Source of the DNA: Thermobifida halotolerans | GTDB taxonomy: Bacteria > Actinomycetota > Actinomycetes > Streptosporangiales > Streptosporangiaceae | Length of the DNA stretch: 64,000 bases | Assembly: GCF_003574835.2 (NCBI RefSeq) | Contig: NZ_CP063196.1 | Location: forward strand, 1,860,001 to 1,924,000 | Direction: 5' to 3' | Shown here: piece after piece, positions 1 to 64,000 of the stretch | How the letters are laid out: each line of letters starts with the position of its first letter | Numbering within the stretch: the first letter of the stretch is position 1 | The notes under the pieces: generated by a model | What the model was told of the DNA's origin: nothing | Databases searched by the model: none | What the model saw: the letters and a program-made list of their open reading frames with translations, nothing else | Made by a program: the position numbers and the translations under genes

Positions 1-330
1 ATCCCCAAGGGGGACCCGATCCTGGTCAACTACAGCGCCGTCGGCCGCGACCCGGACCTCAACGGCGCCGACGCGGACCGCTTCGACGTCACCCGCGAGG
101 CCAAGGAGCACCTGTCCTTCGGACACGGTCCCCACTACTGCCTGGGGGCCGGGATCGCGCGCATCGTGGCCGGGGAGGGCCTGTCCATGCTCTTCGAGCG
201 CTTCCCCGACATGTCCCTGGCCGTCTCCCCCGCGGAGCTGGAGCCGCTCCCGACCTTCATCATGAACGGCCACCGCGCCCTGCCGGTCCGGCTGACCCAC
301 CCGGTCCCCGCCGGCGCCGGGGCGGCCTGA
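1..330 (+). CDS. Cytochrome P450, C-terminal fragment (cut by window start)
   Basis: Reading frame 1 is open from the first base to TGA at 328-330, giving the last 109 residues of a P450. The heme-binding signature FGHGPHYCLGAGIA supplies the thiolate Cys; upstream the stretch 'NYSAVGRDPDL...FDVTRE' matches the region before the heme loop in bacterial class I P450s. The I-helix and ExxR motif lie outside the window, so substrate class cannot be judged. It converges on the trpD-like gene across a hairpin terminator. It may belong to the same biosynthetic locus (oxidation of the peptide or of a precursor), but that is inference from position only. Confidence 0.93.
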   Translation: MPKGDPILVNYSAVGRDPDLNGADADRFDVTREAKEHLSFGHGPHYCLGAGIARIVAGEGLSMLFERFPDMSLAVSPAELEPLPTFIMNGHRALPVRLTHPVPAGAGAA

Positions 331-353
331 CCCCCTCCCCCGAAGACGGCGAC

Positions 354-388
354 GGCCGACCGACCCCGGAAGGAGGGGCCGGTCGGCC
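354..388. terminator. Hairpin between convergent P450 and trpD-like genes
   Basis: Inverted repeat with arms at 354-367 and 375-388 and one mismatch, loop of 7 nt. It sits in the 69-bp gap between two convergent stops, as expected for a bidirectional terminator; there is no strong T-tract, which is common in actinomycetes. Confidence 0.6.
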
Positions 389-399
389 GGGCGCTTCGG

Positions 400-1476
400 T
401 CAGCGCAGGGCGGCGGAGAACCTCACCCAGCGGTCGAGCAGGTCCGCCGCGGCGCCCGAGTCGATCGCCCGGGCGGCGCGCTCCACCCCCGCTGCGACGT
501 CGTCCTCCAGCCTCCCGGAGAGCCCGGTGAACGCGGCCAGCGCCGCCGCCGCGTTGAGCAGGACCGCGTCCCGCACGGGTCCGGTCTCGCCGCGGACGAG
601 CCGACGGACCGCCTCGGCGTTGTCCTCCGCGTCCCCGCCGCGCAGGTCCGCGGCGCTTCCCCGGGGAAAACCGAGGCGCGCGGGATCCAGGGTGTGCTCG
701 CTGACCCGTCCTCCGGACACGGCCCACACCGTGCTGGTCGTCGTGGTGGTCACCTCGTCGAGGCCGTCGTCACCGCGTACGACGAGCGCCTCCGTCCCCC
801 TGCGGGCGAGCACCTCGGCCAGTGTCCGTGCCTTCTCCCGGAAGGCGCAGCCGACCAGCGCGCTCGACGGGCGGGCCGGGTTGGCGAGCGGTCCCAGCAG
901 GTTGAACGTCGTGGGAATCCCCAGCTCCCGGCGGGTCGCGCCGACGCGCCGGAACTCGGGGTAGAACACCGGGGCGAAGCAGAAGCCGATGCCCAACTCG
1001 GCCACGCAGCGCTCCACGGCCTCGGGCGGGAGGTCGATCGCGACCCCGAGCCGCTCCAGCACGTCCGCCGCCCCGGCCCTCGACGAGGAGCTGCGGTTGC
1101 CCACCTTGGCCACCGGCGCCCCGCTGGCGGCCACGACGAGCGCCGCCATGGTGGAGATGTTCACCGAGTCGGACCGGTCCCCGCCGGTGCCGACGACGTC
1201 GACCGCCGGCCGGTCGAGCCGTACCCGGCGGACGCGGGCGAGCATCGTCTCGACCATGCCGGAGACCTCGGTCGCCGTCTCGCCCTTGGCCCGCAGCGCC
1301 ACCATGAACGCGGCGGCCTGCGCGGGTGTGGCGTTCCCCGACACGATCTCCTCCAGGGCCCACGCGGCGTCCTCCTCGCGCAGGTCCACACGGGCGACGA
1401 GCTGGTCGAGCAGCCGCGGCCAGGAGCGGGGCGGCGCGGCCGCGTCGATCGTCGGTGTTGCGGTCCGCTCGCTCAT
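400..1476 (-). CDS. trpD: TrpD-like anthranilate phosphoribosyltransferase (divergent)
   Basis: 358 residues, the normal length for anthranilate phosphoribosyltransferase, which joins anthranilate to PRPP. The PRPP loop VGTGGD, the NIST motif, the GNRSSSS loop, the RRELG and FNLLGPL blocks and the metal-binding DE (in GLDE) are all present. Two conserved His positions differ: the usual KHGNR is KVGNR (about residue 124) and the usual HPAM-type His is YPEF (about residue 171). These line the anthranilate site in characterised enzymes, so an altered aromatic substrate is possible. It lies 34 bp downstream of the VOC dioxygenase gene on the same strand with an RBS (GAAGGA), suggesting co-transcription. 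No trpE, trpF or trpB is seen in the window. Confidence 0.9.
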   Translation of the reverse strand: MSERTATPTIDAAAPPRSWPRLLDQLVARVDLREEDAAWALEEIVSGNATPAQAAAFMVALRAKGETATEVSGMVETMLARVRRVRLDRPAVDVVGTGGDRSDSVNISTMAALVVAASGAPVAKVGNRSSSSRAGAADVLERLGVAIDLPPEAVERCVAELGIGFCFAPVFYPEFRRVGATRRELGIPTTFNLLGPLANPARPSSALVGCAFREKARTLAEVLARRGTEALVVRGDDGLDEVTTTTTSTVWAVSGGRVSEHTLDPARLGFPRGSAADLRGGDAEDNAEAVRRLVRGETGPVRDAVLLNAAAALAAFTGLSGRLEDDVAAGVERAARAIDSGAAADLLDRWVRFSAALR

Positions 1477-1510
1477 TGTCGGCTCGGTCCTTCCTGTCTC
1501 GGCGGGGCCG

Positions 1511-2431
1511 CTAGGCGCCGTGGGAGTCGGTCATCAGCTCGGCCAGGTCCTCCGGCCGCAGGAAGGACGGCGGCGGCGGAGGCCCCCAGCTGTAGAGTCC
1601 CAGGGCGCCCTCGAACACCTCGGGCTTCCAGAGCTGGTCGTCCACGATGCAGTCGGTGTCGCTGTAGTACTCGGAGAAGTTGCCGGCGGGGTCCTTGAGG
1701 TACCAGAAGAAGTTGGACCCGACGTGGTGCCGCCCCAGTCCCCAGACGTGGCGCTCGGGGTGGTCCTCCAGCATCCTGACCGCCCCACGCCCCACCTCGT
1801 CGACGCTGTCGACCTCCCACGAGGTGTGGTGCAGGAAGTTCACGGGGGCGCGCAGCAGGAGCAGGTTGTGGTGGTCGGTGGTGCATCTCATGAAGGCCCC
1901 CGCCTCCTTGACCAGGTCGCTGATCTTGAAGCCGACGCCGTCCACGAAGTAGGTCCTGGACACCTCGAAGTCGATGCTGCCGAGCACGACGTGTCCCAGT
2001 TTGCGGGGGCGCACCGGCCCCTCCCGCGTGATCCCGGGCGCGCGGCTGCCGACCCGTTCGACCCGTCCGGGGCCGTTGTACGGGACCGCCGGCTGCCGGG
2101 GCTGGCGGAGCCGCTCCTGGATCTCCAGGGTGACCGTCGTCCCGGTGACCGGCTCCGCGCTGACCAGCCGGCCGCCGGTCCGCCGGTGGCCGATTCCCAG
2201 CCGGTCGAGCCGGGACGCCACCCGGCTCAGGTCGTCCTCGTCGTCGACTCCCACGGTGAACCCGATGAGACGGCGCCTGGGGGTCTGCACCAGGCGCAAC
2301 TGTTCTCCTCCGTCCACCGTGGCGAACCATCCGTCGCGGGTCGGGGTGAGGCCGAAGTCTGCGTAGTAGGCCGACGTCTCGGCGAGGTTGGGCACACCGA
2401 CAGTGACCGAGGCCATTTTGTGCAGCGCCAC
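1511..2431 (-). CDS. VOC-superfamily extradiol (catechol-type) dioxygenase
   Basis: The open frame extends to 2836, but the GTG at 2431 has a good RBS (AAAGGG, 8 nt upstream) and the family match begins there with 'MASVTVGVPNLAETSAYY', so a 306-residue protein is proposed. Two VOC repeats are visible. The second carries the full Fe(II) triad of type I extradiol dioxygenases: His in KLGHVVLG (about 147), His in NFLHHTSWE (about 199) and Glu in FSEYYSD (about 253). The length fits BphC/HpaD-like enzymes that open catechol rings next to the diol. In this locus a hydroxylated anthranilate or another dihydroxyaryl intermediate is a plausible substrate. The first gene of a two-gene unit with trpD. 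Confidence 0.85.
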   Translation of the reverse strand: MALHKMASVTVGVPNLAETSAYYADFGLTPTRDGWFATVDGGEQLRLVQTPRRRLIGFTVGVDDEDDLSRVASRLDRLGIGHRRTGGRLVSAEPVTGTTVTLEIQERLRQPRQPAVPYNGPGRVERVGSRAPGITREGPVRPRKLGHVVLGSIDFEVSRTYFVDGVGFKISDLVKEAGAFMRCTTDHHNLLLLRAPVNFLHHTSWEVDSVDEVGRGAVRMLEDHPERHVWGLGRHHVGSNFFWYLKDPAGNFSEYYSDTDCIVDDQLWKPEVFEGALGLYSWGPPPPPSFLRPEDLAELMTDSHGA

Positions 2432-2880
2432 TTCAGTATCCCTTTCGGGTTTCTGCGGAATTCTGTGTCCCGGAGGCTCCCCGGCCCCTGCCGCCGGTCG
2501 GCGGAAGGCTCGGAGGGTCGTCAGAAGAAAGGGCCGTCGGACCCGCTTCGGGTTCCGGTTCTCCAGGAAAACCATTCCCCGAACGGATGCTACTGGCCGC
2601 CCGGAGCCGACGAAAGGGTTCCCAATTGCGCCGCCCGATGTGCGCAATCCAGAAGACAGACGGCCGGGCCGTCCTCCAGCGGAATTCGCGGCCCCTTCTC
2701 CGAAAGTGCCTCCCGTGCCGCCTCCTCCACGGGGCCGCGACCGCAGGATTCGAGAAGGAAGCCGCCGGAGGGCCTTTTCCGGGCGATTCCGGCAAGCAAT
2801 CGAAGAGATGCGGGAAAGGCCGTGGGAACCGAGCATGGACCTCCGGAAGCATTCGGCATCACACGGCGGAGGGAAGCGCC
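2432..2880. other. Divergent intergenic region between VOC dioxygenase and DUF899 genes
   Basis: 449 bp with lower GC than the flanks and several AATTC-containing stretches (for example near 2458 and 2690). It must hold the promoters of the two divergent units. I see no gene or strong terminator; no convincing -35/-10 pair could be fixed by eye. Confidence 0.5.
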
Positions 2881-3534
2881 TTGGCTCTTTCGAAGATCGT
2901 CTCGCGCGATGAGTGGCTGGCCGCGCGCAGGGATTTCCTCGCCAAGGAGAAGGAGTTCACCCGCGCGCGGGACGCGCTGAACGCCCAGCGCCGCGAGCTC
3001 CCGAGGGTACTGGTCGACAAGGACTACGTCTTCGACTCCCCCGAGGGGGGGAAGAAGAGCCTTCTCGACCTGTTCGAGGGACGCCGCCAACTGGTCGTCT
3101 ACCACTTCATGTCGCCCCCCGAGACCGGCGAGTTCTGTGTGAGCTGCTCGTTCTGGGTGGACAACATCGGCCACCTCGCGCACCTGCACGCCCGCGACAC
3201 CACCCTGGTCGTGGACTGCCCCGTGCCGCTGGACAGGATCGAGCGGTTCAAAAAGCGCATGGGCTGGACCGTGCCGTGGGTCTCCTCCCAGGGAAGCGAC
3301 TTCTACAGGGACCTCCACTTCGCGGTGGACGGCCCCGACCCGCTGCCGCCCGGCGTCAGCGCCTTCGTGCGGGAGGGCGACAGGATCTTCCACTCCTACT
3401 CGACGCACAACCGCGGCAGCGACCTGCTCAACACGACCTACAACTACCTCGACATCACCCCGCTGGGCAGGCAGGAGGAGGGGCTGCGGTTCAAGCAGGA
3501 GTGGGTCCGCTACCACGACTGCTACGACGCCTAG
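2881..3534 (+). CDS. DUF899 family thioredoxin-fold protein
   Basis: TTG start at 2881 chosen because GGAGG lies 8 nt upstream and the family's N-terminal consensus (S-R-D-E-W-L-A-A-R, then EKEFTRARD) begins there; 217 residues. Characteristic family blocks follow: YHFMSPP, CVSCSFWVDN with a CxxC pair, KKRMGWTVPWVSS and DFYRDL. DUF899 proteins have a thioredoxin-like fold; no reaction is firmly established. It is the first gene of the plus-strand biosynthetic set (NRPS follows after 188 bp), so a redox or chaperone role for the locus is possible but unproven. Confidence 0.85.
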   Translation: MALSKIVSRDEWLAARRDFLAKEKEFTRARDALNAQRRELPRVLVDKDYVFDSPEGGKKSLLDLFEGRRQLVVYHFMSPPETGEFCVSCSFWVDNIGHLAHLHARDTTLVVDCPVPLDRIERFKKRMGWTVPWVSSQGSDFYRDLHFAVDGPDPLPPGVSAFVREGDRIFHSYSTHNRGSDLLNTTYNYLDITPLGRQEEGLRFKQEWVRYHDCYDA

Positions 3535-3722
3535 CGTCCGCCGCGCCCGCGCACCGGCTCTCGTCCCCGGAGGACGCCCGTCGTCCTCCGCGGTCGGCGG
3601 GACGTGCCCTCCTCCCCCGCGAGCACGGCACGGTCGCCACGCGCGGAAGGGCGGCCGGCTCCCCGACGCGCCCGCGCCCCTCCGGAGAGACGAACGGAAC
3701 GAACGGACTGGAGTAACTGACG

Positions 3723-5489
3723 ATGCCTGATTCCCTCCACGAGCGCTTCGCCGTCCAGACCGGACGGACCCCGGACGCGGTCGCGGTGTCCTCCGGAGAC
3801 GTCCGGTTGACCTACCGGGAGCTGGACGAGAGGGCCAACCGGCTGGCGCACCGGCTGCTGTCCCTGGGAGCGGGGCCCGAGGTCCCGGTCGCGGTGCTGC
3901 TGGACCGCTCCGTCGAGGTGGTGGTCGCGACCCTGGCCGTGCTCAAGACCGGGTCGTTCTACCTGCCGCTGCACACCGCCCACCCGCTGGAACGCATGCA
4001 GTGGATCATGGACCGCGCGGGCGGTCCGGTCCTGCTCACCGACCGGAGGACCGCGCGCGGACGCGCCCTGCCCCGGGGCGGCCGGGTCGTCACCGTCGAC
4101 GACGACGGCCTGACCGGGCTCCCGGACTCCTTCCGCTCCCCCGCCGTCTCTCCGGACAACCTCGCCTACGTGATGTACACGTCAGGGTCGACGGGGACGC
4201 CCAAGGGTGTCGCCGTCACCCACCGGGACGCCCTGGGCCTGGCCCTGGACCCGTGCTGGGACGACGAACGGTACCGGCGCGTGCTGATGGTGGCCCCCTA
4301 CGCCTTCGGCATGTCGACCTTCGAGCTGTGGGTGCCGCTGCTGCACGGCGGCCGGATCTCCGTGGCGCCGCCCGACGAGCTCGACGTCGCCACCCTGCGC
4401 CGCCTCCTCCGCGAGGAGGAGATCACGTGCGTCCACCTGACCGCGGGACTGTTCCGCGTCGTGGCGGAGGAGGATCCGGGGTGTCTCGCCGGAGTGCGCG
4501 AGGTGATGACGGGCGGTGACGTGATCTCCCCGGCGGCGGTCCAGCGGGTGCTGGAGGTGTGTCCCGACATCGTTGTACGGGCGATGTACGGGTCGACCGA
4601 GACGACGCTGTTCGCCACCTGCTCGACCGTGCGCGCACCCTACGAGGCGGGGACGAGCGTACCGGTCGGCTTCCCGATGAAGGACATGCGCGCCTACATC
4701 CTCGACGAGCGTCTGCGGCCGGTCCCCGCCGGGGCCACGGGTGAGCTGTACGTCGCCGGCACGGGGGTGGCGCGGGGCTACCTGGGCCGCCCGGACCTGA
4801 CGGCGGAGCGCTTCGTCGCCGACCCGTTCACCGGAGCCGGCGAACGGATGTACCGGACCGGGGACCTCGCACGCTGGACCCCCGACGGCCAGGTCGACTT
4901 CGTCGGGCGCGTCGACCACCAGGTGAAGATCCGCGGCTTCCGGGTGGAGCCGGCGGAGGTGGAGGCCGTTCTGGCCGGGCACCCCGCGGTCTCCCAGGTC
5001 GCCGTGGTGGCGCACGAGTCCGCCCCCGGCGAGAAGCGGCTGGCCGCCTACGTCGTGGCCGACGGCTCCGTCGCGGCTGTGCGGGCCTACGCCTCGGAGG
5101 CGCTGCCGGACTACATGGTGCCGTCGGCGTTCGTCGAACTGGACGCCCTGCCGCTGACCCCGAACGGGAAGCTGGACCGCAGGGCGCTGCCGTCCCCCGA
5201 ACCGGAGAGCACCTCGACGTACCAGGCGCCCCTCACCCCCGTGCAGGAGACCCTCTGCGCCGTCTTCGCGGACGTGCTCGGCGTCTCCCGCCGGGTGGGC
5301 ATCGACGACGACTTCTTCGAGCTGGGCGGACAGTCCCTGCTCGCCATGCGGATCCTGCTGCGCGTCGAACTGGAGCTGGGCGCCAAGCTCCCCGTCGAGG
5401 CGCTGTTCGACTCCCCCACGGTGGCCCTGCTGTCCGAGAAGGTCGAAAAGGCCATGGACCGTTCGTCCCTGGGCGCCGCGGCGGAATAG
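3723..5489 (+). CDS. NRPS adenylation-PCP didomain protein, aryl-acid-type A4 motif
   Basis: 588 residues with no condensation domain. A-domain cores: [11 protein letters not shown] (A3), YGSTETT (A5), YRTGDL (A7), the KIRGFRVEP block (A8) and [10 protein letters not shown] (A10). The PCP follows with the 4'-phosphopantetheine Ser in LGGQSLL (about residue 537). In A4 the usual FDxSxxE is FGMSTFE: the Asp that binds the alpha-amino group is Gly (about residue 194). My hand-threaded ten-position code is approximately G-M-F-H-M-G-M-L-F-K. Loss of that Asp is typical of domains for acids without an alpha-amino group, so an anthranilate or hydroxyanthranilate, or 4-hydroxymandelate, is a better guess than an ordinary amino acid. 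The MbtH gene follows after 120 bp. Confidence 0.95.
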
Positions 5490-5609
5490 TCCGCGGCCGT
5501 GTCGGCCCGCCGAAGAGCGCCCGCCCGAGCTCCGGCCACCCCCGCAGACCCGCTCGCTCCTGCCCCGGCCCGCCCCGCGGCGACCGGGGCGAGACAGGAA
5601 GGACAACAG

Positions 5610-5822
5610 GTGACGAACCCCTTCGACGACCCGACCGGCTCCTACACCGTGCTGTGCAACGCGGAGGGGCAGCACTGCCTGTGGCCCGGCTTCGCGGCCT
5701 CCCCCGACGGGTGGACCGTCGTCCACGGTCCGGACGGCCGCGACGCCTGCCTCGACTACGTGCGGACCCACTGGACCGACATCCGCCCGCGGAGCCTGGC
5801 GGCCGCGGACTCCCCCTCCTGA
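5610..5822 (+). CDS. MbtH-like NRPS adenylation chaperone
   Basis: 70 residues from GTG 5610, with AGGAAGGA 6 nt upstream. It starts [10 protein letters not shown] and contains the family blocks [13 protein letters not shown] and WTDIRPRSL. The Ser commonly found in the QHSLWP block is Cys here. MbtH proteins bind A domains and are often required for their solubility and activity; the partner is presumably the A-PCP protein immediately upstream. Confidence 0.95.
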
Positions 5823-5908
5823 GTCCGTCCCGTCCGCGGCGGGGAGCCCGGGCCCGTCCGGCGGCCCGCCGACGCCACCCACCCCGAGAACCGAACGGAG
5901 ATGCGCAC

Positions 5909-6997
5909 GTGACCACGTCAACGACTCGGGCGTTCGAAGGAATGCTCGTCGACCACGTCAAGTTCTACGTCAGCGACGTCGAAGCGGCCGAGAAGCGGTT
6001 CGTCGACAGCTACGGTCTCTCCGTCTACGCGACCTCTTCCCTCTCCGACCCGAAACCGCGGGTCCGCTCCCGGGGCATCGGCGGGGGGCGGATCCGTCTG
6101 GTGTTCACCGAGCCCCTGGCCGACGACCACCCCGGCGCCGCCTATCTCGACAGGCACGGCGATGGCGTGGCCGACATAGCGCTGCTCGTCGCGGACGCCT
6201 CCGCCAGCTTCAACGAGGCGGTGCGGCGCGGCGCCCGTCCGGTGACGCCGCCCACGGAGCGGGACGGCGTCACGACCGCGACGATCGCGGGGTTCGGCGA
6301 CGTGACGCACACCTTCGTCCAACGTGCCCGGGGCGTCGACGAGCGGGCGCTGCCCTCCCTGGCCCCGGTCTCCGCCGCGGCGCCCTCAGGGCGGTCCCCC
6401 GGTCTCACCGAGATCGACCACTTCGCGGTCTGCCTGGAGGCGGGCGACCTGGACCCGACGGTGCGGTTCTACGAGGAGGTCCTCGACTTCGAGATGATCT
6501 TCACCGAGCACATCGTCGTCGGCTCCCAGGCGATGCACTCGAAGGTCGTCCAGAGCGCCTCCGGCGCGGTCACCCTGACCCTCATCGAACCCGACCTGTC
6601 CAGGACCCCCGGCCAGATCGACGAGTTCCTGAAGAACCACGGCGGCGCCGGAGTCCAGCACATCGCTTTCACCGCTGACGACATCGTGGAGGCCGTGGAG
6701 TCCATCGGCTCCCGGGGGGTGGAGTTCCTCGACACCCCACCCACCTACTACGACCTCCTGGCGGAGCGTCTGGAGGTGGCCCGGCACTCCGTCGACGACC
6801 TGCGGCGGCTCAGCGTCCTCGTCGACGAGGACCACGACGGCCAACTCTTCCAGATCTTCGCCCGGTCCACGCACCCCCGCCGGACCTTCTTCCTGGAGCT
6901 CATCGAGCGCCTGGGGGCGCGCACCTTCGGCAGCGGCAACATCAAGGCGCTGTACGAGGCCGTGGAACTGCAGCGCAGCGGCCAAGGCGCCCGTTGA
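5909..6997 (+). CDS. hmaS: 4-hydroxymandelate synthase-like 2-oxoacid dioxygenase (HPPD superfamily)
   Basis: 362 residues from GTG 5909, with ACGGAG 8 nt upstream. A two-domain VOC enzyme with non-heme Fe(II) ligands visible as His in EIDHFAV, His in GVQHIAF and Glu in FFLELIER. It matches HmaS of glycopeptide clusters more than HPPD by eye: HGDGVADIA, the block EHIVVGSQAMHSKVVQSASG, TLTLIEPD, and the C-terminus FGSGNIKALYEAVEL; Streptomyces HPPDs carry different residues in these blocks. HmaS converts 4-hydroxyphenylpyruvate to 4-hydroxymandelate, HPPD to homogentisate. Hmo and HpgT homologues that would carry 4-hydroxymandelate on to hydroxyphenylglycine are absent from the window, so the hydroxy acid itself may be incorporated. 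HPPD activity cannot be excluded. Confidence 0.85.
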   Translation: MTTSTTRAFEGMLVDHVKFYVSDVEAAEKRFVDSYGLSVYATSSLSDPKPRVRSRGIGGGRIRLVFTEPLADDHPGAAYLDRHGDGVADIALLVADASASFNEAVRRGARPVTPPTERDGVTTATIAGFGDVTHTFVQRARGVDERALPSLAPVSAAAPSGRSPGLTEIDHFAVCLEAGDLDPTVRFYEEVLDFEMIFTEHIVVGSQAMHSKVVQSASGAVTLTLIEPDLSRTPGQIDEFLKNHGGAGVQHIAFTADDIVEAVESIGSRGVEFLDTPPTYYDLLAERLEVARHSVDDLRRLSVLVDEDHDGQLFQIFARSTHPRRTFFLELIERLGARTFGSGNIKALYEAVELQRSGQGAR

Positions 6998-7169
6998 CGC
7001 CCGTGCCCCCGCCGGTCGGGCCTCTTGGACGGTCGGCGGACGCCCCTCACGGGACGGCCCCCGACCGGACCGGGAGCGCGCCGCTTCCGGGAGGCGCCCC
7101 GGCGGCGGCGCGGCGCGGACCTGACCGCTTCGAGCCCATCCCCGACGAGACGAAGGAGAGGTCCCAACC

Positions 7170-8555
7170 ATGAGCGTGACGGTGACATCGGACGGAGCGA
7201 GCCCTCCCGAATCCGGGATTCCGCTGTCCTCCACCCAGGAATTCCTGTGCATGTTCAACGACGGCTCCGACGAGGGGCCCTTCGGGCCCATGTACCACGT
7301 GGTCCGCGGATGGCGCGTCCGCGGCGCGATCGACGTCGCGGCCCTGCGGGGGGCGTTGGGCGACGTGGTGGAGCGCCACGAGGCGCTGCGCACGGCGATC
7401 GTCCGCGGAGGGCAGGTTCCGCACCAGCGGATCCTGCCCGCGCGCCCGCCGAAGCTGCTCGTCCAGGACATCTCCGTGCCCGACCCGCGCCTGCGGGACC
7501 GCCGGGTCGAGGAGTTCCTCAACGAGGTCGAGGCGACCGAGCACCACGTCGGCGACCTGCCCCTGCTGCGCGCGGTGCTGGGCCGTCTCGACGACGACGA
7601 CGCGGTCCTGGCCCTCCTCGCCCACCACACCGCCTGCGACGGGTGGTCCCTGCGGCTGATCATGCGCGACCTCGCCTCCCTCTACGCCGCCCGCTCGGGA
7701 CACGAGGCCCCCGAGCTTCCGGAGGCCCGCCAGTACCGGGAGTACACGCTCTGGCAGCGGACGGACCCGACCGCCGACCGGACGCGGGAGGCGCGCGACT
7801 ACTGGCGGGACAAGCTCCGGGAGGCGCGGCTGCTCGCCGTTCCCACCGACCGGCCGAAGACGGACCGGGTGGGGCGGACGACCTCGACACGCCGCTTCCT
7901 GATCGACGCGGACCTGACCTCCGCGACCCTGCGGTTCTCCGCCTCGATGCGCTGCTCCCCCTTCATGGTCCTGCTCTCCGCCTACAACCTGCTGCTGCAC
8001 CGCAGGACGGGGGAGACCGACGTCGTCGTTCCGACGATCACCTCCGGTCGCGGCCACGCCCGGTTCGAGGAGACGGTCGGGTCGTTCTTCAACTTCCTGC
8101 CGCTGAGAACGGACCTCTCCGACTGCGCGACCGCGCGCGAGGTGGTCGAGCGCACCCGGGCCACCTGTCTGGGCGCACAGCGGCACGACATCCCCTTCGC
8201 CCAGATCCTGGAGGAGTCTCCCCAGCTCATGCAGGCCGCCTCCGATCCCGCCCGGGCGCTGTGCGCCTTCCAGGTGTTCCAGAACCCGTTCGTCCTGGAC
8301 GGCAGGTCGATCGGCGACCTCGAGTACTCCGAGGTGCGCAGGCGCCTGCTCTCGCAGCCCGTCAGCTCCGACATCCCGGACGGCGCGCTGTGGACCCTGG
8401 ACATCGACCCGTCCGGGGAGATGTTCGGGAACCTGAAGTTCGACGGCGAGGAGTTCGACGAGAGCACGGTGGACGGCATGATCGAGGACTTCCGCCGCCT
8501 GCTGCGCCAGGTGGTCACCGCGCCGGACGCTCCCGCGGGGGTCGTCTCGGACTGA
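7170..8555 (+). CDS. Free-standing NRPS condensation domain
   Basis: 461 residues from ATG 7170, with GAAGGAGAGG upstream. The catalytic HHxxxDG is intact as HHTACDG, preceded by SSTQEFLC (C1 region) and RHEALRT, and followed by YWRDKL, GSFFNFLPLRTD (C5-like) and a QNP motif. There is no linked A or PCP domain. It would accept acyl donors and acceptors presented in trans by the A-PCP protein and by CoA or carrier-bound partners; ester or amide formation with a hydroxy acid is possible. The last gene of the plus-strand set, followed by two strong hairpins. Confidence 0.93.
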   Translation: MSVTVTSDGASPPESGIPLSSTQEFLCMFNDGSDEGPFGPMYHVVRGWRVRGAIDVAALRGALGDVVERHEALRTAIVRGGQVPHQRILPARPPKLLVQDISVPDPRLRDRRVEEFLNEVEATEHHVGDLPLLRAVLGRLDDDDAVLALLAHHTACDGWSLRLIMRDLASLYAARSGHEAPELPEARQYREYTLWQRTDPTADRTREARDYWRDKLREARLLAVPTDRPKTDRVGRTTSTRRFLIDADLTSATLRFSASMRCSPFMVLLSAYNLLLHRRTGETDVVVPTITSGRGHARFEETVGSFFNFLPLRTDLSDCATAREVVERTRATCLGAQRHDIPFAQILEESPQLMQAASDPARALCAFQVFQNPFVLDGRSIGDLEYSEVRRRLLSQPVSSDIPDGALWTLDIDPSGEMFGNLKFDGEEFDESTVDGMIEDFRRLLRQVVTAPDAPAGVVSD

Positions 8556-8574
8556 CCCCGCCGCGGGCCTCCGC

Positions 8575-8618
8575 CGCCTCCGGGGCCGGGTGTGGGAGCA
8601 CGCCCGGCCCCGGAGGCG
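8575..8618. terminator. Strong hairpin terminator after condensation gene
   Basis: Perfect 16-bp stem (8575-8590 with 8603-8618) and 12-nt loop, 20 bp after the condensation-domain stop. Confidence 0.85.
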
Positions 8619-8689
8619 TCCCGGGACGCGCACGCCCCGGGCCGGTTCCGTCCGAGGTCGGCGGCTGCCGGGACGAGGACTCCACCGTC

Positions 8690-8737
8690 GCGGCGCCCCA
8701 CCACCGCCCGCCTCCGGGTCCGGTGGTGGGGCGCCGC
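8690..8737. terminator. Strong hairpin terminator, second of a pair
   Basis: Perfect 17-bp stem (8690-8706 with 8721-8737) and 14-nt loop, 72 bp beyond the stop of the convergent formamidase gene. With the 8575-8618 hairpin it insulates the two converging units. Confidence 0.85.
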
Positions 8738-8808
8738 ACGCCACGCCGCTCCCTCTCCCGCCGGGTGTCCGCCTTCGGCGGGTCCGGTCGCGCCCCGCCC
8801 GGTCTACC

Positions 8809-9642
8809 TCACCGGGGCGGGATCGCCCCGGTCAGCGTCCGCAGGGCGTCGACGACCGGCGGCCACGCCGACGACCCGGGGGTGACCACGGCGAAGTGGT
8901 CCGCTCCCGGCACCTCCACCAGCCTGGCCGCGTGCGCCGCCGCGTACCTGCGCGACTCCTCCACCGGCACCCGGACGTCCCGGTCCCCGTGGACCAGCAC
9001 CACCGGCGTCCCGGGAGCGCCGAGGAGGGACGGGTCGGCGTGCTCGTAGCGGTCCGCGACATCGTCCGGTCCCCCGCCCATCAGTTCCTGCACCGCCCGC
9101 TCCCCCAGCCCCAGCCGGTGGGCTCCGGCGAGATCGAGAACGGGGGCGAGCGCCACCACCCCGAGCACACGCGGAGCGGTTCCCCGTCCCGGGCCGCCCT
9201 CGGCAAGCCGGTCGCGCAGTGTCACCCACACCGCGAGGTGCCCGCCCGCCGAGTGCCCGACGTAGACGGTCCTGTCGCGGTCGACCAGGCCGGGCGCCTC
9301 CCGCTCGACGAGCCGGGGAACCCCCTCCGCCGCGGCGGCCGCGTCGACGAGCGTGGCCGGCCATCCGCCGCCTCCGCCGACCCTGCGGTACTCGACGTTG
9401 GCCACGGCGAACCCACGGCCGACGAGGTCGGCGACCACGGGTTCCAGGTAGCCCCGGTCGTGTCTGGCCCTCCAGAACCCGCCGTGCCACAGCAGCACCA
9501 GCGGCGCCGGTTCCCCCGCCGCGGCGGACCGCGGGAACCTGACGTCGGCCACCTGGTCGGGGTGCGGTCCGTAGCGCACGGTGAGGTCCGCCGGGGGCGC
9601 CTCCCCCGTGCGCGGTCCCTGCTTCTCGTTCGTCTCGGTCAA
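8809..9642 (-). CDS. Kynurenine formamidase-like alpha/beta hydrolase
   Basis: The frame is open to 9783, but TTG 9642 has GAGGAG 6 nt upstream and removes a 47-residue Arg/Pro-rich non-conserved leader, giving 277 residues. The oxyanion motif HGGFW, the nucleophile elbow GHSAGGH, an acid in HGDRDVRVP and the catalytic His in GADHFAVV fit the alpha/beta-hydrolase type of N-formylkynurenine formamidase. The role follows from context: it would hydrolyse the product of the tryptophan 2,3-dioxygenase encoded at 16.2 kb, before kynureninase acts. A perfect hairpin separates it from trpC upstream, so it probably has its own promoter or depends on read-through. Confidence 0.85.
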   Translation of the reverse strand: MTETNEKQGPRTGEAPPADLTVRYGPHPDQVADVRFPRSAAAGEPAPLVLLWHGGFWRARHDRGYLEPVVADLVGRGFAVANVEYRRVGGGGGWPATLVDAAAAAEGVPRLVEREAPGLVDRDRTVYVGHSAGGHLAVWVTLRDRLAEGGPGRGTAPRVLGVVALAPVLDLAGAHRLGLGERAVQELMGGGPDDVADRYEHADPSLLGAPGTPVVLVHGDRDVRVPVEESRRYAAAHAARLVEVPGADHFAVVTPGSSAWPPVVDALRTLTGAIPPR

Positions 9643-9739
9643 GCGCTGCTCCTCGGTCGTCTCGTCCGCCGCCCGGTCGCGGGGACGGGGGCGGGGTCTG
9701 GGACGCCCGCTCCCCCGTTCCCGGCGGCCGTGTGCGTTC

Positions 9740-9781
9740 GGCGGATGCTTCCGGGGCGGCCGGGACCCGGAAGCATCCGCC
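9740..9781. terminator. Perfect hairpin between trpC and formamidase gene
   Basis: 16-bp perfect stem (9740-9755 with 9766-9781), 10-nt loop, beginning 9 bp past the trpC stop codon. It ends the minus-strand trpC2-to-trpC operon or attenuates read-through into the formamidase gene. Confidence 0.85.
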
Positions 9782-9789
9782 ACCCCGCC

Positions 9790-10593
9790 CTAGTCGGCGC
9801 GGAGCGCCCGGCCGCTTCCCGCCTCGACCAGCTCCGCCACCGCCCTGCGCGGGTCGGCGCTGGTGACCAGCCCCTCGCCGACGAGCACGGCGTCGGCGCC
9901 CGCCCGCGCGTAGGCGAGGAGGTCCTCGGGGCCGCGCACCCCCGATTCCGCGACCTTGACGGTCCCGGGGGGAAGCAGCGGAGCGATCCGGCCGAACACG
10001 TCCCGGTCCACCTCGAGGGTGCGCAGGTCGCGGGCGTTGATGCCGACGACTTCGGCCCCGGCCTCCAGGGCGCGCTCGGCCTCCGCCTCGGTGTGCACCT
10101 CGACCAGGGGCGTCATCCCCAGGGACGTCACCTCGTCCACCAGCGCCGCGAGCGTTCCCTGGTCCAGTGCCGCGACGATGAGCAGTACGAGGTCGGCCCC
10201 GTGCATCCGCGCCTCGTGGATCTGGTAGGAGCCGACGATGAAGTCCTTGCGCAGCAGCGGCGCCTCCACCGCGGCCCGTACCGCGGCCAGGTCGGCGAGC
10301 GACCCGCCGAACCGCCGCTGTTCGGTGAGCACGCTGATCGCGCACGCGCCCCCGGCCGTGTAGGCGGCGGCGAGGTCGGCCGGTTCCCCGATCTCGGCCA
10401 TCTCCCCTCTGGACGGGCTGCGGCGCTTCACCTCCGCGATGACGCCGACGCCCGGCGCGCGCAGGACGGCCGCCGCGTCCCGGGGCGGGGCGGCCTCTGC
10501 GGCCCCGCGCCTGACGGCCTCCAGGGGGAGCGCGGCCTCGCGGGCCGCCACGTCCTCGCGGACACCGGCGACGATCGACTCGAGGACGCTCAT
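9790..10593 (-). CDS. trpC: Indole-3-glycerol phosphate synthase, catalytic residues intact
   Basis: 267 residues from ATG 10593 ([11 protein letters not shown]). All residues known to act in IGPS are present: Glu and Lys in [10 protein letters not shown], Lys in LLRKDFIVG, Glu in PLVEVHTE, Asn and Arg in GINARDL, and Ser in VAESGV. It should convert carboxyphenylamino-deoxyribulose phosphate to indole-3-glycerol phosphate. It starts inside the stop of the 89-residue gene (ATGA overlap), so it is translationally coupled at the end of the minus-strand operon. It contrasts with the altered IGPS homologue at the head of the same operon. Confidence 0.95.
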
Positions 10594-10859
10594 CCGGCCA
10601 CCCCGTCCTCCTGTGGACGGCCGGGGCCGGTTCCCGCCGACCCGTCGTCGCCCGTCCCGTCCTCCAGCCATCGGTGCGAGTAGAAGTCGAAGTCCATCGC
10701 CTGCCCGTCGAGCACCGCGTGCAGTTCCGCGACGGCGACCCTGGCCGCCGCGCGGACGGAGGGGACCGGGCCGGTCCCGGCGAACTCCTGCAGCACGTCG
10801 TAGCACTCGCGCAGTCGACGCTTCTCCTCCGCCGACAGTTCAGCTCGTCCGTTCGTCAT
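10590..10859 (-). CDS. Small conserved-looking protein between ligase and trpC (possibly DUF6052)
   Basis: 89 residues starting ATG 10859 within the last 20 bases of the ligase gene and ending in an ATGA overlap with trpC. It is mainly helical with a polar N-terminus ([20 protein letters not shown]), a central [16 protein letters not shown] helix and the block [12 protein letters not shown] associate this pattern with DUF6052 but cannot check it. The function is unknown. The coupled position argues that it is a real gene and a possible accessory of the CoA ligase or hydroxylase. Confidence 0.75.
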
Positions 10860-12171
10860 GGAACCTCGCCGCCTTCACCTCGAACCTGGGCAGATCGCCC
10901 GGAGCGACCGCCTCCACCTCGGGACGTATGCCCGTCTCGTACTTCATCGCCGCGCTGATTCGGGCGCACAGGTCGGCGGCGTCCGCCGCGGCGTCCGCCC
11001 TGGGCTCCACCCGGATGACCACCGTGTCGAGTCCCCGGACCGTGCGGATGGCCGTCTGGAACTCGCTCACCTCGCCGAAGCCGCGCACGACGTCCTCGAC
11101 CATCATGGGGGTGAGCGAGATCCCCCGGACCTTGCGCATGTCGTCGCGGCGGCCGAGGATGCCGCCGTCGTACCAGTCCCACGTCCGGCCGCAGCCGCAT
11201 TCCTGCCACGGCCGCTTCACCACGAGGTCGTCGGTCCAGTAGCGGAACGTCTGGATCCCCTCGCGGCCGAGGCCGGTCATCACCCGGACGCCCTGCTCGC
11301 CGTACTCCACCGGCTGCCTCGTCTCCGGGTGGAGCACCTCCTCGATGACCCCCGTCTCGATGATGTGGCACCCGTCGGCCTTCTCCGGGCACTCGAACAT
11401 GAAGACGGTGCCGAGTTCCGTCATGCCCGCGAAGTTGTACACGCGCGCGCCGAACGCGGTCGAGATCGCGCGCGTGGTCGTCTCGGGCCTGGGTTCCGCC
11501 CCGGTCACCACGATCTTGACGTTCGCCTCCTCGGCGAGGTCGACGCCCATCTCGCGCGCCGTCTCGATGAGCCTCATCGCGTAGGTCGGCGTGCACCCCA
11601 GGACCTCGATCCCCTGGTCGACGATGAGTCGGATCCGGGCCCTGGAGTCCATCGAGCCCGCGGGGACGACCGTGCACCCGAGTCGCTCCATGGCGTAGTG
11701 CATCCCCCAGAAGCCCATGAACAGGCCGTAGCCGAAGGCGACCATTCCCCGGTGGTGCGGGCGCACCCCCGCCCCGTACAGGGCGGTGCACCACATGTCC
11801 ACGGTCCACGCCCGGTCGCGCGCGGTGTCGAAGATCCGTATCGGGGGGTTCCCGCTGGTGCCGCTGGTCTGGTAGAAGCACATCCCCAGGGCGGGGTCGG
11901 TGGAGGGGAGCGTGCCGTAGGGAGGCGCCACCTGTTGGGCGGCGACCAGGTCCGACTTGTGGAGCAGGGGGACCCGGTCGAAGTAGTCCTGGAGCGATTC
12001 GACGTCCTCGGGGAGCCGCTCGCTCCAGAACTTCGAGTTCCTCCTGGCGTGCTCCAGCGCCCGCCTCAGCTTGCGCCACTGCCACTCGGCCAGGTCCTGC
12101 CTCGGCATGGTCTCGGTCGTCGGGTTCCAGTACTCGGCCCGGTCCGACCCGGTTCGCTCGTGTGACGCCAC
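10840..12171 (-). CDS. PaaK-type AMP-forming aryl-CoA ligase (anthranilate-CoA ligase candidate)
   Basis: 443 residues from GTG 12171; GAGGAGG lies directly upstream and the GTG shares one base with the TAG of the hydroxylase gene. The family is phenylacetate-CoA ligase: phosphate-binding loop YQTSGTSGNPP, GCTPTYAMRL, GAEPRPETT, FAGMTELG, a Cys-rich CGCGRTWDW and GRRDDMRKVRG near the C-terminus. It would activate an aromatic acid to its CoA thioester via the acyl-adenylate. The gene upstream encodes an anthraniloyl-CoA-type hydroxylase, so anthranilate is the leading substrate. Substrate assignment is inference. Confidence 0.88.
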   Translation of the reverse strand: MASHERTGSDRAEYWNPTTETMPRQDLAEWQWRKLRRALEHARRNSKFWSERLPEDVESLQDYFDRVPLLHKSDLVAAQQVAPPYGTLPSTDPALGMCFYQTSGTSGNPPIRIFDTARDRAWTVDMWCTALYGAGVRPHHRGMVAFGYGLFMGFWGMHYAMERLGCTVVPAGSMDSRARIRLIVDQGIEVLGCTPTYAMRLIETAREMGVDLAEEANVKIVVTGAEPRPETTTRAISTAFGARVYNFAGMTELGTVFMFECPEKADGCHIIETGVIEEVLHPETRQPVEYGEQGVRVMTGLGREGIQTFRYWTDDLVVKRPWQECGCGRTWDWYDGGILGRRDDMRKVRGISLTPMMVEDVVRGFGEVSEFQTAIRTVRGLDTVVIRVEPRADAAADAADLCARISAAMKYETGIRPEVEAVAPGDLPRFEVKAARFHDERTS

Positions 12172-14012
12172 TACGCCTCCTCTACGTCCGTGGCGGACTG
12201 GGGGCGGAGGACGCACAGGTCGGCCCAGCCCGCCGCCACAACGGTGTTCGCTTCGTTGAGAGTCCTGGCCGCGCCGTCGGCGACGACGGTCATCCCCGTC
12301 TCGTTGCGGACCGCGTCGCAGATCTGGGCGACGCGCACGGCCGTCTCGGACACGTCCGCGCTCCCCTGCCCGGGTTCCAGGAACAGGACGTCGACGCCCC
12401 AGTCCCGGAGGGTCCTGGCGAGCGCGACGGCGTCCTCGGCCGCGGTCTCCACTTCGCCCGCCCGGTCGACGCCGACTGCAGCCGCGATCAGGTGTCCGTG
12501 CGGTGTCTCCTCCCGGAGTGCGGCGAGGAGCCGCTCCGGGGGCCGCTTCCGCAGTCGCCGGAGCGACTCCCCCGACAGGTCGAGGACCACCGAGGCGTAG
12601 CCCTGGCCGTGGGCCTCGCGCGCCCACATCCGGCACTCCTCGGGGCCTACCGAGCGCGGCAGGCGGACGAGGGTCGGCACGTCCTCGCGCCTGGGCCGGG
12701 GAAGCGCCGGGGGCCCGGCCTCCCCGCTCCCGTGCGCGCCCGTCTCCGGGACCGGCCCGGTCACCGCGAGACCGCCGTCTCCCCCCTCCTCGGTCACCAG
12801 GCGGTTGCGCGTCGTCAGGGCCCCGATCCGTTTCGGGGTGAGCGCCGGGGGCGGGGCGGCGTCCGCGGTCCGCCCCGTGGCGCGGGCGTGGAACCACCTG
12901 TCGAACTCGGCGACGAACCCCGGATCCCGCTCGGCGACCTCCTCGTGGGTGATCCGCCAGGAGCGCACCATCAACTGGTAGGCGAACTGCATCGGCGCGA
13001 AGTCGCGGTACCGTTCCAGGTTCTGGAAGTAGCGCTCGGAGAGGCGGGAGGCCGCCTGGAATCTCTCGACCCTGCCGCGGCGGGCCCCGGCGAAGCGCTC
13101 CAGGGCTCCCCGGACGTCGCCCGGCCGCTCGGCCAGCGCCCCGGCCAGCGCGACGGCGTCCTCGATCGCCAGTCTGGTCCCCGACCCGATCGACCAGTGC
13201 GCGGTGTGGGCGGCGTCCCCCACCAGGACCACGTTGCGGTGGTGCCATCTGGCGCACCGCAGGTAGGGGAAACTGCTCCAGGGCGCCCCGCCGGACAGCA
13301 CCGTCCCGCCCCGCAGGTCCTCGGCGAAGACCTGCTCGCAGAGGTGGGCCGAGGCCTCCTCGTCCATCCCGGAGAGCCCGGCCCTGTGCCAGGTCTCCTC
13401 CGAGACGTGGACGATCATCGAGCTCCACGGCTGCCCGGAGGGGTAGCAGTAGGCCTGGAACAGCCCCCACCGCGTCTCCCGGAAGATGTAGGTGAAGTAG
13501 GGGAAGACCCGGTCGACCCCGTACCAGGCGTACTTGGAGCTCGACCGCCGCGTCCTGGGTTCGAAGAACTCCTCCAGTTCCCGGCGGACGACGGAGTTGA
13601 CGCCGTCGGCTCCCACCACGAGGTCGGCCTCCCCGTGTTCCTCCAGTCCGTTGACCCGGTGGCCGAAGTGGAGCCGGGCTCCCCGCTTCTCCGCGGCCTC
13701 GCCCAGGATGGCGAGCAGGGCCGCCCTGGGCACTCCGTGGAAGCCGTTCCCGTTGACCAGCATCCGGGACGAGCGGCGCCTGATGTCCACCAGGCTCCAG
13801 GCCACGCCCGCCGCCTTGACCGCGGCGCAGGCCGCGCCGTCCACCTGTTCCAGGGCCCTCAGCGCGCCCTCGGGGAAGACCAGCCCCCATCCCCGGTCCG
13901 CGTCCCGCCCGTGGCGTTCGAACACCCGGACGTCGTCGGCCGTGCCGTCCCTGCGGAGCAGCCCGGCGAGGAGCAGCCCGGCCGGTCCGCCGCCGATTAT
14001 GTCGACCCGCAT
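12171..14012 (-). CDS. Anthraniloyl/salicylyl-CoA 5-hydroxylase-type flavoprotein with degenerate OYE half
   Basis: 613 residues from ATG 14012 (GGGAGG upstream), overlapping the trpA-like stop by 16 nt. Residues 1 to about 390 are an FAD monooxygenase: GGGPAGL, GADGVNSVVR and GDAAHTAHWSIGSG followed by TRLAIEDAVALA, the pattern of salicylyl-CoA 5-hydroxylase and 2-aminobenzoyl-CoA monooxygenase/reductase. The C-terminal part starts like an old-yellow-enzyme domain (LTTRNRLV, about residue 404) and ends with an FMN-site-like block (TVVADGAARTLNEANTV, then AGWADLCVLRP), but it is only about 220 residues and the central substrate/NADPH blocks of OYE are missing. Hydroxylation without ring reduction is the likely outcome. 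Its substrate probably comes from the adjacent CoA ligase. Confidence 0.87.
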   Translation of the reverse strand: MRVDIIGGGPAGLLLAGLLRRDGTADDVRVFERHGRDADRGWGLVFPEGALRALEQVDGAACAAVKAAGVAWSLVDIRRRSSRMLVNGNGFHGVPRAALLAILGEAAEKRGARLHFGHRVNGLEEHGEADLVVGADGVNSVVRRELEEFFEPRTRRSSSKYAWYGVDRVFPYFTYIFRETRWGLFQAYCYPSGQPWSSMIVHVSEETWHRAGLSGMDEEASAHLCEQVFAEDLRGGTVLSGGAPWSSFPYLRCARWHHRNVVLVGDAAHTAHWSIGSGTRLAIEDAVALAGALAERPGDVRGALERFAGARRGRVERFQAASRLSERYFQNLERYRDFAPMQFAYQLMVRSWRITHEEVAERDPGFVAEFDRWFHARATGRTADAAPPPALTPKRIGALTTRNRLVTEEGGDGGLAVTGPVPETGAHGSGEAGPPALPRPRREDVPTLVRLPRSVGPEECRMWAREAHGQGYASVVLDLSGESLRRLRKRPPERLLAALREETPHGHLIAAAVGVDRAGEVETAAEDAVALARTLRDWGVDVLFLEPGQGSADVSETAVRVAQICDAVRNETGMTVVADGAARTLNEANTVVAAGWADLCVLRPQSATDVEEA

Positions 14013-14812
14013 CCGTCCTCCCTCTTCCGCTCGCGAAGCCGGGTGGCGTCCTTCCAGCGCCGGACGTTCGCGCGCAGTGTGTCCAGGCGGTCCCTCGGCT
14101 CCGCGGCTCCGAGGAGTTCGAGGAGCCGGCTGCCGACGACCAGTCCCGCCGCGTGGGGCGCCAGCGCGCGGATCTCGTGCTCGTCGCGGATTCCGAAACC
14201 GGCCAGGAACGGTTTCCCCGCGGTGGCGGCCAGTGCCGCCACGGCGCGTCGCGCCTCCGCCAGGTCCAGCCGCTCTCCGGTACGGGCCGCGAGGCCGCGG
14301 TACGTCATGTGGCCGGCGGCCGCCTCCAGCCGTCCGGCGTCGGCGGCGGAGGGGCCGATGAGGGGGACCGCGCTCAGGTCCGCGGCCGCGACCCTCTCCA
14401 CCTCCTCCGGCCCCCGGGGGCCGGCGAGCACCAGCCCGTCGACTCCGGCCTCGCGGGAGCACCGCACAAGCCGGTCCCAGCCCAGGTCGTCCACCGTCCG
14501 GGGGTAGACCAGCGGAAGGATCGGGGTCCGCGGCAGCGCCTCGCGGATCTCGCCGAGAAGCCCCCACACCCGTTCCTCGCCGAGCCCGGCGGCCCGTTCG
14601 AAGGACTCCCTGACCAGCGCCCCGCGGGGCCGCGTGCTCGGCGTGGGAAGGCCCAGTTCCACCATGTCCGCCCCCGCCTCCACGGCGGCCACGGCCGCCT
14701 CCACGGGCGAGCCCGGCAGCGGGTCGCCCAGGGTCAGGTACACGACCAGCATCCGTTCCCGTCGCGCGTCGGCCCGCCGCAGGCGGTCGCCGATCCGGTC
14801 TACCGCCCCCAC
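13997..14812 (-). CDS. TrpA-like protein lacking the catalytic Asp loop
   Basis: 271 residues from GTG 14812, overlapping the stop of the upstream IGPS-like gene by 13 nt. A TIM barrel related to tryptophan synthase alpha: LVVYLTLGDP, GADMVELGLP (the catalytic Glu, about residue 53), AGFGIRDEHE and AAGLVVGSRLLE. The next conserved segment, normally PFSDPxADGP with the catalytic Asp, reads PTPSTRPRG, so that Asp and the DG are gone. No trpB is in the window. It probably does not make indole from IGP in the usual way; another aldolase-like or a binding role is possible. Confidence 0.82.
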   Translation of the reverse strand: MGAVDRIGDRLRRADARRERMLVVYLTLGDPLPGSPVEAAVAAVEAGADMVELGLPTPSTRPRGALVRESFERAAGLGEERVWGLLGEIREALPRTPILPLVYPRTVDDLGWDRLVRCSREAGVDGLVLAGPRGPEEVERVAAADLSAVPLIGPSAADAGRLEAAAGHMTYRGLAARTGERLDLAEARRAVAALAATAGKPFLAGFGIRDEHEIRALAPHAAGLVVGSRLLELLGAAEPRDRLDTLRANVRRWKDATRLRERKREDGCGST

Positions 14813-15516
14813 GCCTCCGCCCCGTTCCGCAGTGTCCGCACCGTGGCGGCCGGATCGTCGCTCTTCGCCACGGCGGTGCCCACGAGCACCGCGTCGGCTC
14901 CGGCCTCCGCGGCCCTGGCCACGTCCGCCCCGGTCCTGAAGGAGCTCTCCGAGATGGCGTACATCCCGTCGGGGAGCCCGGCCATCAGGGACTCGCTGAG
15001 ACTCACCGTGCCGTCGTCCATCTCCAGGACCGTGATGTCCCGGTTGTTGATGCCCACCGCGACCGCGCCCAGGTCGACCGCGGTCTCCAACTGGGCGGCG
15101 CTGTGGACTCCGACGACCACCTCCATGCCGAGCCTCTCGGCCCTGGCCTTCATCCGGCGGAAAAGCCCGATGTCGGGGACGGTGCTCAGGGAGAGCTGCA
15201 CCGCGTCGAATCCGGCCTCGTGCGACTCGTCGATCTGCTCGATCGTCCGGAAGAACTCCTTGCGCATCAGCGGGACTCCGGCGGCCCGCCGAATTCTGCG
15301 CGCCTTCTCGACGCTTCCGTCGAAGTACACCGGGTCGGTCGGGGTGGACAAGGCGTCGACGCCGCCGTCGACAAGTGCGCGGACATAGGATTCCAAACGG
15401 CTTTCCGGTATGAGCTCACCGTCGCGGGGAGACCGGAACTTGACATCGACCATCACTGCGATATTCCCACCGGCACGCGCGGCGGCGAGCACTTCGTAAA
15501 GACTGCGGACGCCCAC
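14800..15516 (-). CDS. IGPS (TrpC)-like barrel with altered catalytic residues
   Basis: The first gene of the minus-strand operon. GTG 15516 gives 238 residues; an in-frame TTG at 15555 has AGAGAGG 8 nt upstream and is a credible alternative (251 residues). The fold is clear: VDVKFRSPRDG, PLMRKEFFRT, GINNRDITVLEMD, ISESSF, AVLVGTAVA. The catalytic Lys residues, Asn and Arg are kept, but the first Glu (EVK) is Asp (VDVK) and the essential Glu of the LVEVH strand is Gly (VVGVH, about residue 137). The N-terminal helical region usual in TrpC is also short. It is probably not a standard IGPS; it may act on a related ribulose-phosphate adduct of a modified anthranilate. Confidence 0.85.
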   Translation of the reverse strand: MGVRSLYEVLAAARAGGNIAVMVDVKFRSPRDGELIPESRLESYVRALVDGGVDALSTPTDPVYFDGSVEKARRIRRAAGVPLMRKEFFRTIEQIDESHEAGFDAVQLSLSTVPDIGLFRRMKARAERLGMEVVVGVHSAAQLETAVDLGAVAVGINNRDITVLEMDDGTVSLSESLMAGLPDGMYAISESSFRTGADVARAAEAGADAVLVGTAVAKSDDPAATVRTLRNGAEAWGR

Positions 15517-16151
15517 GTCACCCCCAGAGGCACCGTATTTCCGACCAAGCCACAAAAATTTTTCCTCTCTGTGGAGGAAATCGCGTTCCAGCCGTGTCCC
15601 ACGGCCTGGAACGCGACCGGACCACCCTTTCCCACCTGGAGTTTTCCCTTTCCCGGTGGGTTGGTTGCCCCTCGGCGTCCCGGCTCGACGGACTCCCGAA
15701 TTCCACGGGGAATTCACGGGAGGCGACGCCGTTCCACTGTTCGGGGCCGCAGCGCAGGAAATATCCTCCGGCGCTCCGGCCGCATCCGTCACGACTGTTC
15801 TCACCACGGATCCTCGCATCCTCCCGCTCCCCGGGACATCTTCTGGAATGCGGTTCCAGCGGTTTCCTGGCGGACACTGGGAGTTCACCGGTCCGGCCTC
15901 GAACGGGCTCTGCTTCTTCCGATTTGCTGCTTCCCCGTCCTTTTCCCCGGATCCCTTCTTATCGCCGTCCGCCTCTCGTAATCTGGCGGTGCATTTCTCT
16001 TCGGCGAGGTCCGCGTCCCCGTCCGCCATGCCGTTCGCACCGAGGGTGCGGGGAGGTCCCGGCGGCCCTCTGCCGGCGGAGTCGGTCGCGCAGCGGCCGT
16101 CCTGTGTTCCGCGCCCGGAGGCGCAGCGCTCTTCGGAGAGGTGGCGAAGTC
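15517..16151. promoter_or_regulatory. Divergent control region between the trpC-like operon and the TDO operon
   Basis: About 600 bp, less GC-rich than the genes. Three inverted repeats stand out: 15582-15615 (CGCGTTCCA/TGGAACGCG arms extended by GCCGT/ACGGC, one bulge); 15698-15715 (GAATTCC-N4-GGAATTC); and 15843-15859 (CTGGAA-N5-TTCCAG). They are candidate operators controlling the two divergent biosynthetic operons; the first could also form an RNA hairpin in the leader of the minus-strand operon. No gene is supported here. Confidence 0.5.
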
Positions 16152-16943
16152 GTGGTCGTCAAACAACCAGCGGTGTCGGTGTACTCCTCGTATCTGGCCT
16201 TGGACGAACTCCTCTCGGTACAGCGGCCGAACACGGACGAGCACGACGAGATGCTCTTCGTCGTCGTCCACCAGACGCACGAACTGTGGTTCAAGCAACT
16301 GCTCCACGAGTTCGCCGGACTGCAGCGGAGTCTCGCGGCGGGCGACGCGGCACGGGCGCTGCGTCTCCTGCACCGGTCGGTGGCCATCCTCAGGGTGGCC
16401 ATCTTCCAGATCGGCGTCCTGGAGACCATGGGTCCTTCGCAGTTCTCCGGGTTCCGGGACCACCTGGGGGGCAGCGGCTTCCAGTCGGCCCAGTTCCGCG
16501 AACTCGAGGCCGTCCTGGGCGCACGCAACCGCCAGGCGTTCCAGCGCTATCCCGAGGACAGCGAGGAGCGGAGGCGGATCGAGGCGGCGATGACCCGGCC
16601 GCCCCTCTTCGACTCCCTCCTCGGCTATCTGGCCGCCCAGGGCTACCCGGTACCGGAGGAGCGGCTGCGCCGGGACGTGTCGCTTCCGGCGGAGCCCTCG
16701 GCGCGGGTCCAGGACGCGCTGGTGCTGGTCTACCGCGACGACGGTGTTCCGGCGCAGATCTGCGAACGGCTGCTCGAGCTCGACCAGAGCGTCCAGGAAT
16801 GGCGCTACCGCCACGTGAACATGGTGCAGCGGATCATCGGGGACAAGACCGGAACCGGCGGCTCCACCGGCGCCGCCTACCTGCGCACGACCCTGTTCAC
16901 CCCGGCCTTTCCCGACCTGTGGGCTGTGCGGAACGCGCTATGA
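16152..16943 (+). CDS. kynA: Tryptophan 2,3-dioxygenase
   Basis: 263 residues from GTG 16152, with GGAGAGG about 10 nt upstream. The heme dioxygenase signature residues are all in place: the distal His in VVHQTHELW (about 40), the substrate-binding Arg in GFRDHL with SGFQSAQFR, the axial heme His in WRYRHVNMVQR (about 221), and the GTGGSTG loop that binds the tryptophan carboxylate/ammonium. It cleaves the indole ring of tryptophan to N-formylkynurenine. The stop overlaps the kynureninase start (ATGA), so the two are translated together. Confidence 0.96.
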   Translation: MVVKQPAVSVYSSYLALDELLSVQRPNTDEHDEMLFVVVHQTHELWFKQLLHEFAGLQRSLAAGDAARALRLLHRSVAILRVAIFQIGVLETMGPSQFSGFRDHLGGSGFQSAQFRELEAVLGARNRQAFQRYPEDSEERRRIEAAMTRPPLFDSLLGYLAAQGYPVPEERLRRDVSLPAEPSARVQDALVLVYRDDGVPAQICERLLELDQSVQEWRYRHVNMVQRIIGDKTGTGGSTGAAYLRTTLFTPAFPDLWAVRNAL

Positions 16944-18124
16944 GTGACCAGTCAGCGCGCCTTGCCCCGCACTACTCGAGGTTCCGGGTGGCGCAGCGCC
17001 TGCTGCTGTCGGGGCACTCCCACCAGGCCTGGCCCGACGTGGCGCTGGAGGGCCAGGTCGAGGCCTTCGAGGACGCGGCGTCGGCGGTGGACGACAAGTG
17101 GGCCAGGGCCTTCGCGAAGGCCGACCGGGTGCGTGACGGGTTCCGGCTCTTCCTCGGCGACCGCGGGGCCGAACTCGCGCTGGGGGCGAGCACGCACGAA
17201 CTCGTCCTGCGCTTCCTGTCGGTCCTGGACCTGCGCTCCAGACCCCGGCTGGTCACCTCCGACGGGGAGTTCCACAGTCTGCGGCGCCAGCTCTCCCGGA
17301 TCTCCGAGGAGGGGGTCGAGGTCGTCCGGGTCCCCTCCGCTCCCGTCGACTCCCTCGCCTCCCGGCTGGCCGACGCCCTCGACGACCGGACCGCCGCGGT
17401 GCTGGTCTCCACGGTGATGTACCAGACCGCGCGCATCGTCCCCGGGCTGGACACACTCGCCGAGGCGTGCCGGCGGCGCGGCGTGGAACTGCTCCTCGAC
17501 GCCTACCACGCCCTGGGAGCCGTTCCGTTCTCGACCGCCGGGATCGAGTCGGCGTGGGTCGTGGGAGGTGGCTACAAGTACCTCCAACTCGGGGAGGGCA
17601 ACTGCTTCCTGCGGCTCCCCGAGCACGCCGACAGCCTGCGGCCGGTGGTCACCGGCTGGTTCGCGGAGTTCTCCGGAGCCGCCGGGAGCGGCGCCGGCGG
17701 CCCCGTCGGGTACGCGGCCGGCGCGGCCCGCTACGCGGGGGCCACCTACGACCCGACCAGCCACTACCGCGCCGCGCGGGTGTTCGACTTCTTCGCCGAG
17801 CACGGCCTGACGCCCGGCTTCCTGCGCGAGGTCTCCCTGCGCCAGGTGGGCCTGCTGGCCGAGCGCTTCGACGCGATCGGCGCCCCCGACCACGTGATCA
17901 CCCGAGACCGCACCGGCTCGCCGGAGGACTTCGGCGGTTTCCTCTCCCTGCGGTCGCCCCACGCCGCGCGCCTGTGTGAGCGCCTCGCCTCGCGGGGCGT
18001 CCGGGTCGACCACCGCGGGGAGCGTCTGCGTCTCGGTCCCGCCCCCTACCTCTCAAACTCCCAACTCGTCTCCGCGATGGACCTGCTGGCTGCGGAGCTT
18101 TCCGCGTTGGACGGCCCCACCTGA
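16940..18124 (+). CDS. kynU: Kynureninase-like PLP enzyme
   Basis: 394 residues from ATG 16940. A class V aminotransferase-fold PLP protein. The SxHxE-type and LLDAYHALGAVPF segments provide the Asp pairing with the PLP nitrogen, and the Schiff-base Lys is in GGGYKYLQLGEG, like the YKYLN motif of kynureninase. Kynureninase hydrolyses kynurenine to anthranilate and alanine (or 3-hydroxykynurenine to 3-hydroxyanthranilate). The ATGA overlap with tryptophan dioxygenase and the formamidase nearby make this assignment strong. No flavin kynurenine 3-monooxygenase is visible, so anthranilate is the more likely product. Confidence 0.9.
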   Translation: MSDQSARLAPHYSRFRVAQRLLLSGHSHQAWPDVALEGQVEAFEDAASAVDDKWARAFAKADRVRDGFRLFLGDRGAELALGASTHELVLRFLSVLDLRSRPRLVTSDGEFHSLRRQLSRISEEGVEVVRVPSAPVDSLASRLADALDDRTAAVLVSTVMYQTARIVPGLDTLAEACRRRGVELLLDAYHALGAVPFSTAGIESAWVVGGGYKYLQLGEGNCFLRLPEHADSLRPVVTGWFAEFSGAAGSGAGGPVGYAAGAARYAGATYDPTSHYRAARVFDFFAEHGLTPGFLREVSLRQVGLLAERFDAIGAPDHVITRDRTGSPEDFGGFLSLRSPHAARLCERLASRGVRVDHRGERLRLGPAPYLSNSQLVSAMDLLAAELSALDGPT

Positions 18125-18253
18125 CCCGACGCGCTCCGGCGGGGCCGCGCGGCTCCCGCGGGTCGGCGTCCCGGGGAGGGGCCGGGCCCGGTCGCTCCCG
18201 GTCCCGCAGCGCGCACGCAGTGACCCCAACGATGCTGATGAGGTCGATCACCC

Positions 18254-19633
18254 ATGAAAGAGCACTCCCTGACAGCCCCAGGACGCCTCCCCGACCCCGC
18301 CGGACAGGCATGGCCCCCACACGTCGGTGTCGGAGGGGTCAGCCTCCGCGGAGCCCGCACGGCCCCGCACGGCCACTCGCCCGCCCGTGCCCTCAACCGG
18401 GTCGCCGAATGGGCCGACGCGCTCGACGACCCGGCGACCCCCTCCGGGACCGCCCGGGACTTCCCGTTCGGCGAGGTCCTGGAGCACTACCAGGCCCTGG
18501 GACGCGCCCACGCCTCCCCCGAGCTGGTGTCCTGCCTCCGCGCCCTGTACCGCCGCCTCCCCCCTGCGCGCTCGGCCGAGGAGGCCGTGCTCGCCGACTG
18601 GCTGCCCAGCACGTTCGACCAGCACGACGGCGACTACGACTCCTACCTCGCCGCCCCGATGCTCGAACGGCTGGCCGCGGCGGAGGGGCCTGAGGAGGTC
18701 GACACGGTCCTGGACGTCGAACTCCTGGCGCTCCTGGCCGACCTGGCGAGGACCGAGGGCGAGGCCCTGGCGGAGTCCGCGGACTCGCGGCGACAGCGGC
18801 AGCGCACCCACGCCGCCCTGCAGGCCCTCACCCACTGGCCGGAGCTGGCCCCCAGGGCCCGCCTGCGCCTTGCCGGGCTCTCGCTTCCGCCCCCGGTCCC
18901 CCGCGACGACCCCTCGCTGGCCTCGGTCACGCTGGACCGCGCGTGGAAGATCCTGGACGAGACACCGGAGCTGGTGCGCCGCGCGGCCGAGGCGTCCCTG
19001 CTCCCCACCACCCCGCTGCACGACGAGGTGATGTTCATCCGCAGCGTCCAGTTGTTCGAGATCGTCTACAGGCAGGTCCTGCGCTGCCTTGAGCGCGCCG
19101 CCGCCGCCCTGAGCGTCCGCGACACCGCCACGGCGGGCGCCGAACTCGGCGACGCGGTGCGCCGCGTCGAGAGCACCCCCTCCCTCTTCCGGGTCCTCAC
19201 CACGATGTCGCGCGAGTCGTTCGCGGTGATCCGGGCCTACACCGACGGGCGCAGCGCCATCCAGTCCCGCGCCTACCGCCTGGTCGAGCGGACCGGGGCG
19301 CCGCGGCCGCCGGGACCCTTCTCCGACAGGATCCCGAAGGTGGAGGTCACCGGTCCGACCGTGCAGGAGGCGTACGTGTCGTGCGCGGCCGCCGTGGACG
19401 GGACCGCGCTGCGCCACGTCGCCGAGGCGATGGCGCGCCTCGACCGGGGGTGGCGCGCCATGAAGCGGACCCACTGGGGGATCACGCTGAAGATCATCGG
19501 CAACGTCACGGGCACCGGTGGCACCCCCGGCGCCGACTACCTCAGGACCACCGCCGCGATTCCCCTGTTTCCCCTGCTCCACGAACCGCAGGAACGGAGT
19601 GGAGCACACGCCGAGGAGGCTTCCGATGTCTGA
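18254..19633 (+). CDS. Divergent TDO-superfamily heme protein, N-terminally extended
   Basis: 459 residues, against about 270 for bacterial TDO. The C-terminal half aligns with TDO: HDEVMFIRSVQLFEIVYRQV, IRAYTDGRSAIQSRAYR, the axial heme His in KRTHWGITLKIIGN (about 406) and GTGGTPGADYLRTT. The distal His of TDO is Val here (about 264), while the Arg, the QS Ser and the GTGG Thr are kept. The first 200 or so residues form a helical extension (DWLPSTFDQHDGDYDSYL) that I cannot place. TDO-fold relatives such as MarE and PrnB catalyse other indole oxidations in natural-product pathways. A second, different oxidation of an indole or kynurenine-like intermediate is the best guess. It overlaps the methyltransferase gene by 8 nt. 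Confidence 0.82.
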   Translation: MKEHSLTAPGRLPDPAGQAWPPHVGVGGVSLRGARTAPHGHSPARALNRVAEWADALDDPATPSGTARDFPFGEVLEHYQALGRAHASPELVSCLRALYRRLPPARSAEEAVLADWLPSTFDQHDGDYDSYLAAPMLERLAAAEGPEEVDTVLDVELLALLADLARTEGEALAESADSRRQRQRTHAALQALTHWPELAPRARLRLAGLSLPPPVPRDDPSLASVTLDRAWKILDETPELVRRAAEASLLPTTPLHDEVMFIRSVQLFEIVYRQVLRCLERAAAALSVRDTATAGAELGDAVRRVESTPSLFRVLTTMSRESFAVIRAYTDGRSAIQSRAYRLVERTGAPRPPGPFSDRIPKVEVTGPTVQEAYVSCAAAVDGTALRHVAEAMARLDRGWRAMKRTHWGITLKIIGNVTGTGGTPGADYLRTTAAIPLFPLLHEPQERSGAHAEEASDV

Positions 19634-20630
19634 CGCCGACGACCTGAACGGCCTGCTGCGCCGCAAGATCATGGGGTTCGTCGTCTCCCAGGCGATCATC
19701 TCCGTCACCCGGCTGCGCGTCGTCGAGCATCTCGGCGAGGAGGCCCTCGAGGTGCGGGAGCTGGCGCGGCGCGTCGGGGCGGACCCCGACGCCCTCCACC
19801 GGTTCCTGCGCCTCCTCGTCGCCGAGGGGCTCTTCGTCGAGCAGCCGCCCGGCGTCTTCGCGACCACTCCGCTGGGCGCGCTGCTGCACGAGGACGTCCC
19901 CGGATCGCTGCGGCACTTCGCCGCGCTGATGGACAACGAGGCCTACCAGGCCTGGTCGGCGGCCCTGCACTCGCTGCGCACCGGCGAGCCGGCGTTCGAC
20001 GTCGTGTTCGGGAAGCCGATGTTCGACTGGCTGGGCGAGCGGCCCGACGCCTCGTCCGCCTTCAACGCGGCCCAGGCGGGCCTGGTGACCCTGCGCCTGC
20101 TGCCCCTGGTGGAGCGGGACTGGAGCGGGGTGGGCACGGTCGTCGACGTGGGCGGCGGCAACGGACGTCTGCTGGGGGCGCTGCTGTCGCGGCACGAGCA
20201 CCTGCGCGGCGTCCTGTTCGACCTGCCGCACGTGGTGCGGGAGGCCGAACGCTCCGTGGGCGGGCCGCGGGACCGCCTCCGCGTGGTCGGCGGCGACTTC
20301 TTCTCCGCGGTCCCCTCCGGTGGCGACGTCTACGTGCTCGCCCAGATCCTGCACGACTGGGACGACGACAGGGCGGTGCGGATCCTGCGGCGGTGCGCCG
20401 AGGCCATGACGCCCGACTCCCGGCTGCTCATCCTGGAACAGGTCGTCCCCGAAGGACCGCAGCCCCACCCGGCGAAGATGCTCGACCTGCACATGCTCGT
20501 CCTGCTCGGTGGGCGCGAACGCACCGAGAGCGAGTGGGGCCGGCTGCTGGAGAGGGGAGGTTTCCGGGTGGCGGCGATCGACCGCTCGGCGCGCTCGTCC
20601 CTGATCGAGGCGCGCCCGACGGGCGGCTGA
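19626..20630 (+). CDS. SAM-dependent O-methyltransferase family (PF00891) protein
   Basis: 334 residues from ATG 19626, preceded by GAGGAGG inside the upstream gene. The N-terminal dimerisation/winged-helix region ends about residue 100; the SAM site is VVDVGGGNG, the catalytic His region is QILHDWDDD, and LLILEQVVPEGP follows. Members methylate phenolic oxygens, and in pyrrolobenzodiazepine clusters homologues methylate carbon of 3-hydroxykynurenine. The acceptor here could be the hydroxyanthranilate unit or the final product. The last gene of the TDO operon; a strong terminator follows. Confidence 0.9.
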   Translation: MSDADDLNGLLRRKIMGFVVSQAIISVTRLRVVEHLGEEALEVRELARRVGADPDALHRFLRLLVAEGLFVEQPPGVFATTPLGALLHEDVPGSLRHFAALMDNEAYQAWSAALHSLRTGEPAFDVVFGKPMFDWLGERPDASSAFNAAQAGLVTLRLLPLVERDWSGVGTVVDVGGGNGRLLGALLSRHEHLRGVLFDLPHVVREAERSVGGPRDRLRVVGGDFFSAVPSGGDVYVLAQILHDWDDDRAVRILRRCAEAMTPDSRLLILEQVVPEGPQPHPAKMLDLHMLVLLGGRERTESEWGRLLERGGFRVAAIDRSARSSLIEARPTGG

Positions 20631-20648
20631 CCCGGCCCGCGGACGGCG

Positions 20649-20694
20649 GCGGCCTCCGGGGTCCGGTGGAGATCCACCGGACCCCGGAGGCCGC
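20649..20694. terminator. Very strong bidirectional hairpin terminator
   Basis: Perfect 22-nt inverted repeat (20649-20670 with 20673-20694) in the 99-bp gap between the convergent methyltransferase and hydrolase genes. It marks the right border of the kynurenine/NRPS locus transcription. Confidence 0.9.
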
Positions 20695-20729
20695 CTGGGC
20701 GGAGCCGCCGAGGACGCGGCCGGCGCGCC

Positions 20730-21509
20730 TCACCCGGCGAGGAACCGCACCAGCGCCGGAGCGACGGCCTCCGCGACCAGGTTGTGGTTCTGCCCCTCCA
20801 ACGTCAGGTGGGACGCGTTGGGCAGTGTCTCCACGACCGCCCGCACCGTGTTGCGCCCCCACTCGGGGCTGCTGTCCCCGTCGAACACCAGGGTGGGGAC
20901 CGCCACGGAGGCCACCCGCTCGGTCGGCAGCGAACTGTCCCCCAGGACCGCGGCGTCGTAGACGAGCGAGGGCGCCAGCGCCTCGAGCATCGGCCAGGCC
21001 TCTCCCTGGCGCACCTTGGCGACGAACTCGGCCGGCAGGTCCGCCGCCTCCCTCATGAAGAGTTCGACGGCGCCGCCGAGGTCCCCGGACTCCACCAGCG
21101 CGGCGAGCCGCTCGGCGTAGTCCTTCCCGATCGGGGGACGGGTGTCGTCGACGACGTACGACGGCTCGTACAGCGCCAGCTTCGTGATGGCGAGCCCGCT
21201 GGCCGCGGCCTCCAGCGCCAGGATCGCTCCGGAGCAGTTCGCGAACACGCAGGCCGATCCTCCCGCCTCGGTGATGAGGGACTGGAGGTCCTCGATCTCG
21301 CGCTCGACCTCGTACGGCCTGGTGTCGCCGCTGTCCCCCCGCCCTCGGCGGTCGTAGGCGAACACCGTGAAGTGCGGCGCCAGGAGCTCCGCCAGCGGCA
21401 TGACGGACCGCCGGTCGTTCAGCGCGCCCCCCACCAGGATGACCGGGGGCCCCTCCCCCAGGCGGTCGAAGGCGATGGGGGTCCCGTCCTTGGAACGAAC
21501 TGTGTTCAT
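20730..21509 (-). CDS. Alpha/beta hydrolase with Cys at the nucleophile elbow
   Basis: 259 residues from ATG 21509 (GGAGA upstream). Features: GGALNDRRS near the oxyanion region, AYDRRGRGDSGDT, the elbow ANCSGAIL, an acid in FDGDSSPEW and a terminal His in EGQNHNL. In most relatives the elbow is GxSSGA; here the nucleophile position is Cys and the first Gly is Ala. It may still be a hydrolase (a dienelactone-hydrolase-like Cys) or have lost activity. It is divergent from the YCII-ECF42 pair, a pairing often seen for such hydrolases. Confidence 0.85.
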   Translation of the reverse strand: MNTVRSKDGTPIAFDRLGEGPPVILVGGALNDRRSVMPLAELLAPHFTVFAYDRRGRGDSGDTRPYEVEREIEDLQSLITEAGGSACVFANCSGAILALEAAASGLAITKLALYEPSYVVDDTRPPIGKDYAERLAALVESGDLGGAVELFMREAADLPAEFVAKVRQGEAWPMLEALAPSLVYDAAVLGDSSLPTERVASVAVPTLVFDGDSSPEWGRNTVRAVVETLPNASHLTLEGQNHNLVAEAVAPALVRFLAG

Positions 21510-21890
21510 GGCACTGTCTCCACTCGCGTCGGTGGGCTGCGGCGTCTCGGGGAAACCGGTTTCGGAACCGTCGCCGGCGTCCGGACCGGCTCCGTTCGCC
21601 GAACAGAAGAGAAACCGTCTCTTGACTCCGGGGAATATCAAAGGAAATTCGTTACTTCCGGCCGCCGCCCAGCATCGTCGCACGGGGCCGCAGCGCTCTG
21701 CGTCTTCTGGAATGCTGCGTCGGCTCCGCGTATTGTCCGGCGACGTGCGGAGCGTCTTCCGGCGGTCCGCGCCCGGTCCTCTCCCCTTTTCCCGAGGTTT
21801 TTTGACAAAGGCGGGAACACTCGGCGGACCGGACGGGCATATCCGCCACGGCACCGCCTTCTGTAGTAGCATCGGCCCCGAGGTGGGAAT
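21510..21890. promoter_or_regulatory. Divergent intergenic region upstream of YCII-ECF42 and hydrolase
   Basis: About 380 bp, relatively AT-rich. It contains TTGAC elements at about 21619 (plus strand) and about 21803 and a TAGTAGCAT stretch just before the YCII gene. ECF42 sigma factors usually drive their own operon and a DGPF gene, so the ECF-dependent promoter may lie here; I could not assign it with certainty. Confidence 0.35.
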
Positions 21891-22229
21891 GTGAAATACA
21901 TGCTGATGATCTGCGGCGACGAGTCCTACTCCGCGGAACCCGCGGCCTCCTCCTCCCTGCCGGGGTGCGAGTCCTGGCAGAGCGAGATGAAGCGCAGGGG
22001 GATCCTGCTGAGCAGCGCGGGTCTGCGGCCGACCAGCGACGCCACGACCGTACGGGTGCGCGACGGCGAGACGCTGATCGTCGACGGACCGTTCGCCGAG
22101 ACGAAGGAGCAGATCGGCGGGTTCAGCCTGATCGAGTGCGCCGACCTCGACGAGGCCCTCGAGGTGGCCTCGAAGCATCCCGCCGCGAGGTTCGGGACGG
22201 TCGAGGTGAGGCCGATCTGGGAATCGTGA
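21891..22229 (+). CDS. YCII/DGPF-domain protein
   Basis: 112 residues from ATG 21891. It begins MKYMLMICGDE and contains the diagnostic DGPFAETKEQIGGF, ending in VEVRPIWES. DGPF proteins are small ferredoxin-like-fold proteins genetically linked to ECF42 sigma factors; their biochemical role is unsettled. The TGA overlaps the GTG of the sigma gene (GTGA), so both are translated from one message. Confidence 0.95.
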   Translation: MKYMLMICGDESYSAEPAASSSLPGCESWQSEMKRRGILLSSAGLRPTSDATTVRVRDGETLIVDGPFAETKEQIGGFSLIECADLDEALEVASKHPAARFGTVEVRPIWES

Positions 22230-23473
22230 CCTCCGACGCCGAGTCCGTCGTCGCCAGCGCCTTCCGCGAGGAGTGGGGCCAGATCGTCGCGACCCTGATC
22301 CGGATCACCGGCGACTGGGACCTCTCCGAGGAGAGCACCCAGGACGCCTTCGCCTCCGCCCTAGAGCGCTGGCCGGTCGACGGGATCCCCCGCCGTCCCG
22401 GAGCATGGCTGACCTCGGTGGCGCGCAACCGCGCCCACGACCGGCTGCGCAGGGACGCGGTCGGCGCCGCGAAGCTGCGCGAACTCGCCCTGCTCGCCCG
22501 TGCCGACGGCGCCGCCGAGAACGAGGACGCCGACGGCGCCTTCCCCGACGACCGCCTGAGACTGATCTTCACCTGCTGCCATCCGGCGCTGCCCCTGGAG
22601 GCCCGGGTCGCGCTCACGCTGCGCTCCCTCCTGGGCTTGACCACGGCCGAGATCGCCCGGGTGTTCCTGGTCTCGGAGGCGACGATGTCGCAGCGCCTGG
22701 TGCGGGCCAAACGCAAGATCCGCAACGCCGGAATCCCCTTCCGGGTCCCGCCCCCGCACCTGCTCCCCGAACGGATCCCCGCGGTGCTCGGCGTGCTGTA
22801 CCTGCTGTTCACCGAGGGATACGCGGCCACCTCGGGCACCGACCTGGTCCGCCGCTCCCTGTGCTCGGAGGCCATCCGGCTGACCCGCGTCCTCGCCGCC
22901 CTCATGCCCGACGAGCCCGAGGTCCTCGGGCTGCTCGCCCTGATGCTGCTGCATGACGCCCGCCACGCGGCCCGGGTCGACGACGCCGGCGACCTCGTGA
23001 CCCTCGAAGAGCAGGACCGCACCCGCTGGAACGCCGCCGAGATCGCCGAGGGGGTCGGTGTTCTCGACCGCGCCCTGCGGCTCGGCCGCCTCGGCGGCTA
23101 CCAACTGCAGGCGGCCATCGCCGCCTGCCACTGCACCGCCGTCGACCCGGCCGACACCGACTGGGCCCAGATCTGCGCGCTCTACGAACAGCTCGTCCGC
23201 CTGACCCCGTCTCCGGTGGTGGAGCTCAACCGGGCCGTGGCGGTCGGCATGGCCGAGGGACCGGAGGCGGGGCTGGCGCTCATCGAGAAGCTCGAAGCGT
23301 CGGACGCCCTGGCCAACTACCACCTGCTGCCCGCCGCCCGCGCCGACCTGCTGCGCCGTCTCGACCGCCTGGAGGAGGCCGCGGCGGCCTACCGACAGGC
23401 GCTCGACCTGGCGACCACCGACGCCGAACGCCGGTATCTCGCCCGCCGGCTGGCCGAGACCGTCGGGACGTGA
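22226..23473 (+). CDS. ECF42-type RNA polymerase sigma factor with C-terminal TPR-like extension
   Basis: 415 residues from GTG 22226. Region 2 (STQDAFASALERWP, then RPGAWLTSVARNRAHDRLRR) and region 4 (LTTAEIARVFLVSEATMSQR) occupy the first 180 residues. The long C-terminal domain has the family motif NYHLLPAARADLLRRL and helical repeats. ECF42 factors lack a classic anti-sigma and the C-terminal extension controls activity; they are typically adjacent to DGPF proteins, as here. Targets are unknown; the divergent hydrolase and the MFS-ABM unit downstream are candidates. Confidence 0.95.
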   Translation: MTSDAESVVASAFREEWGQIVATLIRITGDWDLSEESTQDAFASALERWPVDGIPRRPGAWLTSVARNRAHDRLRRDAVGAAKLRELALLARADGAAENEDADGAFPDDRLRLIFTCCHPALPLEARVALTLRSLLGLTTAEIARVFLVSEATMSQRLVRAKRKIRNAGIPFRVPPPHLLPERIPAVLGVLYLLFTEGYAATSGTDLVRRSLCSEAIRLTRVLAALMPDEPEVLGLLALMLLHDARHAARVDDAGDLVTLEEQDRTRWNAAEIAEGVGVLDRALRLGRLGGYQLQAAIAACHCTAVDPADTDWAQICALYEQLVRLTPSPVVELNRAVAVGMAEGPEAGLALIEKLEASDALANYHLLPAARADLLRRLDRLEEAAAAYRQALDLATTDAERRYLARRLAETVGT

Positions 23474-23504
23474 GCCGTTGCGGGGGTCTTCGGGCGCCGC
23501 GCGG

Positions 23505-23534
23505 CGGCCCCCGCCGTCCGGGCCGCGGGGGCCG
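23505..23534. terminator. Hairpin after the ECF42 gene
   Basis: Perfect 10-bp stem (23505-23514 with 23525-23534), GC-only, 10-nt loop, 32 bp past the sigma-factor stop. Confidence 0.65.
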
Positions 23535-23540
23535 GGGAAG

Positions 23541-23557
23541 GAAAATCCGGGATTTTC
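23541..23557. promoter_or_regulatory. AT-armed palindrome upstream of MFS exporter
   Basis: GAAAATCCGGGATTTTC, a 17-bp inverted repeat 80 bp upstream of the MFS start. Its AAATCC half-sites resemble the palindrome at 26707-26722. It could be an operator, or the tail of the preceding terminator since it ends in a T-rich arm. Confidence 0.35.
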
Positions 23558-23636
23558 TTCGGCGGACATGTCGGTCTGCGCCCACCCCGTTCGTCGGTAG
23601 GGCGAACGGACCAGGCGACACACCAAAGGATCTCTC

Positions 23637-25223
23637 ATGGACACGAGCAGTCAGACCCCGCCTGTGCCGCAGGCGGGGCGGCGGGAGTGGCTCGGGCTGG
23701 CCGTACTCGCCCTGCCCACCCTGCTGTTGTCGATCGACCTCTCCGTCCTGTACCTGGCTCTGCCGCACCTGAGCTCCGACCTGGGCGCCAGCGCGGTCCA
23801 GCAGCTGTGGATCATGGACATCTACGCCTTCATGCTCGCGGGCTTCCTGATCACGATGGGCACCCTGGGCGACCGGATCGGCCGCCGCAGGCTGCTGCTC
23901 ATCGGGGCGGTCGCGTTCGGTCTCTCCTCCGTGCTGGCCGCCTACTCCGCCACCCCCGAGATGCTGATCGCCGCCCGCGCCCTGCTCGGCGTGGCCGGGG
24001 CGACCCTCATGCCCTCGTCGCTGGCGCTGATCACCACCATGTTCAAGGACCCGAAGCAGCGCGCCGCTGCCATCGGCGCGTGGATGAGCTGCCTGATGGG
24101 CGGCATGGCGGTCGGCCCGGTGGTCGGCGGGGTGACGCTGGAGTTCTTCTGGTGGGGCGCGGTGTTCCTGCTGGGCGTCCCGGTGATGCTCCTGCTGCTG
24201 GTGGCCGGTCCCCTGCTGCTTCCCGAGTCGCGCACCCCCGAAACCGGACGCATCGACCTGCTCAGCGTGGCCCTGTCCCTGGCCGCCATCCTGCCGATCA
24301 TCTACGGCATCAAGGAGGTGGCCGAGGACGGCTGGAGCCTGCTGGCCGGCTCGGCCATCCTGGTCGGCGTCTTCTGCGGCGCGGTGTTCGTACGCAGACA
24401 GTACGGGCTGGCCGACCCGCTGCTGGACCTGCGTCTGCTCAACATCGGCATCTACCGCAGCGCCTTCACCCTCAGCTTGCTCGTCGGCGCCATCCAGGGC
24501 GGAACCCTTCTCCTGATCAACCTCTACCTGCAGATGGTTCTCGGCTTCTCCCCGCTGCGGGCCGGGCTCTGGCTGGTCCCCACCGCCTTCGCGATGATCG
24601 TCATGACCATGCTCGCCCCGGCCGTGGCGCGCCGGGTCCGCCCGGCCTACGTCATCATGGTCGGCCTGCTGACCTCCGCCGCGGGCTACCTGGTGCTGAC
24701 CCTGATCGACAGCACCGGCGGGCTTCCCGCGCTGGTGGTCGGCGTCGCGATCATCATGGCCGGGATCGGTCCCGCCACGTCGCTGGGCTACGACATGATC
24801 CTCGGTGCCGTTCCGTCGGAGAAGGCCGGGTCCGCGTCGGCCCTCACCGAGACCGGCGGCCAGTTCGGCGTCGCCCTCGGCATCGCGGTCCTCGGCAGCG
24901 TCTCCACCGCCCTCTACCGCGCCCAGATGGCGGTCTCGCTCCCCGCCGACCTTCCCGCCGAGGCCGCGGAGGCGGCCCGCGAGGGCATCCCCGGAGCCGT
25001 GGCGGCGGCGCAGCAGCTCCCCTCGGAGCTGGGTGAGGCGCTGCTGGCGGCCGCCCGGGAGGCCTTCACCGGCGGCCTGCACACCATCGTGCTCTTCGGC
25101 TCCCTCCTGTTCGTCGCCCTCGCCGTCCTCGCGGTCACGACGCTGCGGACGGTACCGCCCAGCGGCCAGGGGCAGACCGCCCCGGACTCGGCCTCCCCCT
25201 CGGCCGCCTCGACCGCCTCCTAG
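23637..25223 (+). CDS. DHA2-family MFS drug exporter (about 14 TM segments)
   Basis: 528 residues from ATG 23637 (AAAGGA upstream). It has DHA2/QacA-like landmarks: LLSIDLSVLYLALPHL in TM1, WIMDIYAFMLAGFLI, the motif A loop GDRIGRRRLLLIG, and motif C-like VGPVVGGVTLEFFWWGAVF. Hydrophobic segments continue to about residue 500, consistent with 14 helices. It is a proton-driven efflux pump, possibly exporting a product of one of the flanking clusters. An ABM monooxygenase gene follows 63 bp downstream, probably in the same operon. Confidence 0.94.
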   Translation: MDTSSQTPPVPQAGRREWLGLAVLALPTLLLSIDLSVLYLALPHLSSDLGASAVQQLWIMDIYAFMLAGFLITMGTLGDRIGRRRLLLIGAVAFGLSSVLAAYSATPEMLIAARALLGVAGATLMPSSLALITTMFKDPKQRAAAIGAWMSCLMGGMAVGPVVGGVTLEFFWWGAVFLLGVPVMLLLLVAGPLLLPESRTPETGRIDLLSVALSLAAILPIIYGIKEVAEDGWSLLAGSAILVGVFCGAVFVRRQYGLADPLLDLRLLNIGIYRSAFTLSLLVGAIQGGTLLLINLYLQMVLGFSPLRAGLWLVPTAFAMIVMTMLAPAVARRVRPAYVIMVGLLTSAAGYLVLTLIDSTGGLPALVVGVAIIMAGIGPATSLGYDMILGAVPSEKAGSASALTETGGQFGVALGIAVLGSVSTALYRAQMAVSLPADLPAEAAEAAREGIPGAVAAAQQLPSELGEALLAAAREAFTGGLHTIVLFGSLLFVALAVLAVTTLRTVPPSGQGQTAPDSASPSAASTAS

Positions 25224-25286
25224 AAGCGCCCCGAGGAGCGCAGACCACTCCGGTTCCCGACATCCGACACCGTGAAGGAGACAACG

Positions 25287-25577
25287 ATGCTGATCATCGC
25301 CGGCAAGCTCTACGTGGCTCCGGAGGACCGCGACAAGTACATCGAAAGCCACGAGGACCTGCTCCAGCGCGCCCGTAAACAGCCCGGCTGCCTGGACCTG
25401 GCCATCTCGGCCGATCCGGTCGAGGCGGGCCGGGTGAACATGTTCGAGCTCTGGGAGTCGGAGGAGCACCTCGCGGCCTGGCGGGAGGTGGCGAACGCCC
25501 CGGCGCCGGTCACCGAGTTCCTGGGTGGGGACATCCAGAAGTACCAGATCAGCTCGGTGGGTCCGGTGTTCGACTAG
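25287..25577 (+). CDS. ABM-domain putative quinol monooxygenase
   Basis: 96 residues from ATG 25287, with GAAGGAG 6-7 nt upstream. A single antibiotic-biosynthesis-monooxygenase domain: LIIAGKLYVAPEDRDKYIES, QPGCLDLAISAD, NMFELWESEEHLAAWR. Such small dimeric ferredoxin-like proteins oxidise phenols or quinols without cofactors, or degrade reactive quinones. Paired with the MFS exporter it may be a tailoring or detoxification enzyme; no substrate can be given. Confidence 0.9.
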   Translation: MLIIAGKLYVAPEDRDKYIESHEDLLQRARKQPGCLDLAISADPVEAGRVNMFELWESEEHLAAWREVANAPAPVTEFLGGDIQKYQISSVGPVFD

Positions 25578-25600
25578 GGCCTGTCCGACGGACCGTCTCG

Positions 25601-25633
25601 GGCGGGCACCGCGCCGGTGGCGCGGTGCCCGCC
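25601..25633. terminator. Hairpin terminator after the ABM gene
   Basis: Perfect 15-bp stem (25601-25615 with 25619-25633), 3-nt loop, 24 bp past the ABM stop. Confidence 0.85.
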
Positions 25634-25684
25634 CGCCGTCCGCAGTCGGCCGGGGCCGCCTCCGCGCGGCGGCTCCGAGCAGAA

Positions 25685-25728
25685 GAGGAGGGAGCGGCCC
25701 CGGAGTGCTCCGGGGCCGCTCCCTCCTC
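25685..25728. terminator. Second strong hairpin between convergent genes
   Basis: Perfect 21-bp stem (25685-25705 with 25708-25728), 19 bp beyond the stop of the convergent TIGR03084-like gene. It terminates the minus-strand transcript. Confidence 0.85.
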
Positions 25729-25746
25729 CGTGCGCGGTCCGGTCGG

Positions 25747-26547
25747 CTACCGCTCCGCCTGCGCGAACTGGCCCGGCCTGCGTCCCTCTCCGGCCGGTCC
25801 CCGGTAGGCCTGGGCGATGTCCAGCCAGTGGTCGGCCTTCTCCCCGACGGCGGTGACCGCGAGGTCGTCGCGGTGGCGTCGGCGGGTCACCAGCAGGCAG
25901 AAGTCGACGGCGGGGCCGCTGACCCGCTGGGACGCGTCCTCGGGGCCGAACGCCCACACCTCTCCCGAGGGAGCGGTGATCTCGAAGCGGAACTCCTCCT
26001 CGGGAGGGGTCAGCCCGCGCGCCTGGTAGCCGAAGTCGCGGGTCAGCACCGCGAACGCGACCAGGTGGCGGAGCCGGTCAGTGTGCTCCCGCCGGACGCC
26101 GAGCGCGTCCGCGATGTCCTGGCCGTGGCCGAACAGCTCCATGATCCCGGCGCTGGCGAGCACGGCCGGAGGAATGGGGCGGACCAGCCACGGCACCACC
26201 TGGTCGGGCGGGACGGCGGCGATCGCCTCGGCCGCGGCGGCCCGCTCCGCGCGCCAGCGCTCCAGCATCCGCGCGGGCTCGTCCATGAACTGGGCGAGGC
26301 CGACGTTGACCGCCGCGTCGAAGCCCGCCTTGGCTCCGGCGGTCATCGCCTTGAACTCCTCCGGCTTGCCCGCGGCCATCGCGGCGATGCGGAAGATGAA
26401 GGTCAGGTGGGCGATCTGGTGCGCGACCGTCCATCCGGGGGCGGGGGTGGGCCTGGTCCAGGCCTCGGCGTCCAGGTCGGCGACCAGGCGGTCGACTTCG
26501 TCGCCTTCCGCGTTCAGGTCGAAGACCACGTCCTTCAGTTCTGTCAC
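25747..26547 (-). CDS. TIGR03084/mycothiol-dependent maleylpyruvate isomerase-like (DinB-fold) protein
   Basis: 266 residues from GTG 26547, with GAGAGGA 7 nt upstream. The N-terminal four-helix bundle has GWTVAHQIAHLTFI (first metal-type His), ARMLERWRAERA and the second His region IMELFGHGQDIADALG. The C-terminal part is a smaller alpha/beta domain. Family members are thought to be mycothiol-S-transferase-like; the substrate is unknown. It may serve in thiol-dependent isomerisation or detoxification near the polyketide locus. Confidence 0.85.
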   Translation of the reverse strand: MTELKDVVFDLNAEGDEVDRLVADLDAEAWTRPTPAPGWTVAHQIAHLTFIFRIAAMAAGKPEEFKAMTAGAKAGFDAAVNVGLAQFMDEPARMLERWRAERAAAAEAIAAVPPDQVVPWLVRPIPPAVLASAGIMELFGHGQDIADALGVRREHTDRLRHLVAFAVLTRDFGYQARGLTPPEEEFRFEITAPSGEVWAFGPEDASQRVSGPAVDFCLLVTRRRHRDDLAVTAVGEKADHWLDIAQAYRGPAGEGRRPGQFAQAER

Positions 26548-26793
26548 GTGCCTGTCCTCTCGCCGGGTCAGCGGTCTTGTCGGGAATTCGGAAAACAAAG
26601 GGGGCTCGTGTCCGTCGGCGCCTTTTTACGGCCGGAGCCGTAATCGCGCGTTCTCGGGAATTCCTACTCCCGAATCCGTCGGTCGGCGGCGGCGGGGACG
26701 GGGGTCGGAAATCCGGATTTCCTGTTGGGACCAGAATGGATCGTCGGTGATTTCCTGTCTTCTCCGTCTGTGCCTTCTGCGCGGCTTCGCGGA
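26548..26793. promoter_or_regulatory. Intergenic region with a perfect 16-bp palindrome
   Basis: 245 bp, AT-richer than its neighbours. At 26707-26722 lies GGAAATCCGGATTTCC, a perfect palindrome and candidate operator for the minus-strand gene starting at 26547. Around 26651-26674 there are further GGGAATTCC/TCCCGAATCC elements. No gene is seen. Confidence 0.4.
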
Positions 26794-27837
26794 TCATTCG
26801 CCGACGACGCGCAGCGCCGCCGCCAGGCTCGCCCACGAGGTGAGTTCGACCAGTTCCCGGTCCCCGGGGCCCCGGGCCCGGAAGGCGTCGACGACGCCCT
26901 GGTCGACCTGGTAGGAGGCCAGGGCCGTGAGCAGGGCGAGGCGGCCCGCCGGACGCTCGTCGGCGGCCAGGCCCGCCACCGCCTCCTCGACCCAGGCGCG
27001 GCTGAGGCCGGGCGGTCGCCCGTCCCAGTCCGCCAGGCGTCGTGCGAGGAGGGCGCGGACCGCCGGGGGGACCGAGCGCTCGCCCGCCGCGTCGACGGCG
27101 GCGGACGCCCGGGCCACGGCCCCGGCCACGTGGGGGGCGGCACGGGCCCAGGACGGCTCCGCCGCCGGAGGGGCGGCGGGCAGCAGCGCCAGGGACCGGC
27201 CCGGCTCGGGGTCCCGGCCGCGCCCGGGACGGGTCAGCCAGCCGAGGAGGCGGCGGACGCCGGGCCGCGCCGACCCGGGCGTCCCCCGCGGTAGCGGGGA
27301 GTCGGGGAGGAACACGTTGACCATGCGGTTCAGGTAGTGGAAGGTGGCCGCCACCCCGACGAACTCGGAACGCTGCGCCTCGGTGAGCGGTGTCCCCGCC
27401 TCCCGCCGCGCCGCACCGGCGCGCGCCCATTCGGCGAGGGCGCGCAGGCGCGCGTCGGCGACCTCCTCGATCCGGCCCTCGGCGATCGCGGCGGAGTCGG
27501 GCGACCGGACCAGGCCGCCCAGCGTCGCGCCGTGGACCTCCACGCAGTAGGGGCAGGAGTTGCCCAGCGACACCGCGGCGGCGACGGCCTCCTTGGCCGC
27601 GCGGTCCGCCCGCCCCCCGGCGAGCAGCGTCTCGCGCAGCATCACCCAGGAGGCGGCGAGGACCCGGGGGGCGGGCGAGTGCAGCGCCACCGGGGGCGCG
27701 AGCATCCCGAAGTCCCGCTCCATCTGCGCGAAGACCTCGGCCACCAGGCCCGTCACCGCGCCGGGTCGGGCCACGCGCACGTGGCGGACCTGGTCCAGGG
27801 ACCGGCGTAGTGCCGTTCGGACGACCGCTCGGGCCAT
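26794..27837 (-). CDS. AhpD-like / carboxymuconolactone decarboxylase-family protein
   Basis: ATG 27837 is preferred over the GTG three bases upstream because AAGGAG sits 6 nt away; 347 residues. The first half holds the AhpD redox motif in NSCPYCVEVHG (CxxC plus His). The second half repeats a similar helical fold (RPAGRLALLTALASYQVD) without the Cys pair. Such proteins reduce disulfides or peroxides. It is the last gene of a minus-strand operon with GMC oxidoreductase and P450, so it may protect against or take part in the oxidative chemistry. Confidence 0.85.
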   Translation of the reverse strand: MARAVVRTALRRSLDQVRHVRVARPGAVTGLVAEVFAQMERDFGMLAPPVALHSPAPRVLAASWVMLRETLLAGGRADRAAKEAVAAAVSLGNSCPYCVEVHGATLGGLVRSPDSAAIAEGRIEEVADARLRALAEWARAGAARREAGTPLTEAQRSEFVGVAATFHYLNRMVNVFLPDSPLPRGTPGSARPGVRRLLGWLTRPGRGRDPEPGRSLALLPAAPPAAEPSWARAAPHVAGAVARASAAVDAAGERSVPPAVRALLARRLADWDGRPPGLSRAWVEEAVAGLAADERPAGRLALLTALASYQVDQGVVDAFRARGPGDRELVELTSWASLAAALRVVGE

Positions 27838-27868
27838 CACGTGCTCCTTCCGGTCTCTCGCCGCTCCG

Positions 27869-29524
27869 CTACCGGTTCATCAGTTCGGCCGCCTGCGCGC
27901 CGGTCGCGCGTCGGCCGCTCGTCGCGCCGTCGGGCGCGGGCGCCCCGTAGACGACGTCGACGCCGCGCTCCCGGGCCGCCCGGACGATGCCGGGGACCGC
28001 GCGTTCGGCGAGCGCGGCGATGGTCATCGCCGGGTTCACCGTGAGCGCGCCCGGCACCGCCGAGCCGTCGGTGACGAACACGCCGGGGTGGCCGCGCAGC
28101 TCGTGCCGGTCGTCCAGCGCGGAGGTGGCCGGGTCGTCGCCGATGCGGCAGGAGGCCAGCGGGTGCACCGTGTAGGCGCCGACCAGGTCGTTGGTCCAGG
28201 GGGCCACCTCGGCCAGTCCGTCGCGCTCCAGGATGCTCTTGACGTCGGCGTCGGACTCGGCCCAGGCGCGCTGGGTGTTGGCGGTCGGGTGGTAGCTGAT
28301 CGTCCCGTGGCCGAGCATCTGCTGGGAGACGCGGTTGGCGTTGCCCCTGGGCGGCGGCGGGCCGAAGACCCCCTCGTTGTCGTCCTCGATCATCGTGAAG
28401 ATGATCAGCCAGGAGCGCCACCGCCGCAGCATCTCCTTCTTGGCCGCGCCGAACCAGCTCGGCCGGGGCGCTCCGGGGACCTGCGCGAGGATCGTGCCCA
28501 GCCCGGGAGGGAAGTAGAGCTGCTCCAGGGAGTAGCGGGAGTACTCGGGCAGCGAGCCGTCGAGGCGGTCCCAGGAGGCCACGCACGGTCCCCGGCCGAT
28601 CTGGTAGCCCTCGTAGGCGCGGCCGTCGCCGCGGGCCAGGCCGAGCACGTCGCGGACCCGGTCCTCGTTGACGACGGCGGTGTTGAGCCGTTCACCGTTG
28701 CCGGAGAAGTAGCGGCCCACCGCGTGCGGCATGGCTCCCAGGTCGGGCTGGGAACGCTGCAGGATCACCGGCGTGGCCCCGGCTCCGGCCGCCAGCACGA
28801 CGATCTTGGCGTCGATGGCGCCCTCGCCGGTGTGGACGCGGTAGTCCTCGGCGTCGACGACGGTGTAGTGGACCCGGTAGCCGCCGTCGTCGGTGCGTTC
28901 CAGCCGCTGCACCTCGTGCAGCGGGCGGATCCGGGCTCCGTGCGCGACGGCGGCGGGCAGGTAGTTGAGCAGCAGGGAGCGCTTGGCGTCGAACCGGCAC
29001 CCGGACATCATCCAGTTGCAGTTCACGCACTTGTCGAGGTCGACGGCGCTGGGCACCGGGTTGGCGGTGCGGCCCGCGTGGTGGCAGGCCGCCGCCCACA
29101 GTCCGCCCGCGTAGGGTACCGTCCCCCACTCCTGGGTGGTGACCGGCAGGGCCTCGGCGACCCGGTCGTACCAGGGGTCGAGGGTGTCGCGGTCGATGGC
29201 GGCGGGCCACATGCGCCGGTTGACGCTGCCGCGGCGCTCGAACACGAAGCGGGGCGCGCGCGGCATCGCGGCGAAGTTGACCACGCTGCCGCCGCCCACG
29301 CAGTTGCCGCCGAGGACGCTCATGCCGTCTCCGACGACGAAGTCGAAGGCGCGGGTGTAGGAGGAGCCGAGGAGGAAGTCGTGGTCCATCTCCTCGCTCG
29401 ACAGCCACGGGCCGCGCTCCAGGACCACGACCCGGGCCCCGCCCGCGGCGAGGTGGTAGGCGGGGATCGCGCCGCCGAAACCGCTGCCGATCACGAGGAC
29501 GTCGGTCTTCTCGACGCTGGTCAT
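27869..29524 (-). CDS. GMC-family FAD oxidoreductase
   Basis: 551 residues from ATG 29524, overlapping the upstream gene (ATGA). The FAD dinucleotide motif GSGFGGAIPAYHLA is at the N-terminus. Cholesterol-oxidase/GMC landmarks are VLGGNCVGGGSVVN, the Cys-rich DKCVNCNWMMSGCR, VVLAAGAGATPVIL and the C-terminal catalytic block HPLASCRIGD with DGSAVPGALTVNPAMTIAAL. It would oxidise an alcohol on the polyketide-derived intermediate. The small protein encoded just upstream is its probable partner. Confidence 0.92.
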   Translation of the reverse strand: MTSVEKTDVLVIGSGFGGAIPAYHLAAGGARVVVLERGPWLSSEEMDHDFLLGSSYTRAFDFVVGDGMSVLGGNCVGGGSVVNFAAMPRAPRFVFERRGSVNRRMWPAAIDRDTLDPWYDRVAEALPVTTQEWGTVPYAGGLWAAACHHAGRTANPVPSAVDLDKCVNCNWMMSGCRFDAKRSLLLNYLPAAVAHGARIRPLHEVQRLERTDDGGYRVHYTVVDAEDYRVHTGEGAIDAKIVVLAAGAGATPVILQRSQPDLGAMPHAVGRYFSGNGERLNTAVVNEDRVRDVLGLARGDGRAYEGYQIGRGPCVASWDRLDGSLPEYSRYSLEQLYFPPGLGTILAQVPGAPRPSWFGAAKKEMLRRWRSWLIIFTMIEDDNEGVFGPPPPRGNANRVSQQMLGHGTISYHPTANTQRAWAESDADVKSILERDGLAEVAPWTNDLVGAYTVHPLASCRIGDDPATSALDDRHELRGHPGVFVTDGSAVPGALTVNPAMTIAALAERAVPGIVRAARERGVDVVYGAPAPDGATSGRRATGAQAAELMNR

Positions 29525-30087
29525 GCGAGGCTCCCTGTGGAGTGGTCGGTGTCGGGGTGGACGTCGGACAGCCTGCGTCCGTAGGAGTGTTCGGCGAACC
29601 GCCACAGTCCGTCGGCGTCGGGCGTGCTGACGCCCATCGCGGTGAGTCCGGGGTGCCCGGAGGCGAGGGCCTGGCGGGTGTTCAGGTGCGCGGCGCTGTC
29701 GAAGGCCATGTAGCTGAACAGGGCGAGCAGGACCCAGAACGGCTTCTCCGGGTGGCCGGGGGCGGTCAGTGCCTGGACGAGGGCGGTGCGGTGCTCGAAG
29801 GGCAGGGCGACGAAGGGCGGCACGGTCTCGTCGAGTTGCAGTCCGTGCTCGGCCGCATAACCCAGGGCGTGCTTGGTGAGCAGGTCGGCGTAGTCGTCGA
29901 GGCCGTCGGCGATCCCCGTCGCGGGGGTCCGCAGCAGCTCGATCGCTCCCGCGGCCACGGCGCCGCCGCCCGGGGCGGCGCCGGCGATCGCGCGGTCGTC
30001 GGGGGAGCGCTTCTCCCCGGGCAGGACGGTGTCGGCGAACGCCTCCAGCGTCATCGTCCGGGGGTCGCTCGGCCGGGTGTCGGGCAT
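29521..30087 (-). CDS. Small partner of GMC oxidoreductase (DUF5987-like)
   Basis: 188 residues from ATG 30087. Start region MTLEAFADTVLPGEKRSPDD resembles gluconate 2-dehydrogenase subunit 3 proteins, which accompany GMC flavoproteins. Middle: PFVALPFEHRTALVQALTAPGHP, then FWVLLALFSYMAFDSAAHL; end: WRFAEHSYGRRLSDVHPDTD. I believe this is the family called DUF5987, but that is from memory. It overlaps the GMC start by 4 nt, which supports a complex. Confidence 0.7.
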   Translation of the reverse strand: MPDTRPSDPRTMTLEAFADTVLPGEKRSPDDRAIAGAAPGGGAVAAGAIELLRTPATGIADGLDDYADLLTKHALGYAAEHGLQLDETVPPFVALPFEHRTALVQALTAPGHPEKPFWVLLALFSYMAFDSAAHLNTRQALASGHPGLTAMGVSTPDADGLWRFAEHSYGRRLSDVHPDTDHSTGSLA

Positions 30088-30143
30088 GAGGGCTCCTTCT
30101 GGTCGTCTGGGGCGGAGTCGTCCGAAGGGCGCGGCGCCGTTCC

Positions 30144-31493
30144 TCAAGGCGCGGAGTGGACGGTCATGGGCAGTCCGCCGCGCACCCGCAGGGAGAGCAT
30201 CGGTTCGGGCTCCGCCCTGCGTCCGGGGACCGAGGCCAGTCGCAGCTCCCGGGCCACCAGGGCGACCACGAAGACGGCCTCCATCATTCCCAGGGCGCTG
30301 CCCACGCAGAACCGGGGGCCTGCGCCGAAGGGGATGTAGGCGTAGCGCGGCCGGTCGGTCGGCCGGTCGGGGTCGAAGCGGTCGGGGTCGAAGCGGTCGG
30401 GGTCGTCCCAGAACCCGGGGTGCCGGTGCAGGGTGTAGGGGCAGACCAGGACGTCGGCCCCGGCCGGTACCGGGTAGCCGCCGACCTCGTCGTCGTCGCG
30501 GGCCACGCGCGGCAGGATCCACACCGGCGGATACAGCCGCATCGCCTCCTGGACGACCATCGTGGTGTAGCGGAGTCGGCGCAGGTCGTCGTGGCCGGGC
30601 AGCCGGTCCCCCAGGACCTCCACGGCCTCGGCGCGCAGGCGTTCCCAGGTCTCGGGAGCGCGGTCGAGCAGGTGGAAGGTCCAGCTCAGGGTGCTGGCGG
30701 TGGTCTCGTGTCCGGCGAGCATGAGGGTGACCAGCTCGTCGCGCAGGCGCTGGCGGCCCTCGGCCCCCAGCCTGGTCAGCGGCAGCAACCGCGAGACCAC
30801 GTCGTCGCCGTCGCCGTCGGGTCGGGCCAGGCGGTCGGCCACCATCCGGTCGACGGTCTCCTGGAGCCGCCTGCGCGCCCTGCGGAACCGCAACTGCTGG
30901 GGCAGGGGGACCCACATCGGGACCAGGCCCATCGTCACCACCTCGAACATCGCCTGGTCCTGCACGGCCTCGAAGGAGGGGCCGGCCGACTCCAGGGCGG
31001 TCAGGTCGGTGTCGAGCAGGGTGCGTCCGAGCACTCCCAGGGTCAGCCGGGTCATCTCCTCCAGCACGTCGACGGGCCGTCGGTCGCCGATCCGGCCGCG
31101 CAGCCGGGCCACGAGCGCGGCGGCCTCCTCGGCGACCGCCCCGGCCCGCGCGGCGATGCGCCTGCTCTGGAAGACGGGCTGGATCATCCTGCGCTGTTCG
31201 CGCCAGAGTTCACCGTCGCTGGTGAGCAGCCCGTCGCCGAGCGCCCGCCGCGCCTGGACCTGGCCTATCCCCTTGCGGTAGTTGCCGCTGTTGTCGGCGA
31301 GGACGTGCTTGGCGTGGTCCGGGTGGTTGAAGACGTACAGCTTCTTGGGCCCGATGGTCAGCAGGGCGGCGTCGCCGTACTCGGCGGCGGTGGCCATGAG
31401 GGCGAGCCGGTCGCCGACGAGCCTGCGGAACAGTGCCGGGGTGGCGCTCCTCGGCGGTCCCGGCGGGACGCGGCGGGCGGAGGTGGCCGTCAT
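30144..31493 (-). CDS. Cytochrome P450
   Basis: 449 residues from ATG 31493. The I-helix oxygen-binding motif is MLAGHETTA, ExxR is QEAMR, and the heme loop is FGAGPRFCVG (Cys about residue 396). The length and PERF-like region resemble CYP102/CYP4-like bacterial P450s acting on hydrophobic chains. Before the heme loop there is a tandem DPDRF repeat (about 30360-30395) that may have arisen by slippage. It lies in the operon of DUF1702 and GMC genes, so it is probably a tailoring hydroxylase or epoxidase for the polyketide. Confidence 0.95.
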   Translation of the reverse strand: MTATSARRVPPGPPRSATPALFRRLVGDRLALMATAAEYGDAALLTIGPKKLYVFNHPDHAKHVLADNSGNYRKGIGQVQARRALGDGLLTSDGELWREQRRMIQPVFQSRRIAARAGAVAEEAAALVARLRGRIGDRRPVDVLEEMTRLTLGVLGRTLLDTDLTALESAGPSFEAVQDQAMFEVVTMGLVPMWVPLPQQLRFRRARRRLQETVDRMVADRLARPDGDGDDVVSRLLPLTRLGAEGRQRLRDELVTLMLAGHETTASTLSWTFHLLDRAPETWERLRAEAVEVLGDRLPGHDDLRRLRYTTMVVQEAMRLYPPVWILPRVARDDDEVGGYPVPAGADVLVCPYTLHRHPGFWDDPDRFDPDRFDPDRPTDRPRYAYIPFGAGPRFCVGSALGMMEAVFVVALVARELRLASVPGRRAEPEPMLSLRVRGGLPMTVHSAP

Positions 31494-31497
31494 GGTG

Positions 31498-32478
31498 CTA
31501 GCACCTCCCCCGTGCGGCGAACTCGTCGGCGATGCGGCCGCGCCACACCTCGTAGGCGGGCGTGCTGTCGCGCTCGTCGGCCACCGGTCCGGTGGGGCGG
31601 AGGTCCTCGGTGATCCGGGCCGCCTCCTCGGGGTCGGTGCCGCAGAAGACCCGCGTCGCCACTTCCGTGTGCGGGATGAGGAGTCCGGCCCGCACGCGGG
31701 CCTGCGCGGCGAACGCGCTGCCCTGCGCGACCCTGGGCCGGTGCGCTCCCGCGCGGTCCCAGAAGGCGAGCAGCTCCTCCTCGTCGCAGCCGCCCGCGTA
31801 GGTCGCGGCCAGACCCGCTCCCGCGTACAGGTCGGCGTGCCGTCCCTGGGGGAACTTCTCGATCAGGGCGGCGGCCTGCTCGGGATCGGTGCCTCCCACG
31901 AACCACAGCGCGCGGCCGATCCCCTGGTCGATCGCGTGGCCGACGTACCACTGGTGGGCGGCGACGGGCCACCGGAGTCGGCCGTCCCGGCGTTGCTCGT
32001 GGACGTACCTGTCGGTGTGGAAGTAGGCCTGGTGGAATCCGTAGCCGTCGAGGAGGAGCCACCGCAGCAGCGGGTCGTGGGCGCCGATCCGGGGTCGGCG
32101 GGGCCTCGGGAGCCGCGCCATGGCCCAGCCGACCCCGATGTAGGCCATGTAGACGTGGTCGGCCCCCCGGCCCGCCAGGAGATCCGCGGTCCGGTGTCCG
32201 CCGGGGGTGAGGGCGTCGAGGACGGCGCATCCCATGGCGGCTCCCTCGTAGGCGAAGCCGCGGAACCGCCTGGGCACCTCCTCCAGACGGCTCTCCGCCT
32301 CGGCGGTGGAGCGCGCCTCTACCGCGTAACCGTATCCGGTCAGGAATGACTCGCCGACGGTCTCCAGCAGCTCTCGGGCGGCCTCGCTCTTCTTGTGGAA
32401 ACCGCGCCTTTCGAGTTTCGTCTCCAACAGGCTCGGAGTCAGAATTCGACGCCTCAGGGTCCGCAGAAAATCGACCAA
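31498..32478 (-). CDS. DUF1702 protein, first paralogue (enediyne-cassette E5/UnbL-like)
   Basis: 326 residues from TTG 32478, the only start fitting the frame; it ends 4 bp before the P450 start. Family blocks: RRRILTPSLLETKLERRGF, FAYEGAAMGCAVLDAL, HVYMAYIGVGWAMARLPRP, LLLDGYGFHQAYFHTDRYV, AIDQGIGRALWFV and GLAATYAGGCDE. From memory DUF1702 is the family of the enediyne cassette protein E5, whose reaction is unknown. About 40% similar by eye to the adjacent paralogue, so a duplication. Confidence 0.8.
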   Translation of the reverse strand: MVDFLRTLRRRILTPSLLETKLERRGFHKKSEAARELLETVGESFLTGYGYAVEARSTAEAESRLEEVPRRFRGFAYEGAAMGCAVLDALTPGGHRTADLLAGRGADHVYMAYIGVGWAMARLPRPRRPRIGAHDPLLRWLLLDGYGFHQAYFHTDRYVHEQRRDGRLRWPVAAHQWYVGHAIDQGIGRALWFVGGTDPEQAAALIEKFPQGRHADLYAGAGLAATYAGGCDEEELLAFWDRAGAHRPRVAQGSAFAAQARVRAGLLIPHTEVATRVFCGTDPEEAARITEDLRPTGPVADERDSTPAYEVWRGRIADEFAARGRC

Positions 32479-32614
32479 AGCACTCGCCCCCGTCGGGGTG
32501 GTCAGGTTCTGAAGTAATTTCGACCAATTCTGTCCGCGCCGCGGATTTTGCGTCTACTCCGAATTTGCTGGGCCGCCGGCGCGCCCCGGTGCGCTCCGGT
32601 GCGCTCCGCTCCGG

Positions 32615-33586
32615 TCAGCCCAGGCTTTCGCGTATGTTCCGGCGCCACAGCTCGTAGGCGGGCTCGGGACCGGGCGCGTCCGCGGGGACGGCCGTCGTGT
32701 CGGCGAGCGCGGCGGCCTGCTCGGCAGACAGTCCGGTGAGGAGCCGGGTCGCGGTCCCGGTGTGCGGGGGCACGAATCCGGCGTGGGTGCGGGCCTTGGC
32801 GGCGAAGACCGCGCCCTGTGCGGCCTGGATCCGGTGGGTGCCCGCCCGTTCCCGCAGTTCGGCCAGACCGTCCTCGTCGCAGCCGCCCGCGAACGCCGCC
32901 GCCAGTCCGACGCCGCTCCACAGATCGGGTCTGCGGCGTTCGGGGAAGCGTCCGACCGCGGCCGCGACGTCGCGGGGGCGGGCGCCGTGGATGAACCACA
33001 GCGCCCGTCCGATCCCCTGGTCCACCGCTCTCGGGAAGTAGTCGGGCCTGCCCTGCCAGGGGTAGGGCCTGGGTTCGCGCTGCTGCGCGACCCAGCGCCG
33101 GGTGCCGAAGTAGGCGAGGTCGAATCCGTAGCCGTCGACCGCCAGCCAGCTCATCACCGGATGGTAGGGGCTTCCGCTCAGGTCGGGAGTCGCTCTGCGC
33201 CACAGCGGTCGCGGCAGTCTGGCCATCGCGAAGCCGATCCCGATGTAGGCGAGGAAGAAGTGGGGCCGTCCCGGCCCGAGCATCAGGTCGCGGGTCATCC
33301 CGCCGCGTCCGGCCCCCATAGCGTCGCGGACGGTGAAGGCCATCGTGACGCCCTCGCAGGCGAAGCCGCGCAGCTCGGGCTCCACCAGGGCCAGTCTGCG
33401 TTCGACCTCCCACAGGTCGGGCGTGTCGATCCCCCATTCGAATCCGCAGACCACCGCCTGCGGGATCGCTTCGAGGTGTTCGGTCGTCTCGGGGGAGGCG
33501 GCGGGGAAGCCGCGTCTGCGGAAGGTCACCTCGGCCAGTGGCGGCGTCAGCAGGAGCCTGCGCAGCGAGCCGATGACGGTCGGCAT
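32615..33586 (-). CDS. DUF1702 protein, second paralogue
   Basis: 323 residues from ATG 33586, with ACGGAGA upstream. Same block order as its neighbour: IGSLRRLLLTPPLAEVTFRR, FACEGVTMAFTVRDAM, HFFLAYIGIGFAMARLPRP, LAVDGYGFDLAYFGTRRWV, AVDQGIGRALWFI and GLAAAFAGGCDE. The conserved DQGIGRALWF, DGYGF and AGGCDE motifs are shared and probably functional. The first gene of the minus-strand accessory operon; 136 bp separate it from the first paralogue. The role is unknown. Confidence 0.8.
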   Translation of the reverse strand: MPTVIGSLRRLLLTPPLAEVTFRRRGFPAASPETTEHLEAIPQAVVCGFEWGIDTPDLWEVERRLALVEPELRGFACEGVTMAFTVRDAMGAGRGGMTRDLMLGPGRPHFFLAYIGIGFAMARLPRPLWRRATPDLSGSPYHPVMSWLAVDGYGFDLAYFGTRRWVAQQREPRPYPWQGRPDYFPRAVDQGIGRALWFIHGARPRDVAAAVGRFPERRRPDLWSGVGLAAAFAGGCDEDGLAELRERAGTHRIQAAQGAVFAAKARTHAGFVPPHTGTATRLLTGLSAEQAAALADTTAVPADAPGPEPAYELWRRNIRESLG

Positions 33587-33709
33587 GGTTCTCCGTAGGG
33601 TGTCGGGGCCCGGTGGGCCCGGGGTGGCTGATGGTCGCCCGCCCCACGCGCTCGGGAGAAGCGCCGCCCTCCCCGTTCCCGTCGGCGGGTCGCTGTCGCC
33701 GTCGGGACT

Positions 33710-33748
33710 CTCCGTGGGCCGCACACCAGAGGCGCGGGGCCCACGGAG
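33710..33748. terminator. Hairpin downstream of AraC-type regulator
   Basis: Perfect 11-bp stem (33710-33720 with 33738-33748) in the 207-bp gap after the AraC stop and before the DUF1702 operon. Confidence 0.65.
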
Positions 33749-33793
33749 GCGCACGCCGGACGTGGCGGGTCGGTCGGGCCGCCGTCGCCGGGG

Positions 33794-34660
33794 TCAGGCG
33801 GCAGCCTGCTGGCGCTCGTAGTAGCGCTCGACTCCGTCGTTCGCCTGCCGCGGAAAGGCACTGGAGGCCAGGGTGACGGCGATCGGGGGATCGACGGGCT
33901 GCAGCCTCCGCATCTGCACGCCGAGGCGGGTGACATGGCCGGCGGTGACCGCGACCGGGTGCCGGACGTCTCCGATGAGCACCTCCCCGGAGCCGGGTGC
34001 TCCCCCGACCGGCTCCGCCACCGCGATGGCCACCCAGTGGCCGACCGGGACGTCCTCGATGAGCAGTCGCGCCGTTCCCGTCCCGGTCCAGGCCTGGCAG
34101 GCGACGGGCGCGCACTGCGGGATCGGATCGGCGAACACCCCCACCAGGACGTTGGCGTTTCCCGCCCACGGTGGCAGTTCGACGGTGTACTCGATCGAGC
34201 CGCCTCCGGGGTGGTTCCGGGCGTTGCGCTTCTTCGCCTCGCGTGCGAGGTCGACCGGCGGCAGGCGCTGGAAGTCGGGGGAGACGGCGAGGACCAGCTC
34301 CCTGACATCGGGGCGCCGGTACTGCGTGGGAGACATCCCCACCTCCTGGGTGAACCTGCTGGTGAAGGTGCCCACGCTGTTGTATCCGACACTGCACACG
34401 ATGTCGGAGACGGTCAGGGAGGTGGTGAGCAGCAGTCGCTTCGCCTCGAAGAGCCGGATCGCGGAAAGGTATCTTCCGGGGGTTACCCCGATGGTCTTGG
34501 AGAACACTCTTGAGAAGTGGTACGGACTGACGAAGACCTCTGACGCGAGACTGTTGAGGGTAAGAGGATCGAAGTATCTCTTGTGAATGGACAGAACGGC
34601 TTGCTGAATTGCCTCTCGCACTTTCTCCCCTACCCGAACGGAATATGACCGGAAAACCAA
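33794..34660 (-). CDS. AraC-family regulator with N-terminal HTH
   Basis: 288 residues from TTG 34660; a GTG at 34622 with GGGGAG nearby is an alternative giving 276 residues. Two helix-turn-helix units fill the first 105 residues: LTLNSLASEVFVSPYHFSRV, with GVTPGRYL, then LTVSDIVCSVGYNSVGTFTS with SPTQYRR. The C-terminal domain (about 130-288) is beta-rich with ADPIPQCAPVAC and GHWVAIAVAEP and may sense a ligand. The order (DNA-binding first) is the reverse of classic AraC. It lies between the two arms of the polyketide locus, divergent from tetR, and is a likely pathway regulator. Confidence 0.88.
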   Translation of the reverse strand: MVFRSYSVRVGEKVREAIQQAVLSIHKRYFDPLTLNSLASEVFVSPYHFSRVFSKTIGVTPGRYLSAIRLFEAKRLLLTTSLTVSDIVCSVGYNSVGTFTSRFTQEVGMSPTQYRRPDVRELVLAVSPDFQRLPPVDLAREAKKRNARNHPGGGSIEYTVELPPWAGNANVLVGVFADPIPQCAPVACQAWTGTGTARLLIEDVPVGHWVAIAVAEPVGGAPGSGEVLIGDVRHPVAVTAGHVTRLGVQMRRLQPVDPPIAVTLASSAFPRQANDGVERYYERQQAAA

Positions 34661-35282
34661 TTCCCAACAGAGAAGAAATCCATTCGAGGCGGCACCCCCG
34701 CCCCCACCCAGACAACCCCTCCCCAGTCAAATTCCCAGACAAATAAATTTTCCCTCAGGTGGAATTCTTTCAACCTCTCACCTTCGGAATTCCTTGTGTA
34801 CGTTAGCGCACCGATCAACCGAAGGTAAATACGCCCCACTGACCCCAGCAACATCCGAGAAGCAGAGGAGACACCCATTCAGTGTGAAGTCATTTAATTA
34901 CTCTCTGGAGTATTCACAGGAAGAAACCCCCCTCCCCGAGGCGGCCATCCCCACCCCCACCTCCTTTTGTAAAGAATCGTGAAACCTTATAAATACTTCC
35001 CATATGCTTTCGTTGATGTTACGGCGCCCTCGCCGACCATGTTTGACGGCTCTCACTCCAGGGAATACAGATCAATTCCACGGATCACAGCCCCGCACGG
35101 CGGACCGCCCGTCGACCGAGAAGCGTCGGCGAGGCAAAACACAAGAGACGGACAGGAAACACTCTCTGTATTTCCCGCATTCGGTGCCCGCGGATTGGCC
35201 GGACCACGCCGCCGGACTCACGGGAGCGGAACTCAGCCGACTGGGAGAAAACCGCGCCTCCGCCCCGGGCGAGACTGCTGGT
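34661..35282. promoter_or_regulatory. AT-rich divergent control region between araC-type and tetR genes
   Basis: About 620 bp, the lowest-GC stretch of the window. A possible plus-strand promoter has -10 TATAAA at 34988-34993 with a weak TTTTGT 17 bp upstream. C-rich runs (CCCCCGCCCCCACC near 34692 and CCCCACCCCCACC near 34949) occur within near-identical contexts. No convincing gene: the short open frames have unconserved composition. It probably carries operators for both regulators. Confidence 0.45.
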
Positions 35283-35939
35283 GTGAGTCCTCGACGTTCC
35301 GACCCCAGCACGCGTCCCACGCTGATCGACACCGCCGCCCGGCTGCTCGCGGCGGAAGGCCCCCGGGCGCTGTCCGCCCGCCGCGTCGCCGTCGAGGCGG
35401 GCAGTTCGACCATGGCGGTCTACACCCACTTCAAGGGCATGGGCGGTCTGGTGCGCGCGATCGTCCACGAGGGGTTCCTCCGCCTCCAGGAACACCTCAC
35501 CCGGGTGGAGCGCACCGACGACCCGGTCTCCGACATGGCCCTGCTGGGCAGGGCCTACCGCCGCAACGCCCTGGCCAACCCGCACCTGTACACGGTCATG
35601 TTCGGCGGCTGCTCGCTCTCGGGCTTCTCCCTGGACGAGGAGGACCGCCAGCACGGGCGCTACACCCTGCGCAACGTGACCGAGTGCGCGGACCGCTGCA
35701 TCGGTCGGGGGCGGTTCCGCAACGGCGACGCCGAACTCGTCGCCCACCGGATGTGGAGCGCGATCCACGGCCTGGTCGTCCTCGAACTCGGCGACTACCT
35801 CGTCGCGCCCTACGGCGCCGAGCGCTGCTTCGAGGACCAGCTCGTCGGCCTGATGGTCGGCGCCGGCGACACGCCGGAGGCCGCCACCGCGTCGGTGGCG
35901 GCCTCCGGAATCCGCTTCGCGCGCGGGGAGAGCGGGTGA
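35283..35939 (+). CDS. TetR-family repressor
   Basis: The frame is open from 35004, but conserved sequence starts near PTLIDTAARLLAAEGPRALS, so GTG 35283 (218 residues) is proposed. HTH: LSARRVAVEAGSSTMAVYTHF. The C-terminal part, AVYTHFKGMGGLVRAIV to RMWSAIHGLVVLELG, resembles the TetR_C_33/WHG-type ligand domain. It converges on accD with only 15 bp between stops and carries the terminator inside its 3' end. It is a likely controller of the polyketide genes or itself. Confidence 0.9.
   Translation: MSPRRSDPSTRPTLIDTAARLLAAEGPRALSARRVAVEAGSSTMAVYTHFKGMGGLVRAIVHEGFLRLQEHLTRVERTDDPVSDMALLGRAYRRNALANPHLYTVMFGGCSLSGFSLDEEDRQHGRYTLRNVTECADRCIGRGRFRNGDAELVAHRMWSAIHGLVVLELGDYLVAPYGAERCFEDQLVGLMVGAGDTPEAATASVAASGIRFARGESG
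35874..35908. terminator. Perfect hairpin embedded in the 3' end of tetR; terminator for the PKS operon
   Basis: 16-bp perfect stem (35874-35889 with 35893-35908), 3-nt loop, lying within tetR codons 31 nt before its stop and 47 nt downstream of the convergent accD stop. The coding repeat reads as a PEAATASVAAS-type segment. It is ideally placed to terminate the minus-strand transcript. Confidence 0.7.
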
Positions 35940-35954
35940 CCCCCTCCGCGGCCC

Positions 35955-37619
35955 CTACAACGGCACGTTGCCGTGCTTGCGGCGCGGCCCCGGCACGCGC
36001 TTGTCCCGCATCATCGCCAGGCCGCGCGCCACCGCCGCCCGGGTCAGCGCCGGATCGATCACCTCGTCGACCAGTCCCCGCTCGGCCGCGTAGTAGGGGT
36101 GCATGAACCTCTCGGCGTACTCGGCCGTCAGTTCGGCCCTGAGCCGCTCGGGCTCCGCCGCGGCGGCCAGCCTCCTGCGGTGGACGACGTTCACCGCCCC
36201 CTCGGCGCCCATCACCGCGATCTCGTTGGTCGGCCAGGCCAGCGACAGGTCGGACCCGACCGACCGCGAGTCCATGACGATGTAGGCGCCCCCGTAGGCC
36301 TTGCGCACGACGACCTGGACGCGCGGCACCGTCGCCTCGCAGTAGGCGTACAGCAGCTTGGCGCCGTGCCGGATCGCGCCCGCGTGCTCCTGCCCCGTGC
36401 CCGGCAGGAACCCCGGGACGTCGACCAGGGTCACCAGGGGGATGTTGAAGGCGTCGCAGAACCGCACGAACCGCGCCGCCTTCTCCGCCGCGGGGATGTC
36501 CAGCACCCCCGCCAGCGCCATCGGCTGGTTGCCGACGACGCCGACCACCTCGCCGTCGATACGCGCCAGCGCGCAGACCACGTTCGGCGCCCACTCCTCG
36601 TGCACCTCGAAGAACTCCCCGTCGTCGACCAGTTCGGCGACGACCAGGCGCATGTCGTACGGCCTGCCCGGGTCCGCCGGGACGATCTCGGCCAGGCGGG
36701 GCCGCTCGTCGCGCTCCGCGCCGCACGGGGGAGTCCGCGGCGCGGTGTCCAGGTTGTTGGACGGCAGCATCGAGACGAGGTAGCGCACCTCCTCCAGGCA
36801 GCCCTCCTCGTCGTCGCACACCACGGAGGCCACCCCCGACAGCCTGCCGTGCACGTCGGCTCCGCCGAGTTCGGCGTGGCTGACGCGCTCCCCGCTCACC
36901 GCCTCGACGACGTCGGGGCCGGTCAGGTACATCTGCGCGGTGCCGCGCACCATGAACGTGAAGTCGGTCAGCGCCGGGGAGTAGGCCGCTCCCCCGGCGC
37001 ACGGCCCCATGACGACGCTGATCTGCGGGATCACCCCCGACGCCTGGACGTGGCGCCGGAAGATCCCACCGTATCCGTGCAGGGCGGAGGCCCCCTCCTG
37101 GATGCGGGCCCCGCCGCTGTCGTTGAGCCCGATGAGAGGAGCCCCGGCCGCCAGCGCCATGTCCATCACCTTGTGGATCTTCTCGGCGTGCGCCGTACCG
37201 AGCGACCCGCCGAGGATCGTGAAGTCCTGGGCGTAGACGAACACCCGGCGGCCGTCGATCGTGCCCGACCCCGCGACCACGCCGTCGGTGTGGGGCAGCT
37301 CCCCGCCGCGCCCCGCCGCCTCGGCCCGGCCGCGCCGGAACATGTCGATCTCGACGAACGAGTCCTCGTCCAGCAGCAGCTCCAGGCGCTCCCTTGCGGT
37401 GCGCTTGCCGAGCGCGCGCTGCCGCTGGACCGCGTCCGCGGCACCGGTGAGAATCCGGTCGCGCACCTCCTCCCGCCGCGCGCGGAGCGCGGCCATCGAA
37501 CGTGTCCGCGGCGCGCGCCCGTCCTCCCGGTGCGCCGCCCCTGCCCGGACGCCGTCCCCCCTCCGCCGATCGGGGCGGGGCACCAGAACGGGGACGTGGT
37601 CGATCTCGGAAGCAGTCAT
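35955..37619 (-). CDS. Acyl-CoA carboxylase carboxyltransferase (beta) subunit
   Basis: 554 residues from ATG 37619, overlapping the epimerase stop (ATGA). A PccB/AccD-type carboxyltransferase: FVYAQDFTILGGSLG, SGGARIQEG, GPCAGGAAYSPALTDF, VDVPGFLPGTGQEHAGAIRH and KAYGGAYIVM, ending in KHGNVPL as is usual. About 40 extra N-terminal residues are Arg-rich. It carboxylates acetyl- or propionyl-CoA with a biotinylated alpha subunit encoded elsewhere; malonyl-CoA supply for the PKS is the obvious role. Confidence 0.95.
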   Translation of the reverse strand: MTASEIDHVPVLVPRPDRRRGDGVRAGAAHREDGRAPRTRSMAALRARREEVRDRILTGAADAVQRQRALGKRTARERLELLLDEDSFVEIDMFRRGRAEAAGRGGELPHTDGVVAGSGTIDGRRVFVYAQDFTILGGSLGTAHAEKIHKVMDMALAAGAPLIGLNDSGGARIQEGASALHGYGGIFRRHVQASGVIPQISVVMGPCAGGAAYSPALTDFTFMVRGTAQMYLTGPDVVEAVSGERVSHAELGGADVHGRLSGVASVVCDDEEGCLEEVRYLVSMLPSNNLDTAPRTPPCGAERDERPRLAEIVPADPGRPYDMRLVVAELVDDGEFFEVHEEWAPNVVCALARIDGEVVGVVGNQPMALAGVLDIPAAEKAARFVRFCDAFNIPLVTLVDVPGFLPGTGQEHAGAIRHGAKLLYAYCEATVPRVQVVVRKAYGGAYIVMDSRSVGSDLSLAWPTNEIAVMGAEGAVNVVHRRRLAAAAEPERLRAELTAEYAERFMHPYYAAERGLVDEVIDPALTRAAVARGLAMMRDKRVPGPRRKHGNVPL

Positions 37620-38653
37620 CGGGTTCCCCTCGTCTCGGACCGCCGGACTCCCGCCTGGCGGGCGGTCAGGTGACCCTCGTCGTACAGCCAGCGCACGGTG
37701 TCCGCCAGGGTCTCGGCGACGGGACGCGCCCCGATCCCGTGCGTGCCGACGGCCCCCTCCGGCCACGCGGCCCGGGCACACGTGTAGACGGCGCCGTACT
37801 CCGCCGGGATGTGCCAGGGCCACACGCGCTGGAGCAGGTCGGCGCACCGCCCCACCGGCAGCATCAGACGCGCCGGGAGGAAGAGGGCCGGCAGCGCCCG
37901 CCCGGTGACCTCCCGCAGGACCCGCAGGTACTGCGGGGTGGACAGGAGACGCCCCGGACCGAAGTGGCGGTTCCTCCCGTGTCGTGGAGCGGTGAGCAGC
38001 GCGGCGTGCAGTCGCGCGGTGTCGCGCACGTCGCCGACCGGGAAGCCGCCCAGCGGCCACACCGGCATCAGCCCGCGCAGCACGTCGCGGACCCGGGCCG
38101 CCTGGTCCCCCAGGCGTGGTGAGTGCGGCCCGAGCAGGGCGGGCGGATAGGTGATCACGACCGGGGCGCCCTCCCGCTGGTGGCGGCGCGCGACCCGCTC
38201 AGCCGCGGCCTTGCTCGCCAGGTAGGTCTCGCGCGGGGAGCCGACGGGCGAGTCCGGTCCGATCACCCCGCCCCGGGCGGGCAGCAGCGCCCCGAAGGTC
38301 GAGACGTGGACGATCGGATCGGCGCCCGCCCTGCGCGCGGCCTCCAGCACGACCCGGGTGCTCCGCTCGTTGGTCCGCCGGATCTCCGCCCGCCGTCGGC
38401 TGTCGAAGGAGTACACCGACGCGGCGTGCAGCACGGCGTCGGCCCCGCGCAGCGCGGAGGCCACGGCGGCCCCGTCCGTCGCGTCGCCGACCACCGCCTC
38501 CACCGCGTCGCGGTCGACCCCCAGCGGGTCGAGCGCCCGGTCGACCCCGTCCGGGGAGCGGACGAGCAGGCGGACCCGGTGGCCCGCCCGCACGATCTCC
38601 GCGACCGAGTGGGCGCCGACGAAACCGGTGCCCCCGGTCACTGCGACAAGCAC
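37616..38653 (-). CDS. NAD(P)-dependent epimerase/3beta-HSD-like reductase
   Basis: GTG 38653 is preferred because GAGGAGG lies 5 nt upstream (GTG 38659 would overlap the RBS); 345 residues. Extended SDR features: VTGGTGFVG at the N-terminus, DATD, HAASVYSFD, Ser region VHVSTFGALLP and the active-site pair in YLASKAAAE. It resembles dihydroflavonol-4-reductase or 3beta-hydroxysteroid dehydrogenase. Sandwiched between accD and the flavin reductase; it probably reduces or oxidises a hydroxyl of the polyketide. Confidence 0.88.
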   Translation of the reverse strand: MLVAVTGGTGFVGAHSVAEIVRAGHRVRLLVRSPDGVDRALDPLGVDRDAVEAVVGDATDGAAVASALRGADAVLHAASVYSFDSRRRAEIRRTNERSTRVVLEAARRAGADPIVHVSTFGALLPARGGVIGPDSPVGSPRETYLASKAAAERVARRHQREGAPVVITYPPALLGPHSPRLGDQAARVRDVLRGLMPVWPLGGFPVGDVRDTARLHAALLTAPRHGRNRHFGPGRLLSTPQYLRVLREVTGRALPALFLPARLMLPVGRCADLLQRVWPWHIPAEYGAVYTCARAAWPEGAVGTHGIGARPVAETLADTVRWLYDEGHLTARQAGVRRSETRGTR

Positions 38654-38688
38654 CGTCACCTCCTCTCAGACACGGCCGCCGCGGCCGG

Positions 38689-39252
38689 CTACCGCTCCTC
38701 GCACGGTTCCAGTCGGCGGAAGCCGCGGTCGAAGAACAGCAGCGCCTCCCCTCCGGTGCCGCGGGCCGAGCCCAGCACGCGGCCGAGGAAGATCGAGTGG
38801 TCGCCGCCGCCGTAGACCTCGACGACCTCGCACTCCAGCCAGGCCAGCGCGCCGGAGAGCAGCGGCGCGCCGGTGAGCGGCCCCGGCAGCCAGGCGACCG
38901 CGTCGAACTGGGCGGGGCCGTCGGGCCGGTCCCGGTCGGCGAAGTGGCGCGCCACCTCCTGCTGCCCGGCCTCCAGCACCGAGACCGCGAAGTGCCGCCC
39001 GCGGGCGATCGCGCGGTGCATCCGCGCGCTGCGCGCCACACAGCACAGCGCCAGCGGGGGGTCCAGCGACACCGAGGTGAAGGAGTTGGCGGTCATCCCG
39101 TGGCAGTGCTCGCCGCCGACGGTGAGCACGGTGACCCCCGTGGCGAACCGGGACATCGCCTGGCGCAGCGACGCCTGCGCAGCGCGGTCCGGCGGGGCCG
39201 GGGGCGCCGAACGCGTGGCCGTCAGGTTGCGGCCCTGTCCGTTGTCGGTCAT
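38689..39252 (-). CDS. Flavin reductase-like protein (two-component monooxygenase reductase)
   Basis: 187 residues from ATG 39252. A flavin-reductase-domain protein: LRQAMSRFATGVTVLTV, CHGMTANSFTSVSLDPPL, FAVSVLEAGQQEVARHFADR and DHSIFLGRV. It supplies FADH2 or FMNH2 to a partner oxygenase, as E6-type proteins do in enediyne clusters. No obvious FADH2-dependent oxygenase is encoded in the same operon, so the partner may be elsewhere. It starts 4 bp after the TEBC stop. Confidence 0.92.
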   Translation of the reverse strand: MTDNGQGRNLTATRSAPPAPPDRAAQASLRQAMSRFATGVTVLTVGGEHCHGMTANSFTSVSLDPPLALCCVARSARMHRAIARGRHFAVSVLEAGQQEVARHFADRDRPDGPAQFDAVAWLPGPLTGAPLLSGALAWLECEVVEVYGGGDHSIFLGRVLGSARGTGGEALLFFDRGFRRLEPCEER

Positions 39253-39256
39253 GCCG

Positions 39257-39703
39257 TCACCCCCTCACCGGCTGGGCGGTCCGCGCGTAGGGGGCCAGCG
39301 CCCTGCGCAGCTCCTCGGGCACCCGGGCGGGCACCGTCCTGGTGTTGGGCCCGCGCATGCACGCGATGCGCTGCCGGCCGTGGGCGACCAGGTTCTCCAC
39401 GTCGTCCTGGAGGCGCACGTAGTCGAAGCTGAACTGGATCTGCGTCTGGGTCAGCTCCTCCAGGCGCATCCGCACCGACAGCTCGTCGAACGCGGTGATC
39501 TCGGCGAAGAAGTCGCACTCGACCCTGAGGGTGAACAGCTTCAGGTCCTCCTGCAGCTCCGCCAGCACGCCCGGCGCCCGCTCCTTGAGGAACATCTCCC
39601 GGCAGCGCCCCTGCCAGCGCAGGTAGTTGACGTAGTAGACGTTGCCGACGAGGTTGGTCTCCTCGAAGCCGACGGTGTGGCGGATCTCGTAGTAGTCGGT
39701 CAT
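39257..39703 (-). CDS. TEBC-type hotdog thioesterase of enediyne PKS (E10-like)
   Basis: 148 residues from ATG 39703, one base after the PKS stop. It is nearly diagnostic: MTDYYEIRHTVGFEETNLVG, NVYYVNYLRWQGRCREMFL, LKLFTLRVECDFFAEI and ELTQTQIQFSFDYVRL. TEBC enzymes are 4-hydroxybenzoyl-CoA-thioesterase-fold proteins that release the polyene chain from the PKSE; the Asp nucleophile of 4-HBT is replaced by Asn, as in other TEBCs. Tight coupling to the PKS supports a functional pair. Confidence 0.95.
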   Translation of the reverse strand: MTDYYEIRHTVGFEETNLVGNVYYVNYLRWQGRCREMFLKERAPGVLAELQEDLKLFTLRVECDFFAEITAFDELSVRMRLEELTQTQIQFSFDYVRLQDDVENLVAHGRQRIACMRGPNTRTVPARVPEELRRALAPYARTAQPVRG

Positions 39704-39704
39704 G

Positions 39705-42700
39705 TCAGCGCTCCTCCTCGGCGAGCACGGCGAAGACGATCGGCTCGGGGCGGTCGTTGACGGTCGTCACCCAGGTGGCGATCCGGGCGCCGCCCGCGGC
39801 CAGCACCGCCCAGCCGTCCGGGTGGACCCTGTCGACGGTGAGGGCCCGCACGGTCACCCCGGTCTTGCGCAGGCACTCCACCGCGCTCCAGACCCGGGTG
39901 CCCGCCACTGCCGGGGAGTCCCCGGCCTCGGCGACCAGGAGGTCGCGGACGGCCAGCGCCCCGGGGCCGAGCAGGGCCTCCCAGTCCTGTTCGGCGCGGT
40001 CGACCGCGGGCTCGACGTCGCAGCCGAGCGGCGTGGCCCCGGCCACGGCCAGGGTCAGTCCTGCGCCGTGCGACGCCGACACGCAGGCCCCCTCGACCTC
40101 GGGTTTGCCGTCGGGCCGGTGCCGCAGCCGCACCGGGCGGCCGAGCGCGCGGCCGAGCGCCAACTCGGTCCGCTCCCGCCGCTCCGCGCCCGCCGCGGGC
40201 TCGGGGTCGGGTTCGACGACGACCGCGCGACTGCCGCCCAGCACCCGCTCCAGGGACCGCTCCAGGTGGGAGCCGAGCAGCACGGGCGTCCAGGGTCCGG
40301 CGCCGTCGCGCCTGCGCACCGCGCGCAGCGTCAGCCCCTCCCAGCGTTCGACCAGCGTCCCCGTCCCGTCGCGCACGTCGATGTCGTAGACGTAGCTGTC
40401 GCCGTCCTGGCCGCGTTCCCGGGCGTCCAGCACCACGTACTCGACGTCCTGGTCGGCTCTGGCCGCGAGGTGCAGCCGTTCGATCCCCTGGGGCAGCAGG
40501 GTGGCGTCGGGCACGCACGCCTGGAGGGCGTGCATCACCGCGTCGCGGGTTCCCGGGTCGGCCAGCAGCCGCTCCTGCGGCAGGAACGCCGCGAACCACG
40601 GGGCCGCCGAGGAGGCGGCGACCTCCGCCACCGCGCGCCGCGCGCTCGCGTGGCGGTAGGCCAGCAGCCGCTGGAACCGCTTGCCCTGGAACAGCACCCC
40701 GCCGTAGAGCTCGGTGACCGGGTCGACGGGCAGCACGGGCAGGCCCACCTCGCCGTCGCGCTCCCCGTTGTCGGTCAGGGGCGGGCGGGCGAAGCGCACC
40801 GTGGCGCGGAAGTGGTCGGCGCCGAAACCGGTCTCCTCGCTGCGCAGGACCACGTCCACGGTCGTGCTGTTCCTCGCCAGCGCCGCCAGGCGGATGGTCG
40901 TCGACCCTCCCGGCCGTACGACGACGGGGCGCAGGAACTCGACGTCCTCCAGCACCGGAGGACCGTCGTGGCCGGTCAGCGCCGCGGCGACCTGGGTCAT
41001 CGCCTCCATGCCGATCACCGCGGGAAACAGCAGGTCGCCCTCCAGCAGGTGGTCGTCGAGGTAGGGGTCGCCGCCCGGCGACAGGTCGGCCTCCGTGACC
41101 AGCTCGACCCCCGGGTAGTGCGCCACGACCCGGTCCACGAACCGCAGCAGCGGCAGTTCGCGGCGGGGCAGCGCCAGCGTGGGCAGCCCGGCGGCCCTGC
41201 CGCTCACCACGAGCACCGGTCCCGCGGCGGGGTCGGCGAGCACCTGGCGCAGCACCGCGATGCCGTTCTCGGCGGAGATCGGGGAGATGCCCTCCCGCAT
41301 CAGCGCCTCGACGACGCCGAGCCGCTCCCCCATTCCGGCCCCGGACCACACCGACCACTCCAGCGCCAGGACGCGCGCCCGCGGCTGCTCCCGGTGGAAC
41401 CTCGCCGTCAGCTCGCTCATCCAGTCGTTGGCGGTGGCGTAGTGCGCCTCGCCGCGCAGACCGGCCCGGCCGATGATGCTCCCGAACGTGACCAGCAGCT
41501 TGATCCGGTCGCGCTCGACGGCGTCCAGCACGTTGCGCAGGCCGGTGACCTTGGGGGCGAGCGTCTGCCGGAACGCCTCCTCGGTGAGGTTGGCCAGCGC
41601 GGTCGGCTCGTTGCGGCCGGCGCCGTGCAGGACCGCGGTGACCGGGCCGAGGTCGGCCCGGATCCGCTCGACGGCCGCCCCGACCTGTTCGGCCCGGGTC
41701 ACGTCGGCGCGCTCGTAGCGGAACTCGATCCCGGCGTCCGCCACGCGCGCCAGGTTGGCCGCGAGCTCGGGGTCGGAGGCGGGGTCGGCCCGCCCCAGCA
41801 GGGCCAGTCGCGCTCCCGAGTCCCGGGCGACCGCCAGGGCGCACTCGGCCGTGATCCCCTTGCCGCCCCCGGTGACGAGCAGGACGTCCCGTTCGTCCAG
41901 CACCGTTTCCCCGCTCTGCTCCGTCGGCGCGTCCAGGGCGGTCAGAACCGGCACGGTGCGAACGCCGTCGGCGTCGTAGCGCGCCTCGGAGAAACCGGTC
42001 GTGGCGGCGGCCTCGGCGACCACGCGCCGGACCGCCTCCTCGACCTCGCGCGGGTCGGTCGGCGCGACGTCGGCCAGCTCGACCAGCGTGGTCGTCACCC
42101 CGGGTGCCTCCAGGTGCAGCGTCTTGGCCAGGCCGGAGGCGCCGAGCCCCTGCTGCACCACCACGAGCCGGGTGGCGCCTGCGGCCGTGGCCGCGCGTGC
42201 GGCGTCGAGGAACAGGCGCACGTGCTCCTCGCCGCAGTCGGCGGGCAGGCACAGCAGGACGCCGCCTCCCAGACCCGCCTCGGCCAGGGCGGCGCGCAGC
42301 GGCTCCGCCAGGGGGTGGCCCGGCGTGGTGTGGACCGCCCACTCCCCGGGCCCGCTCCCCCGGTCCACCGCGCGGTCGGGCAGGGCCCGCTCGACGTGGT
42401 CGAGGGAGAACGCGCGCACCCACGGGGCCACTCCGGGCGCCTCCGCGGCACCCCCGTCCCCGTCCAGGGCCGTCTCCTCCAGTTCGTCGATCAGCCGCGC
42501 CAGCTCTCCCAGACTCAGGGTGGCGAAGCCCGACGCCGCCTCCAGCAGGGGACGCCCCAGCTCCCTGGTGGCCTCGTTGACGATCTGGCCGACCGTGATG
42601 GAGCTCAGGTGGAGGTCGTCCAGCGGCCGGGTGTCCGCTCCGACCGTCTCCAGCGGCAGTTCGACCCGTTCCGCCGCCAGCCTGCGCAGCAGGTCCAGCG

Positions 42701-45524
42701 TGGAGTCCGGCGTCGCGGCGGACCCGGACCCGGCTTCGGGCGCCTCGGCCGCCTCGGCCGCGGCGTCGGTCGGGGACGTCAGCGCGGCGTCGATGGCGGG
42801 GGCCGCCTCGCAGGGGTTGGCGAGGAAGACGAGGTTGCCGTCCTCGGGGAGTCCACGCAGGACCCGACCGGCGAACAGCGCCTCGGCGTCCACCCGGACA
42901 CCGAGCGCGTGCGCCGCGCCCAGCGCGCGCAGCAGGGGGACCAGCGAGTCGCTGTCGGTGTCCACCGCGAGCACCGGCGTGTCCGGGTCGATCGTCTCCA
43001 TCAGCCCGGTCAGCACCCTTCCTGGGCCGACCTCCAGCACCAGGTCGGCCCGCGCCGCCGCCGTGGCCGCGGCCTCGTGGAACCGCACCGGGCGCACGAT
43101 CTGGTCGCGCAGCAGGGCGCGCAGGTCGGTGTCGGGGGCGAGCAGGTCACCGGTGACGGTGGAGGCCACGGTGCGGTTGAGCGGGGCGAAGTCGATCCGG
43201 GCCAGCCGTTCGGCCATCTCCTCGGCGGCCGGGGCGACCAGGGGCGAGTGGAAGGCGTGGGAGACGTTGATCCGCGTGGCCGCCAGGCCGTCGGAGCGCG
43301 CCGCCGCGCAGACGCGCTCCACGGCCTCGGCCGGACCCGAGATCACCGTCTGCCCGGGGCCGTTGTGGCCCGCCACGACCGCCTCCGTGCCGTCGAGGAG
43401 GAGCCGGACCCGCTCGGGGGCCGCCGCGATGCCCGCCATCGCGCCGCCGCCGCGACTGGCCTCGGCCATGACCCGGCCGCGCTCCGCGGCCAGCTCCAGC
43501 AGCCTCTCGGCGTCCATGGCCCCGCCCCAGTGCAGCGCGGTCAGCTCGCCGAGGCTGTGCCCGACGGCGACGTCGGCGTCGACGCCCAGCCTGCGCAGCA
43601 CCCGCAGGGCCGCGAGCGAGCCGGTGACGATGCGCGGCTGGGCGACCTGCGTCGCCGTCTGGTCTCCGTCGACGGGCAGGTCGGCCGCGGCGAACGTCTC
43701 CTCCGCCTCCGCGAAGCGGCGGCGGAGCGCGCCGACGCCGCCGCGCCCCGACCCCTGGCCCGGGAACAGGTAGGCGATGGCGGGTGCTTTCGAGCGCCGG
43801 CCGAGGAAGATCCCCTCCTTGGCGTCGAACACGCTGGTCGTTCCGCCTTCGAGCAGGTCGTGCAGGCGGGTCAGCCGGTGCGCGGCCTCCTCGGGGGAGG
43901 AGGCGACGACGGCGGCGCGCACCTCTCCTTCGGCGGCCTCCGCGGCCAGGGCGCCCGCGAGGTCGGTCAGTTCGGCGTAGGACAGCCTGGCCGCCAGGTC
44001 CGCCAGGCCGCCGACGCGGTCGCGCAGTTCGTCCGGACCGTGGGCGGCCAGCAGCAGCAGTTCGGCGTCCTGGCGGCCCGCGGCCAGCGCCACCGCCCGC
44101 TCGTCGAGCCCGTCGCGGCGTTCGGCTCCGGGGGGCTGCTCGATCGCCACGTGCGTGTTGATCCCGCCGAACCCCATGGCGGACACGCCCGCGCGGATGT
44201 GCTGGGCGGTCGGCCACGGCCGGGCCTCGCGCGGCACGTACACGGCGGCCTCCTCGCCGCCCAGCAGCGGGTGCGGATCGCGGTGCCCCGTGGCGGGCGG
44301 GATCACCTGGTGGTGCACCGCGAGGGTCGCCTTGATCAGTCCGGCGACCCCCGCCGCGGCCTTGGTGTGCCCGAAGTTGGCCTTGACGGTGCCCAGCGCC
44401 GCCGGTCGGGCGGCGGCGTCGGCGGCGCGGCGGGCCGAGGACAGCGCCTCGATCTCGGTGGCGTCGCCCAGGGCGGTGCCGGTGCCGTGTCCCTCGAAGT
44501 AGGAGACGGTCTCGATGCCGTATCCGGCGCGCTCGTAGGCGCGCCTCAGGGCGAGGCGGTGCCCGCTGGCCTCGGGCCGGGTGATGCCGCCCTTGCCGTC
44601 GGAGGAGACCGCCCAGCCGGTGATGGAGGCGTAGATCCGCATGCCGCGGTCGAGCGCGTCCTCCTCCCGCATCAGCACGAGCACCCCCGCGCCCTCACCC
44701 GGCCAGAACCCGTTGGAGCCGCGGTCGTAGACCTTCATCTCGCCGGTGGCCAGCGCGCCGGTCTTGGCGAAGCCGATGACCTCGAACGGGTCGATCGACA
44801 GGTCGACGCCTCCGGCGAGCGCGACGTCGAGGTCGCCGTCGACGAGGGCCTTGGCCGCGGTGACGACCGACAGCAGGGAGGAGGAGCACGCGCCGTCGAC
44901 GGTGTAGCCGCCGCCCTTCAGGTCGAAGTGGTTGCAGACGCGGCCCGCGATGGTGTTGGACAGCCCGCCGGCCAGGGTGTCCTCGTCGATCGGGGGGAAC
45001 GGGGCCTTGTAGCGCGTCTCCAGGGCGCGCAGGAACGCGTCGGTCTCCTCCCGGTCCCAGCCCCGCTCCGCGAGCGCGGCGGCGACCGTGCGGCGGACGT
45101 AGGGCCAGCGCAGCCGCATGACGTTCGCCCTGGAGAACTCACCGGTGAGGCTGTTGCCGATGACAACTCCGGTGGACTGCCTGGGCAGCCCCTCCCCGTC
45201 GGGGAAACCGGCGTCCTCCAGCGCCCGGGAGGCGACGTCGAGGGCGAGCCAGTGGGTCATGTCCGTGGAGCGGTAGGTGCTTCCGGCGACCCGGTACCTG
45301 ACCCGGTCGAACTCGAAGTCGCGCAGGACGGCCGCCTTCTCCGCGTAGAAGCGGTCCGGCGCGGTCGGGTCCGGCGACCAGTAGTCGGCGCGGTTCATGC
45401 GTTCGTCGGGAAGTCTTCGAAAGGCCCGGCGACCGGCGAGCACATTCTCCCAGAGTTCGTCGGGGCTGTTGGCGTCGGGATAGCGGAGACCGATTCCCAC
45501 AATAGCGATCCGCTCGGTTTTCAT
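39705..45524 (-). CDS. Iterative enediyne-type polyketide synthase (PKSE): KS-AT-ACP-KR-DH-PPTase
   Basis: 1939 residues from ATG 45524 (MKTERIAIVGIGLRYPDANS), the normal length for PKSE. KS: Cys in VDGACSSSLLSV (about 211), His in EGHGTGTALGD and NFGHTKAAAG. AT: GHSLGELTAL (Ser about 655). Single ACP with the PKSE-type DDLHLSSITVGQ (Ser about 974). KR: GGGKGITAE (about 1221) and HYATANDWM (Tyr about 1363). DH: DDHLLEGDLLFP (His about 1491). C-terminal phosphopantetheinyl transferase: GCDVEP and WSAVECLRK (about 1880). KS and ACP sequences are closely of the SgcE/CalE8 type, which make a conjugated polyene from malonyl-CoA. The first gene of the operon with TEBC, flavin reductase, epimerase and accD. 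No E3 or E4 gene is seen, so an enediyne end product is unproven. Confidence 0.96.
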   Translation of the reverse strand: MKTERIAIVGIGLRYPDANSPDELWENVLAGRRAFRRLPDERMNRADYWSPDPTAPDRFYAEKAAVLRDFEFDRVRYRVAGSTYRSTDMTHWLALDVASRALEDAGFPDGEGLPRQSTGVVIGNSLTGEFSRANVMRLRWPYVRRTVAAALAERGWDREETDAFLRALETRYKAPFPPIDEDTLAGGLSNTIAGRVCNHFDLKGGGYTVDGACSSSLLSVVTAAKALVDGDLDVALAGGVDLSIDPFEVIGFAKTGALATGEMKVYDRGSNGFWPGEGAGVLVLMREEDALDRGMRIYASITGWAVSSDGKGGITRPEASGHRLALRRAYERAGYGIETVSYFEGHGTGTALGDATEIEALSSARRAADAAARPAALGTVKANFGHTKAAAGVAGLIKATLAVHHQVIPPATGHRDPHPLLGGEEAAVYVPREARPWPTAQHIRAGVSAMGFGGINTHVAIEQPPGAERRDGLDERAVALAAGRQDAELLLLAAHGPDELRDRVGGLADLAARLSYAELTDLAGALAAEAAEGEVRAAVVASSPEEAAHRLTRLHDLLEGGTTSVFDAKEGIFLGRRSKAPAIAYLFPGQGSGRGGVGALRRRFAEAEETFAAADLPVDGDQTATQVAQPRIVTGSLAALRVLRRLGVDADVAVGHSLGELTALHWGGAMDAERLLELAAERGRVMAEASRGGGAMAGIAAAPERVRLLLDGTEAVVAGHNGPGQTVISGPAEAVERVCAAARSDGLAATRINVSHAFHSPLVAPAAEEMAERLARIDFAPLNRTVASTVTGDLLAPDTDLRALLRDQIVRPVRFHEAAATAAARADLVLEVGPGRVLTGLMETIDPDTPVLAVDTDSDSLVPLLRALGAAHALGVRVDAEALFAGRVLRGLPEDGNLVFLANPCEAAPAIDAALTSPTDAAAEAAEAPEAGSGSAATPDSTLDLLRRLAAERVELPLETVGADTRPLDDLHLSSITVGQIVNEATRELGRPLLEAASGFATLSLGELARLIDELEETALDGDGGAAEAPGVAPWVRAFSLDHVERALPDRAVDRGSGPGEWAVHTTPGHPLAEPLRAALAEAGLGGGVLLCLPADCGEEHVRLFLDAARAATAAGATRLVVVQQGLGASGLAKTLHLEAPGVTTTLVELADVAPTDPREVEEAVRRVVAEAAATTGFSEARYDADGVRTVPVLTALDAPTEQSGETVLDERDVLLVTGGGKGITAECALAVARDSGARLALLGRADPASDPELAANLARVADAGIEFRYERADVTRAEQVGAAVERIRADLGPVTAVLHGAGRNEPTALANLTEEAFRQTLAPKVTGLRNVLDAVERDRIKLLVTFGSIIGRAGLRGEAHYATANDWMSELTARFHREQPRARVLALEWSVWSGAGMGERLGVVEALMREGISPISAENGIAVLRQVLADPAAGPVLVVSGRAAGLPTLALPRRELPLLRFVDRVVAHYPGVELVTEADLSPGGDPYLDDHLLEGDLLFPAVIGMEAMTQVAAALTGHDGPPVLEDVEFLRPVVVRPGGSTTIRLAALARNSTTVDVVLRSEETGFGADHFRATVRFARPPLTDNGERDGEVGLPVLPVDPVTELYGGVLFQGKRFQRLLAYRHASARRAVAEVAASSAAPWFAAFLPQERLLADPGTRDAVMHALQACVPDATLLPQGIERLHLAARADQDVEYVVLDARERGQDGDSYVYDIDVRDGTGTLVERWEGLTLRAVRRRDGAGPWTPVLLGSHLERSLERVLGGSRAVVVEPDPEPAAGAERRERTELALGRALGRPVRLRHRPDGKPEVEGACVSASHGAGLTLAVAGATPLGCDVEPAVDRAEQDWEALLGPGALAVRDLLVAEAGDSPAVAGTRVWSAVECLRKTGVTVRALTVDRVHPDGWAVLAAGGARIATWVTTVNDRPEPIVFAVLAEEER

Positions 45525-46302
45525 ATTCTCACCAGACTCCAGAAGAATTGTCTGTCGCCTTATCGGAGATCTCTCGCGCAGCGGCTGAGAATCCGACCCG
45601 TGTCGGCTGCGGCCTTCGGGTGGGCCCTGGCGCCGTCCTTCGGCACCGGTCCCCTCACCTCGGCACACCGCGGTTCCTGCGGTCGCGGGGCCCGCCACAG
45701 CCCGGAGGCCAGGAATTCGCTCCTCCTTTGTGCACTCAAAAAAATGATGCTCTCGCTGAGCCCTGGAGTCTTCTTCTCGTGTGCCGTTCGAGCGGGAATC
45801 GCTATTCCATAACACTGTGATTTTTTATTGCCCGGGATCGGGGCGGCCCGTTCTCCGTCCGGCGGGCCCGGACTGGCTTTTCCGTCCTCTCCCCGTGGGT
45901 CGTCCGCGGTGTCCGGCGTGTCTCCCTTCCGGGTCCGGACGCCGCGGCCGCCGTGTGCCGGGACTCGCTGACCGAGGTTTGGGTGCTGGGCTCTGCGGTG
46001 GGCGCGGGTTCTTCTCGGAGAAAGCGGGGAAAGGCGCGGCATTCCACCCCCGCGTCCGAGGCTGGCCACCGGCAACCCGTGGTGGCCCACCGCAGGGGCT
46101 GGTGTGGAACACCCCGGGCCGACCGGCCGACCCCTCTTCCCCACACGGCCGGTATCCGCCGCGGAGACGGCTGTCACACCTGAGGTGCCCCGAGGCTTCT
46201 GGACGGCGACCGGTCCCGCCCCGGGAGCGGGCGGCGCGGACCGACAAATCAGGTGACAGCGCGGGAGGGCCGGTCTAGCGTCAGCCGGGTACGGCGGCGC
46301 CC
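45525..46302. promoter_or_regulatory. Upstream region of the PKS operon
   Basis: About 780 bp between PKS and DUF4180 starts. The stretch 45780-45840 is AT-rich (TTTTTTATT near 45822) and includes GGAATCGCTATTCC (45795-45808), a GGAAT-N4-ATTCC palindrome that may be an operator. No gene is supported; the open frames across it are shadows. Confidence 0.45.
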
Positions 46303-46677
46303 ATGGCCGACGTCCTCCAACGTCTCGACGGCGTCTCCGTCCTGGTGTGCGCCGCCGACGGCGAGCGGGTGCGGGGGGAACGCGAGGCCACCGACCTGAT
46401 CGGAAACGCGTTCCACCTCGGCGCCGCCTGGGTCGCCGTCCCCGTGGAGCGGTTGGCCGACGACTTCTTCCGGTTGCGCACCCGCGTCGCCGGGGAGATC
46501 ACGCAGAAGTTCGCCAACTACCGACTGGGCCTGGCCGTCCTCGGCGACATCTCCCACCGCACCGCGCAGAGCACCGCGCTGCGCGACTTCGTCCGCGAGA
46601 GCAACCGGGGCGGGCAGTTGTGGTTCCTCTCCGACGTCGAGGAGCTGCGCGCCCGCCTGGCCACGGCGGGACGCTGA
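46303..46677 (+). CDS. DUF4180 family protein
   Basis: 124 residues from ATG 46303. Family pattern: a start with LVCAADGERVRGEREATDLI, then WVAVPVERLADDFFRLRTRVAGE, QKFANYRLGLAVLGDIS and FVRESNRGGQLWFL. DUF4180 proteins are small STAS-like alpha/beta proteins of unknown function. The RBS is weak. It is flanked by the PKS upstream region and a convergent membrane-protein gene, so it is probably outside the biosynthetic locus. Confidence 0.9.
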   Translation: MADVLQRLDGVSVLVCAADGERVRGEREATDLIGNAFHLGAAWVAVPVERLADDFFRLRTRVAGEITQKFANYRLGLAVLGDISHRTAQSTALRDFVRESNRGGQLWFLSDVEELRARLATAGR

Positions 46678-46794
46678 GCCGCCGCGTCGACCGCTCCGGT
46701 GGTCGGCACGGCAGAACCGGTGGTGTGGGACTCGGGATCGGTGACATCGAACGCCACCGGGACCGGGCCGGTGCGTGCGGCACGGGGACGAGTC

Positions 46795-46837
46795 GGGGCT
46801 GCCCGGCCCGCCGGACCGCTCCGACGGGCCGGGCCCC
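46795..46837. terminator. GC-rich hairpin between convergent genes
   Basis: Arms 46795-46810 and 46825-46837 with a 3-nt bulge, in the gap between DUF4180 and the convergent membrane-protein gene. Confidence 0.55.
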
Positions 46838-46884
46838 TCAGCGGAAACGCGCGGCGGCGGACGCGGCGATGCACCGGTCCCGTA

Positions 46885-47868
46885 TCACCCCCACTCCACG
46901 ATCGGGTACCAGCCGACTCCGAACATCGACGGCACCCTCAGGTCCCAGTACAGGACGGTGAAGGCGCCCACCGTGACGAAGGCGACCGCCGTGACGGTGG
47001 CGATCCGCGCCGGTTTCGCGGTCAGCCAGCCGACGAAGCGGCCGCGGGTGCCGTGGACCAACACCAGGAACAGCACGACCACGACGGTGATGTTGCCGAG
47101 CGACTGGAGGACGAAGACGCCGGCGCCGTAGAGCGGGTTCCCGGTCTCGGCCGCGTACTCGAACATCGCCCGGAACAGCGGGAACGGCCGTCCGATGAGG
47201 AACCCGCCGATGAGCGCGCCCATCACCACCAGTCTGGCGTTCGGGAACCGGGCGGACAGGGGGCGCAGCGGGTCGGGGACCAGGCGCAGCGCGGCCAGCC
47301 CCAGGTAGACGAAGGCCAGACCGATCACCCCGAAGACGACCGAGGACTGCACCAGCCGCACCGGAACCCCCGAATCGAGCACCGCCTCGGACAGCTGGGG
47401 CAGCCGGTCCCCCAGCAGTACCCCGACCATGCCGTATCCGGCGGAGACGAGGACCATGCCGAGGGCGAGCCAGCCGATCGGCCGCAGCGAGTCCACGATC
47501 CCCGGGCGCGGGACGCGGCGCGTGAGCGCGCTCCTCCCGCCGTCGGCGAGGCCGGTGGTGCGCGCCATCGGCGCGATCGCGCCGAACACCGCGATGTTGC
47601 ACGCCGTGAACGTTCCGGCCAGTCCCGTGACGAAGGCGAAGACGGTTCCCGCCACGAGCCCGCTGATCGGCGTCTCCTTGGCGTCGTAGCCCAGCAGCGT
47701 GTTGGCGACGTTGTCGCCGATGACGCCGTCGACGAGTTCGAAGGACCACAGTGAGGCGAGCAGCGCTCCGGCCAGGACGCTGAGCACCACGACGGCCCAT
47801 CTCCGGCGCGGCAGGTCCGGCGGGTGGGAATCGGACAGCGGGATCGGGTCGGAACCGGTCTGGGACAT
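46885..47868 (-). CDS. Multi-pass membrane protein, CcdA-like segments
   Basis: 327 residues from ATG 47868, with AGAGGAG 9 nt upstream. About 7-8 hydrophobic segments are visible (WAVVVLSVLAGALLASLW, SGLVAGTVFAFVTGLAGTFT, IGWLALGMVLVSAGYGMV, SSVVFGVIGLAFVYLGLAAL, VVMGALIGGFLIG, ITVVVVLFLVLVHG, ATVTAVAFVTVGAFTVLYW). The block TFTACNIAVFGAIAPM is reminiscent of CcdA/DsbD-type permeases but only one Cys is present. The function is unknown. It is conserved-looking in actinomycetes and probably unrelated to the clusters. Confidence 0.8.
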   Translation of the reverse strand: MSQTGSDPIPLSDSHPPDLPRRRWAVVVLSVLAGALLASLWSFELVDGVIGDNVANTLLGYDAKETPISGLVAGTVFAFVTGLAGTFTACNIAVFGAIAPMARTTGLADGGRSALTRRVPRPGIVDSLRPIGWLALGMVLVSAGYGMVGVLLGDRLPQLSEAVLDSGVPVRLVQSSVVFGVIGLAFVYLGLAALRLVPDPLRPLSARFPNARLVVMGALIGGFLIGRPFPLFRAMFEYAAETGNPLYGAGVFVLQSLGNITVVVVLFLVLVHGTRGRFVGWLTAKPARIATVTAVAFVTVGAFTVLYWDLRVPSMFGVGWYPIVEWG

Positions 47869-48392
47869 CGGATACCACTCCTCTGGATCTCTCGGCGGGC
47901 TTCGTCGGAGTCGTGCCGGGTCAGGAACCGTCAACCCCGCCTCGGGCGGGGCGTCCGCCGGCCGCGGGACCGCCTGTCCGACCGGCCGGCGCCCGGAGGG
48001 CAAGCGCGCGGCGTCACGCCCGGTCGGGCTCCTCAACCGCCCTGGAGTGGGCCGGTCGCGGCTTCGGTGCTGACGGGCGTGCTGCCGACACCCAGAGGAT
48101 GGGGCCGGGAGTCGGTGCTTTCATCTTCCGGATTGCCCATCCGGTTCCGGACCCCGCGAGAGGCCGGGCGAGCGGGGTGAGACGCCTGCGCGCCGGTCTC
48201 CGGCTGACGACGCGCCTCCCACGGACCCCCGCACGGCGCCTGGCGGCGGTTCCCGGTAACCGCACGGCTGCTCCGCTGCCGCTCCGTGCCGGTGGGGGGA
48301 GACCGAGGGGGAGGAACCGCGCCCGCCTCGCCCCGGCCGTCGGAGCGGAGAAAACCGGTGGTGCGGCGCGGGTTCGGTGACAGCATCCTGGG
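47869..48392. other. Divergent intergenic region
   Basis: About 520 bp between the membrane-protein gene and the DinB gene. GC-rich, with short open frames that show no conservation. It must contain two promoters; I recognise no specific element. Confidence 0.4.
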
Positions 48393-48917
48393 ATGCCGGT
48401 ATCCCGTGTCGACCTGCTGCTCCACCGACTCGGCACCGCCTGGGCGCTGCTGGAGCACCACCTGGACGGCCTCGACGACCCGGTGTGCCTGTGGGAGCCC
48501 GCGCCGCACTGCTGGACGGTCCGCCCGGACGAGCGGGGCCGGTGGGCGGCCGACTGGCAGGTGCCCGCACCCGACCCCGTGCCGACCGCCACGATCGGCT
48601 GGCTGACCTGGCACATCGGCTTCTGGTGGACCACCCCGGGCCACTGCCTCGGCTCGGGCGCTCCCGAACGCGAGGAGATCACCTGGCCGGGCAGCGCCGA
48701 GGCCGCCGTCGAGTGGCTGCACGGGCTGAAGGACGGGTGGCGTGCCCACCTGGTCACGCTCACCGACGCCGACCTGGACTCCACCGATCGGACCGCGACC
48801 CTGCCTGGGGGGCGGGAGCAGACCCTGGCCGAGGTCGCGGGCCGGGTGAACATCGAGTTGACCAAGAACGTCGCCGAGATCGGCCCGGTGCGCAACCTGT
48901 ACGGAGCCCGGGGATGA
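48393..48917 (+). CDS. DinB-like four-helix-bundle protein
   Basis: 174 residues from ATG 48393. DinB/DUF664-type pattern: LLLHRLGTAWALLEHHLDGL, TIGWLTWHIGFWWTTPGHCL with the first metal-type His, and LAEVAGRVNIELTKNVAEIG near the end, where the usual His is replaced by Asn (VNIELTKN). Such proteins may be thiol S-transferases; the reaction here is unknown. It stands alone with a terminator downstream. Confidence 0.88.
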   Translation: MPVSRVDLLLHRLGTAWALLEHHLDGLDDPVCLWEPAPHCWTVRPDERGRWAADWQVPAPDPVPTATIGWLTWHIGFWWTTPGHCLGSGAPEREEITWPGSAEAAVEWLHGLKDGWRAHLVTLTDADLDSTDRTATLPGGREQTLAEVAGRVNIELTKNVAEIGPVRNLYGARG

Positions 48918-49124
48918 GGGCGGACGTCTCTGCTGCGGTCCCCTTCCCGCGTCCGTCGTGTCGGATGCTGTGTCGGGAAGGGAAGGACAACGCCGCCTTT
49001 ACACGGTAGATCACTGATGGCCCGCCGTGTCCGTTCCGGTGGGCGACCGTTCCCGGGAGGCCGATGGCCGGGCCGGCGGCTCCGGGCCGCGAAGGCGTTC
49101 CGGCGAGGGGCGGCTCCCCGGCCG

Positions 49125-49157
49125 GTCCGCCCCACCCGGCGGCCGGGTGGGGCGGAC
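49125..49157. terminator. Perfect hairpin between DinB and MFS genes
   Basis: Perfect 16-bp inverted repeat (49125-49140 with 49142-49157, tight loop) in the gap between convergent genes. Confidence 0.75.
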
Positions 49158-49212
49158 GGTCCGGTCTCCACCACCGTGTCCGGTGGCGTTCCGCCGACCG
49201 CGCGGGTGTGTG

Positions 49213-50592
49213 TCAGGCACTCTCCGGACGGGAGGGGACGGCGTCCGGGACCTGTCCGGCCGGTGCCCCGTCGACGGGTTCGGGCGCGGAGGCCGCGACC
49301 GGGCGGACGGTGAGGAGGAGAACGGCCGCGGCGGCGAAGACCGCGCCGACCGCCAGGTACAGGTTCTGCGGAGTCCACCCGGCGTCCAGCAGCGCGCCCG
49401 TCGCGGACGGGGCGGTGATGGCCCCGACCCTGCCGATCCCGATCGCGGTGCCCACCCCCGTGGTGCGCACGCCCGTCTCGTAGACGGCCGGGGAGAGCGC
49501 GTAGAGTCCGGCGACGCAGCCGCTGGCGAACAGTCCGATCAGCGCTCCGGTCCCGAACGCCACCGCCGGCGAGGACGTGAACAGGACGAGGGCGGCCAGC
49601 AGCGCCGCTGTCGCCGCCAGGTAGCCCACCAGCACCCGGCGCAGCGCGAAGTGGGCGGCGAGCGCGCCGAGCGCGGCCGCGCCGAAGATGCCGCCGAGGT
49701 TGAGCAGGGTGCCGCCGGTGATGCCCTGGTCGGCGGAGAGACCGGCCTCGGCCAGCAGCACGGGCGTCCAACTGGTCACGACGTAGTAGCCCGCCATGAC
49801 CAGGAAGAACAGGGACCACAGCAGGAAGGTCGAACGGCGCGTCCCGGGGGCGAGCAGCCGCAGGAATCCCGCCGCGGCCCCGGAGGGGGCGGGGGCCGCG
49901 GCGGGCAGCCGGTCCAGCGACGGGTGTCCGAGACGGCGTGCCAGGGCGTTGACCCGCTCCAGCGCGCGGGCCGGGCGGCGGGTCAGCAGGAAGTCCAGCG
50001 ACTCGGGCAGGGCCACGAGCACCAGCGGGATCACCGCGGCGGTGGCCAGACCGCCGCACAGAAAGACCGACCGCCAGCCGAACTCGCTGATCAGGGTGAC
50101 CGAGAGCAGGCCGCCGACGGTGGCGCCGATGGCGTATCCGGTGGAGTTGAGGCTGACCGCCAGGCCGCGCCAGCGCTGCGAGGCGTACTCGCTGGCGATG
50201 ACGTTGCTGCTGGCCAGGATGCCGCCGATGCCCACACCGGTGAGCACCCGCAGCAGGCCGAGCTGCAGCGGCGACTGGCTGGCCGACGACAGCAGCATCC
50301 CGGTCGCGGCGATCGCCAGGCAGGCGAGGATCATCGGTCGGCGGCCGAGGCGGTCGGCCCACGGGGCGAGCAGCATCGACCCGGCGGCCATGCCGACCAG
50401 GCCCGCGCTCAGCAGCAGGCCGAGCTGGACCCCGGTGAGGTCCCACTCCGCCGAGACGGCCTGGCCGGTGAAGGCCATGACGAGCACGTCGAAGCCGTCG
50501 AGCACGTTGAGCAGGACGCACACCCCGACGGCGGTCCACTGGAAGAGGCTCATCGGGCCGCTGTCGAGAGCGGCGCGCAGCGACCGGGCCAT
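49213..50592 (-). CDS. MFS transporter, aromatic acid:H+ symporter (AAHS) type
   Basis: 459 residues from ATG 50592. AAHS marks: VLLNVLDGFDVLVMAFTG in TM1 (DGxD-type motif), the loop ADRLGRRPMILACL and IASEYASQRWRGLAVSLNSTGYAIG. Twelve hydrophobic segments. This family (PcaK, BenK, VanK) imports benzoate-like acids. It is the third gene of an IclR/reductase/P450 module, so it probably imports the aromatic acid that the P450 oxidises. A hairpin lies between P450 and this gene. Confidence 0.93.
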   Translation of the reverse strand: MARSLRAALDSGPMSLFQWTAVGVCVLLNVLDGFDVLVMAFTGQAVSAEWDLTGVQLGLLLSAGLVGMAAGSMLLAPWADRLGRRPMILACLAIAATGMLLSSASQSPLQLGLLRVLTGVGIGGILASSNVIASEYASQRWRGLAVSLNSTGYAIGATVGGLLSVTLISEFGWRSVFLCGGLATAAVIPLVLVALPESLDFLLTRRPARALERVNALARRLGHPSLDRLPAAAPAPSGAAAGFLRLLAPGTRRSTFLLWSLFFLVMAGYYVVTSWTPVLLAEAGLSADQGITGGTLLNLGGIFGAAALGALAAHFALRRVLVGYLAATAALLAALVLFTSSPAVAFGTGALIGLFASGCVAGLYALSPAVYETGVRTTGVGTAIGIGRVGAITAPSATGALLDAGWTPQNLYLAVGAVFAAAAVLLLTVRPVAASAPEPVDGAPAGQVPDAVPSRPESA

Positions 50593-50784
50593 CAGACGGC
50601 GTCCTGGCGGGTGGGGTGGGACAGGGTGCGCATGGGGAACTCCTTCGCGGATGTGGGGATGGATCCGCGTCCGTGCGGCGGACGCGGTCGGGACCGTCGA
50701 CGCGCGCGGTGCGGTCGGGTGGACGGCGGTCCCGGGCTGCGGCGGACGGGCCGGGTGCGGTGCGGCTCCGTCCGGGGTGGTGCT

Positions 50785-50815
50785 CCCGCTGCCGGACTCG
50801 CGGTCCGGCAGCGGG
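50785..50815. terminator. Hairpin just after the CYP199-like gene
   Basis: Perfect 13-bp stem (50785-50797 with 50803-50815), 5-nt loop, 8 bp past the P450 stop on the minus strand. It may reduce read-through into the transporter gene. Confidence 0.7.
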
Positions 50816-50822
50816 GTCGGGG

Positions 50823-52030
50823 TCAGGCGGGGTGGACGCGCACCGGCAGCGACTCCAGGGCGCGCAGGGTGGTGTTGTGGTGGCGGCGGACCGGACCGGC
50901 GGTCTCCCACCGCCCGACCCGGCGGGCCAGGGCGGTCAGCAGCGCCTCGGCCTCCAGGCGGGCGACGTGCTGGCCGACGCACTGGTGGATGCCCATGCCG
51001 AAGCCCACGTGCCCGGAGGGGTCGCGGGACAGGTCGAAGACGTCGGGGTCGCGCCAGCGGCGGGGATCGTGGTTGGCCGCGCCGAGCAGCATGAGAATCT
51101 TGCGGTCGGCGGGGACGGGTACTCCGGCGATCTCGACCGCCGCGGTGGTGGTGCGGAAGAAGGTCTGCACCGGCGACCACCAGCGCACCGCCTCGTCGAA
51201 GGCGACGCGGGCCAGGTGCGGCTCCGCGCGCAGCCGCTCCCACTGGTCGGGGTGGGTGGCGAAGGCGTGGAGCACCGCGCCGAGGCCGTGCACGGTGGTG
51301 TCGACCCCGGCCGACAGCAGGGAGCGAACCACCAGCGGGGCCTGCTCGGGGGTGAGGTCGCCGTGGTCGGCCGCCGCCCAGATGCGCGCGCCGAAGCCGT
51401 CGGGGCTGAGCATGTGGCGCTGGCACTGCGCGTCGACCCACGCGGTCAGGCGGGGCGCGTGGGGCCTGCCCTTCTCCACCAGGGGGTGGTCGGTGGGGCC
51501 GAAGGCGTTGAACAGGTGGTCGCCGTAGGGCAGCAGGTTCTCGCGGCCCTCGCGGGGGATGCCGACCGCGTCGGGGAACACCCGCAGCGGGAACGCCTCG
51601 GCCAGTTCGGTGACGGCGTCGAACTCGCGCTCGGCCAGCACCCGGTCGACGAGGTCCTCGGCGGCGGCGAACCACTTCTCGCGCAGGGTGCGCAGGGTGC
51701 GGGGGCCGACGACGTCGGCGAGCACGGCGCGGGGCGCGTCGTGGCGGGGCGGGTCGGCCTCCAGCAGCAGACTGGGCGGGCGCCACGGCTTCTCGTGGCG
51801 GAAGTTGCTCAGTCCCACTCCGGCCGCCGACTGGAAGGACTGCCAGTCGACCAGCACCTCGTGCACCTGTTCGTAGCGGGCCAGGGCGTAGACGTCGTAC
51901 CTGGTCAGGTACACCACGGGTCCGGCGTCGCGCAGGACTGCCTGGTAGGGGCCGGGGTCCTCCAGGCACTCGGGGCGAAGGGGTCGGCATCGCTGGTGGG
52001 CGGGGCGGTCGTGGCGGTGGGTGCGGTCAT
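50823..52030 (-). pseudogene. CYP199-like cytochrome P450 with an apparent 1-bp frameshift near the N-terminus
   Basis: The long frame from 51917 encodes 364 residues: LLLEADPPRH, LLSAGVDTTVHG in the I-helix, the ExxR region DEAVRW, and the heme loop FGMGIHQCVGQH. The natural start is ATG 52030 (GAGGAGA upstream), whose frame reads into a stop after 41 codons. Joining the two by adding one base at the G-tract 51972-51975 restores DPFAPECLEDPGPYQAVL followed by RDAGPVVYLTRYDVYAL, the standard CYP199 N-terminus, and a 402-residue protein. It is either a real frameshift mutation or a homopolymer sequencing error. CYP199 enzymes O-demethylate 4-methoxybenzoate-like acids. The reductase encoded upstream ends 29 bp before this start. 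Confidence 0.88.
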
Positions 52031-52058
52031 CGTCGTCTCCTCGTCGCTTCGGTGCGGG

Positions 52059-53057
52059 TCACAGGTCCAGGACGAGCCGGTCGGTGCGGGCGCGGGACAC
52101 GCACACGAGCATCCGGTCGCCCGCGGCGCGCTCCCGGTCGTCGAGGACGGAGTCGCGGTGGTCGGGAATCCCCTCCAGCACGTCGGTCTCGCAGGTGCCG
52201 CAGACCCCTCTGCGGCAGGAGGACAGGACGGGCACTCCGGCGTCGGCGAGGGCGTCCAGCACGGAGCGGCCGGGCCCGACGGTGACGGTCCGCCCGGAGC
52301 GGCGCAGCTCCACCTCGAAGGGCGTGCCGCGGAAGGGGGCACCCTGCTCAGCGGCGGTGAAGCGCTCGGTGCGCAGCAGACCGGCGGGCCAGTGGCGGGT
52401 CAGTTCGGCGACCGCGTCCAGCAGTGGGGCGGGGCCGCAGCAGTAGACCTTGCGGTCGGCCTGGGCCTCACCGAGCCACGCGGGCAGGTCCAGCAGGCCC
52501 TGCTCGTCCTGGGGGACGACGGTGACGCGGTCGCCGTGGGGGGCGAGTTCGTCGAGGAAGGCCATGGTGGCGCGGGTCCGGCCGCCGTAGAGCAGGTGCC
52601 AGTCGGCGTCGAGCAGGTCGGCCTGGCCGATCATGGGCAGCAGCGGGGTGATGCCGATGCCTCCGGCGACGAACAGGTAGCGGGGCGAGGGCGCGAGGCG
52701 GAAGTTGTTGCGCGGTCCGCCGATGGTGACGGTGTCGCCCTCGGCGAGCTCGTCGTGGACGAACGCGGAGCCGCCCCGGCTGGCGGGTTCGCGCAGCACG
52801 CCCACCCGGTAGGAGTGGGCGTCCCAGCGGTCGCCGCACAGGGAGTACTGGCGGGTGGTCCCGTTGGGCAGGGTCAGGTCGATGTGGGAGCCCGGGGTCC
52901 AGTCGGGCAGCCGTCGCCCCTCGGGGTGGGTGAGGGTCAGCGTCACCACGCCGTCGGCCACCGCGGTCTTCGCCGCGACGCGCAGCTCGATCGCGGTGCT
53001 CCCCCGCGCGGCGGGGGAGGCGGACGCCGTGGTGGCGGAGGTGGGGGCCGCAGTCAT
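52059..53057 (-). CDS. VanB/phthalate-dioxygenase-type reductase (flavin, NAD, C-terminal 2Fe-2S)
   Basis: 332 residues from ATG 53057, with GAGGAG upstream. Order: flavin-binding RQYSLCG-type motif (TTRQYSLCGDRW), nucleotide-binding FVAGGIGITPLLPM and VYCCGPAPLLDAV, then a plant-type ferredoxin with CRRGVCGTCE and a distal Cys in MLVCVSRA. Such single-protein reductases normally serve Rieske oxygenases; here the neighbour is a P450. It would carry electrons from NADH to the P450 heme. No Rieske oxygenase gene is present. Confidence 0.93.
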   Translation of the reverse strand: MTAAPTSATTASASPAARGSTAIELRVAAKTAVADGVVTLTLTHPEGRRLPDWTPGSHIDLTLPNGTTRQYSLCGDRWDAHSYRVGVLREPASRGGSAFVHDELAEGDTVTIGGPRNNFRLAPSPRYLFVAGGIGITPLLPMIGQADLLDADWHLLYGGRTRATMAFLDELAPHGDRVTVVPQDEQGLLDLPAWLGEAQADRKVYCCGPAPLLDAVAELTRHWPAGLLRTERFTAAEQGAPFRGTPFEVELRRSGRTVTVGPGRSVLDALADAGVPVLSSCRRGVCGTCETDVLEGIPDHRDSVLDDRERAAGDRMLVCVSRARTDRLVLDL

Positions 53058-53120
53058 CGTCACTCCTCGGTTCCGGGTTCTTCCGAGAATCCGAGGAATG
53101 TGGCCCACGACACTACGGCG

Positions 53121-53137
53121 TTTCCATTGAACGGAAA
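53121..53137. promoter_or_regulatory. Candidate IclR operator
   Basis: TTTCC-N7-GGAAA inverted repeat (53121-53125 and 53133-53137) in the 97-bp gap between the IclR stop and the reductase start, in an AT-richer stretch. The position suits control of the reductase-P450 operon by the neighbouring IclR protein. Confidence 0.45.
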
Positions 53138-53153
53138 AAGAAGGTGACGCGGG

Positions 53154-53906
53154 TCACTCCTGTCCGGGGCGCATGGCCCGCGCGATGCCCCGCGCGGCGG
53201 CCTGGAGCAGCGGGATCTGGGCGTGGGCGCCGCCATCGTTGGGGACGATCACCGACACGGCGGCCACGACACGCCCGTCCAGCCGGATCGGCACGGCCAC
53301 ACCGGTGGCGCGTTCGTCGATGAACCCGGGACACACCGCGACGCCGGTGCGGCGCACCTCGGCCAGGAGGGCGCGCAGCTTCCCGGGGCCGGTGGGCGTG
53401 TGCGGGGTGTAGGACTCCAGCGGCCCGGCGAGGACCTCCTCCTGCACGGCCGCGGGGGCGTGGGCGAGCAGCACCAGCCCCGAGGAGGAGGCGTTCACCG
53501 GCAGCCGCCCGGCCACCCGGGTCACGTTGATGACCGCCCCGGGGGCGGACAGCCGTTCGACGAAGAGCACCTCGCGTCCCTCCAGGACGCTGAGCTGGGT
53601 GTGGTGGCCGACGACGGCGTGGACGTCCTCCAGGACCGGCATGGCGGCCTCGCGCAGCCCCAGCGCCGGGGAGGCGCGCGAGGCCACCTCCCACAGCCGC
53701 ATGCCGACGGTGAGCCGCCGGTCGGGGCCGCGCTCCAGCCAGCCGTGCTCGACCAGCTCGCTCACCAGCCGGGACGTCGTCGCCAGCGACAGCCCGGTGC
53801 GCCGGGACAGCTCGGCGACCCCGAGCACCGGCCGCTCCGGGCCGAACGCCTCAAGAATCCGCACGACCCGGGAGAAGACGGACTCGCCGTTGGAGGAACG
53901 CGCCAT
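53154..53906 (-). CDS. IclR-family regulator
   Basis: 250 residues from ATG 53906. The winged HTH is ELSRRTGLSLATTSRLVSEL; the effector domain spans about residues 75-245 (AGRLPVNASSSGLVLLAH, GFIDERATGVAVPI). IclR proteins typically sense aromatic acids and control neighbouring catabolic genes, here the reductase, P450 and AAHS transporter immediately downstream on the same strand. Confidence 0.93.
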   Translation of the reverse strand: MARSSNGESVFSRVVRILEAFGPERPVLGVAELSRRTGLSLATTSRLVSELVEHGWLERGPDRRLTVGMRLWEVASRASPALGLREAAMPVLEDVHAVVGHHTQLSVLEGREVLFVERLSAPGAVINVTRVAGRLPVNASSSGLVLLAHAPAAVQEEVLAGPLESYTPHTPTGPGKLRALLAEVRRTGVAVCPGFIDERATGVAVPIRLDGRVVAAVSVIVPNDGGAHAQIPLLQAAARGIARAMRPGQE

Positions 53907-54051
53907 CCCACCAGTGTGACCCGGGCCACCGGGAGTTCCGAACGCGGGGACGGGAGGGGGCGCGTGCAGGGGGACACCACGAGGGTGCGGCACCGCCCGC
54001 CACAGGAGCGTCACACGTCACAGCATCGACGTGGACGCAACTCGGGAACCA

Positions 54052-54241
54052 ACCCGGTCACGGCGTCGATCGGAGCCGAAGCTGCCCATGTCCGCACCGG
54101 GCATGGACAGCAGAACATGACGATGCTACGCAACCGGGCCGTCCCACTGCTGGCCGCACTCGGACACGCGAGCATCCCAGCCGCGACCCGCTGTCCTACG
54201 ACACCTTCACCCGCTCGTTGGATCTGGTCGGACTCCCCTGA
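54052..54241 (+). pseudogene. C-terminal remnant of an ISAs1-like transposase, frameshifted
   Basis: Plus-strand reading gives EAAHVRTGHGQQNMTMLRNR followed by GHASIPAATR, matching the RTGNGPxxMATLRN / NIAAALR end of ISAs1-type DDE transposases. A frame change near 54189 then gives LSYDTFTRSLDLVGLP and a stop at 54239-54241, also the family's usual ending. Only about 60 residues survive. It lies at the 3' end of the RHS remnant and may have caused its truncation. Confidence 0.75.
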
Positions 54242-55584
54242 CCAGTCCAGACACTTCTACTCACCAAGAACGAAACAGCTGAGGTGCCCCGAGGTCCCTG
54301 GTCCAGCATGGTGGCGAAGCCCTTGTCGCTGGGCCAGGTGCCGGTGCTGCCCCGGTCGGCGCCGAAGGCGGTGGTGCGGCGGCGCACGGTCTGGCCGGTG
54401 AGGGCGTGCACCGCCAACTGTCCGGTGGCCTGGTGGTCGGAGAACGTCCAGTGCACCGAGCCGTCACCGGTGCGCACCGCCACGGTCTCGCCCGCGTGCT
54501 CATAGAAGCGGGTGGCTTCCACCGAGGGCACGGTCTTGTCCAGCCGGACCTCCATGCCCGCCAGGTACAGCACCGCCTCGGTGGGGGTGTCGCGGACCAG
54601 CCGCTGTCCGTCGGCGTCGTAGCGGAACGACGTGGTGGAGCCGTCCTCCTCGGTGACCTCGACCAGTCTGCCCTCGGCGTCCCACTCCAGGTCCTGGTCG
54701 CGGGACGCAGTGGTGCGGCCGGTCATGTTGCCGGAGGCGTCGTAGGTGTAGTTCTGCTCCAGCAGCGACCCGGAACCGACCTGGTGCACCACGCTGCTCG
54801 ACACCAGCCGGTCGGTGGCAAGGTCGTAGTCCCGGGTGGCCCAGGTCACGTCCGCCCCGGAGCCGTCCAGGTCGAGCGTGCGCCGCAGCAGGTTGCCGGT
54901 CCGGGAGTAGACGGTCTCATCAACGTAGACGTCGTCGCCGAAACCCTCGACCCGCACCGGCATGCCGAGTTCGTTGTACTCGTAGACGACCGTTTCCCTG
55001 CCCAGAGTGCCGCCCGCAGGAAGGCTGATACTGCCCAGGGTGCCGTCGGGGTTGTAGCGGGTGGTCGAGGTCAGGTAGCCCTTGGCCTTGGTGTCGTAGA
55101 CCCACGCGGCGCGCTGGGTGCCCTGCGGGGAGTCGTCGAACAGGCCGGTCTTGCGGCCGAGCGCGTCGTAGGTGTAGGCCAGCGTCTCACCGCGCGCATC
55201 AGTGGTGGACACCAACTGGTCGAGGTCGTTGTAGGTGTAGGTGGTGGTGCCGGTGTCGGGGTCGGTGCTTGCGACCTTGCGGCCGCGCAGGTCGTAGACG
55301 GTCTCCCACACGTTGCCCTCGACGTCGGTCACCGTGGCCGTGCCGCCGTGTCTGGCGTAGGTGTAGGTGAGGGCGTCGTAGGCGCTGTCGGGGGTGGGGC
55401 CGTGGTGCTCGCGCAGTTCCACGGTGCGCCCCCGCGCGTCCACGATGGTCGTGGTCGCGATGCCGCCCTCAGGCGGGGTGACGAGAGTGCGGTCGCCCCG
55501 GTGCTCGGTGATGGTGCGCCACTGCTCCTCACCACGCGAGACGTGCAGGACATCGGTGACACGTCCCGCGCTCCGGTCACACAC
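54196..55584 (-). pseudogene. Truncated RHS/YD-repeat protein gene
   Basis: 462 codons with many YD repeats (YDLRGRKVASTDPDTGTTTY, YTYNDLDQLVSTTD, YTYDALGRKTG, YEYNELGMPVRV, YDASGNMTG). It ends in the RHS core approach TAFGADRG...WPSDKGF, then departs at about 54300 into unrelated sequence, losing the GLxxxGAReYD core end and any C-terminal toxin. The N-terminal part is also missing: no good start or signal peptide is seen. It is a decayed polymorphic-toxin or wall-associated RHS gene next to a transposase remnant. Confidence 0.85.
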
Positions 55585-55906
55585 CCCGCGCGAACTCCGC
55601 CGTCAAAGCCCAGTCAGAACCCAACGGACAAGCCTCACTCTGGTCATCGCAGCCAGAGCGACGACCAGGGAGAAAAGGGAGCAGTGCGGCGCTGCCGATC
55701 CCGAACGCCGCTGTCCACCGGTTGCGGAGCACGGTCCTGTCTGGCAACAGGGACATCTCCGTTGTCGGCCAGGGGAATCCGGTGGGTCGGAACGGTCGAG
55801 CCTGTGCACCGTCAGTCGAGAGGCTCACGGAAGGCGCCAACGCGCTACCCGAACAGGTCGGGTGGTCTCCCGGTCCCGGCGGGTCCGCCGGGACCGGGAG
55901 GAACCG
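55585..55906. other. Spacer between RHS remnant and LamG gene
   Basis: About 320 bp with no supported gene. It holds the strong LamG terminator at 55867-55900 and otherwise looks like degraded DNA joining the two loci. Confidence 0.5.
55867..55900. terminator. Perfect hairpin after the LamG gene
   Basis: 16-bp perfect stem (55867-55882 with 55885-55900), 2-nt loop, 6 bp past the LamG stop on the minus strand. It indicates that the LamG gene is complete at its 3' end and was not fused to the RHS remnant. Confidence 0.85.
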
Positions 55907-57727
55907 CTACTCGCTGGGCACGGCCGCCATTCCATACTTCGCGGTCACGACACCGTAATCGTCGAGGACTCCCTGGTAGACCTGGGCTTCGGCGAGGTCA
56001 CCAGGCCACAGACCGGTCAGGGCGCCCTCCGACTCGGCGGCGCCGATACGCACCGGACCGTCGGCGTGCCAGGGGGTGGTGTGGGTGGCGGTGCCGTCCT
56101 CGAAGCTGTCCACGTACAGGGTGAGGGTGTCGGTGGTGGCGTCGAAGGTGGCGGCCAGATGGGTCCACTCGTCGAGTTCGGCGGGACTTGTGGAGGCGAC
56201 CTGGGTCCACGGGCTCCCCGCGGTGTCGGCCTGGGGCATCCTGACCACCCACCGGTCCACGCCGTCGATGTTGCGCGCTCCCAGGGTGAACCCGCTGTGC
56301 TGCTCGCCGTCCTGGCTGAGGGCGACGGGATCGGTGCCGGCCTCCTCCAGGCGCACCCAGATCGCCACGCTGAAACTCGCGTCGGTGCGAATCGCCGGAC
56401 CGGTGGTGGCGAAGTACTCGTCAACACCGTTCAACCTGGCCGCGGGAACGTAGATCCAGTCGTTGAACGCGGTGTTCCACACGGTGGCCGGGTCTCCGGT
56501 GAGGGTGGCGTCCAAGGCGTGGTCGCTCGCGTCGGTCACCGTGGTGCCCTCGTAGTCGTCGAGTCGCCAATGCCCCTCCAGGGCCACGAACCGGTTGGCC
56601 AGCCTCCACACCTCCGTCTGCTCGTCGGGGCGGCTTCCGGGCATGAGTGTGTCCTTGACGAGGCGGTCGTAGAAGCGGACGTCGTCGATACCGCCGGGCC
56701 AGTGGTAGTCCTCGGTCCCCTGGTACCTGCCGCGGCCCATGGTCACCGGGCCACTGGCCGTCCAGGCGTCCTCGTGGACGGCGGTGCCCTGCTTCTCACC
56801 GTTGACGTAGAGGGCGGCCTCGCCGGTGGCCGCGTCGAAGGTGCCGATCAGGTGGGTCCACACCCCGGTCCGGGCGGGCTCGGTGGACAGGGCGTAGGTC
56901 CAGGCGGGGGTCTCCGGCAGGTGGGCGTCGGCGGGCGGCAACTTGAACACCCAGGCGTCCTCGCTGTGCTGGTAGCCCAGGTGGAACGGGCTCTGCTCGG
57001 TGCCGTCCTGGGCGACGGCGGTGTGGTTGGCGTCCTTGCTGTCCAGCTTCACCCAGGCGGCCACCGTGAACGTCTCGGTGGTGTCCACGATGGGCCCGCC
57101 GGTGGTGATCTCGCCTGTTCCGGAGGCGCCGTGCGTGCGAACCGCGGTGCCCTCCAGGCGGGGTTGGTGGTTCTGAACCGCTCCCACCCGGCCGCGGATC
57201 CAGTCGACCCCCGCCGAGACGGTCGCGGTCTCTCCCGGCCGCTCGACGTCGGCGGCGGTGGTGCCGCTCCCCTCGTCGAAGGGGAAGTGCGCGACCGGGT
57301 CCCTGAACGGGGCGACCAGGAAGGTGTAGACCCGTGTGCACGCCGAGGAACGCCCCTCGGTGTTGACGGTGCGCGCGTAGATCATGTTGGGGCCGTCTTT
57401 GTACGGGGTGAGGGTGACGGTGACCGAGCCGCCGGGAGTGTCCGGGACGAGCGGGACGGTGCAGGTGTCGCTGTTGAGGCTGTAGTAGTAGGTCTTGGTG
57501 TCCCCGCCGACGCTGGAGAAGGTGAACTCTCCAGGCTGGTCGGGGGCTCCGTGGAACCGCTCGTCGTCGGGGTAGTCGCTGGAATGCACTTCCAGTGTCG
57601 CCCCCGTACTCTGGGCGCTCGCTTCGGGGCCTGTCCCGTCGTCGGCCGCCGCCGGGACCGCCCACAGCAGCCCCGCCGCCACACCGGCCAGCACGCTCGC
57701 ACTCATACCGCGCAGCACAAGTTCCAC
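55907..57727 (-). CDS. Secreted protein with two LamG (concanavalin-like) domains
   Basis: 606 residues if GTG 57727 is used; ATG 57706 is an alternative. A signal peptide is clear (SVLAGVAAGLLWAVPAAADDG). A beta-sandwich-like region with two Cys precedes two LamG/jellyroll repeats: VAHFPFDEGSGTTAADVE...IVDTTETFTVAAWVKL and GHWRLDDYEGTTVTDASD...DASFSVAIWVRL, each with the ATFDAxTxxxxLYVN/D pattern. It ends VVTAKYGMAAVPSE. It is probably an extracellular carbohydrate or surface-binding protein, a type common beside RHS genes in Nocardiopsis-like genomes. Confidence 0.88.
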   Translation of the reverse strand: MELVLRGMSASVLAGVAAGLLWAVPAAADDGTGPEASAQSTGATLEVHSSDYPDDERFHGAPDQPGEFTFSSVGGDTKTYYYSLNSDTCTVPLVPDTPGGSVTVTLTPYKDGPNMIYARTVNTEGRSSACTRVYTFLVAPFRDPVAHFPFDEGSGTTAADVERPGETATVSAGVDWIRGRVGAVQNHQPRLEGTAVRTHGASGTGEITTGGPIVDTTETFTVAAWVKLDSKDANHTAVAQDGTEQSPFHLGYQHSEDAWVFKLPPADAHLPETPAWTYALSTEPARTGVWTHLIGTFDAATGEAALYVNGEKQGTAVHEDAWTASGPVTMGRGRYQGTEDYHWPGGIDDVRFYDRLVKDTLMPGSRPDEQTEVWRLANRFVALEGHWRLDDYEGTTVTDASDHALDATLTGDPATVWNTAFNDWIYVPAARLNGVDEYFATTGPAIRTDASFSVAIWVRLEEAGTDPVALSQDGEQHSGFTLGARNIDGVDRWVVRMPQADTAGSPWTQVASTSPAELDEWTHLAATFDATTDTLTLYVDSFEDGTATHTTPWHADGPVRIGAAESEGALTGLWPGDLAEAQVYQGVLDDYGVVTAKYGMAAVPSE

Positions 57728-57959
57728 CCTGTTCCAGGAAACGTTAAAAGCAGCCGAACCGTGGTGATTCGGCCAGAAGCCATCAAGCCGTGGCAAAGCT
57801 AGCCCAGCCGGAAACAGGCGTAAACCTCATATAAAGCAGACGGGAGCCGGACGGGATCAGCAGCCGTTCACCCACCTGCGCGTATTCTCTTCCCTGCCGC
57901 AGATTCTCCGGAAACTGGCCGATTCCGGCCAAAGGGCCGGAACCATCCGCCTTCTCCGT

Positions 57960-58152
57960 GCCACGAGCGGTGCGCCGGGGTGGTCCGCCGGGCCGTGGGG
58001 CGCGGCGAGGTCCCGCCCGGCACCGACCCCCACCGCCTGCTGGCCGCGGCGACCGGCCCCTCTACCACCGGCGGGTGCTGCTGGGCGGGCCGCTTTCCCG
58101 CGAGGAGGCCGACGCCTACGCCCTCGCCGCGGCGGCCGCCGGACGGCTGTGA
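57960..58152 (+). pseudogene. TetR C-terminal remnant, frameshifted
   Basis: One plus frame reads VVRRAVGRGEVPPGTDPHRLL, the typical TetR C-terminal 'RGElrpdtDp' segment. Another frame continues PLYHRRVLLGGPLSREEADAYA and stops at 58152. They join if one C is added to the C-tract near 58057-58060. The DNA-binding N-terminus is absent. It is the debris of a TetR regulator. Confidence 0.7.
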
Positions 58153-58166
58153 CGCCTTTCCGGCGG

Positions 58167-58607
58167 TCAGGCCGTGGGGGCGGGGCGCCGACCGTCCGGC
58201 CACCGAAGGACGAAGTAGACGCCCTCGGCCCGGGGGGCCAGGCTGCCCCAGCGGGTGGCCAACCGGTCGACGAGGAGCAGGCCGCGGCCGGACTCACGGA
58301 AGAAGTCACCGCCGGGGGCGACCACGTGCGGGACGGTGGGCAGCCTGGGCGGCCGGGTGCGCACCTCGGCGCGGACACCGCGAGTGTCGACCTCGACGCG
58401 GATCTCGTAGCTTCCGCCGGGATCGCCGGATCGGGTGTGACGCAGGGCGTTCGTCGCCAGTTCCGAGGTGACCAGTTCGGCCCGCTCGACCACCTCGTCC
58501 GGGACGGGTGCCTCCGGGAAGGCCCGCAGGCACCCGACCACGAACGCACGGGCGGCGGCCACGCTGTCGGGGGTGCCGGGGAAGGACGTGGAGGACACGC
58601 TCACCAC
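58167..58607 (-). CDS. RsbW-like HATPase (anti-sigma-factor kinase-type) protein
   Basis: 146 residues from GTG 58607 (GAAGG 7 nt upstream). A HATPase_c_2 domain: the N-box ELVTSELATNALRHT, a D/G-box near VRAEVRTRPPRLP and the G-box ESGRGLLLVDRLATRWG. Many actinomycetes encode dozens of such single-domain proteins, some of which phosphorylate anti-sigma antagonists. Its partner is unknown. A 36-codon frame immediately upstream overlaps its start. Confidence 0.9.
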   Translation of the reverse strand: MVSVSSTSFPGTPDSVAAARAFVVGCLRAFPEAPVPDEVVERAELVTSELATNALRHTRSGDPGGSYEIRVEVDTRGVRAEVRTRPPRLPTVPHVVAPGGDFFRESGRGLLLVDRLATRWGSLAPRAEGVYFVLRWPDGRRPAPTA

Positions 58608-58711
58608 ACCACCGCCTTCCCGGCCGGGGCGGACCGGGCAGGGAGCACACGGCGGCGGATGCGGGACGTGCGCCGCGCCGCGGGCACGTGAAGGGCGGAA
58701 ACCTCAGCCAT
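58601..58711 (-). CDS. Possible small basic protein coupled to the HATPase gene
   Basis: A 36-codon frame from ATG 58711 with GAGGAC upstream, ending in a TGA that overlaps the GTG start of the HATPase gene. The sequence is basic (RRTSRIRRRVLPARS) and has no recognised family. The RBS and overlap are suggestive; it may equally be a leader or non-coding. Confidence 0.3.
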   Translation of the reverse strand: MAEVSALHVPAARRTSRIRRRVLPARSAPAGKAVVW

Positions 58712-59367
58712 CAGGTCCTCAACCTGCGCTCTCGGGTAGGGGCACAGGCCCCGGGCCGGTGTCGCGCGCACCGGGCCGGGACCCCTGTTCTCGGTTGTGC
58801 GGCGCCCTGCCCGGCGGAAGCGCTCCGCACGGGCCTGTCGGGACCACGGCGGTCCTCTTCCGGACGCGCCGCGGCGCCGCCGGTCCTCCACTGGACACCG
58901 GTGCCGAAGGACCCGTTCTCCGCGTCCGCGCCAGGGTCGGGACCGTACGGTGCCGCCGTTCCGCACCGGGGCGGGGGCGACCGTCACGCTACGCGTGATT
59001 ACCCGGGCAGAAAAGAAAAAGACGTGGCTTTTCTGACACTTCTCCGCACAGACCAGGAAAACGACCGTTCTGGACGCGCTTCCCAGCGTGGTCAGCGCCG
59101 GGGAGGAGGGGACGGAAAAAGCGTCGGTTCTCCCCGTTCCGCGCGCTGGTTCAGCCACCGGGAGGTCCGGCCGCCTGGCGGGCGCACCCGGTCCGTTCGG
59201 CGGGTCGTCGGGTGTGAGCGCCGCCGCGGGGGCGTCTTCTCCAGGCCCGTCGCTCGCGGTCACCGGACTCCCGTCCGCTCCGGGGCCCGGGGCCGTCCGG
59301 GCGGGAGGGGGATCGTCCGCTGTCGGAAACCCGGCGGTCGGGAATCCGTCCGCGGGCGGAGAATCCC
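58712..59367. other. Intergenic region without a supported gene
   Basis: About 650 bp. A lower-GC stretch around 59010-59070 (AGAAAAGAAAAAGACG) may be a promoter. The long open frame here is low-complexity Pro/Arg/Gly and looks like a GC-rich shadow. Confidence 0.45.
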
Positions 59368-59411
59368 GATCCCGGTACCGGGGCCCGTGCGGAGGCCCCG
59401 GTGCCGGGATC
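59368..59411. terminator. Strong hairpin after the phosphoesterase gene
   Basis: 18-bp stem with one G-T mismatch (59368-59385 with 59394-59411), 8-nt loop, 15 bp past the phosphoesterase stop. Confidence 0.8.
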
Positions 59412-59426
59412 ATCGGACGACGCGGC

Positions 59427-60740
59427 TCAGCGGTCGACCACCGTGAAGGCGACCGGGTCGGCCAGCGAGGTGCGGCCCTGCGGGGTGACCAGGTAGGCGG
59501 TGTACTCGCCCGGCGTCAGGTCGCCGGTGGAGAACTTCACCTTGCCCTCGGCTCGGGAGGCGTCGGCGCGCAGGACGGGCTCGGTGTCGTCGGTGATCTC
59601 CCCGGCGGGGTAGACGACGACCTGGTTGCCCCGGTCGGGCAGGTCGGTGGTGTAGGAGAACTCGGCCTTCTTGCCGTGGCGCACCTCGGCGCGCTTGGCG
59701 GCGAGGGCGCCGTCGGCCCCCGGTTCGGGGGCGAGCGGGTCGCCCGGCCACACCGGGTCGGCGTCCTCGACGGGGGCGAGGTCACCGGCCACGTCGACGG
59801 TCACCGCGCGGATCGCGCTCCCGGTCGCGAAGTCGAGGGAGGTCACCTCCACCTCGCTGCCGTCCACGGTCACCCGCAGGGCCTGCTTGAAGCTGCTCGG
59901 CCCGCTCCACTCGCCCCGGTTGGGACCGCCGGGGTTGGGTCCCCACTCGGTCTGCACGGCGCCGGTGTTGACGGCGAGGAAGCCCTCGGCGGCGCCGCCC
60001 TCGACGACCACGCGGTTCATCCAGTCGTCGCGTTCCAGGCTGTAGTGGGTGTGGCCGGAGAAGAACACCACGTTGGGGTGGTCGCCGAGGATCGCCAGCA
60101 GCTGGTCTGCCTCCGCGTAGTCCAGGTCGTAGTAGTCCTGGCGGCCCTCGCCGACCGTGCCGGACACCGAGTGCGGCAGCGGGTGGTGGCCGAAGACGAG
60201 GACGGGCCGGTCGGCGTCGAAGCGGTCGAGTTCGGCGTCCAGCCAGGCGAGCTGCTCCGCGCCGAGTTCGACCTGGTTGCCCACGGCCCACCGACCGGGG
60301 TTGGCGAGGCTGCCGATGTGCACCACCGGCACGTCGCCCGCCATGACGGTGTGGTGGACGCGGGGCATCCCGGTGTGGCGCAGGAAACGCTCGACGTGGA
60401 CCTCGCTGGAGGCGCCGCTGTAGAACTCGTGGTTGCCGATGGTGTAGCTGGCGGGCGGGTGCTCGCGGGAGCCGAGCACGGCGAAGAACGCCTCGTACTC
60501 CGCCTCCCGCCCGTTGGGCACCAGGTCTCCGTTGACGACCATGTGGTCGGCCGCGGGAAACGACGCGTAGGCGTCCAGCACGGCGCCGAAGTCGGCGAGG
60601 TCGCCCTGGACGTCGGAGAGGACGTTGATGGTGACGGGCTCGGCGGCCGGGTGCGCCGCCGCGGCCGGGGCCGTGGCGAGCGCCGCCGCGCCGAGGAGGA
60701 CCGACGCCGCGAGCACCGTGGTCGTGCGCGAGGTGTCCAC
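59427..60740 (-). CDS. Secreted metallophosphoesterase with C-terminal beta-domain
   Basis: 437 residues from GTG 60740, with GGAAGGAG upstream. A signal peptide (TVLAASVLLGAAALATAPAAAA) precedes calcineurin-like motifs: SDVQGDL (the usual DxH His is Gln), VNGDLVPNG, IGNHEFYSG, FGHHPLPHS and SGHTHYSLERD. The C-terminal 100 residues form an Ig-like domain (FSTGDLTPGEYTAYLVTPQG). It probably hydrolyses extracellular phosphoesters. The Gln in motif I could change the metal site. The message leader contains an inverted repeat near the RBS. Confidence 0.92.
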   Translation of the reverse strand: MDTSRTTTVLAASVLLGAAALATAPAAAAHPAAEPVTINVLSDVQGDLADFGAVLDAYASFPAADHMVVNGDLVPNGREAEYEAFFAVLGSREHPPASYTIGNHEFYSGASSEVHVERFLRHTGMPRVHHTVMAGDVPVVHIGSLANPGRWAVGNQVELGAEQLAWLDAELDRFDADRPVLVFGHHPLPHSVSGTVGEGRQDYYDLDYAEADQLLAILGDHPNVVFFSGHTHYSLERDDWMNRVVVEGGAAEGFLAVNTGAVQTEWGPNPGGPNRGEWSGPSSFKQALRVTVDGSEVEVTSLDFATGSAIRAVTVDVAGDLAPVEDADPVWPGDPLAPEPGADGALAAKRAEVRHGKKAEFSYTTDLPDRGNQVVVYPAGEITDDTEPVLRADASRAEGKVKFSTGDLTPGEYTAYLVTPQGRTSLADPVAFTVVDR

Positions 60741-60747
60741 CGGTCTC

Positions 60748-60780
60748 CTTCCGTTGACGAGGTTGAGGTTTCAACGGAAG
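60748..60780. promoter_or_regulatory. Inverted repeat overlapping the phosphoesterase ribosome-binding region
   Basis: CTTCCGTTGA (60748-60757) and TCAACGGAAG (60771-60780) form a perfect 10-bp stem with a 13-nt loop. The left arm includes part of the GGAAGGAG Shine-Dalgarno sequence of the minus-strand gene. It could be an operator or an RNA hairpin that masks translation. Confidence 0.5.
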
Positions 60781-60848
60781 AGCCAACCCGGTGACCTCGG
60801 CATCCGGCTGAGGGGCCGATGGCCGCGAGGTGACGGCCGGGGGAAGAA

Positions 60849-61069
60849 CGGTCCCCGCCGCGCCGCAGCCGGAACCGGCGGCCCGGCGGGCCTCGCACGG
60901 GGCGGAGCCGGAACGCGGCGGAACGGGAACCGTCCATGGCGCTTCCCCGCCGGGCACGGACCGGTCTCCACCGTTCCACCCCGCCCGCGTTGCGCGAAAC
61001 GCGATCCGACAGCCGCGAGCGGTTCCGGACGCGCGGGCCGCCGGTTCCGGCTGCGGTGCGGCGGGACCG
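60849..61069. repeat. 36-37-nt inverted repeat pair flanking about 150 bp
   Basis: Left arm 60849-60885 and right arm 61034-61069 are reverse complements over about 35 positions with one mismatch and one indel, including a 23-nt perfect core (60863-60885 with 61034-61056). The region between them holds no supported gene. It may be a small non-autonomous element or a large RNA/DNA cruciform. Confidence 0.75.
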
Positions 61070-61215
61070 CCCGGACGCGGGTCGCCTGGAGGAAGCCCGG
61101 CTCAGGGCGGACGAGCCGGTCCGGGAGCGGGAGCGCGGCGCCGCTCGGCGTCCGCCCCGGCCCTCGGGAGGAACTGTCGGTTTCCCGGGCTTGACTTCGC
61201 GCCGAGCGGTCCGCA

Positions 61216-61239
61216 CCGTTTGGGAACGCTCCCGAACGG
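61216..61239. terminator. Hairpin after the SLOG-like gene
   Basis: 10-bp stem with one mismatch (61216-61225 with 61230-61239), 6 bp past the stop of the minus-strand gene. Confidence 0.6.
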
Positions 61240-61245
61240 AAGCGG

Positions 61246-61725
61246 CTACTCCCGTCGGGCGCCGTCCGGCCAGATGACGTCGACCGGCACTCCCCTGGCG
61301 CGCGCGGCCGCCACCGCGTCGGCGGTGCCGCCCCTCCCCGCGGCGGGCCGGCCGTCCCAGACCGCGAACAGCCGGTCGACACCGCCCAGCACCGCCTCGT
61401 TGGCGTCCTCGTAGGCCTGCCTTCCGGCGCTCAGGTGCGACATGTAGCGCACCCACGCCGCGCGGACCAGCAGCCGGTCGAACCGCTCCCGGTTGTCCGG
61501 CTTGACCTTGGTCTCCCGGTAGTCGGCCGACGGCAGCACCACCTCCAGCCGTCCTCCGGCCTCCAGCACCGCCTCGGCGAAGAGCTGGTCGGCTCCGCGC
61601 GCCAGGCAGGAGACCCCCACCAGGTCGGCGTCCGCGTACGGCCCGAGCGCTTCGGCCAGCGCCCCGCGCACCAGGGGCACGCTGTCGGCGGCCAGATTGG
61701 AATGCCCGGTGATCCCGATTCGCAC
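61246..61725 (-). CDS. SLOG-like Rossmann-fold nucleotide-binding protein
   Basis: 159 residues from GTG 61725. N-terminal GITGHSNL, then VSCLARGADQLFAEAVLEAG and VVLPSADYRETK, plus LFAVWDGRPAAGRGGTADAV near the end: the arrangement of SLOG-superfamily proteins (LOG/DprA-like) that bind nucleotide-derived ligands. Function unknown; members are often linked to signalling or conflict systems. The XRE-TPR gene ends 16 bp upstream on the same strand, so the two form a unit. Confidence 0.8.
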   Translation of the reverse strand: MRIGITGHSNLAADSVPLVRGALAEALGPYADADLVGVSCLARGADQLFAEAVLEAGGRLEVVLPSADYRETKVKPDNRERFDRLLVRAAWVRYMSHLSAGRQAYEDANEAVLGGVDRLFAVWDGRPAAGRGGTADAVAAARARGVPVDVIWPDGARRE

Positions 61726-61741
61726 TCCCGCATCCCTTTCG

Positions 61742-63217
61742 TCACGTTCGACTCTCGGTCAGGAGCGTACGGGACAACTCTCCGCGCAGTTCGGCCACCG
61801 CCGGTTCCCGGTGGAACGGTGCAGCCTCCCGGTGCCAGTCGCGCAGCCGCCGACGGACCCGGCCCGAGCCCAGTCCGTCCCCGACCTCCACGGCGTTTCG
61901 GACCGCCTTCGCCGCCTCGGCCGGTTCGCCGAGCAGCAGGTAGGTGCGGCCCAGACCGATGAGGTCGAACGCCTGTCCGCGGCGCTGGGAGGGCGGGCGC
62001 AGCCGCAGCGCCTCGGTGATGTGGTGGACCGAGGACTCGGCGCTTCTGCGCCTGGCCGCCGGGTCGTCCTGGCCCTGCGCGAGGTCCCGGTAGCGCGCTC
62101 CCACCACCCCCGACAGCTCGGCATGGTCGAACGTCCTCGCCCACTCCGGCAGCGACTCGCGTGCGCCGCCGTCGATGGCCTCCTCGGCCTGCGCGACGGT
62201 GCGGCGGTAGGCCTGGGCCCGCCCCATCCGCGCGTACGCCCACCCCTCGCGGGTGTACAGCATCGCCGTCAGCACCGCCGGGGCCTTGCGGGACCGCGCG
62301 CCGTCCAGCGCCAGGCGGGAGATCTCCAGCGCGTCCTGGGGCCGGTGCAGGTCCAGCATCTGCCGGGCCATGTCCGCGAGGACGCCCACCCCGTAGAGTC
62401 CGTACTCGGGCCCCGCCTGGTGGGCGGCCCGCAGCGACAGCGTGTAGTACTTCTGCGCGGCCGGGTGGTGGCCGTCGTCGTAGAACATCGACGCCGCGAT
62501 CCGCGACAACTCGGCCATCGCCAGGAACAGCCGGGGCTGCACCGCCGCGGGCTGCGACCTCCCGGCCAGCTCCGCCACCTCCGACAACTGGGCCACCACC
62601 GCCTTGCGGCCGATACCCAGACGCCACCGGTCGTCCCAGCGGCGCAGGGTGGCCACCCCCGCCTCGATCCGTCCCAGTTCCGCCTCTCCCAGGACTCCGC
62701 GTCCCGACGCGGTCGGCCGCCGGTCGGGAACGAGCCAGCGCTCCAGTGTTTCGGTCAGTGCCGTCCCGACGACCAGCGCGCCTCCCGCCGCCAGCGCCTC
62801 TCTGCGTTTCATCAGGTCATTCACCGTGGTCTCAGCGATGTCGTGGATCGTTCCCGATGCCGACCAAAGGTCACGGTGCGACTCTAGAGGCGCGGTTTCG
62901 GAGGCGACAGAACACGCTGTCGGGTTTTTGACACTGTCCGATTCGGTGGCGGATTCCCCGTCGGCCGCGGTGACCAGCCTCAGCGCGCGGGCGAGCACTC
63001 CCCCCGTGTCGAGGACTCTGTCGAGGCGCCACGCCAGATCGGGCGGGCAGGACCGCTCGGCGACCTCGATCCGTCCGACCAGACTCGTGCTGACCCACAC
63101 GTGCCGGGCGAGTTCCCGTTGGGTCAGCTTCCGGTGTTCTCGCCAGTACCGCAGTTCCGCGCCGAACCAGTCAGCGGGCGACCGTTCCGGCCGTAGTGGC
63201 TTCGGGGGGCGGGGCAC
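61742..63217 (-). CDS. XRE-family regulator with C-terminal TPR repeats
   Basis: GTG 63217 is preferred (GAGGAG 6 nt upstream) over TTG 63244; 491 residues. The HTH lies at residues 15-75 (GAELRYWREHRKLTQRELAR, then VWVSTSLVGRIEVAERS). A membrane-like or linker segment follows (REALAAGGALVVGTALTETL) and helical TPR-like repeats to the end (PAAQKYYTLSLRAAHQAGPE, GQAFDLIGLGRTYLLLGEPA). Such proteins in actinomycetes sense small molecules or stress and control neighbours; the SLOG-like gene is the probable partner. Confidence 0.9.
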   Translation of the reverse strand: MPRPPKPLRPERSPADWFGAELRYWREHRKLTQRELARHVWVSTSLVGRIEVAERSCPPDLAWRLDRVLDTGGVLARALRLVTAADGESATESDSVKNPTACSVASETAPLESHRDLWSASGTIHDIAETTVNDLMKRREALAAGGALVVGTALTETLERWLVPDRRPTASGRGVLGEAELGRIEAGVATLRRWDDRWRLGIGRKAVVAQLSEVAELAGRSQPAAVQPRLFLAMAELSRIAASMFYDDGHHPAAQKYYTLSLRAAHQAGPEYGLYGVGVLADMARQMLDLHRPQDALEISRLALDGARSRKAPAVLTAMLYTREGWAYARMGRAQAYRRTVAQAEEAIDGGARESLPEWARTFDHAELSGVVGARYRDLAQGQDDPAARRRSAESSVHHITEALRLRPPSQRRGQAFDLIGLGRTYLLLGEPAEAAKAVRNAVEVGDGLGSGRVRRRLRDWHREAAPFHREPAVAELRGELSRTLLTESRT

Positions 63218-63777
63218 CGGCTCCTCCTCCGCGGATCGGACCAACAGGACGGACTGTCGGATTCAGCATCCCGTTTTCCCGGGAGGCGATCCACCGACCA
63301 GAAGGGATTATTCGCGATTGGACTGAAGTTATGCCGATTTCAGGGTACCGGTCACTTCTCCGTCCGGCATTTCCTCTCCCTGCTGACCAGGAAAAATGTC
63401 GGCCACCTGCGCTTCCTGCCGTTTCCGGGAATTCCTCGCGGGAACCGCGCCGCAGGACCCCGTTACGGTTTCCCCCGGCTTACCTGCACTGATGCGTTCC
63501 GCGGCGGAATTGCGCGGCTGAGTTGCCTCCGGCCGCGGGTTGTGAGATGCGTGGCCGATGGCGGTGGGGGGAGGAGTCCGCCGCCGTCTCCGTCCCGGTC
63601 GTCGGCCGGTGGTGTCCGGGCGCGCGGCGGGAGATGCCGGTTTCCGACGGATCGGGTTGTCCGTTTCCGCCTCTCGACCCCGGGCGGTGCCGTGCCGCTC
63701 AATAGGTGTGGTGGCGACGGGACCGGAGACAGCACCGCGCCGCCCGGTCCCCCGAGAACTCCAGAAGGAAGAAGAAC
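63218..63777. other. Divergent intergenic region at the right end
   Basis: About 560 bp between the XRE gene and a plus-strand gene. The 63250-63360 part is AT-richer and should contain the XRE promoter. No repeat, RNA gene or terminator recognised. Confidence 0.4.
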
Positions 63778-64000
63778 ATGCGCGGCGGCAGGCAACCCGA
63801 GCGACCGGCCGGGGACTGCGTTCAGAAACTCCTCGGGACACGGCGGACCACGGTGGCGTGGGCCGAGGGGGCCATCGGCCTCTTCGCCTCCTCACCGTCG
63901 GCAGGGGGGCACGGGGCGGCCGTGCGGTGGGAGATCGGCACGGGGCCGGACCGGTGTGCCTTCAGGACCGACGCCTACGTGGGGCGGCGTCGCCGGTCCC
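63778..64000 (+). CDS. Unidentified protein, N-terminal part (cut by window end)
   Basis: ATG 63778 is preceded by AAGGAAG at about 9 nt. The frame stays open to the window end (74 codons): MRGGRQPERPAGDCVQKLLG, then a region with AVRWEIGTGPDRCAFRT. I do not recognise a family; with no more sequence its identity is open. The RBS and position after a long promoter region support it. Confidence 0.5.
   Translation, partial: MRGGRQPERPAGDCVQKLLGTRRTTVAWAEGAIGLFASSPSAGGHGAAVRWEIGTGPDRCAFRTDAYVGRRRRS

Follow-up and report, generated by a model that had tools for sequence, protein, structure and literature searches.

Genes g1-g18 of Thermobifida halotolerans appear to form the peripheral-moiety (decorating) branch of an enediyne biosynthetic cluster, probably of the 9-membered class, which would attach two acyl units to the core. 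They occupy positions 400-20630 of the 64,000-nt window that was analysed (GCF_003574835.2, NZ_CP063196.1, forward strand 1,860,001-1,924,000). Judging from sequence comparisons, we give this reading, including the two-unit scheme, a probability of about 0.68. Within it, a TrpC-like and a TrpA-like protein (g14 and g13) most likely help make a ring-fused, anthranilate-derived acyl group. The observations behind this are the enediyne setting, a recurrent gene cassette and residue changes in these two proteins. The gene set is not a chance assemblage, because five of its genes recur together in seven genomes. The initial annotation as an NRPS locus has to be revised, as g1-g18 sit inside an enediyne cluster marked by the PKS g37, the thioesterase g36, UnbV and the SgcC5-like g7.

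Enediyne genes flank g1-g18 on both sides. To the right, g35-g37 (38689..45524, minus strand) encode a flavin reductase, an enediyne-type thioesterase (E10) and an iterative PKS (E), placing both E and E10 at 39-45 kb of the window. The best match of thioesterase g36 is the ACP-polyene thioesterase 4i4j (E 1.6e-74), and it also matches CALE7 and DYNE7. DYNE8 is among the many PKS matches of the g37 acyltransferase region, and the PKSs of the six other genomes with the full cassette are 55-68% identical to g37. Closer to the locus, g25-g30 (26794..33586, minus strand) encode an AhpD-like protein, a GMC oxidoreductase, a DUF5987 protein, a P450 and two DUF1702 proteins (enediyne-associated); the DUF1702 proteins, which may correspond to enediyne E3, adjoin E4/E5 in relatives. 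To the left, E4 and E5 are both present 8-11 kb outside the window: the UnbV (E4) gene at 8-10 kb, over the UnbV_ASPIC cut-off, and next to it, as in relatives, an RnfD-like E5 gene at 25.6 bits, just below its cut-off of 27.7. Epoxide hydrolase, SnoaL, HpaB and FAD proteins are encoded between E4/E5 and g1. The thioesterase ranking, the epoxide hydrolase and the 4znm-like condensation enzyme suggest that the enediyne is probably 9-membered; the criterion quoted for this class in a 2016 survey is presence of E2 and absence of R3 (PMC5181780).

The recurrent cassette, g14-g13-g12-g11-g10, lies on the minus strand with overlapping gene ends. It comprises g14 (TrpC-like, 14800..15516), g13 (TrpA-like, 13997..14812), g12 (by profile an FAD monooxygenase of the salicylyl-CoA 5-hydroxylase / VioD type, 12171..14012, whose C-terminal part is reduced in length and weakly conserved), g11 (by profile a PaaK-like aryl-CoA ligase, 10840..12171) and g10 (DUF6052, 10590..10859, overlapping the ligase gene). 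The g14-g13 pair was found in nine genomes, the window included, and the full cassette in seven of these, all actinomycetes. It is rare (4/345 and 4/390 genomes, counts that include the genomes from which the profile was built). The two remaining genomes, L008 and L010, carry the pair without g10-g12, and neither g11 nor g12 has a relative less than 10 kb away in L008. All seven full-cassette genomes also encode the PKS, thioesterase, E4 and E5.

By family, g14 is TrpC-like (Pfam IGPS 132 bits, cut-off 27); its start was corrected, and a GTG at 15516 is proposed. The essential IGPS residue Glu159 (Glu168 in the M. tuberculosis enzyme) is lost in all nine copies (Gly in eight, Cys in one), whereas it is Glu in 30/30 ordinary IGPS. 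Helix alpha0 is gone, with a conserved extension of ~21 residues before the barrel versus ~50 in ordinary IGPS. Lys53, Lys110, Arg182 and Glu210 are kept in 9/9 copies, and the phosphate-contact Gly212 is Ala or Ser in seven of nine, Ala also occurring in 3/30 canonical IGPS. Fifteen of 45 columns conserved in canonical enzymes are changed in every g14 copy, including Leu137 to Gln/His and Ile139 to Ser/Thr, and the copies form a long separate clade in the TrpC tree (support 100/100). Replacing this Glu in M. tuberculosis IGPS with Ala left no activity, and with Gln >9000-fold less (PMC10591298); an earlier report, as cited in that paper's text, measured some activity for Glu168Ala (PMC10591298).

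A parallel pattern is found in g13 (Pfam 95 bits, cut-off 27; TIGR00262 76 bits, cut-off 102). Catalytic Asp60 is lost in 9/9 copies (Arg in eight, Lys in one), compared with Asp in 30/30 ordinary TrpA, and Glu49 is kept in 9/9 copies and in 30/30 ordinary TrpA. Thr183, Gly213, Gly234 and Ser235 are likewise kept in all nine, the TrpB-contact loop is gone, and 16 of 46 canonical-conserved columns are changed throughout. Without Asp60, the indole nitrogen should hardly be activated in the usual way. The two proteins share fold family and most catalytic and phosphate-site residues with IGPS and TrpA, but by their alignments g14, lacking Glu159 and helix alpha0, is a non-canonical TrpC homologue and g13, lacking Asp60 and the TrpB-contact loop, a non-canonical TrpA homologue, each with an altered predicted active site. 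The initial assignment of a second TrpC and a TrpA homologue stands as family membership; both are divergent, with essential residues gone.

The other two trp homologues look different, and treating all four alike, as was done initially, is not warranted. With 10/10 checked IGPS residues, g9 (TrpC, 9790..10593, minus strand; NF001369 424 bits, cut-off 329) retains the full catalytic set; in the tree it groups with ordinary TrpC from actinomycetes, and it shares 67% identity with the genome's other TrpC. No true g9 copy was seen in the neighbourhoods of the other cassette clusters. The TrpD (anthranilate phosphoribosyltransferase) paralogue g1 (400..1476, minus strand; TIGR01245 374 bits, cut-off 199) keeps the anthranilate-binding Asn109 and Arg164 and has His107 and His154 replaced (Sulfolobus numbering), both of which are lost in 3/3 cluster TrpD copies; g1 relatives occur in 2/6 other full-cassette clusters. 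Thus g9 appears to be a canonical TrpC and g1 a largely canonical TrpD, and as ordinary copies of the CDA type they may simply supply precursor. A second trpC-(trpB)-trpA lies at C1:730.5-733.7 kb, with a PLP-fold protein reading as TrpB between trpC and trpA, and a second trpD is also found outside the window. This makes the copies in the window paralogues and supports their proposed position outside the primary pathway. The suggestion that they act on a modified substrate suits g13 and g14, whose changed active sites fit a changed substrate; g9, and perhaps g1, could be ordinary copies. As noted initially, the window lacks trpF and trpB: the whole genome has no TrpF-family match (PF00697), and nothing in the window convincingly resembles the TrpB-like protein (best E 0.27). 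A profile scan covering g1-g42 of g1-g50 returned no TrpE-type family.

Of the tryptophan-to-anthranilate genes, g15 (16173..16943, plus strand) is a TDO by Pfam (E 4.6e-54) and has both haem-side His, at the positions we assume for them, with a TIGR03036 score of 258 bits, under the NCBIfam equivalog cut-off of 391. The formamidase and kynureninase calls are weakly matched: the best solved relative of g8 (alpha/beta hydrolase, 8809..9642, minus strand) is a carboxylesterase (E 6e-41), with kynurenine formamidase at E 9e-6, and g16 (divergent kynureninase-like PLP enzyme, 16988..18124, plus strand) scores 29.9 bits for Pfam KYNU_C, slightly above the cut-off of 27, and 23.8 bits for TIGR01814 (cut-off 246), its best solved relative being kynureninase 1qz9 (E 4e-11). 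A further protein, g17 (18254..19633, plus strand), is TDO-like by profile with a long N-terminal part, and degenerate, one haem-side His being kept and the other Val. Across the full-cassette clusters, TrpD is present in only 3/7 and TDO in 4/7, and relatives of g8 and g16 were seen in no other cassette-cluster neighbourhood. This patchiness counts against our preferred explanation, as either primary metabolism must provide the other clusters with anthranilate or CdRP, or a different substrate is used.

The remaining genes, apart from g2 (VOC-fold extradiol-dioxygenase-like, 1511..2431, minus strand; 69% in Amycolatopsis L011), are on the plus strand. They encode a DUF899 protein (g3, 2881..3534), a stand-alone A-PCP (g4, 3723..5489), an MbtH-like protein (g5, 5610..5822), a 4-hydroxymandelate synthase / HPPD-like dioxygenase near 2r5v (PCZA361.1) and 7yvv (g6, 5909..6997), a free-standing condensation domain (g7, 7170..8555) and an O-methyltransferase (g18, 19626..20630). 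In g4, Gly is found where the A4-motif Asp is expected, a residue that, by our assumed motif and numbering, binds the alpha-amino group. The best solved relative of g7 is 4znm (C-domain type II; E 2.5e-141, next-best 7.9e-40), which we take to be SgcC5 of C-1027. Overall the initial gene list was largely right, profiles recovering TrpD, TrpC, TDO, CoA ligase, FAD monooxygenase, A-PCP, MbtH, free C domain and O-methyltransferase; g2, g6, g10, g17 and the flanking enediyne genes were absent from it.

How might these enzymes work together? We infer the substrates, the step order and the product as follows. For one acyl unit, g6 would make a hydroxymandelate-type acid, to be loaded on g4 with g5 and joined by g7. 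The other would be an anthranilate-derived aromatic acid, with anthranilate formed from tryptophan via g15, perhaps with g8 and g16. The cassette (neofunctionalised TrpC/TrpA pair, CoA ligase and aryl-CoA monooxygenase) would convert anthranilate to an oxygenated ring-fused acyl-CoA, which g18 would O-methylate before transfer to the enediyne core. CdRP would come from TrpD and presumably a host PriA. In a more specific version, g14 would close the ring of CdRP, or of a substituted derivative, at the unoccupied ortho position, keeping the carboxylate with no decarboxylation, and g13 would cleave glyceraldehyde 3-phosphate off the 7-carboxy indole-glycerol phosphate. The resulting indole-7-carboxylate would be CoA-activated, hydroxylated, methylated and attached to the enediyne as a DNA-binding bicyclic acyl group. 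Glu159 of IGPS and Asp60 of TrpA both touch the ring nitrogen in ordinary enzymes; a retained carboxylate would occupy the position of the lost acids near it, and Arg/Lys at Asp60 would bind this carboxylate. Such a carboxylate-retaining, indole-forming pair is a tentative guess; as g13 and g14 are changed beyond the two acids, an extra carboxylate may not be the only difference in their substrates. Also weighing against the preferred explanation are the Gly212 replacements in g14, the activity once measured for Glu168Ala IGPS, the expected effect of losing Asp60, and the pairs that lack g10-g12 in L008 and L010. Bicyclic aromatic acids of similar size are used by neocarzinostatin and C-1027; to our knowledge, an indole-7-carboxylate-type moiety occurs in no enediyne.

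It is possible, if somewhat doubtful, that the pair instead acts after the ligase and monooxygenase, with g11 forming anthraniloyl-CoA, g12 oxygenating or dearomatising it, and g14/g13 rearranging the product as TIM-barrel isomerases or lyases, with no phosphoribosyl compound involved. The joint inheritance of g10-g14 in their overlapping arrangement agrees with this, as do the missing TrpD in 4/7 clusters and the Actinomadura L010 pair, which flanks Paa-type-looking oxygenase genes (by eye) in place of g12. However, g13 and g14 keep most phosphate-site residues, which a CoA thioester presumably need not require, and the L008 pair lacks a nearby g11 or g12 relative. Could the pair be non-catalytic, stabilising or regulating g12, g11 or host Trp enzymes? 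The catalytic acid is gone from both proteins in all copies, but a scaffold would not need the remaining catalytic set, strictly kept in nine copies, and the acids are replaced non-randomly (Gly, one Cys; Arg/Lys), which makes this quite improbable.

Extra trp genes that merely raise tryptophan or anthranilate flux, the role that trpC2, trpD2 and trpE of the CDA cluster reportedly have, are an unlikely explanation for the locus. They would suit g9, given its residues, tree position and identity to the genome's TrpC, and g1, which exceeds the trpD cut-off and whose two lost His are dispensable in Sulfolobus TrpD (SsTrpD; PMC10520873), and trpC2, trpD2 and trpE do lie inside the CDA cluster (PMC5270213). 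The explanation cannot hold for g13/g14, where essential residues are gone in all copies and g14 forms its own clade, and the window offers neither a trpB match nor, among g1-g42, a TrpE-type family. The CDA cluster resembles this one in having trp gene copies within a natural-product cluster, but its trp genes are taken as recruited (PMC5270213), whereas g13/g14 have lost catalytic residues. Least probable is an NRPS/tryptophan cluster merely beside an enediyne cluster. Cassette and enediyne genes are on separate contigs in Amycolatopsis; yet they share one contig in 6/7 genomes, in differing gene orders, enediyne genes flank g1-g18 here, g7 is SgcC5-like, and Amycolatopsis L011 has counterparts to two of the proteins encoded between E4 and g1, the epoxide hydrolase and the FAD protein.

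On the preferred reading, a rare cassette in seven enediyne-bearing actinomycete genomes points to an aromatic group whose biosynthesis we did not find described. Few natural products cut DNA as potently as enediynes, whose aromatic side groups contribute to the binding of DNA and protein. The IGPS and TrpA folds have apparently been rebuilt at residues that mechanism papers name essential, and g14/g13 offer a sharp, cheap test of fold redirection, CdRP and IGP being standard substrates of Trp enzymology. A carboxylate-retaining pair, if true, would show two Trp-pathway folds giving a reaction outcome not previously known for them.

Among the closest known systems, the C-1027 (sgc) cluster encodes a thioesterase, a free condensation enzyme, an epoxide hydrolase, an HpaB-type hydroxylase and SnoaL-type proteins, and its core carries two acyl units, beta-tyrosine and chorismate-derived benzoxazolinate. 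Genes of all these kinds are present here, but with a hydroxymandelate-synthase-like gene and a tryptophan/anthranilate branch in place of benzoxazolinate; no tyrosine aminomutase for C-1027-type beta-tyrosine was found here. The antimycin, tomaymycin and anthramycin pathways convert tryptophan to anthranilate by TDO-type enzymes, followed by ligase or A domain activation; we know of no TrpC/TrpA-like pair or enediyne PKS in them. Strain CB03578 has an uncharacterised enediyne cluster, predicted to be 9-membered, for which the 2016 survey reports tryptophan-degradation genes and predicts an anthranilate-like moiety (PMC5181780). The two share an enediyne cassette, tryptophan-degradation enzymes, methyltransferases, and activating and condensing enzymes, but an apoprotein is reported there (PMC5181780) and no neocarzinostatin-type one (PF00960) was found in a search of the genome here, a search that left controls unmatched as well. 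The survey's main text contains no 'indole', 'tryptophan synthase', 'trpC' or 'glycerol phosphate' (PMC5181780), and a literature search found no published account of the TrpC/TrpA-like pair. A neocarzinostatin-type apoprotein is annotated in Streptomyces ADI95-16.

The locus at 400-20630 is part of an enediyne cluster. A reading as a free-standing NRPS locus was rejected, because enediyne genes flank it on both sides. On the right-hand side, g36 encodes a thioesterase of the enediyne type whose best solved relative is the ACP-polyene thioesterase 4i4j (E 1.6e-74), followed by CALE7 (2.9e-63) and DYNE7 (7e-43), and g37 encodes a KS-AT-KR-DH PKS of 1939 residues with an AT region that matches DYNE8 among many PKSs. 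Genes g25-g30 include AhpD-like, GMC, DUF5987 and P450 genes and two encoding DUF1702 proteins. The left flank of the window carries genes for UnbV (E4), an RnfD-like protein (E5), an epoxide hydrolase, an acyl-CoA-dehydrogenase-like protein, SnoaL, an FAD protein and an HpaB-type hydroxylase, as well as a P450 recognized from sequence reading only. Within the locus, the free C domain g7 matches 4znm, which we take to be SgcC5 of C-1027, with an E value of 2.5e-141 (next match, 7.9e-40).

Genes were called with a simple codon-usage script, and g1-g42 were named by profile search. Between 400 and 20630, the profiles identify TrpD (g1), a VOC dioxygenase-like protein (g2), DUF899 (g3), A-PCP (g4), MbtH (g5), an HPPD/hydroxymandelate-synthase-like protein (g6), the free C domain (g7), a hydrolase (g8), TrpC (g9), DUF6052 (g10), a PaaK-like ligase (g11), an FAD monooxygenase related to salicylyl-CoA hydroxylase and VioD (g12), a TrpA-like protein (g13), a short TrpC-like protein (g14), TDO (tryptophan 2,3-dioxygenase; g15), a kynureninase-like protein (g16), a degenerate TDO-like protein (g17) and an O-methyltransferase (g18). 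The gene list of the initial annotation is thus essentially right, although its kynureninase and formamidase names are based on weak matches. The TDO-like g17 (18254-19633) has ~200 additional N-terminal residues. One of its haem-side histidines has given way to Val (to Ile or Ala in related proteins) and the other is retained; relatives occur in Sphaerisporangium and Amycolatopsis, with a partial one in Actinophytocola. Among the stretches examined, the VOC extradiol-dioxygenase-like g2 (1511-2431) has a relative (69% identity) only in the Amycolatopsis cassette locus.

The trp copies in the window are paralogues, because further TrpC, TrpA and TrpD proteins are encoded elsewhere in the 5.5 Mb, two-contig genome. 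At C1:730.5-733.7 kb, a gene for a PLP-fold protein whose sequence reads as TrpB separates those for TrpC and TrpA, and a second TrpD lies at C1:559 kb. A family profile search of the genome found no TrpF-family protein; actinomycetes use PriA. The idea that the window copies are all alike was rejected: g9 is canonical, whereas g13 and g14 are not. All ten residues checked are retained in g9, which is placed among ordinary TrpC in the tree and shares 67% identity with the genome's own TrpC. In g1, two histidines are lost that are invariant in 30 of 30 TrpD controls (the best-scoring 30 places in 60 genomes). Both are dispensable in Sulfolobus TrpD (PMC10520873), which weakens the case for a modified anthranilate as the necessary substrate of the cluster TrpD.

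For each family, 60 genomes were searched and the best-scoring 30 places served as controls, a choice that favours canonical residues; these comprised 29 IGPS plus the genome's own TrpC, 30 TrpD and 30 TrpA, and for the comparison of changed columns the TrpA and TrpD of the genome itself were added, giving 31 controls for each. The g14 relatives form a single clade on a long branch (support 100/100). Their essential glutamate (Glu159 in Sulfolobus, Glu168 in M. tuberculosis), present in 30 of the 30 best-scoring ordinary IGPS, is replaced by Gly in eight of nine copies and by Cys in one, and Glu51 is Asp in all nine. Lys53, Lys110, Arg182, Glu210, Ser211 and Gly233 are retained in 9/9 copies, Asn180 in 8/9 and Gly212 in 2/9. 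Altogether 15 of 45 columns conserved in canonical IGPS are changed, among them Leu137 and Ile139, which turned polar and which we take to lie near or line the ring pocket. The possibility that g14 is short by 50 residues was ruled out; an extension of ~21 residues is conserved. According to PMC10591298, M. tuberculosis Glu168 sits at a distance of 2.8 A from the IGP nitrogen, Glu168Gln is >9000-fold slower, Glu57Asp retains 35% of activity, and Glu168Ala has undetectable activity, with an earlier report cited there having measured some. Since the essential glutamate is lost and such mutants are impaired, g14 is not expected to work as an ordinary IGPS, judging from its residues.

Comparable changes are found in g13, where 16 of 46 columns differ. 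Asp60, present in 30 of the 30 best-scoring ordinary TrpA, is Arg in eight copies and Lys in one (n = 9). Asp56 and Pro57, in what is presumably the TrpB-contacting loop, are lost in 9/9, and Glu49, Tyr102, Thr183, Gly184, Gly213, Gly234 and Ser235 are retained in 9/9. In TrpA, Asp60 forms a hydrogen bond with the ring nitrogen of a bound IGP analogue (PMC9512447). By alignment, both g14 and g13 therefore lack the acid predicted to face the ring nitrogen and retain most phosphate and proton-transfer residues. The initial proposal that the trp homologues of an NRPS locus process a modified anthranilate into a new scaffold holds in part: the copies are paralogous and g13 and g14 are altered, but the NRPS assignment falls away.

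With g14 as query, relatives were found at six loci in a search of genome contigs, in four of 345 genomes searched within the order (that of the window, two known before and the newly found G318) and in four of 390 from the Actinokineospora family (none of them new); both of these genome counts include genomes that had served to build the profile. A further relative is in one plasmid record, from Streptomyces sp. ADI95-16, among 72,556. Seven of the nine genomes carrying g14-g13 have the full cassette g14-g13-g12-g11-g10: the window, a Sphaerisporangium MAG, Amycolatopsis roodepoortensis, Actinophytocola xinjiangensis (g12-g11-g10 ~30 kb from g14-g13), Actinokineospora fastidiosa, G318 and ADI95-16, the last annotated with an enediyne chromoprotein and a tyrosine 2,3-aminomutase. 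All seven have the PKS, thioesterase, E4 and E5, and in six the enediyne genes and cassette share a contig. In Amycolatopsis roodepoortensis the enediyne core (G004:C5:2387844-2406585) and the tryptophan/anthranilate cassette lie on different contigs, possibly a split cluster. Two enediyne-type thioesterase genes occur within ~75 kb in both Actinophytocola (G005:C12:420012-426183 and 482698-483144) and Actinokineospora (G006:C9:72461-78681 and 146363-146836); each adjoins PKS sequence of the enediyne type, of which the second copy is only partial in the stretches examined.

The pair occurs without the rest of the cassette in Pseudonocardia spinosispora and Actinomadura macrotermitis. No enediyne-type thioesterase was found in the former genome, and the latter has one on another contig (50% identity). 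In the 20 kb examined of the Actinomadura locus, no g10-g12 relatives were found; the stretch 9938-15125 of that locus comprises the TrpC-like gene, the TrpA-like gene and, between the two, five genes resembling, by eye, a Paa/Ant-type multicomponent oxygenase. Among the full-cassette clusters, TrpD (g1) is present in 3/7 and TDO (g15) in 4/7. Across the stretches examined (20-115 kb per relative, with absences weak for the Amycolatopsis cassette locus and the two pair-only loci), g5, g6, g8, g16 and true g9 occur in the window only; g9 comparisons pick up g14 relatives (31-37%) rather than true g9 copies. A complete kynurenine pathway was rejected as a shared feature, as g8 and g16 were seen only in the window.

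The general idea of enediynes with tryptophan-degradation genes has been known since 2016, when such a cluster, with a predicted anthranilate-like moiety, appeared in print (PMC5181780). The words 'indole', 'tryptophan synthase', 'trpC' and 'glycerol phosphate' are absent from its main text, and among the open-licence PMC papers listed by the literature searches no title was found on TrpC/TrpA homologues in enediyne clusters; three of the listed papers mention both enediynes and IGPS. Trp genes likewise lie inside a natural-product cluster in the case of CDA (PMC5270213). The surprising part is the apparently neofunctionalised TrpC/TrpA pair, which in 7/9 genomes is found together with enediyne genes and with genes for a monooxygenase and an aryl-CoA ligase.

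What might the pair make? One arrangement that would need the loss of both acids is a carboxylate beside the ring nitrogen, at C7 of indole, and we tentatively propose, at a probability of roughly one in four, that g14 and g13 yield indole-7-carboxylate by a carboxylate-retaining closure. Here g14 would close the ring at the free ortho carbon instead of at the carbon that bears the carboxylate, without loss of CO2, and the carboxylate would be bound by the Arg/Lys that replaces Asp60 in g13. As a bicyclic aromatic acid, indole-7-carboxylate would suit the CoA ligase g11, the hydroxylase g12 and the methyltransferase g18. P. aeruginosa IGPS accepts a decarboxylated substrate (PMC7681013), so the IGPS fold can in chemical terms support attack at an ortho carbon without a substituent. 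Against indole-7-carboxylate stand the many other changed columns in both proteins, including those at Leu137 and Ile139, and the cassettes that lack TrpD. In the main competing explanation, the substrate of the pair is an oxygenated anthraniloyl-CoA produced by g11 and g12; an early idea, in which g13 and g14 process an anthraniloyl-CoA epoxide, is retained among the rivals.

The other acyl unit may also differ between clusters. Among the closest matches of g6 (5909-6997) is 2r5v (PCZA361.1; E 2.9e-119), which we take to be a hydroxymandelate synthase. More distant are 3zgj (2.1e-83) and the other HPPDs (1.7e-59 or weaker), but 7yvv, labelled HPPD, is as close as 2r5v, and g6 exceeds the NCBIfam 4HPPD cut-off. 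In the nearby A domain g4 (3723-5489), Gly stands in place of the alpha-amino-binding Asp, as placed by the motif numbering that we assume, and would suit a hydroxy acid substrate. The ADI95-16 tyrosine aminomutase has relatives of 74-75% identity in Actinophytocola, Actinokineospora and G318; at 1e-5, neither the window with its flanks nor the Sphaerisporangium and Amycolatopsis stretches examined contain one. Given the features of g6 and g4 and the lack of an aminomutase relative in the window and flanks, a hydroxymandelate unit probably takes the place, in the window, of the beta-tyrosine found in four of the seven clusters.
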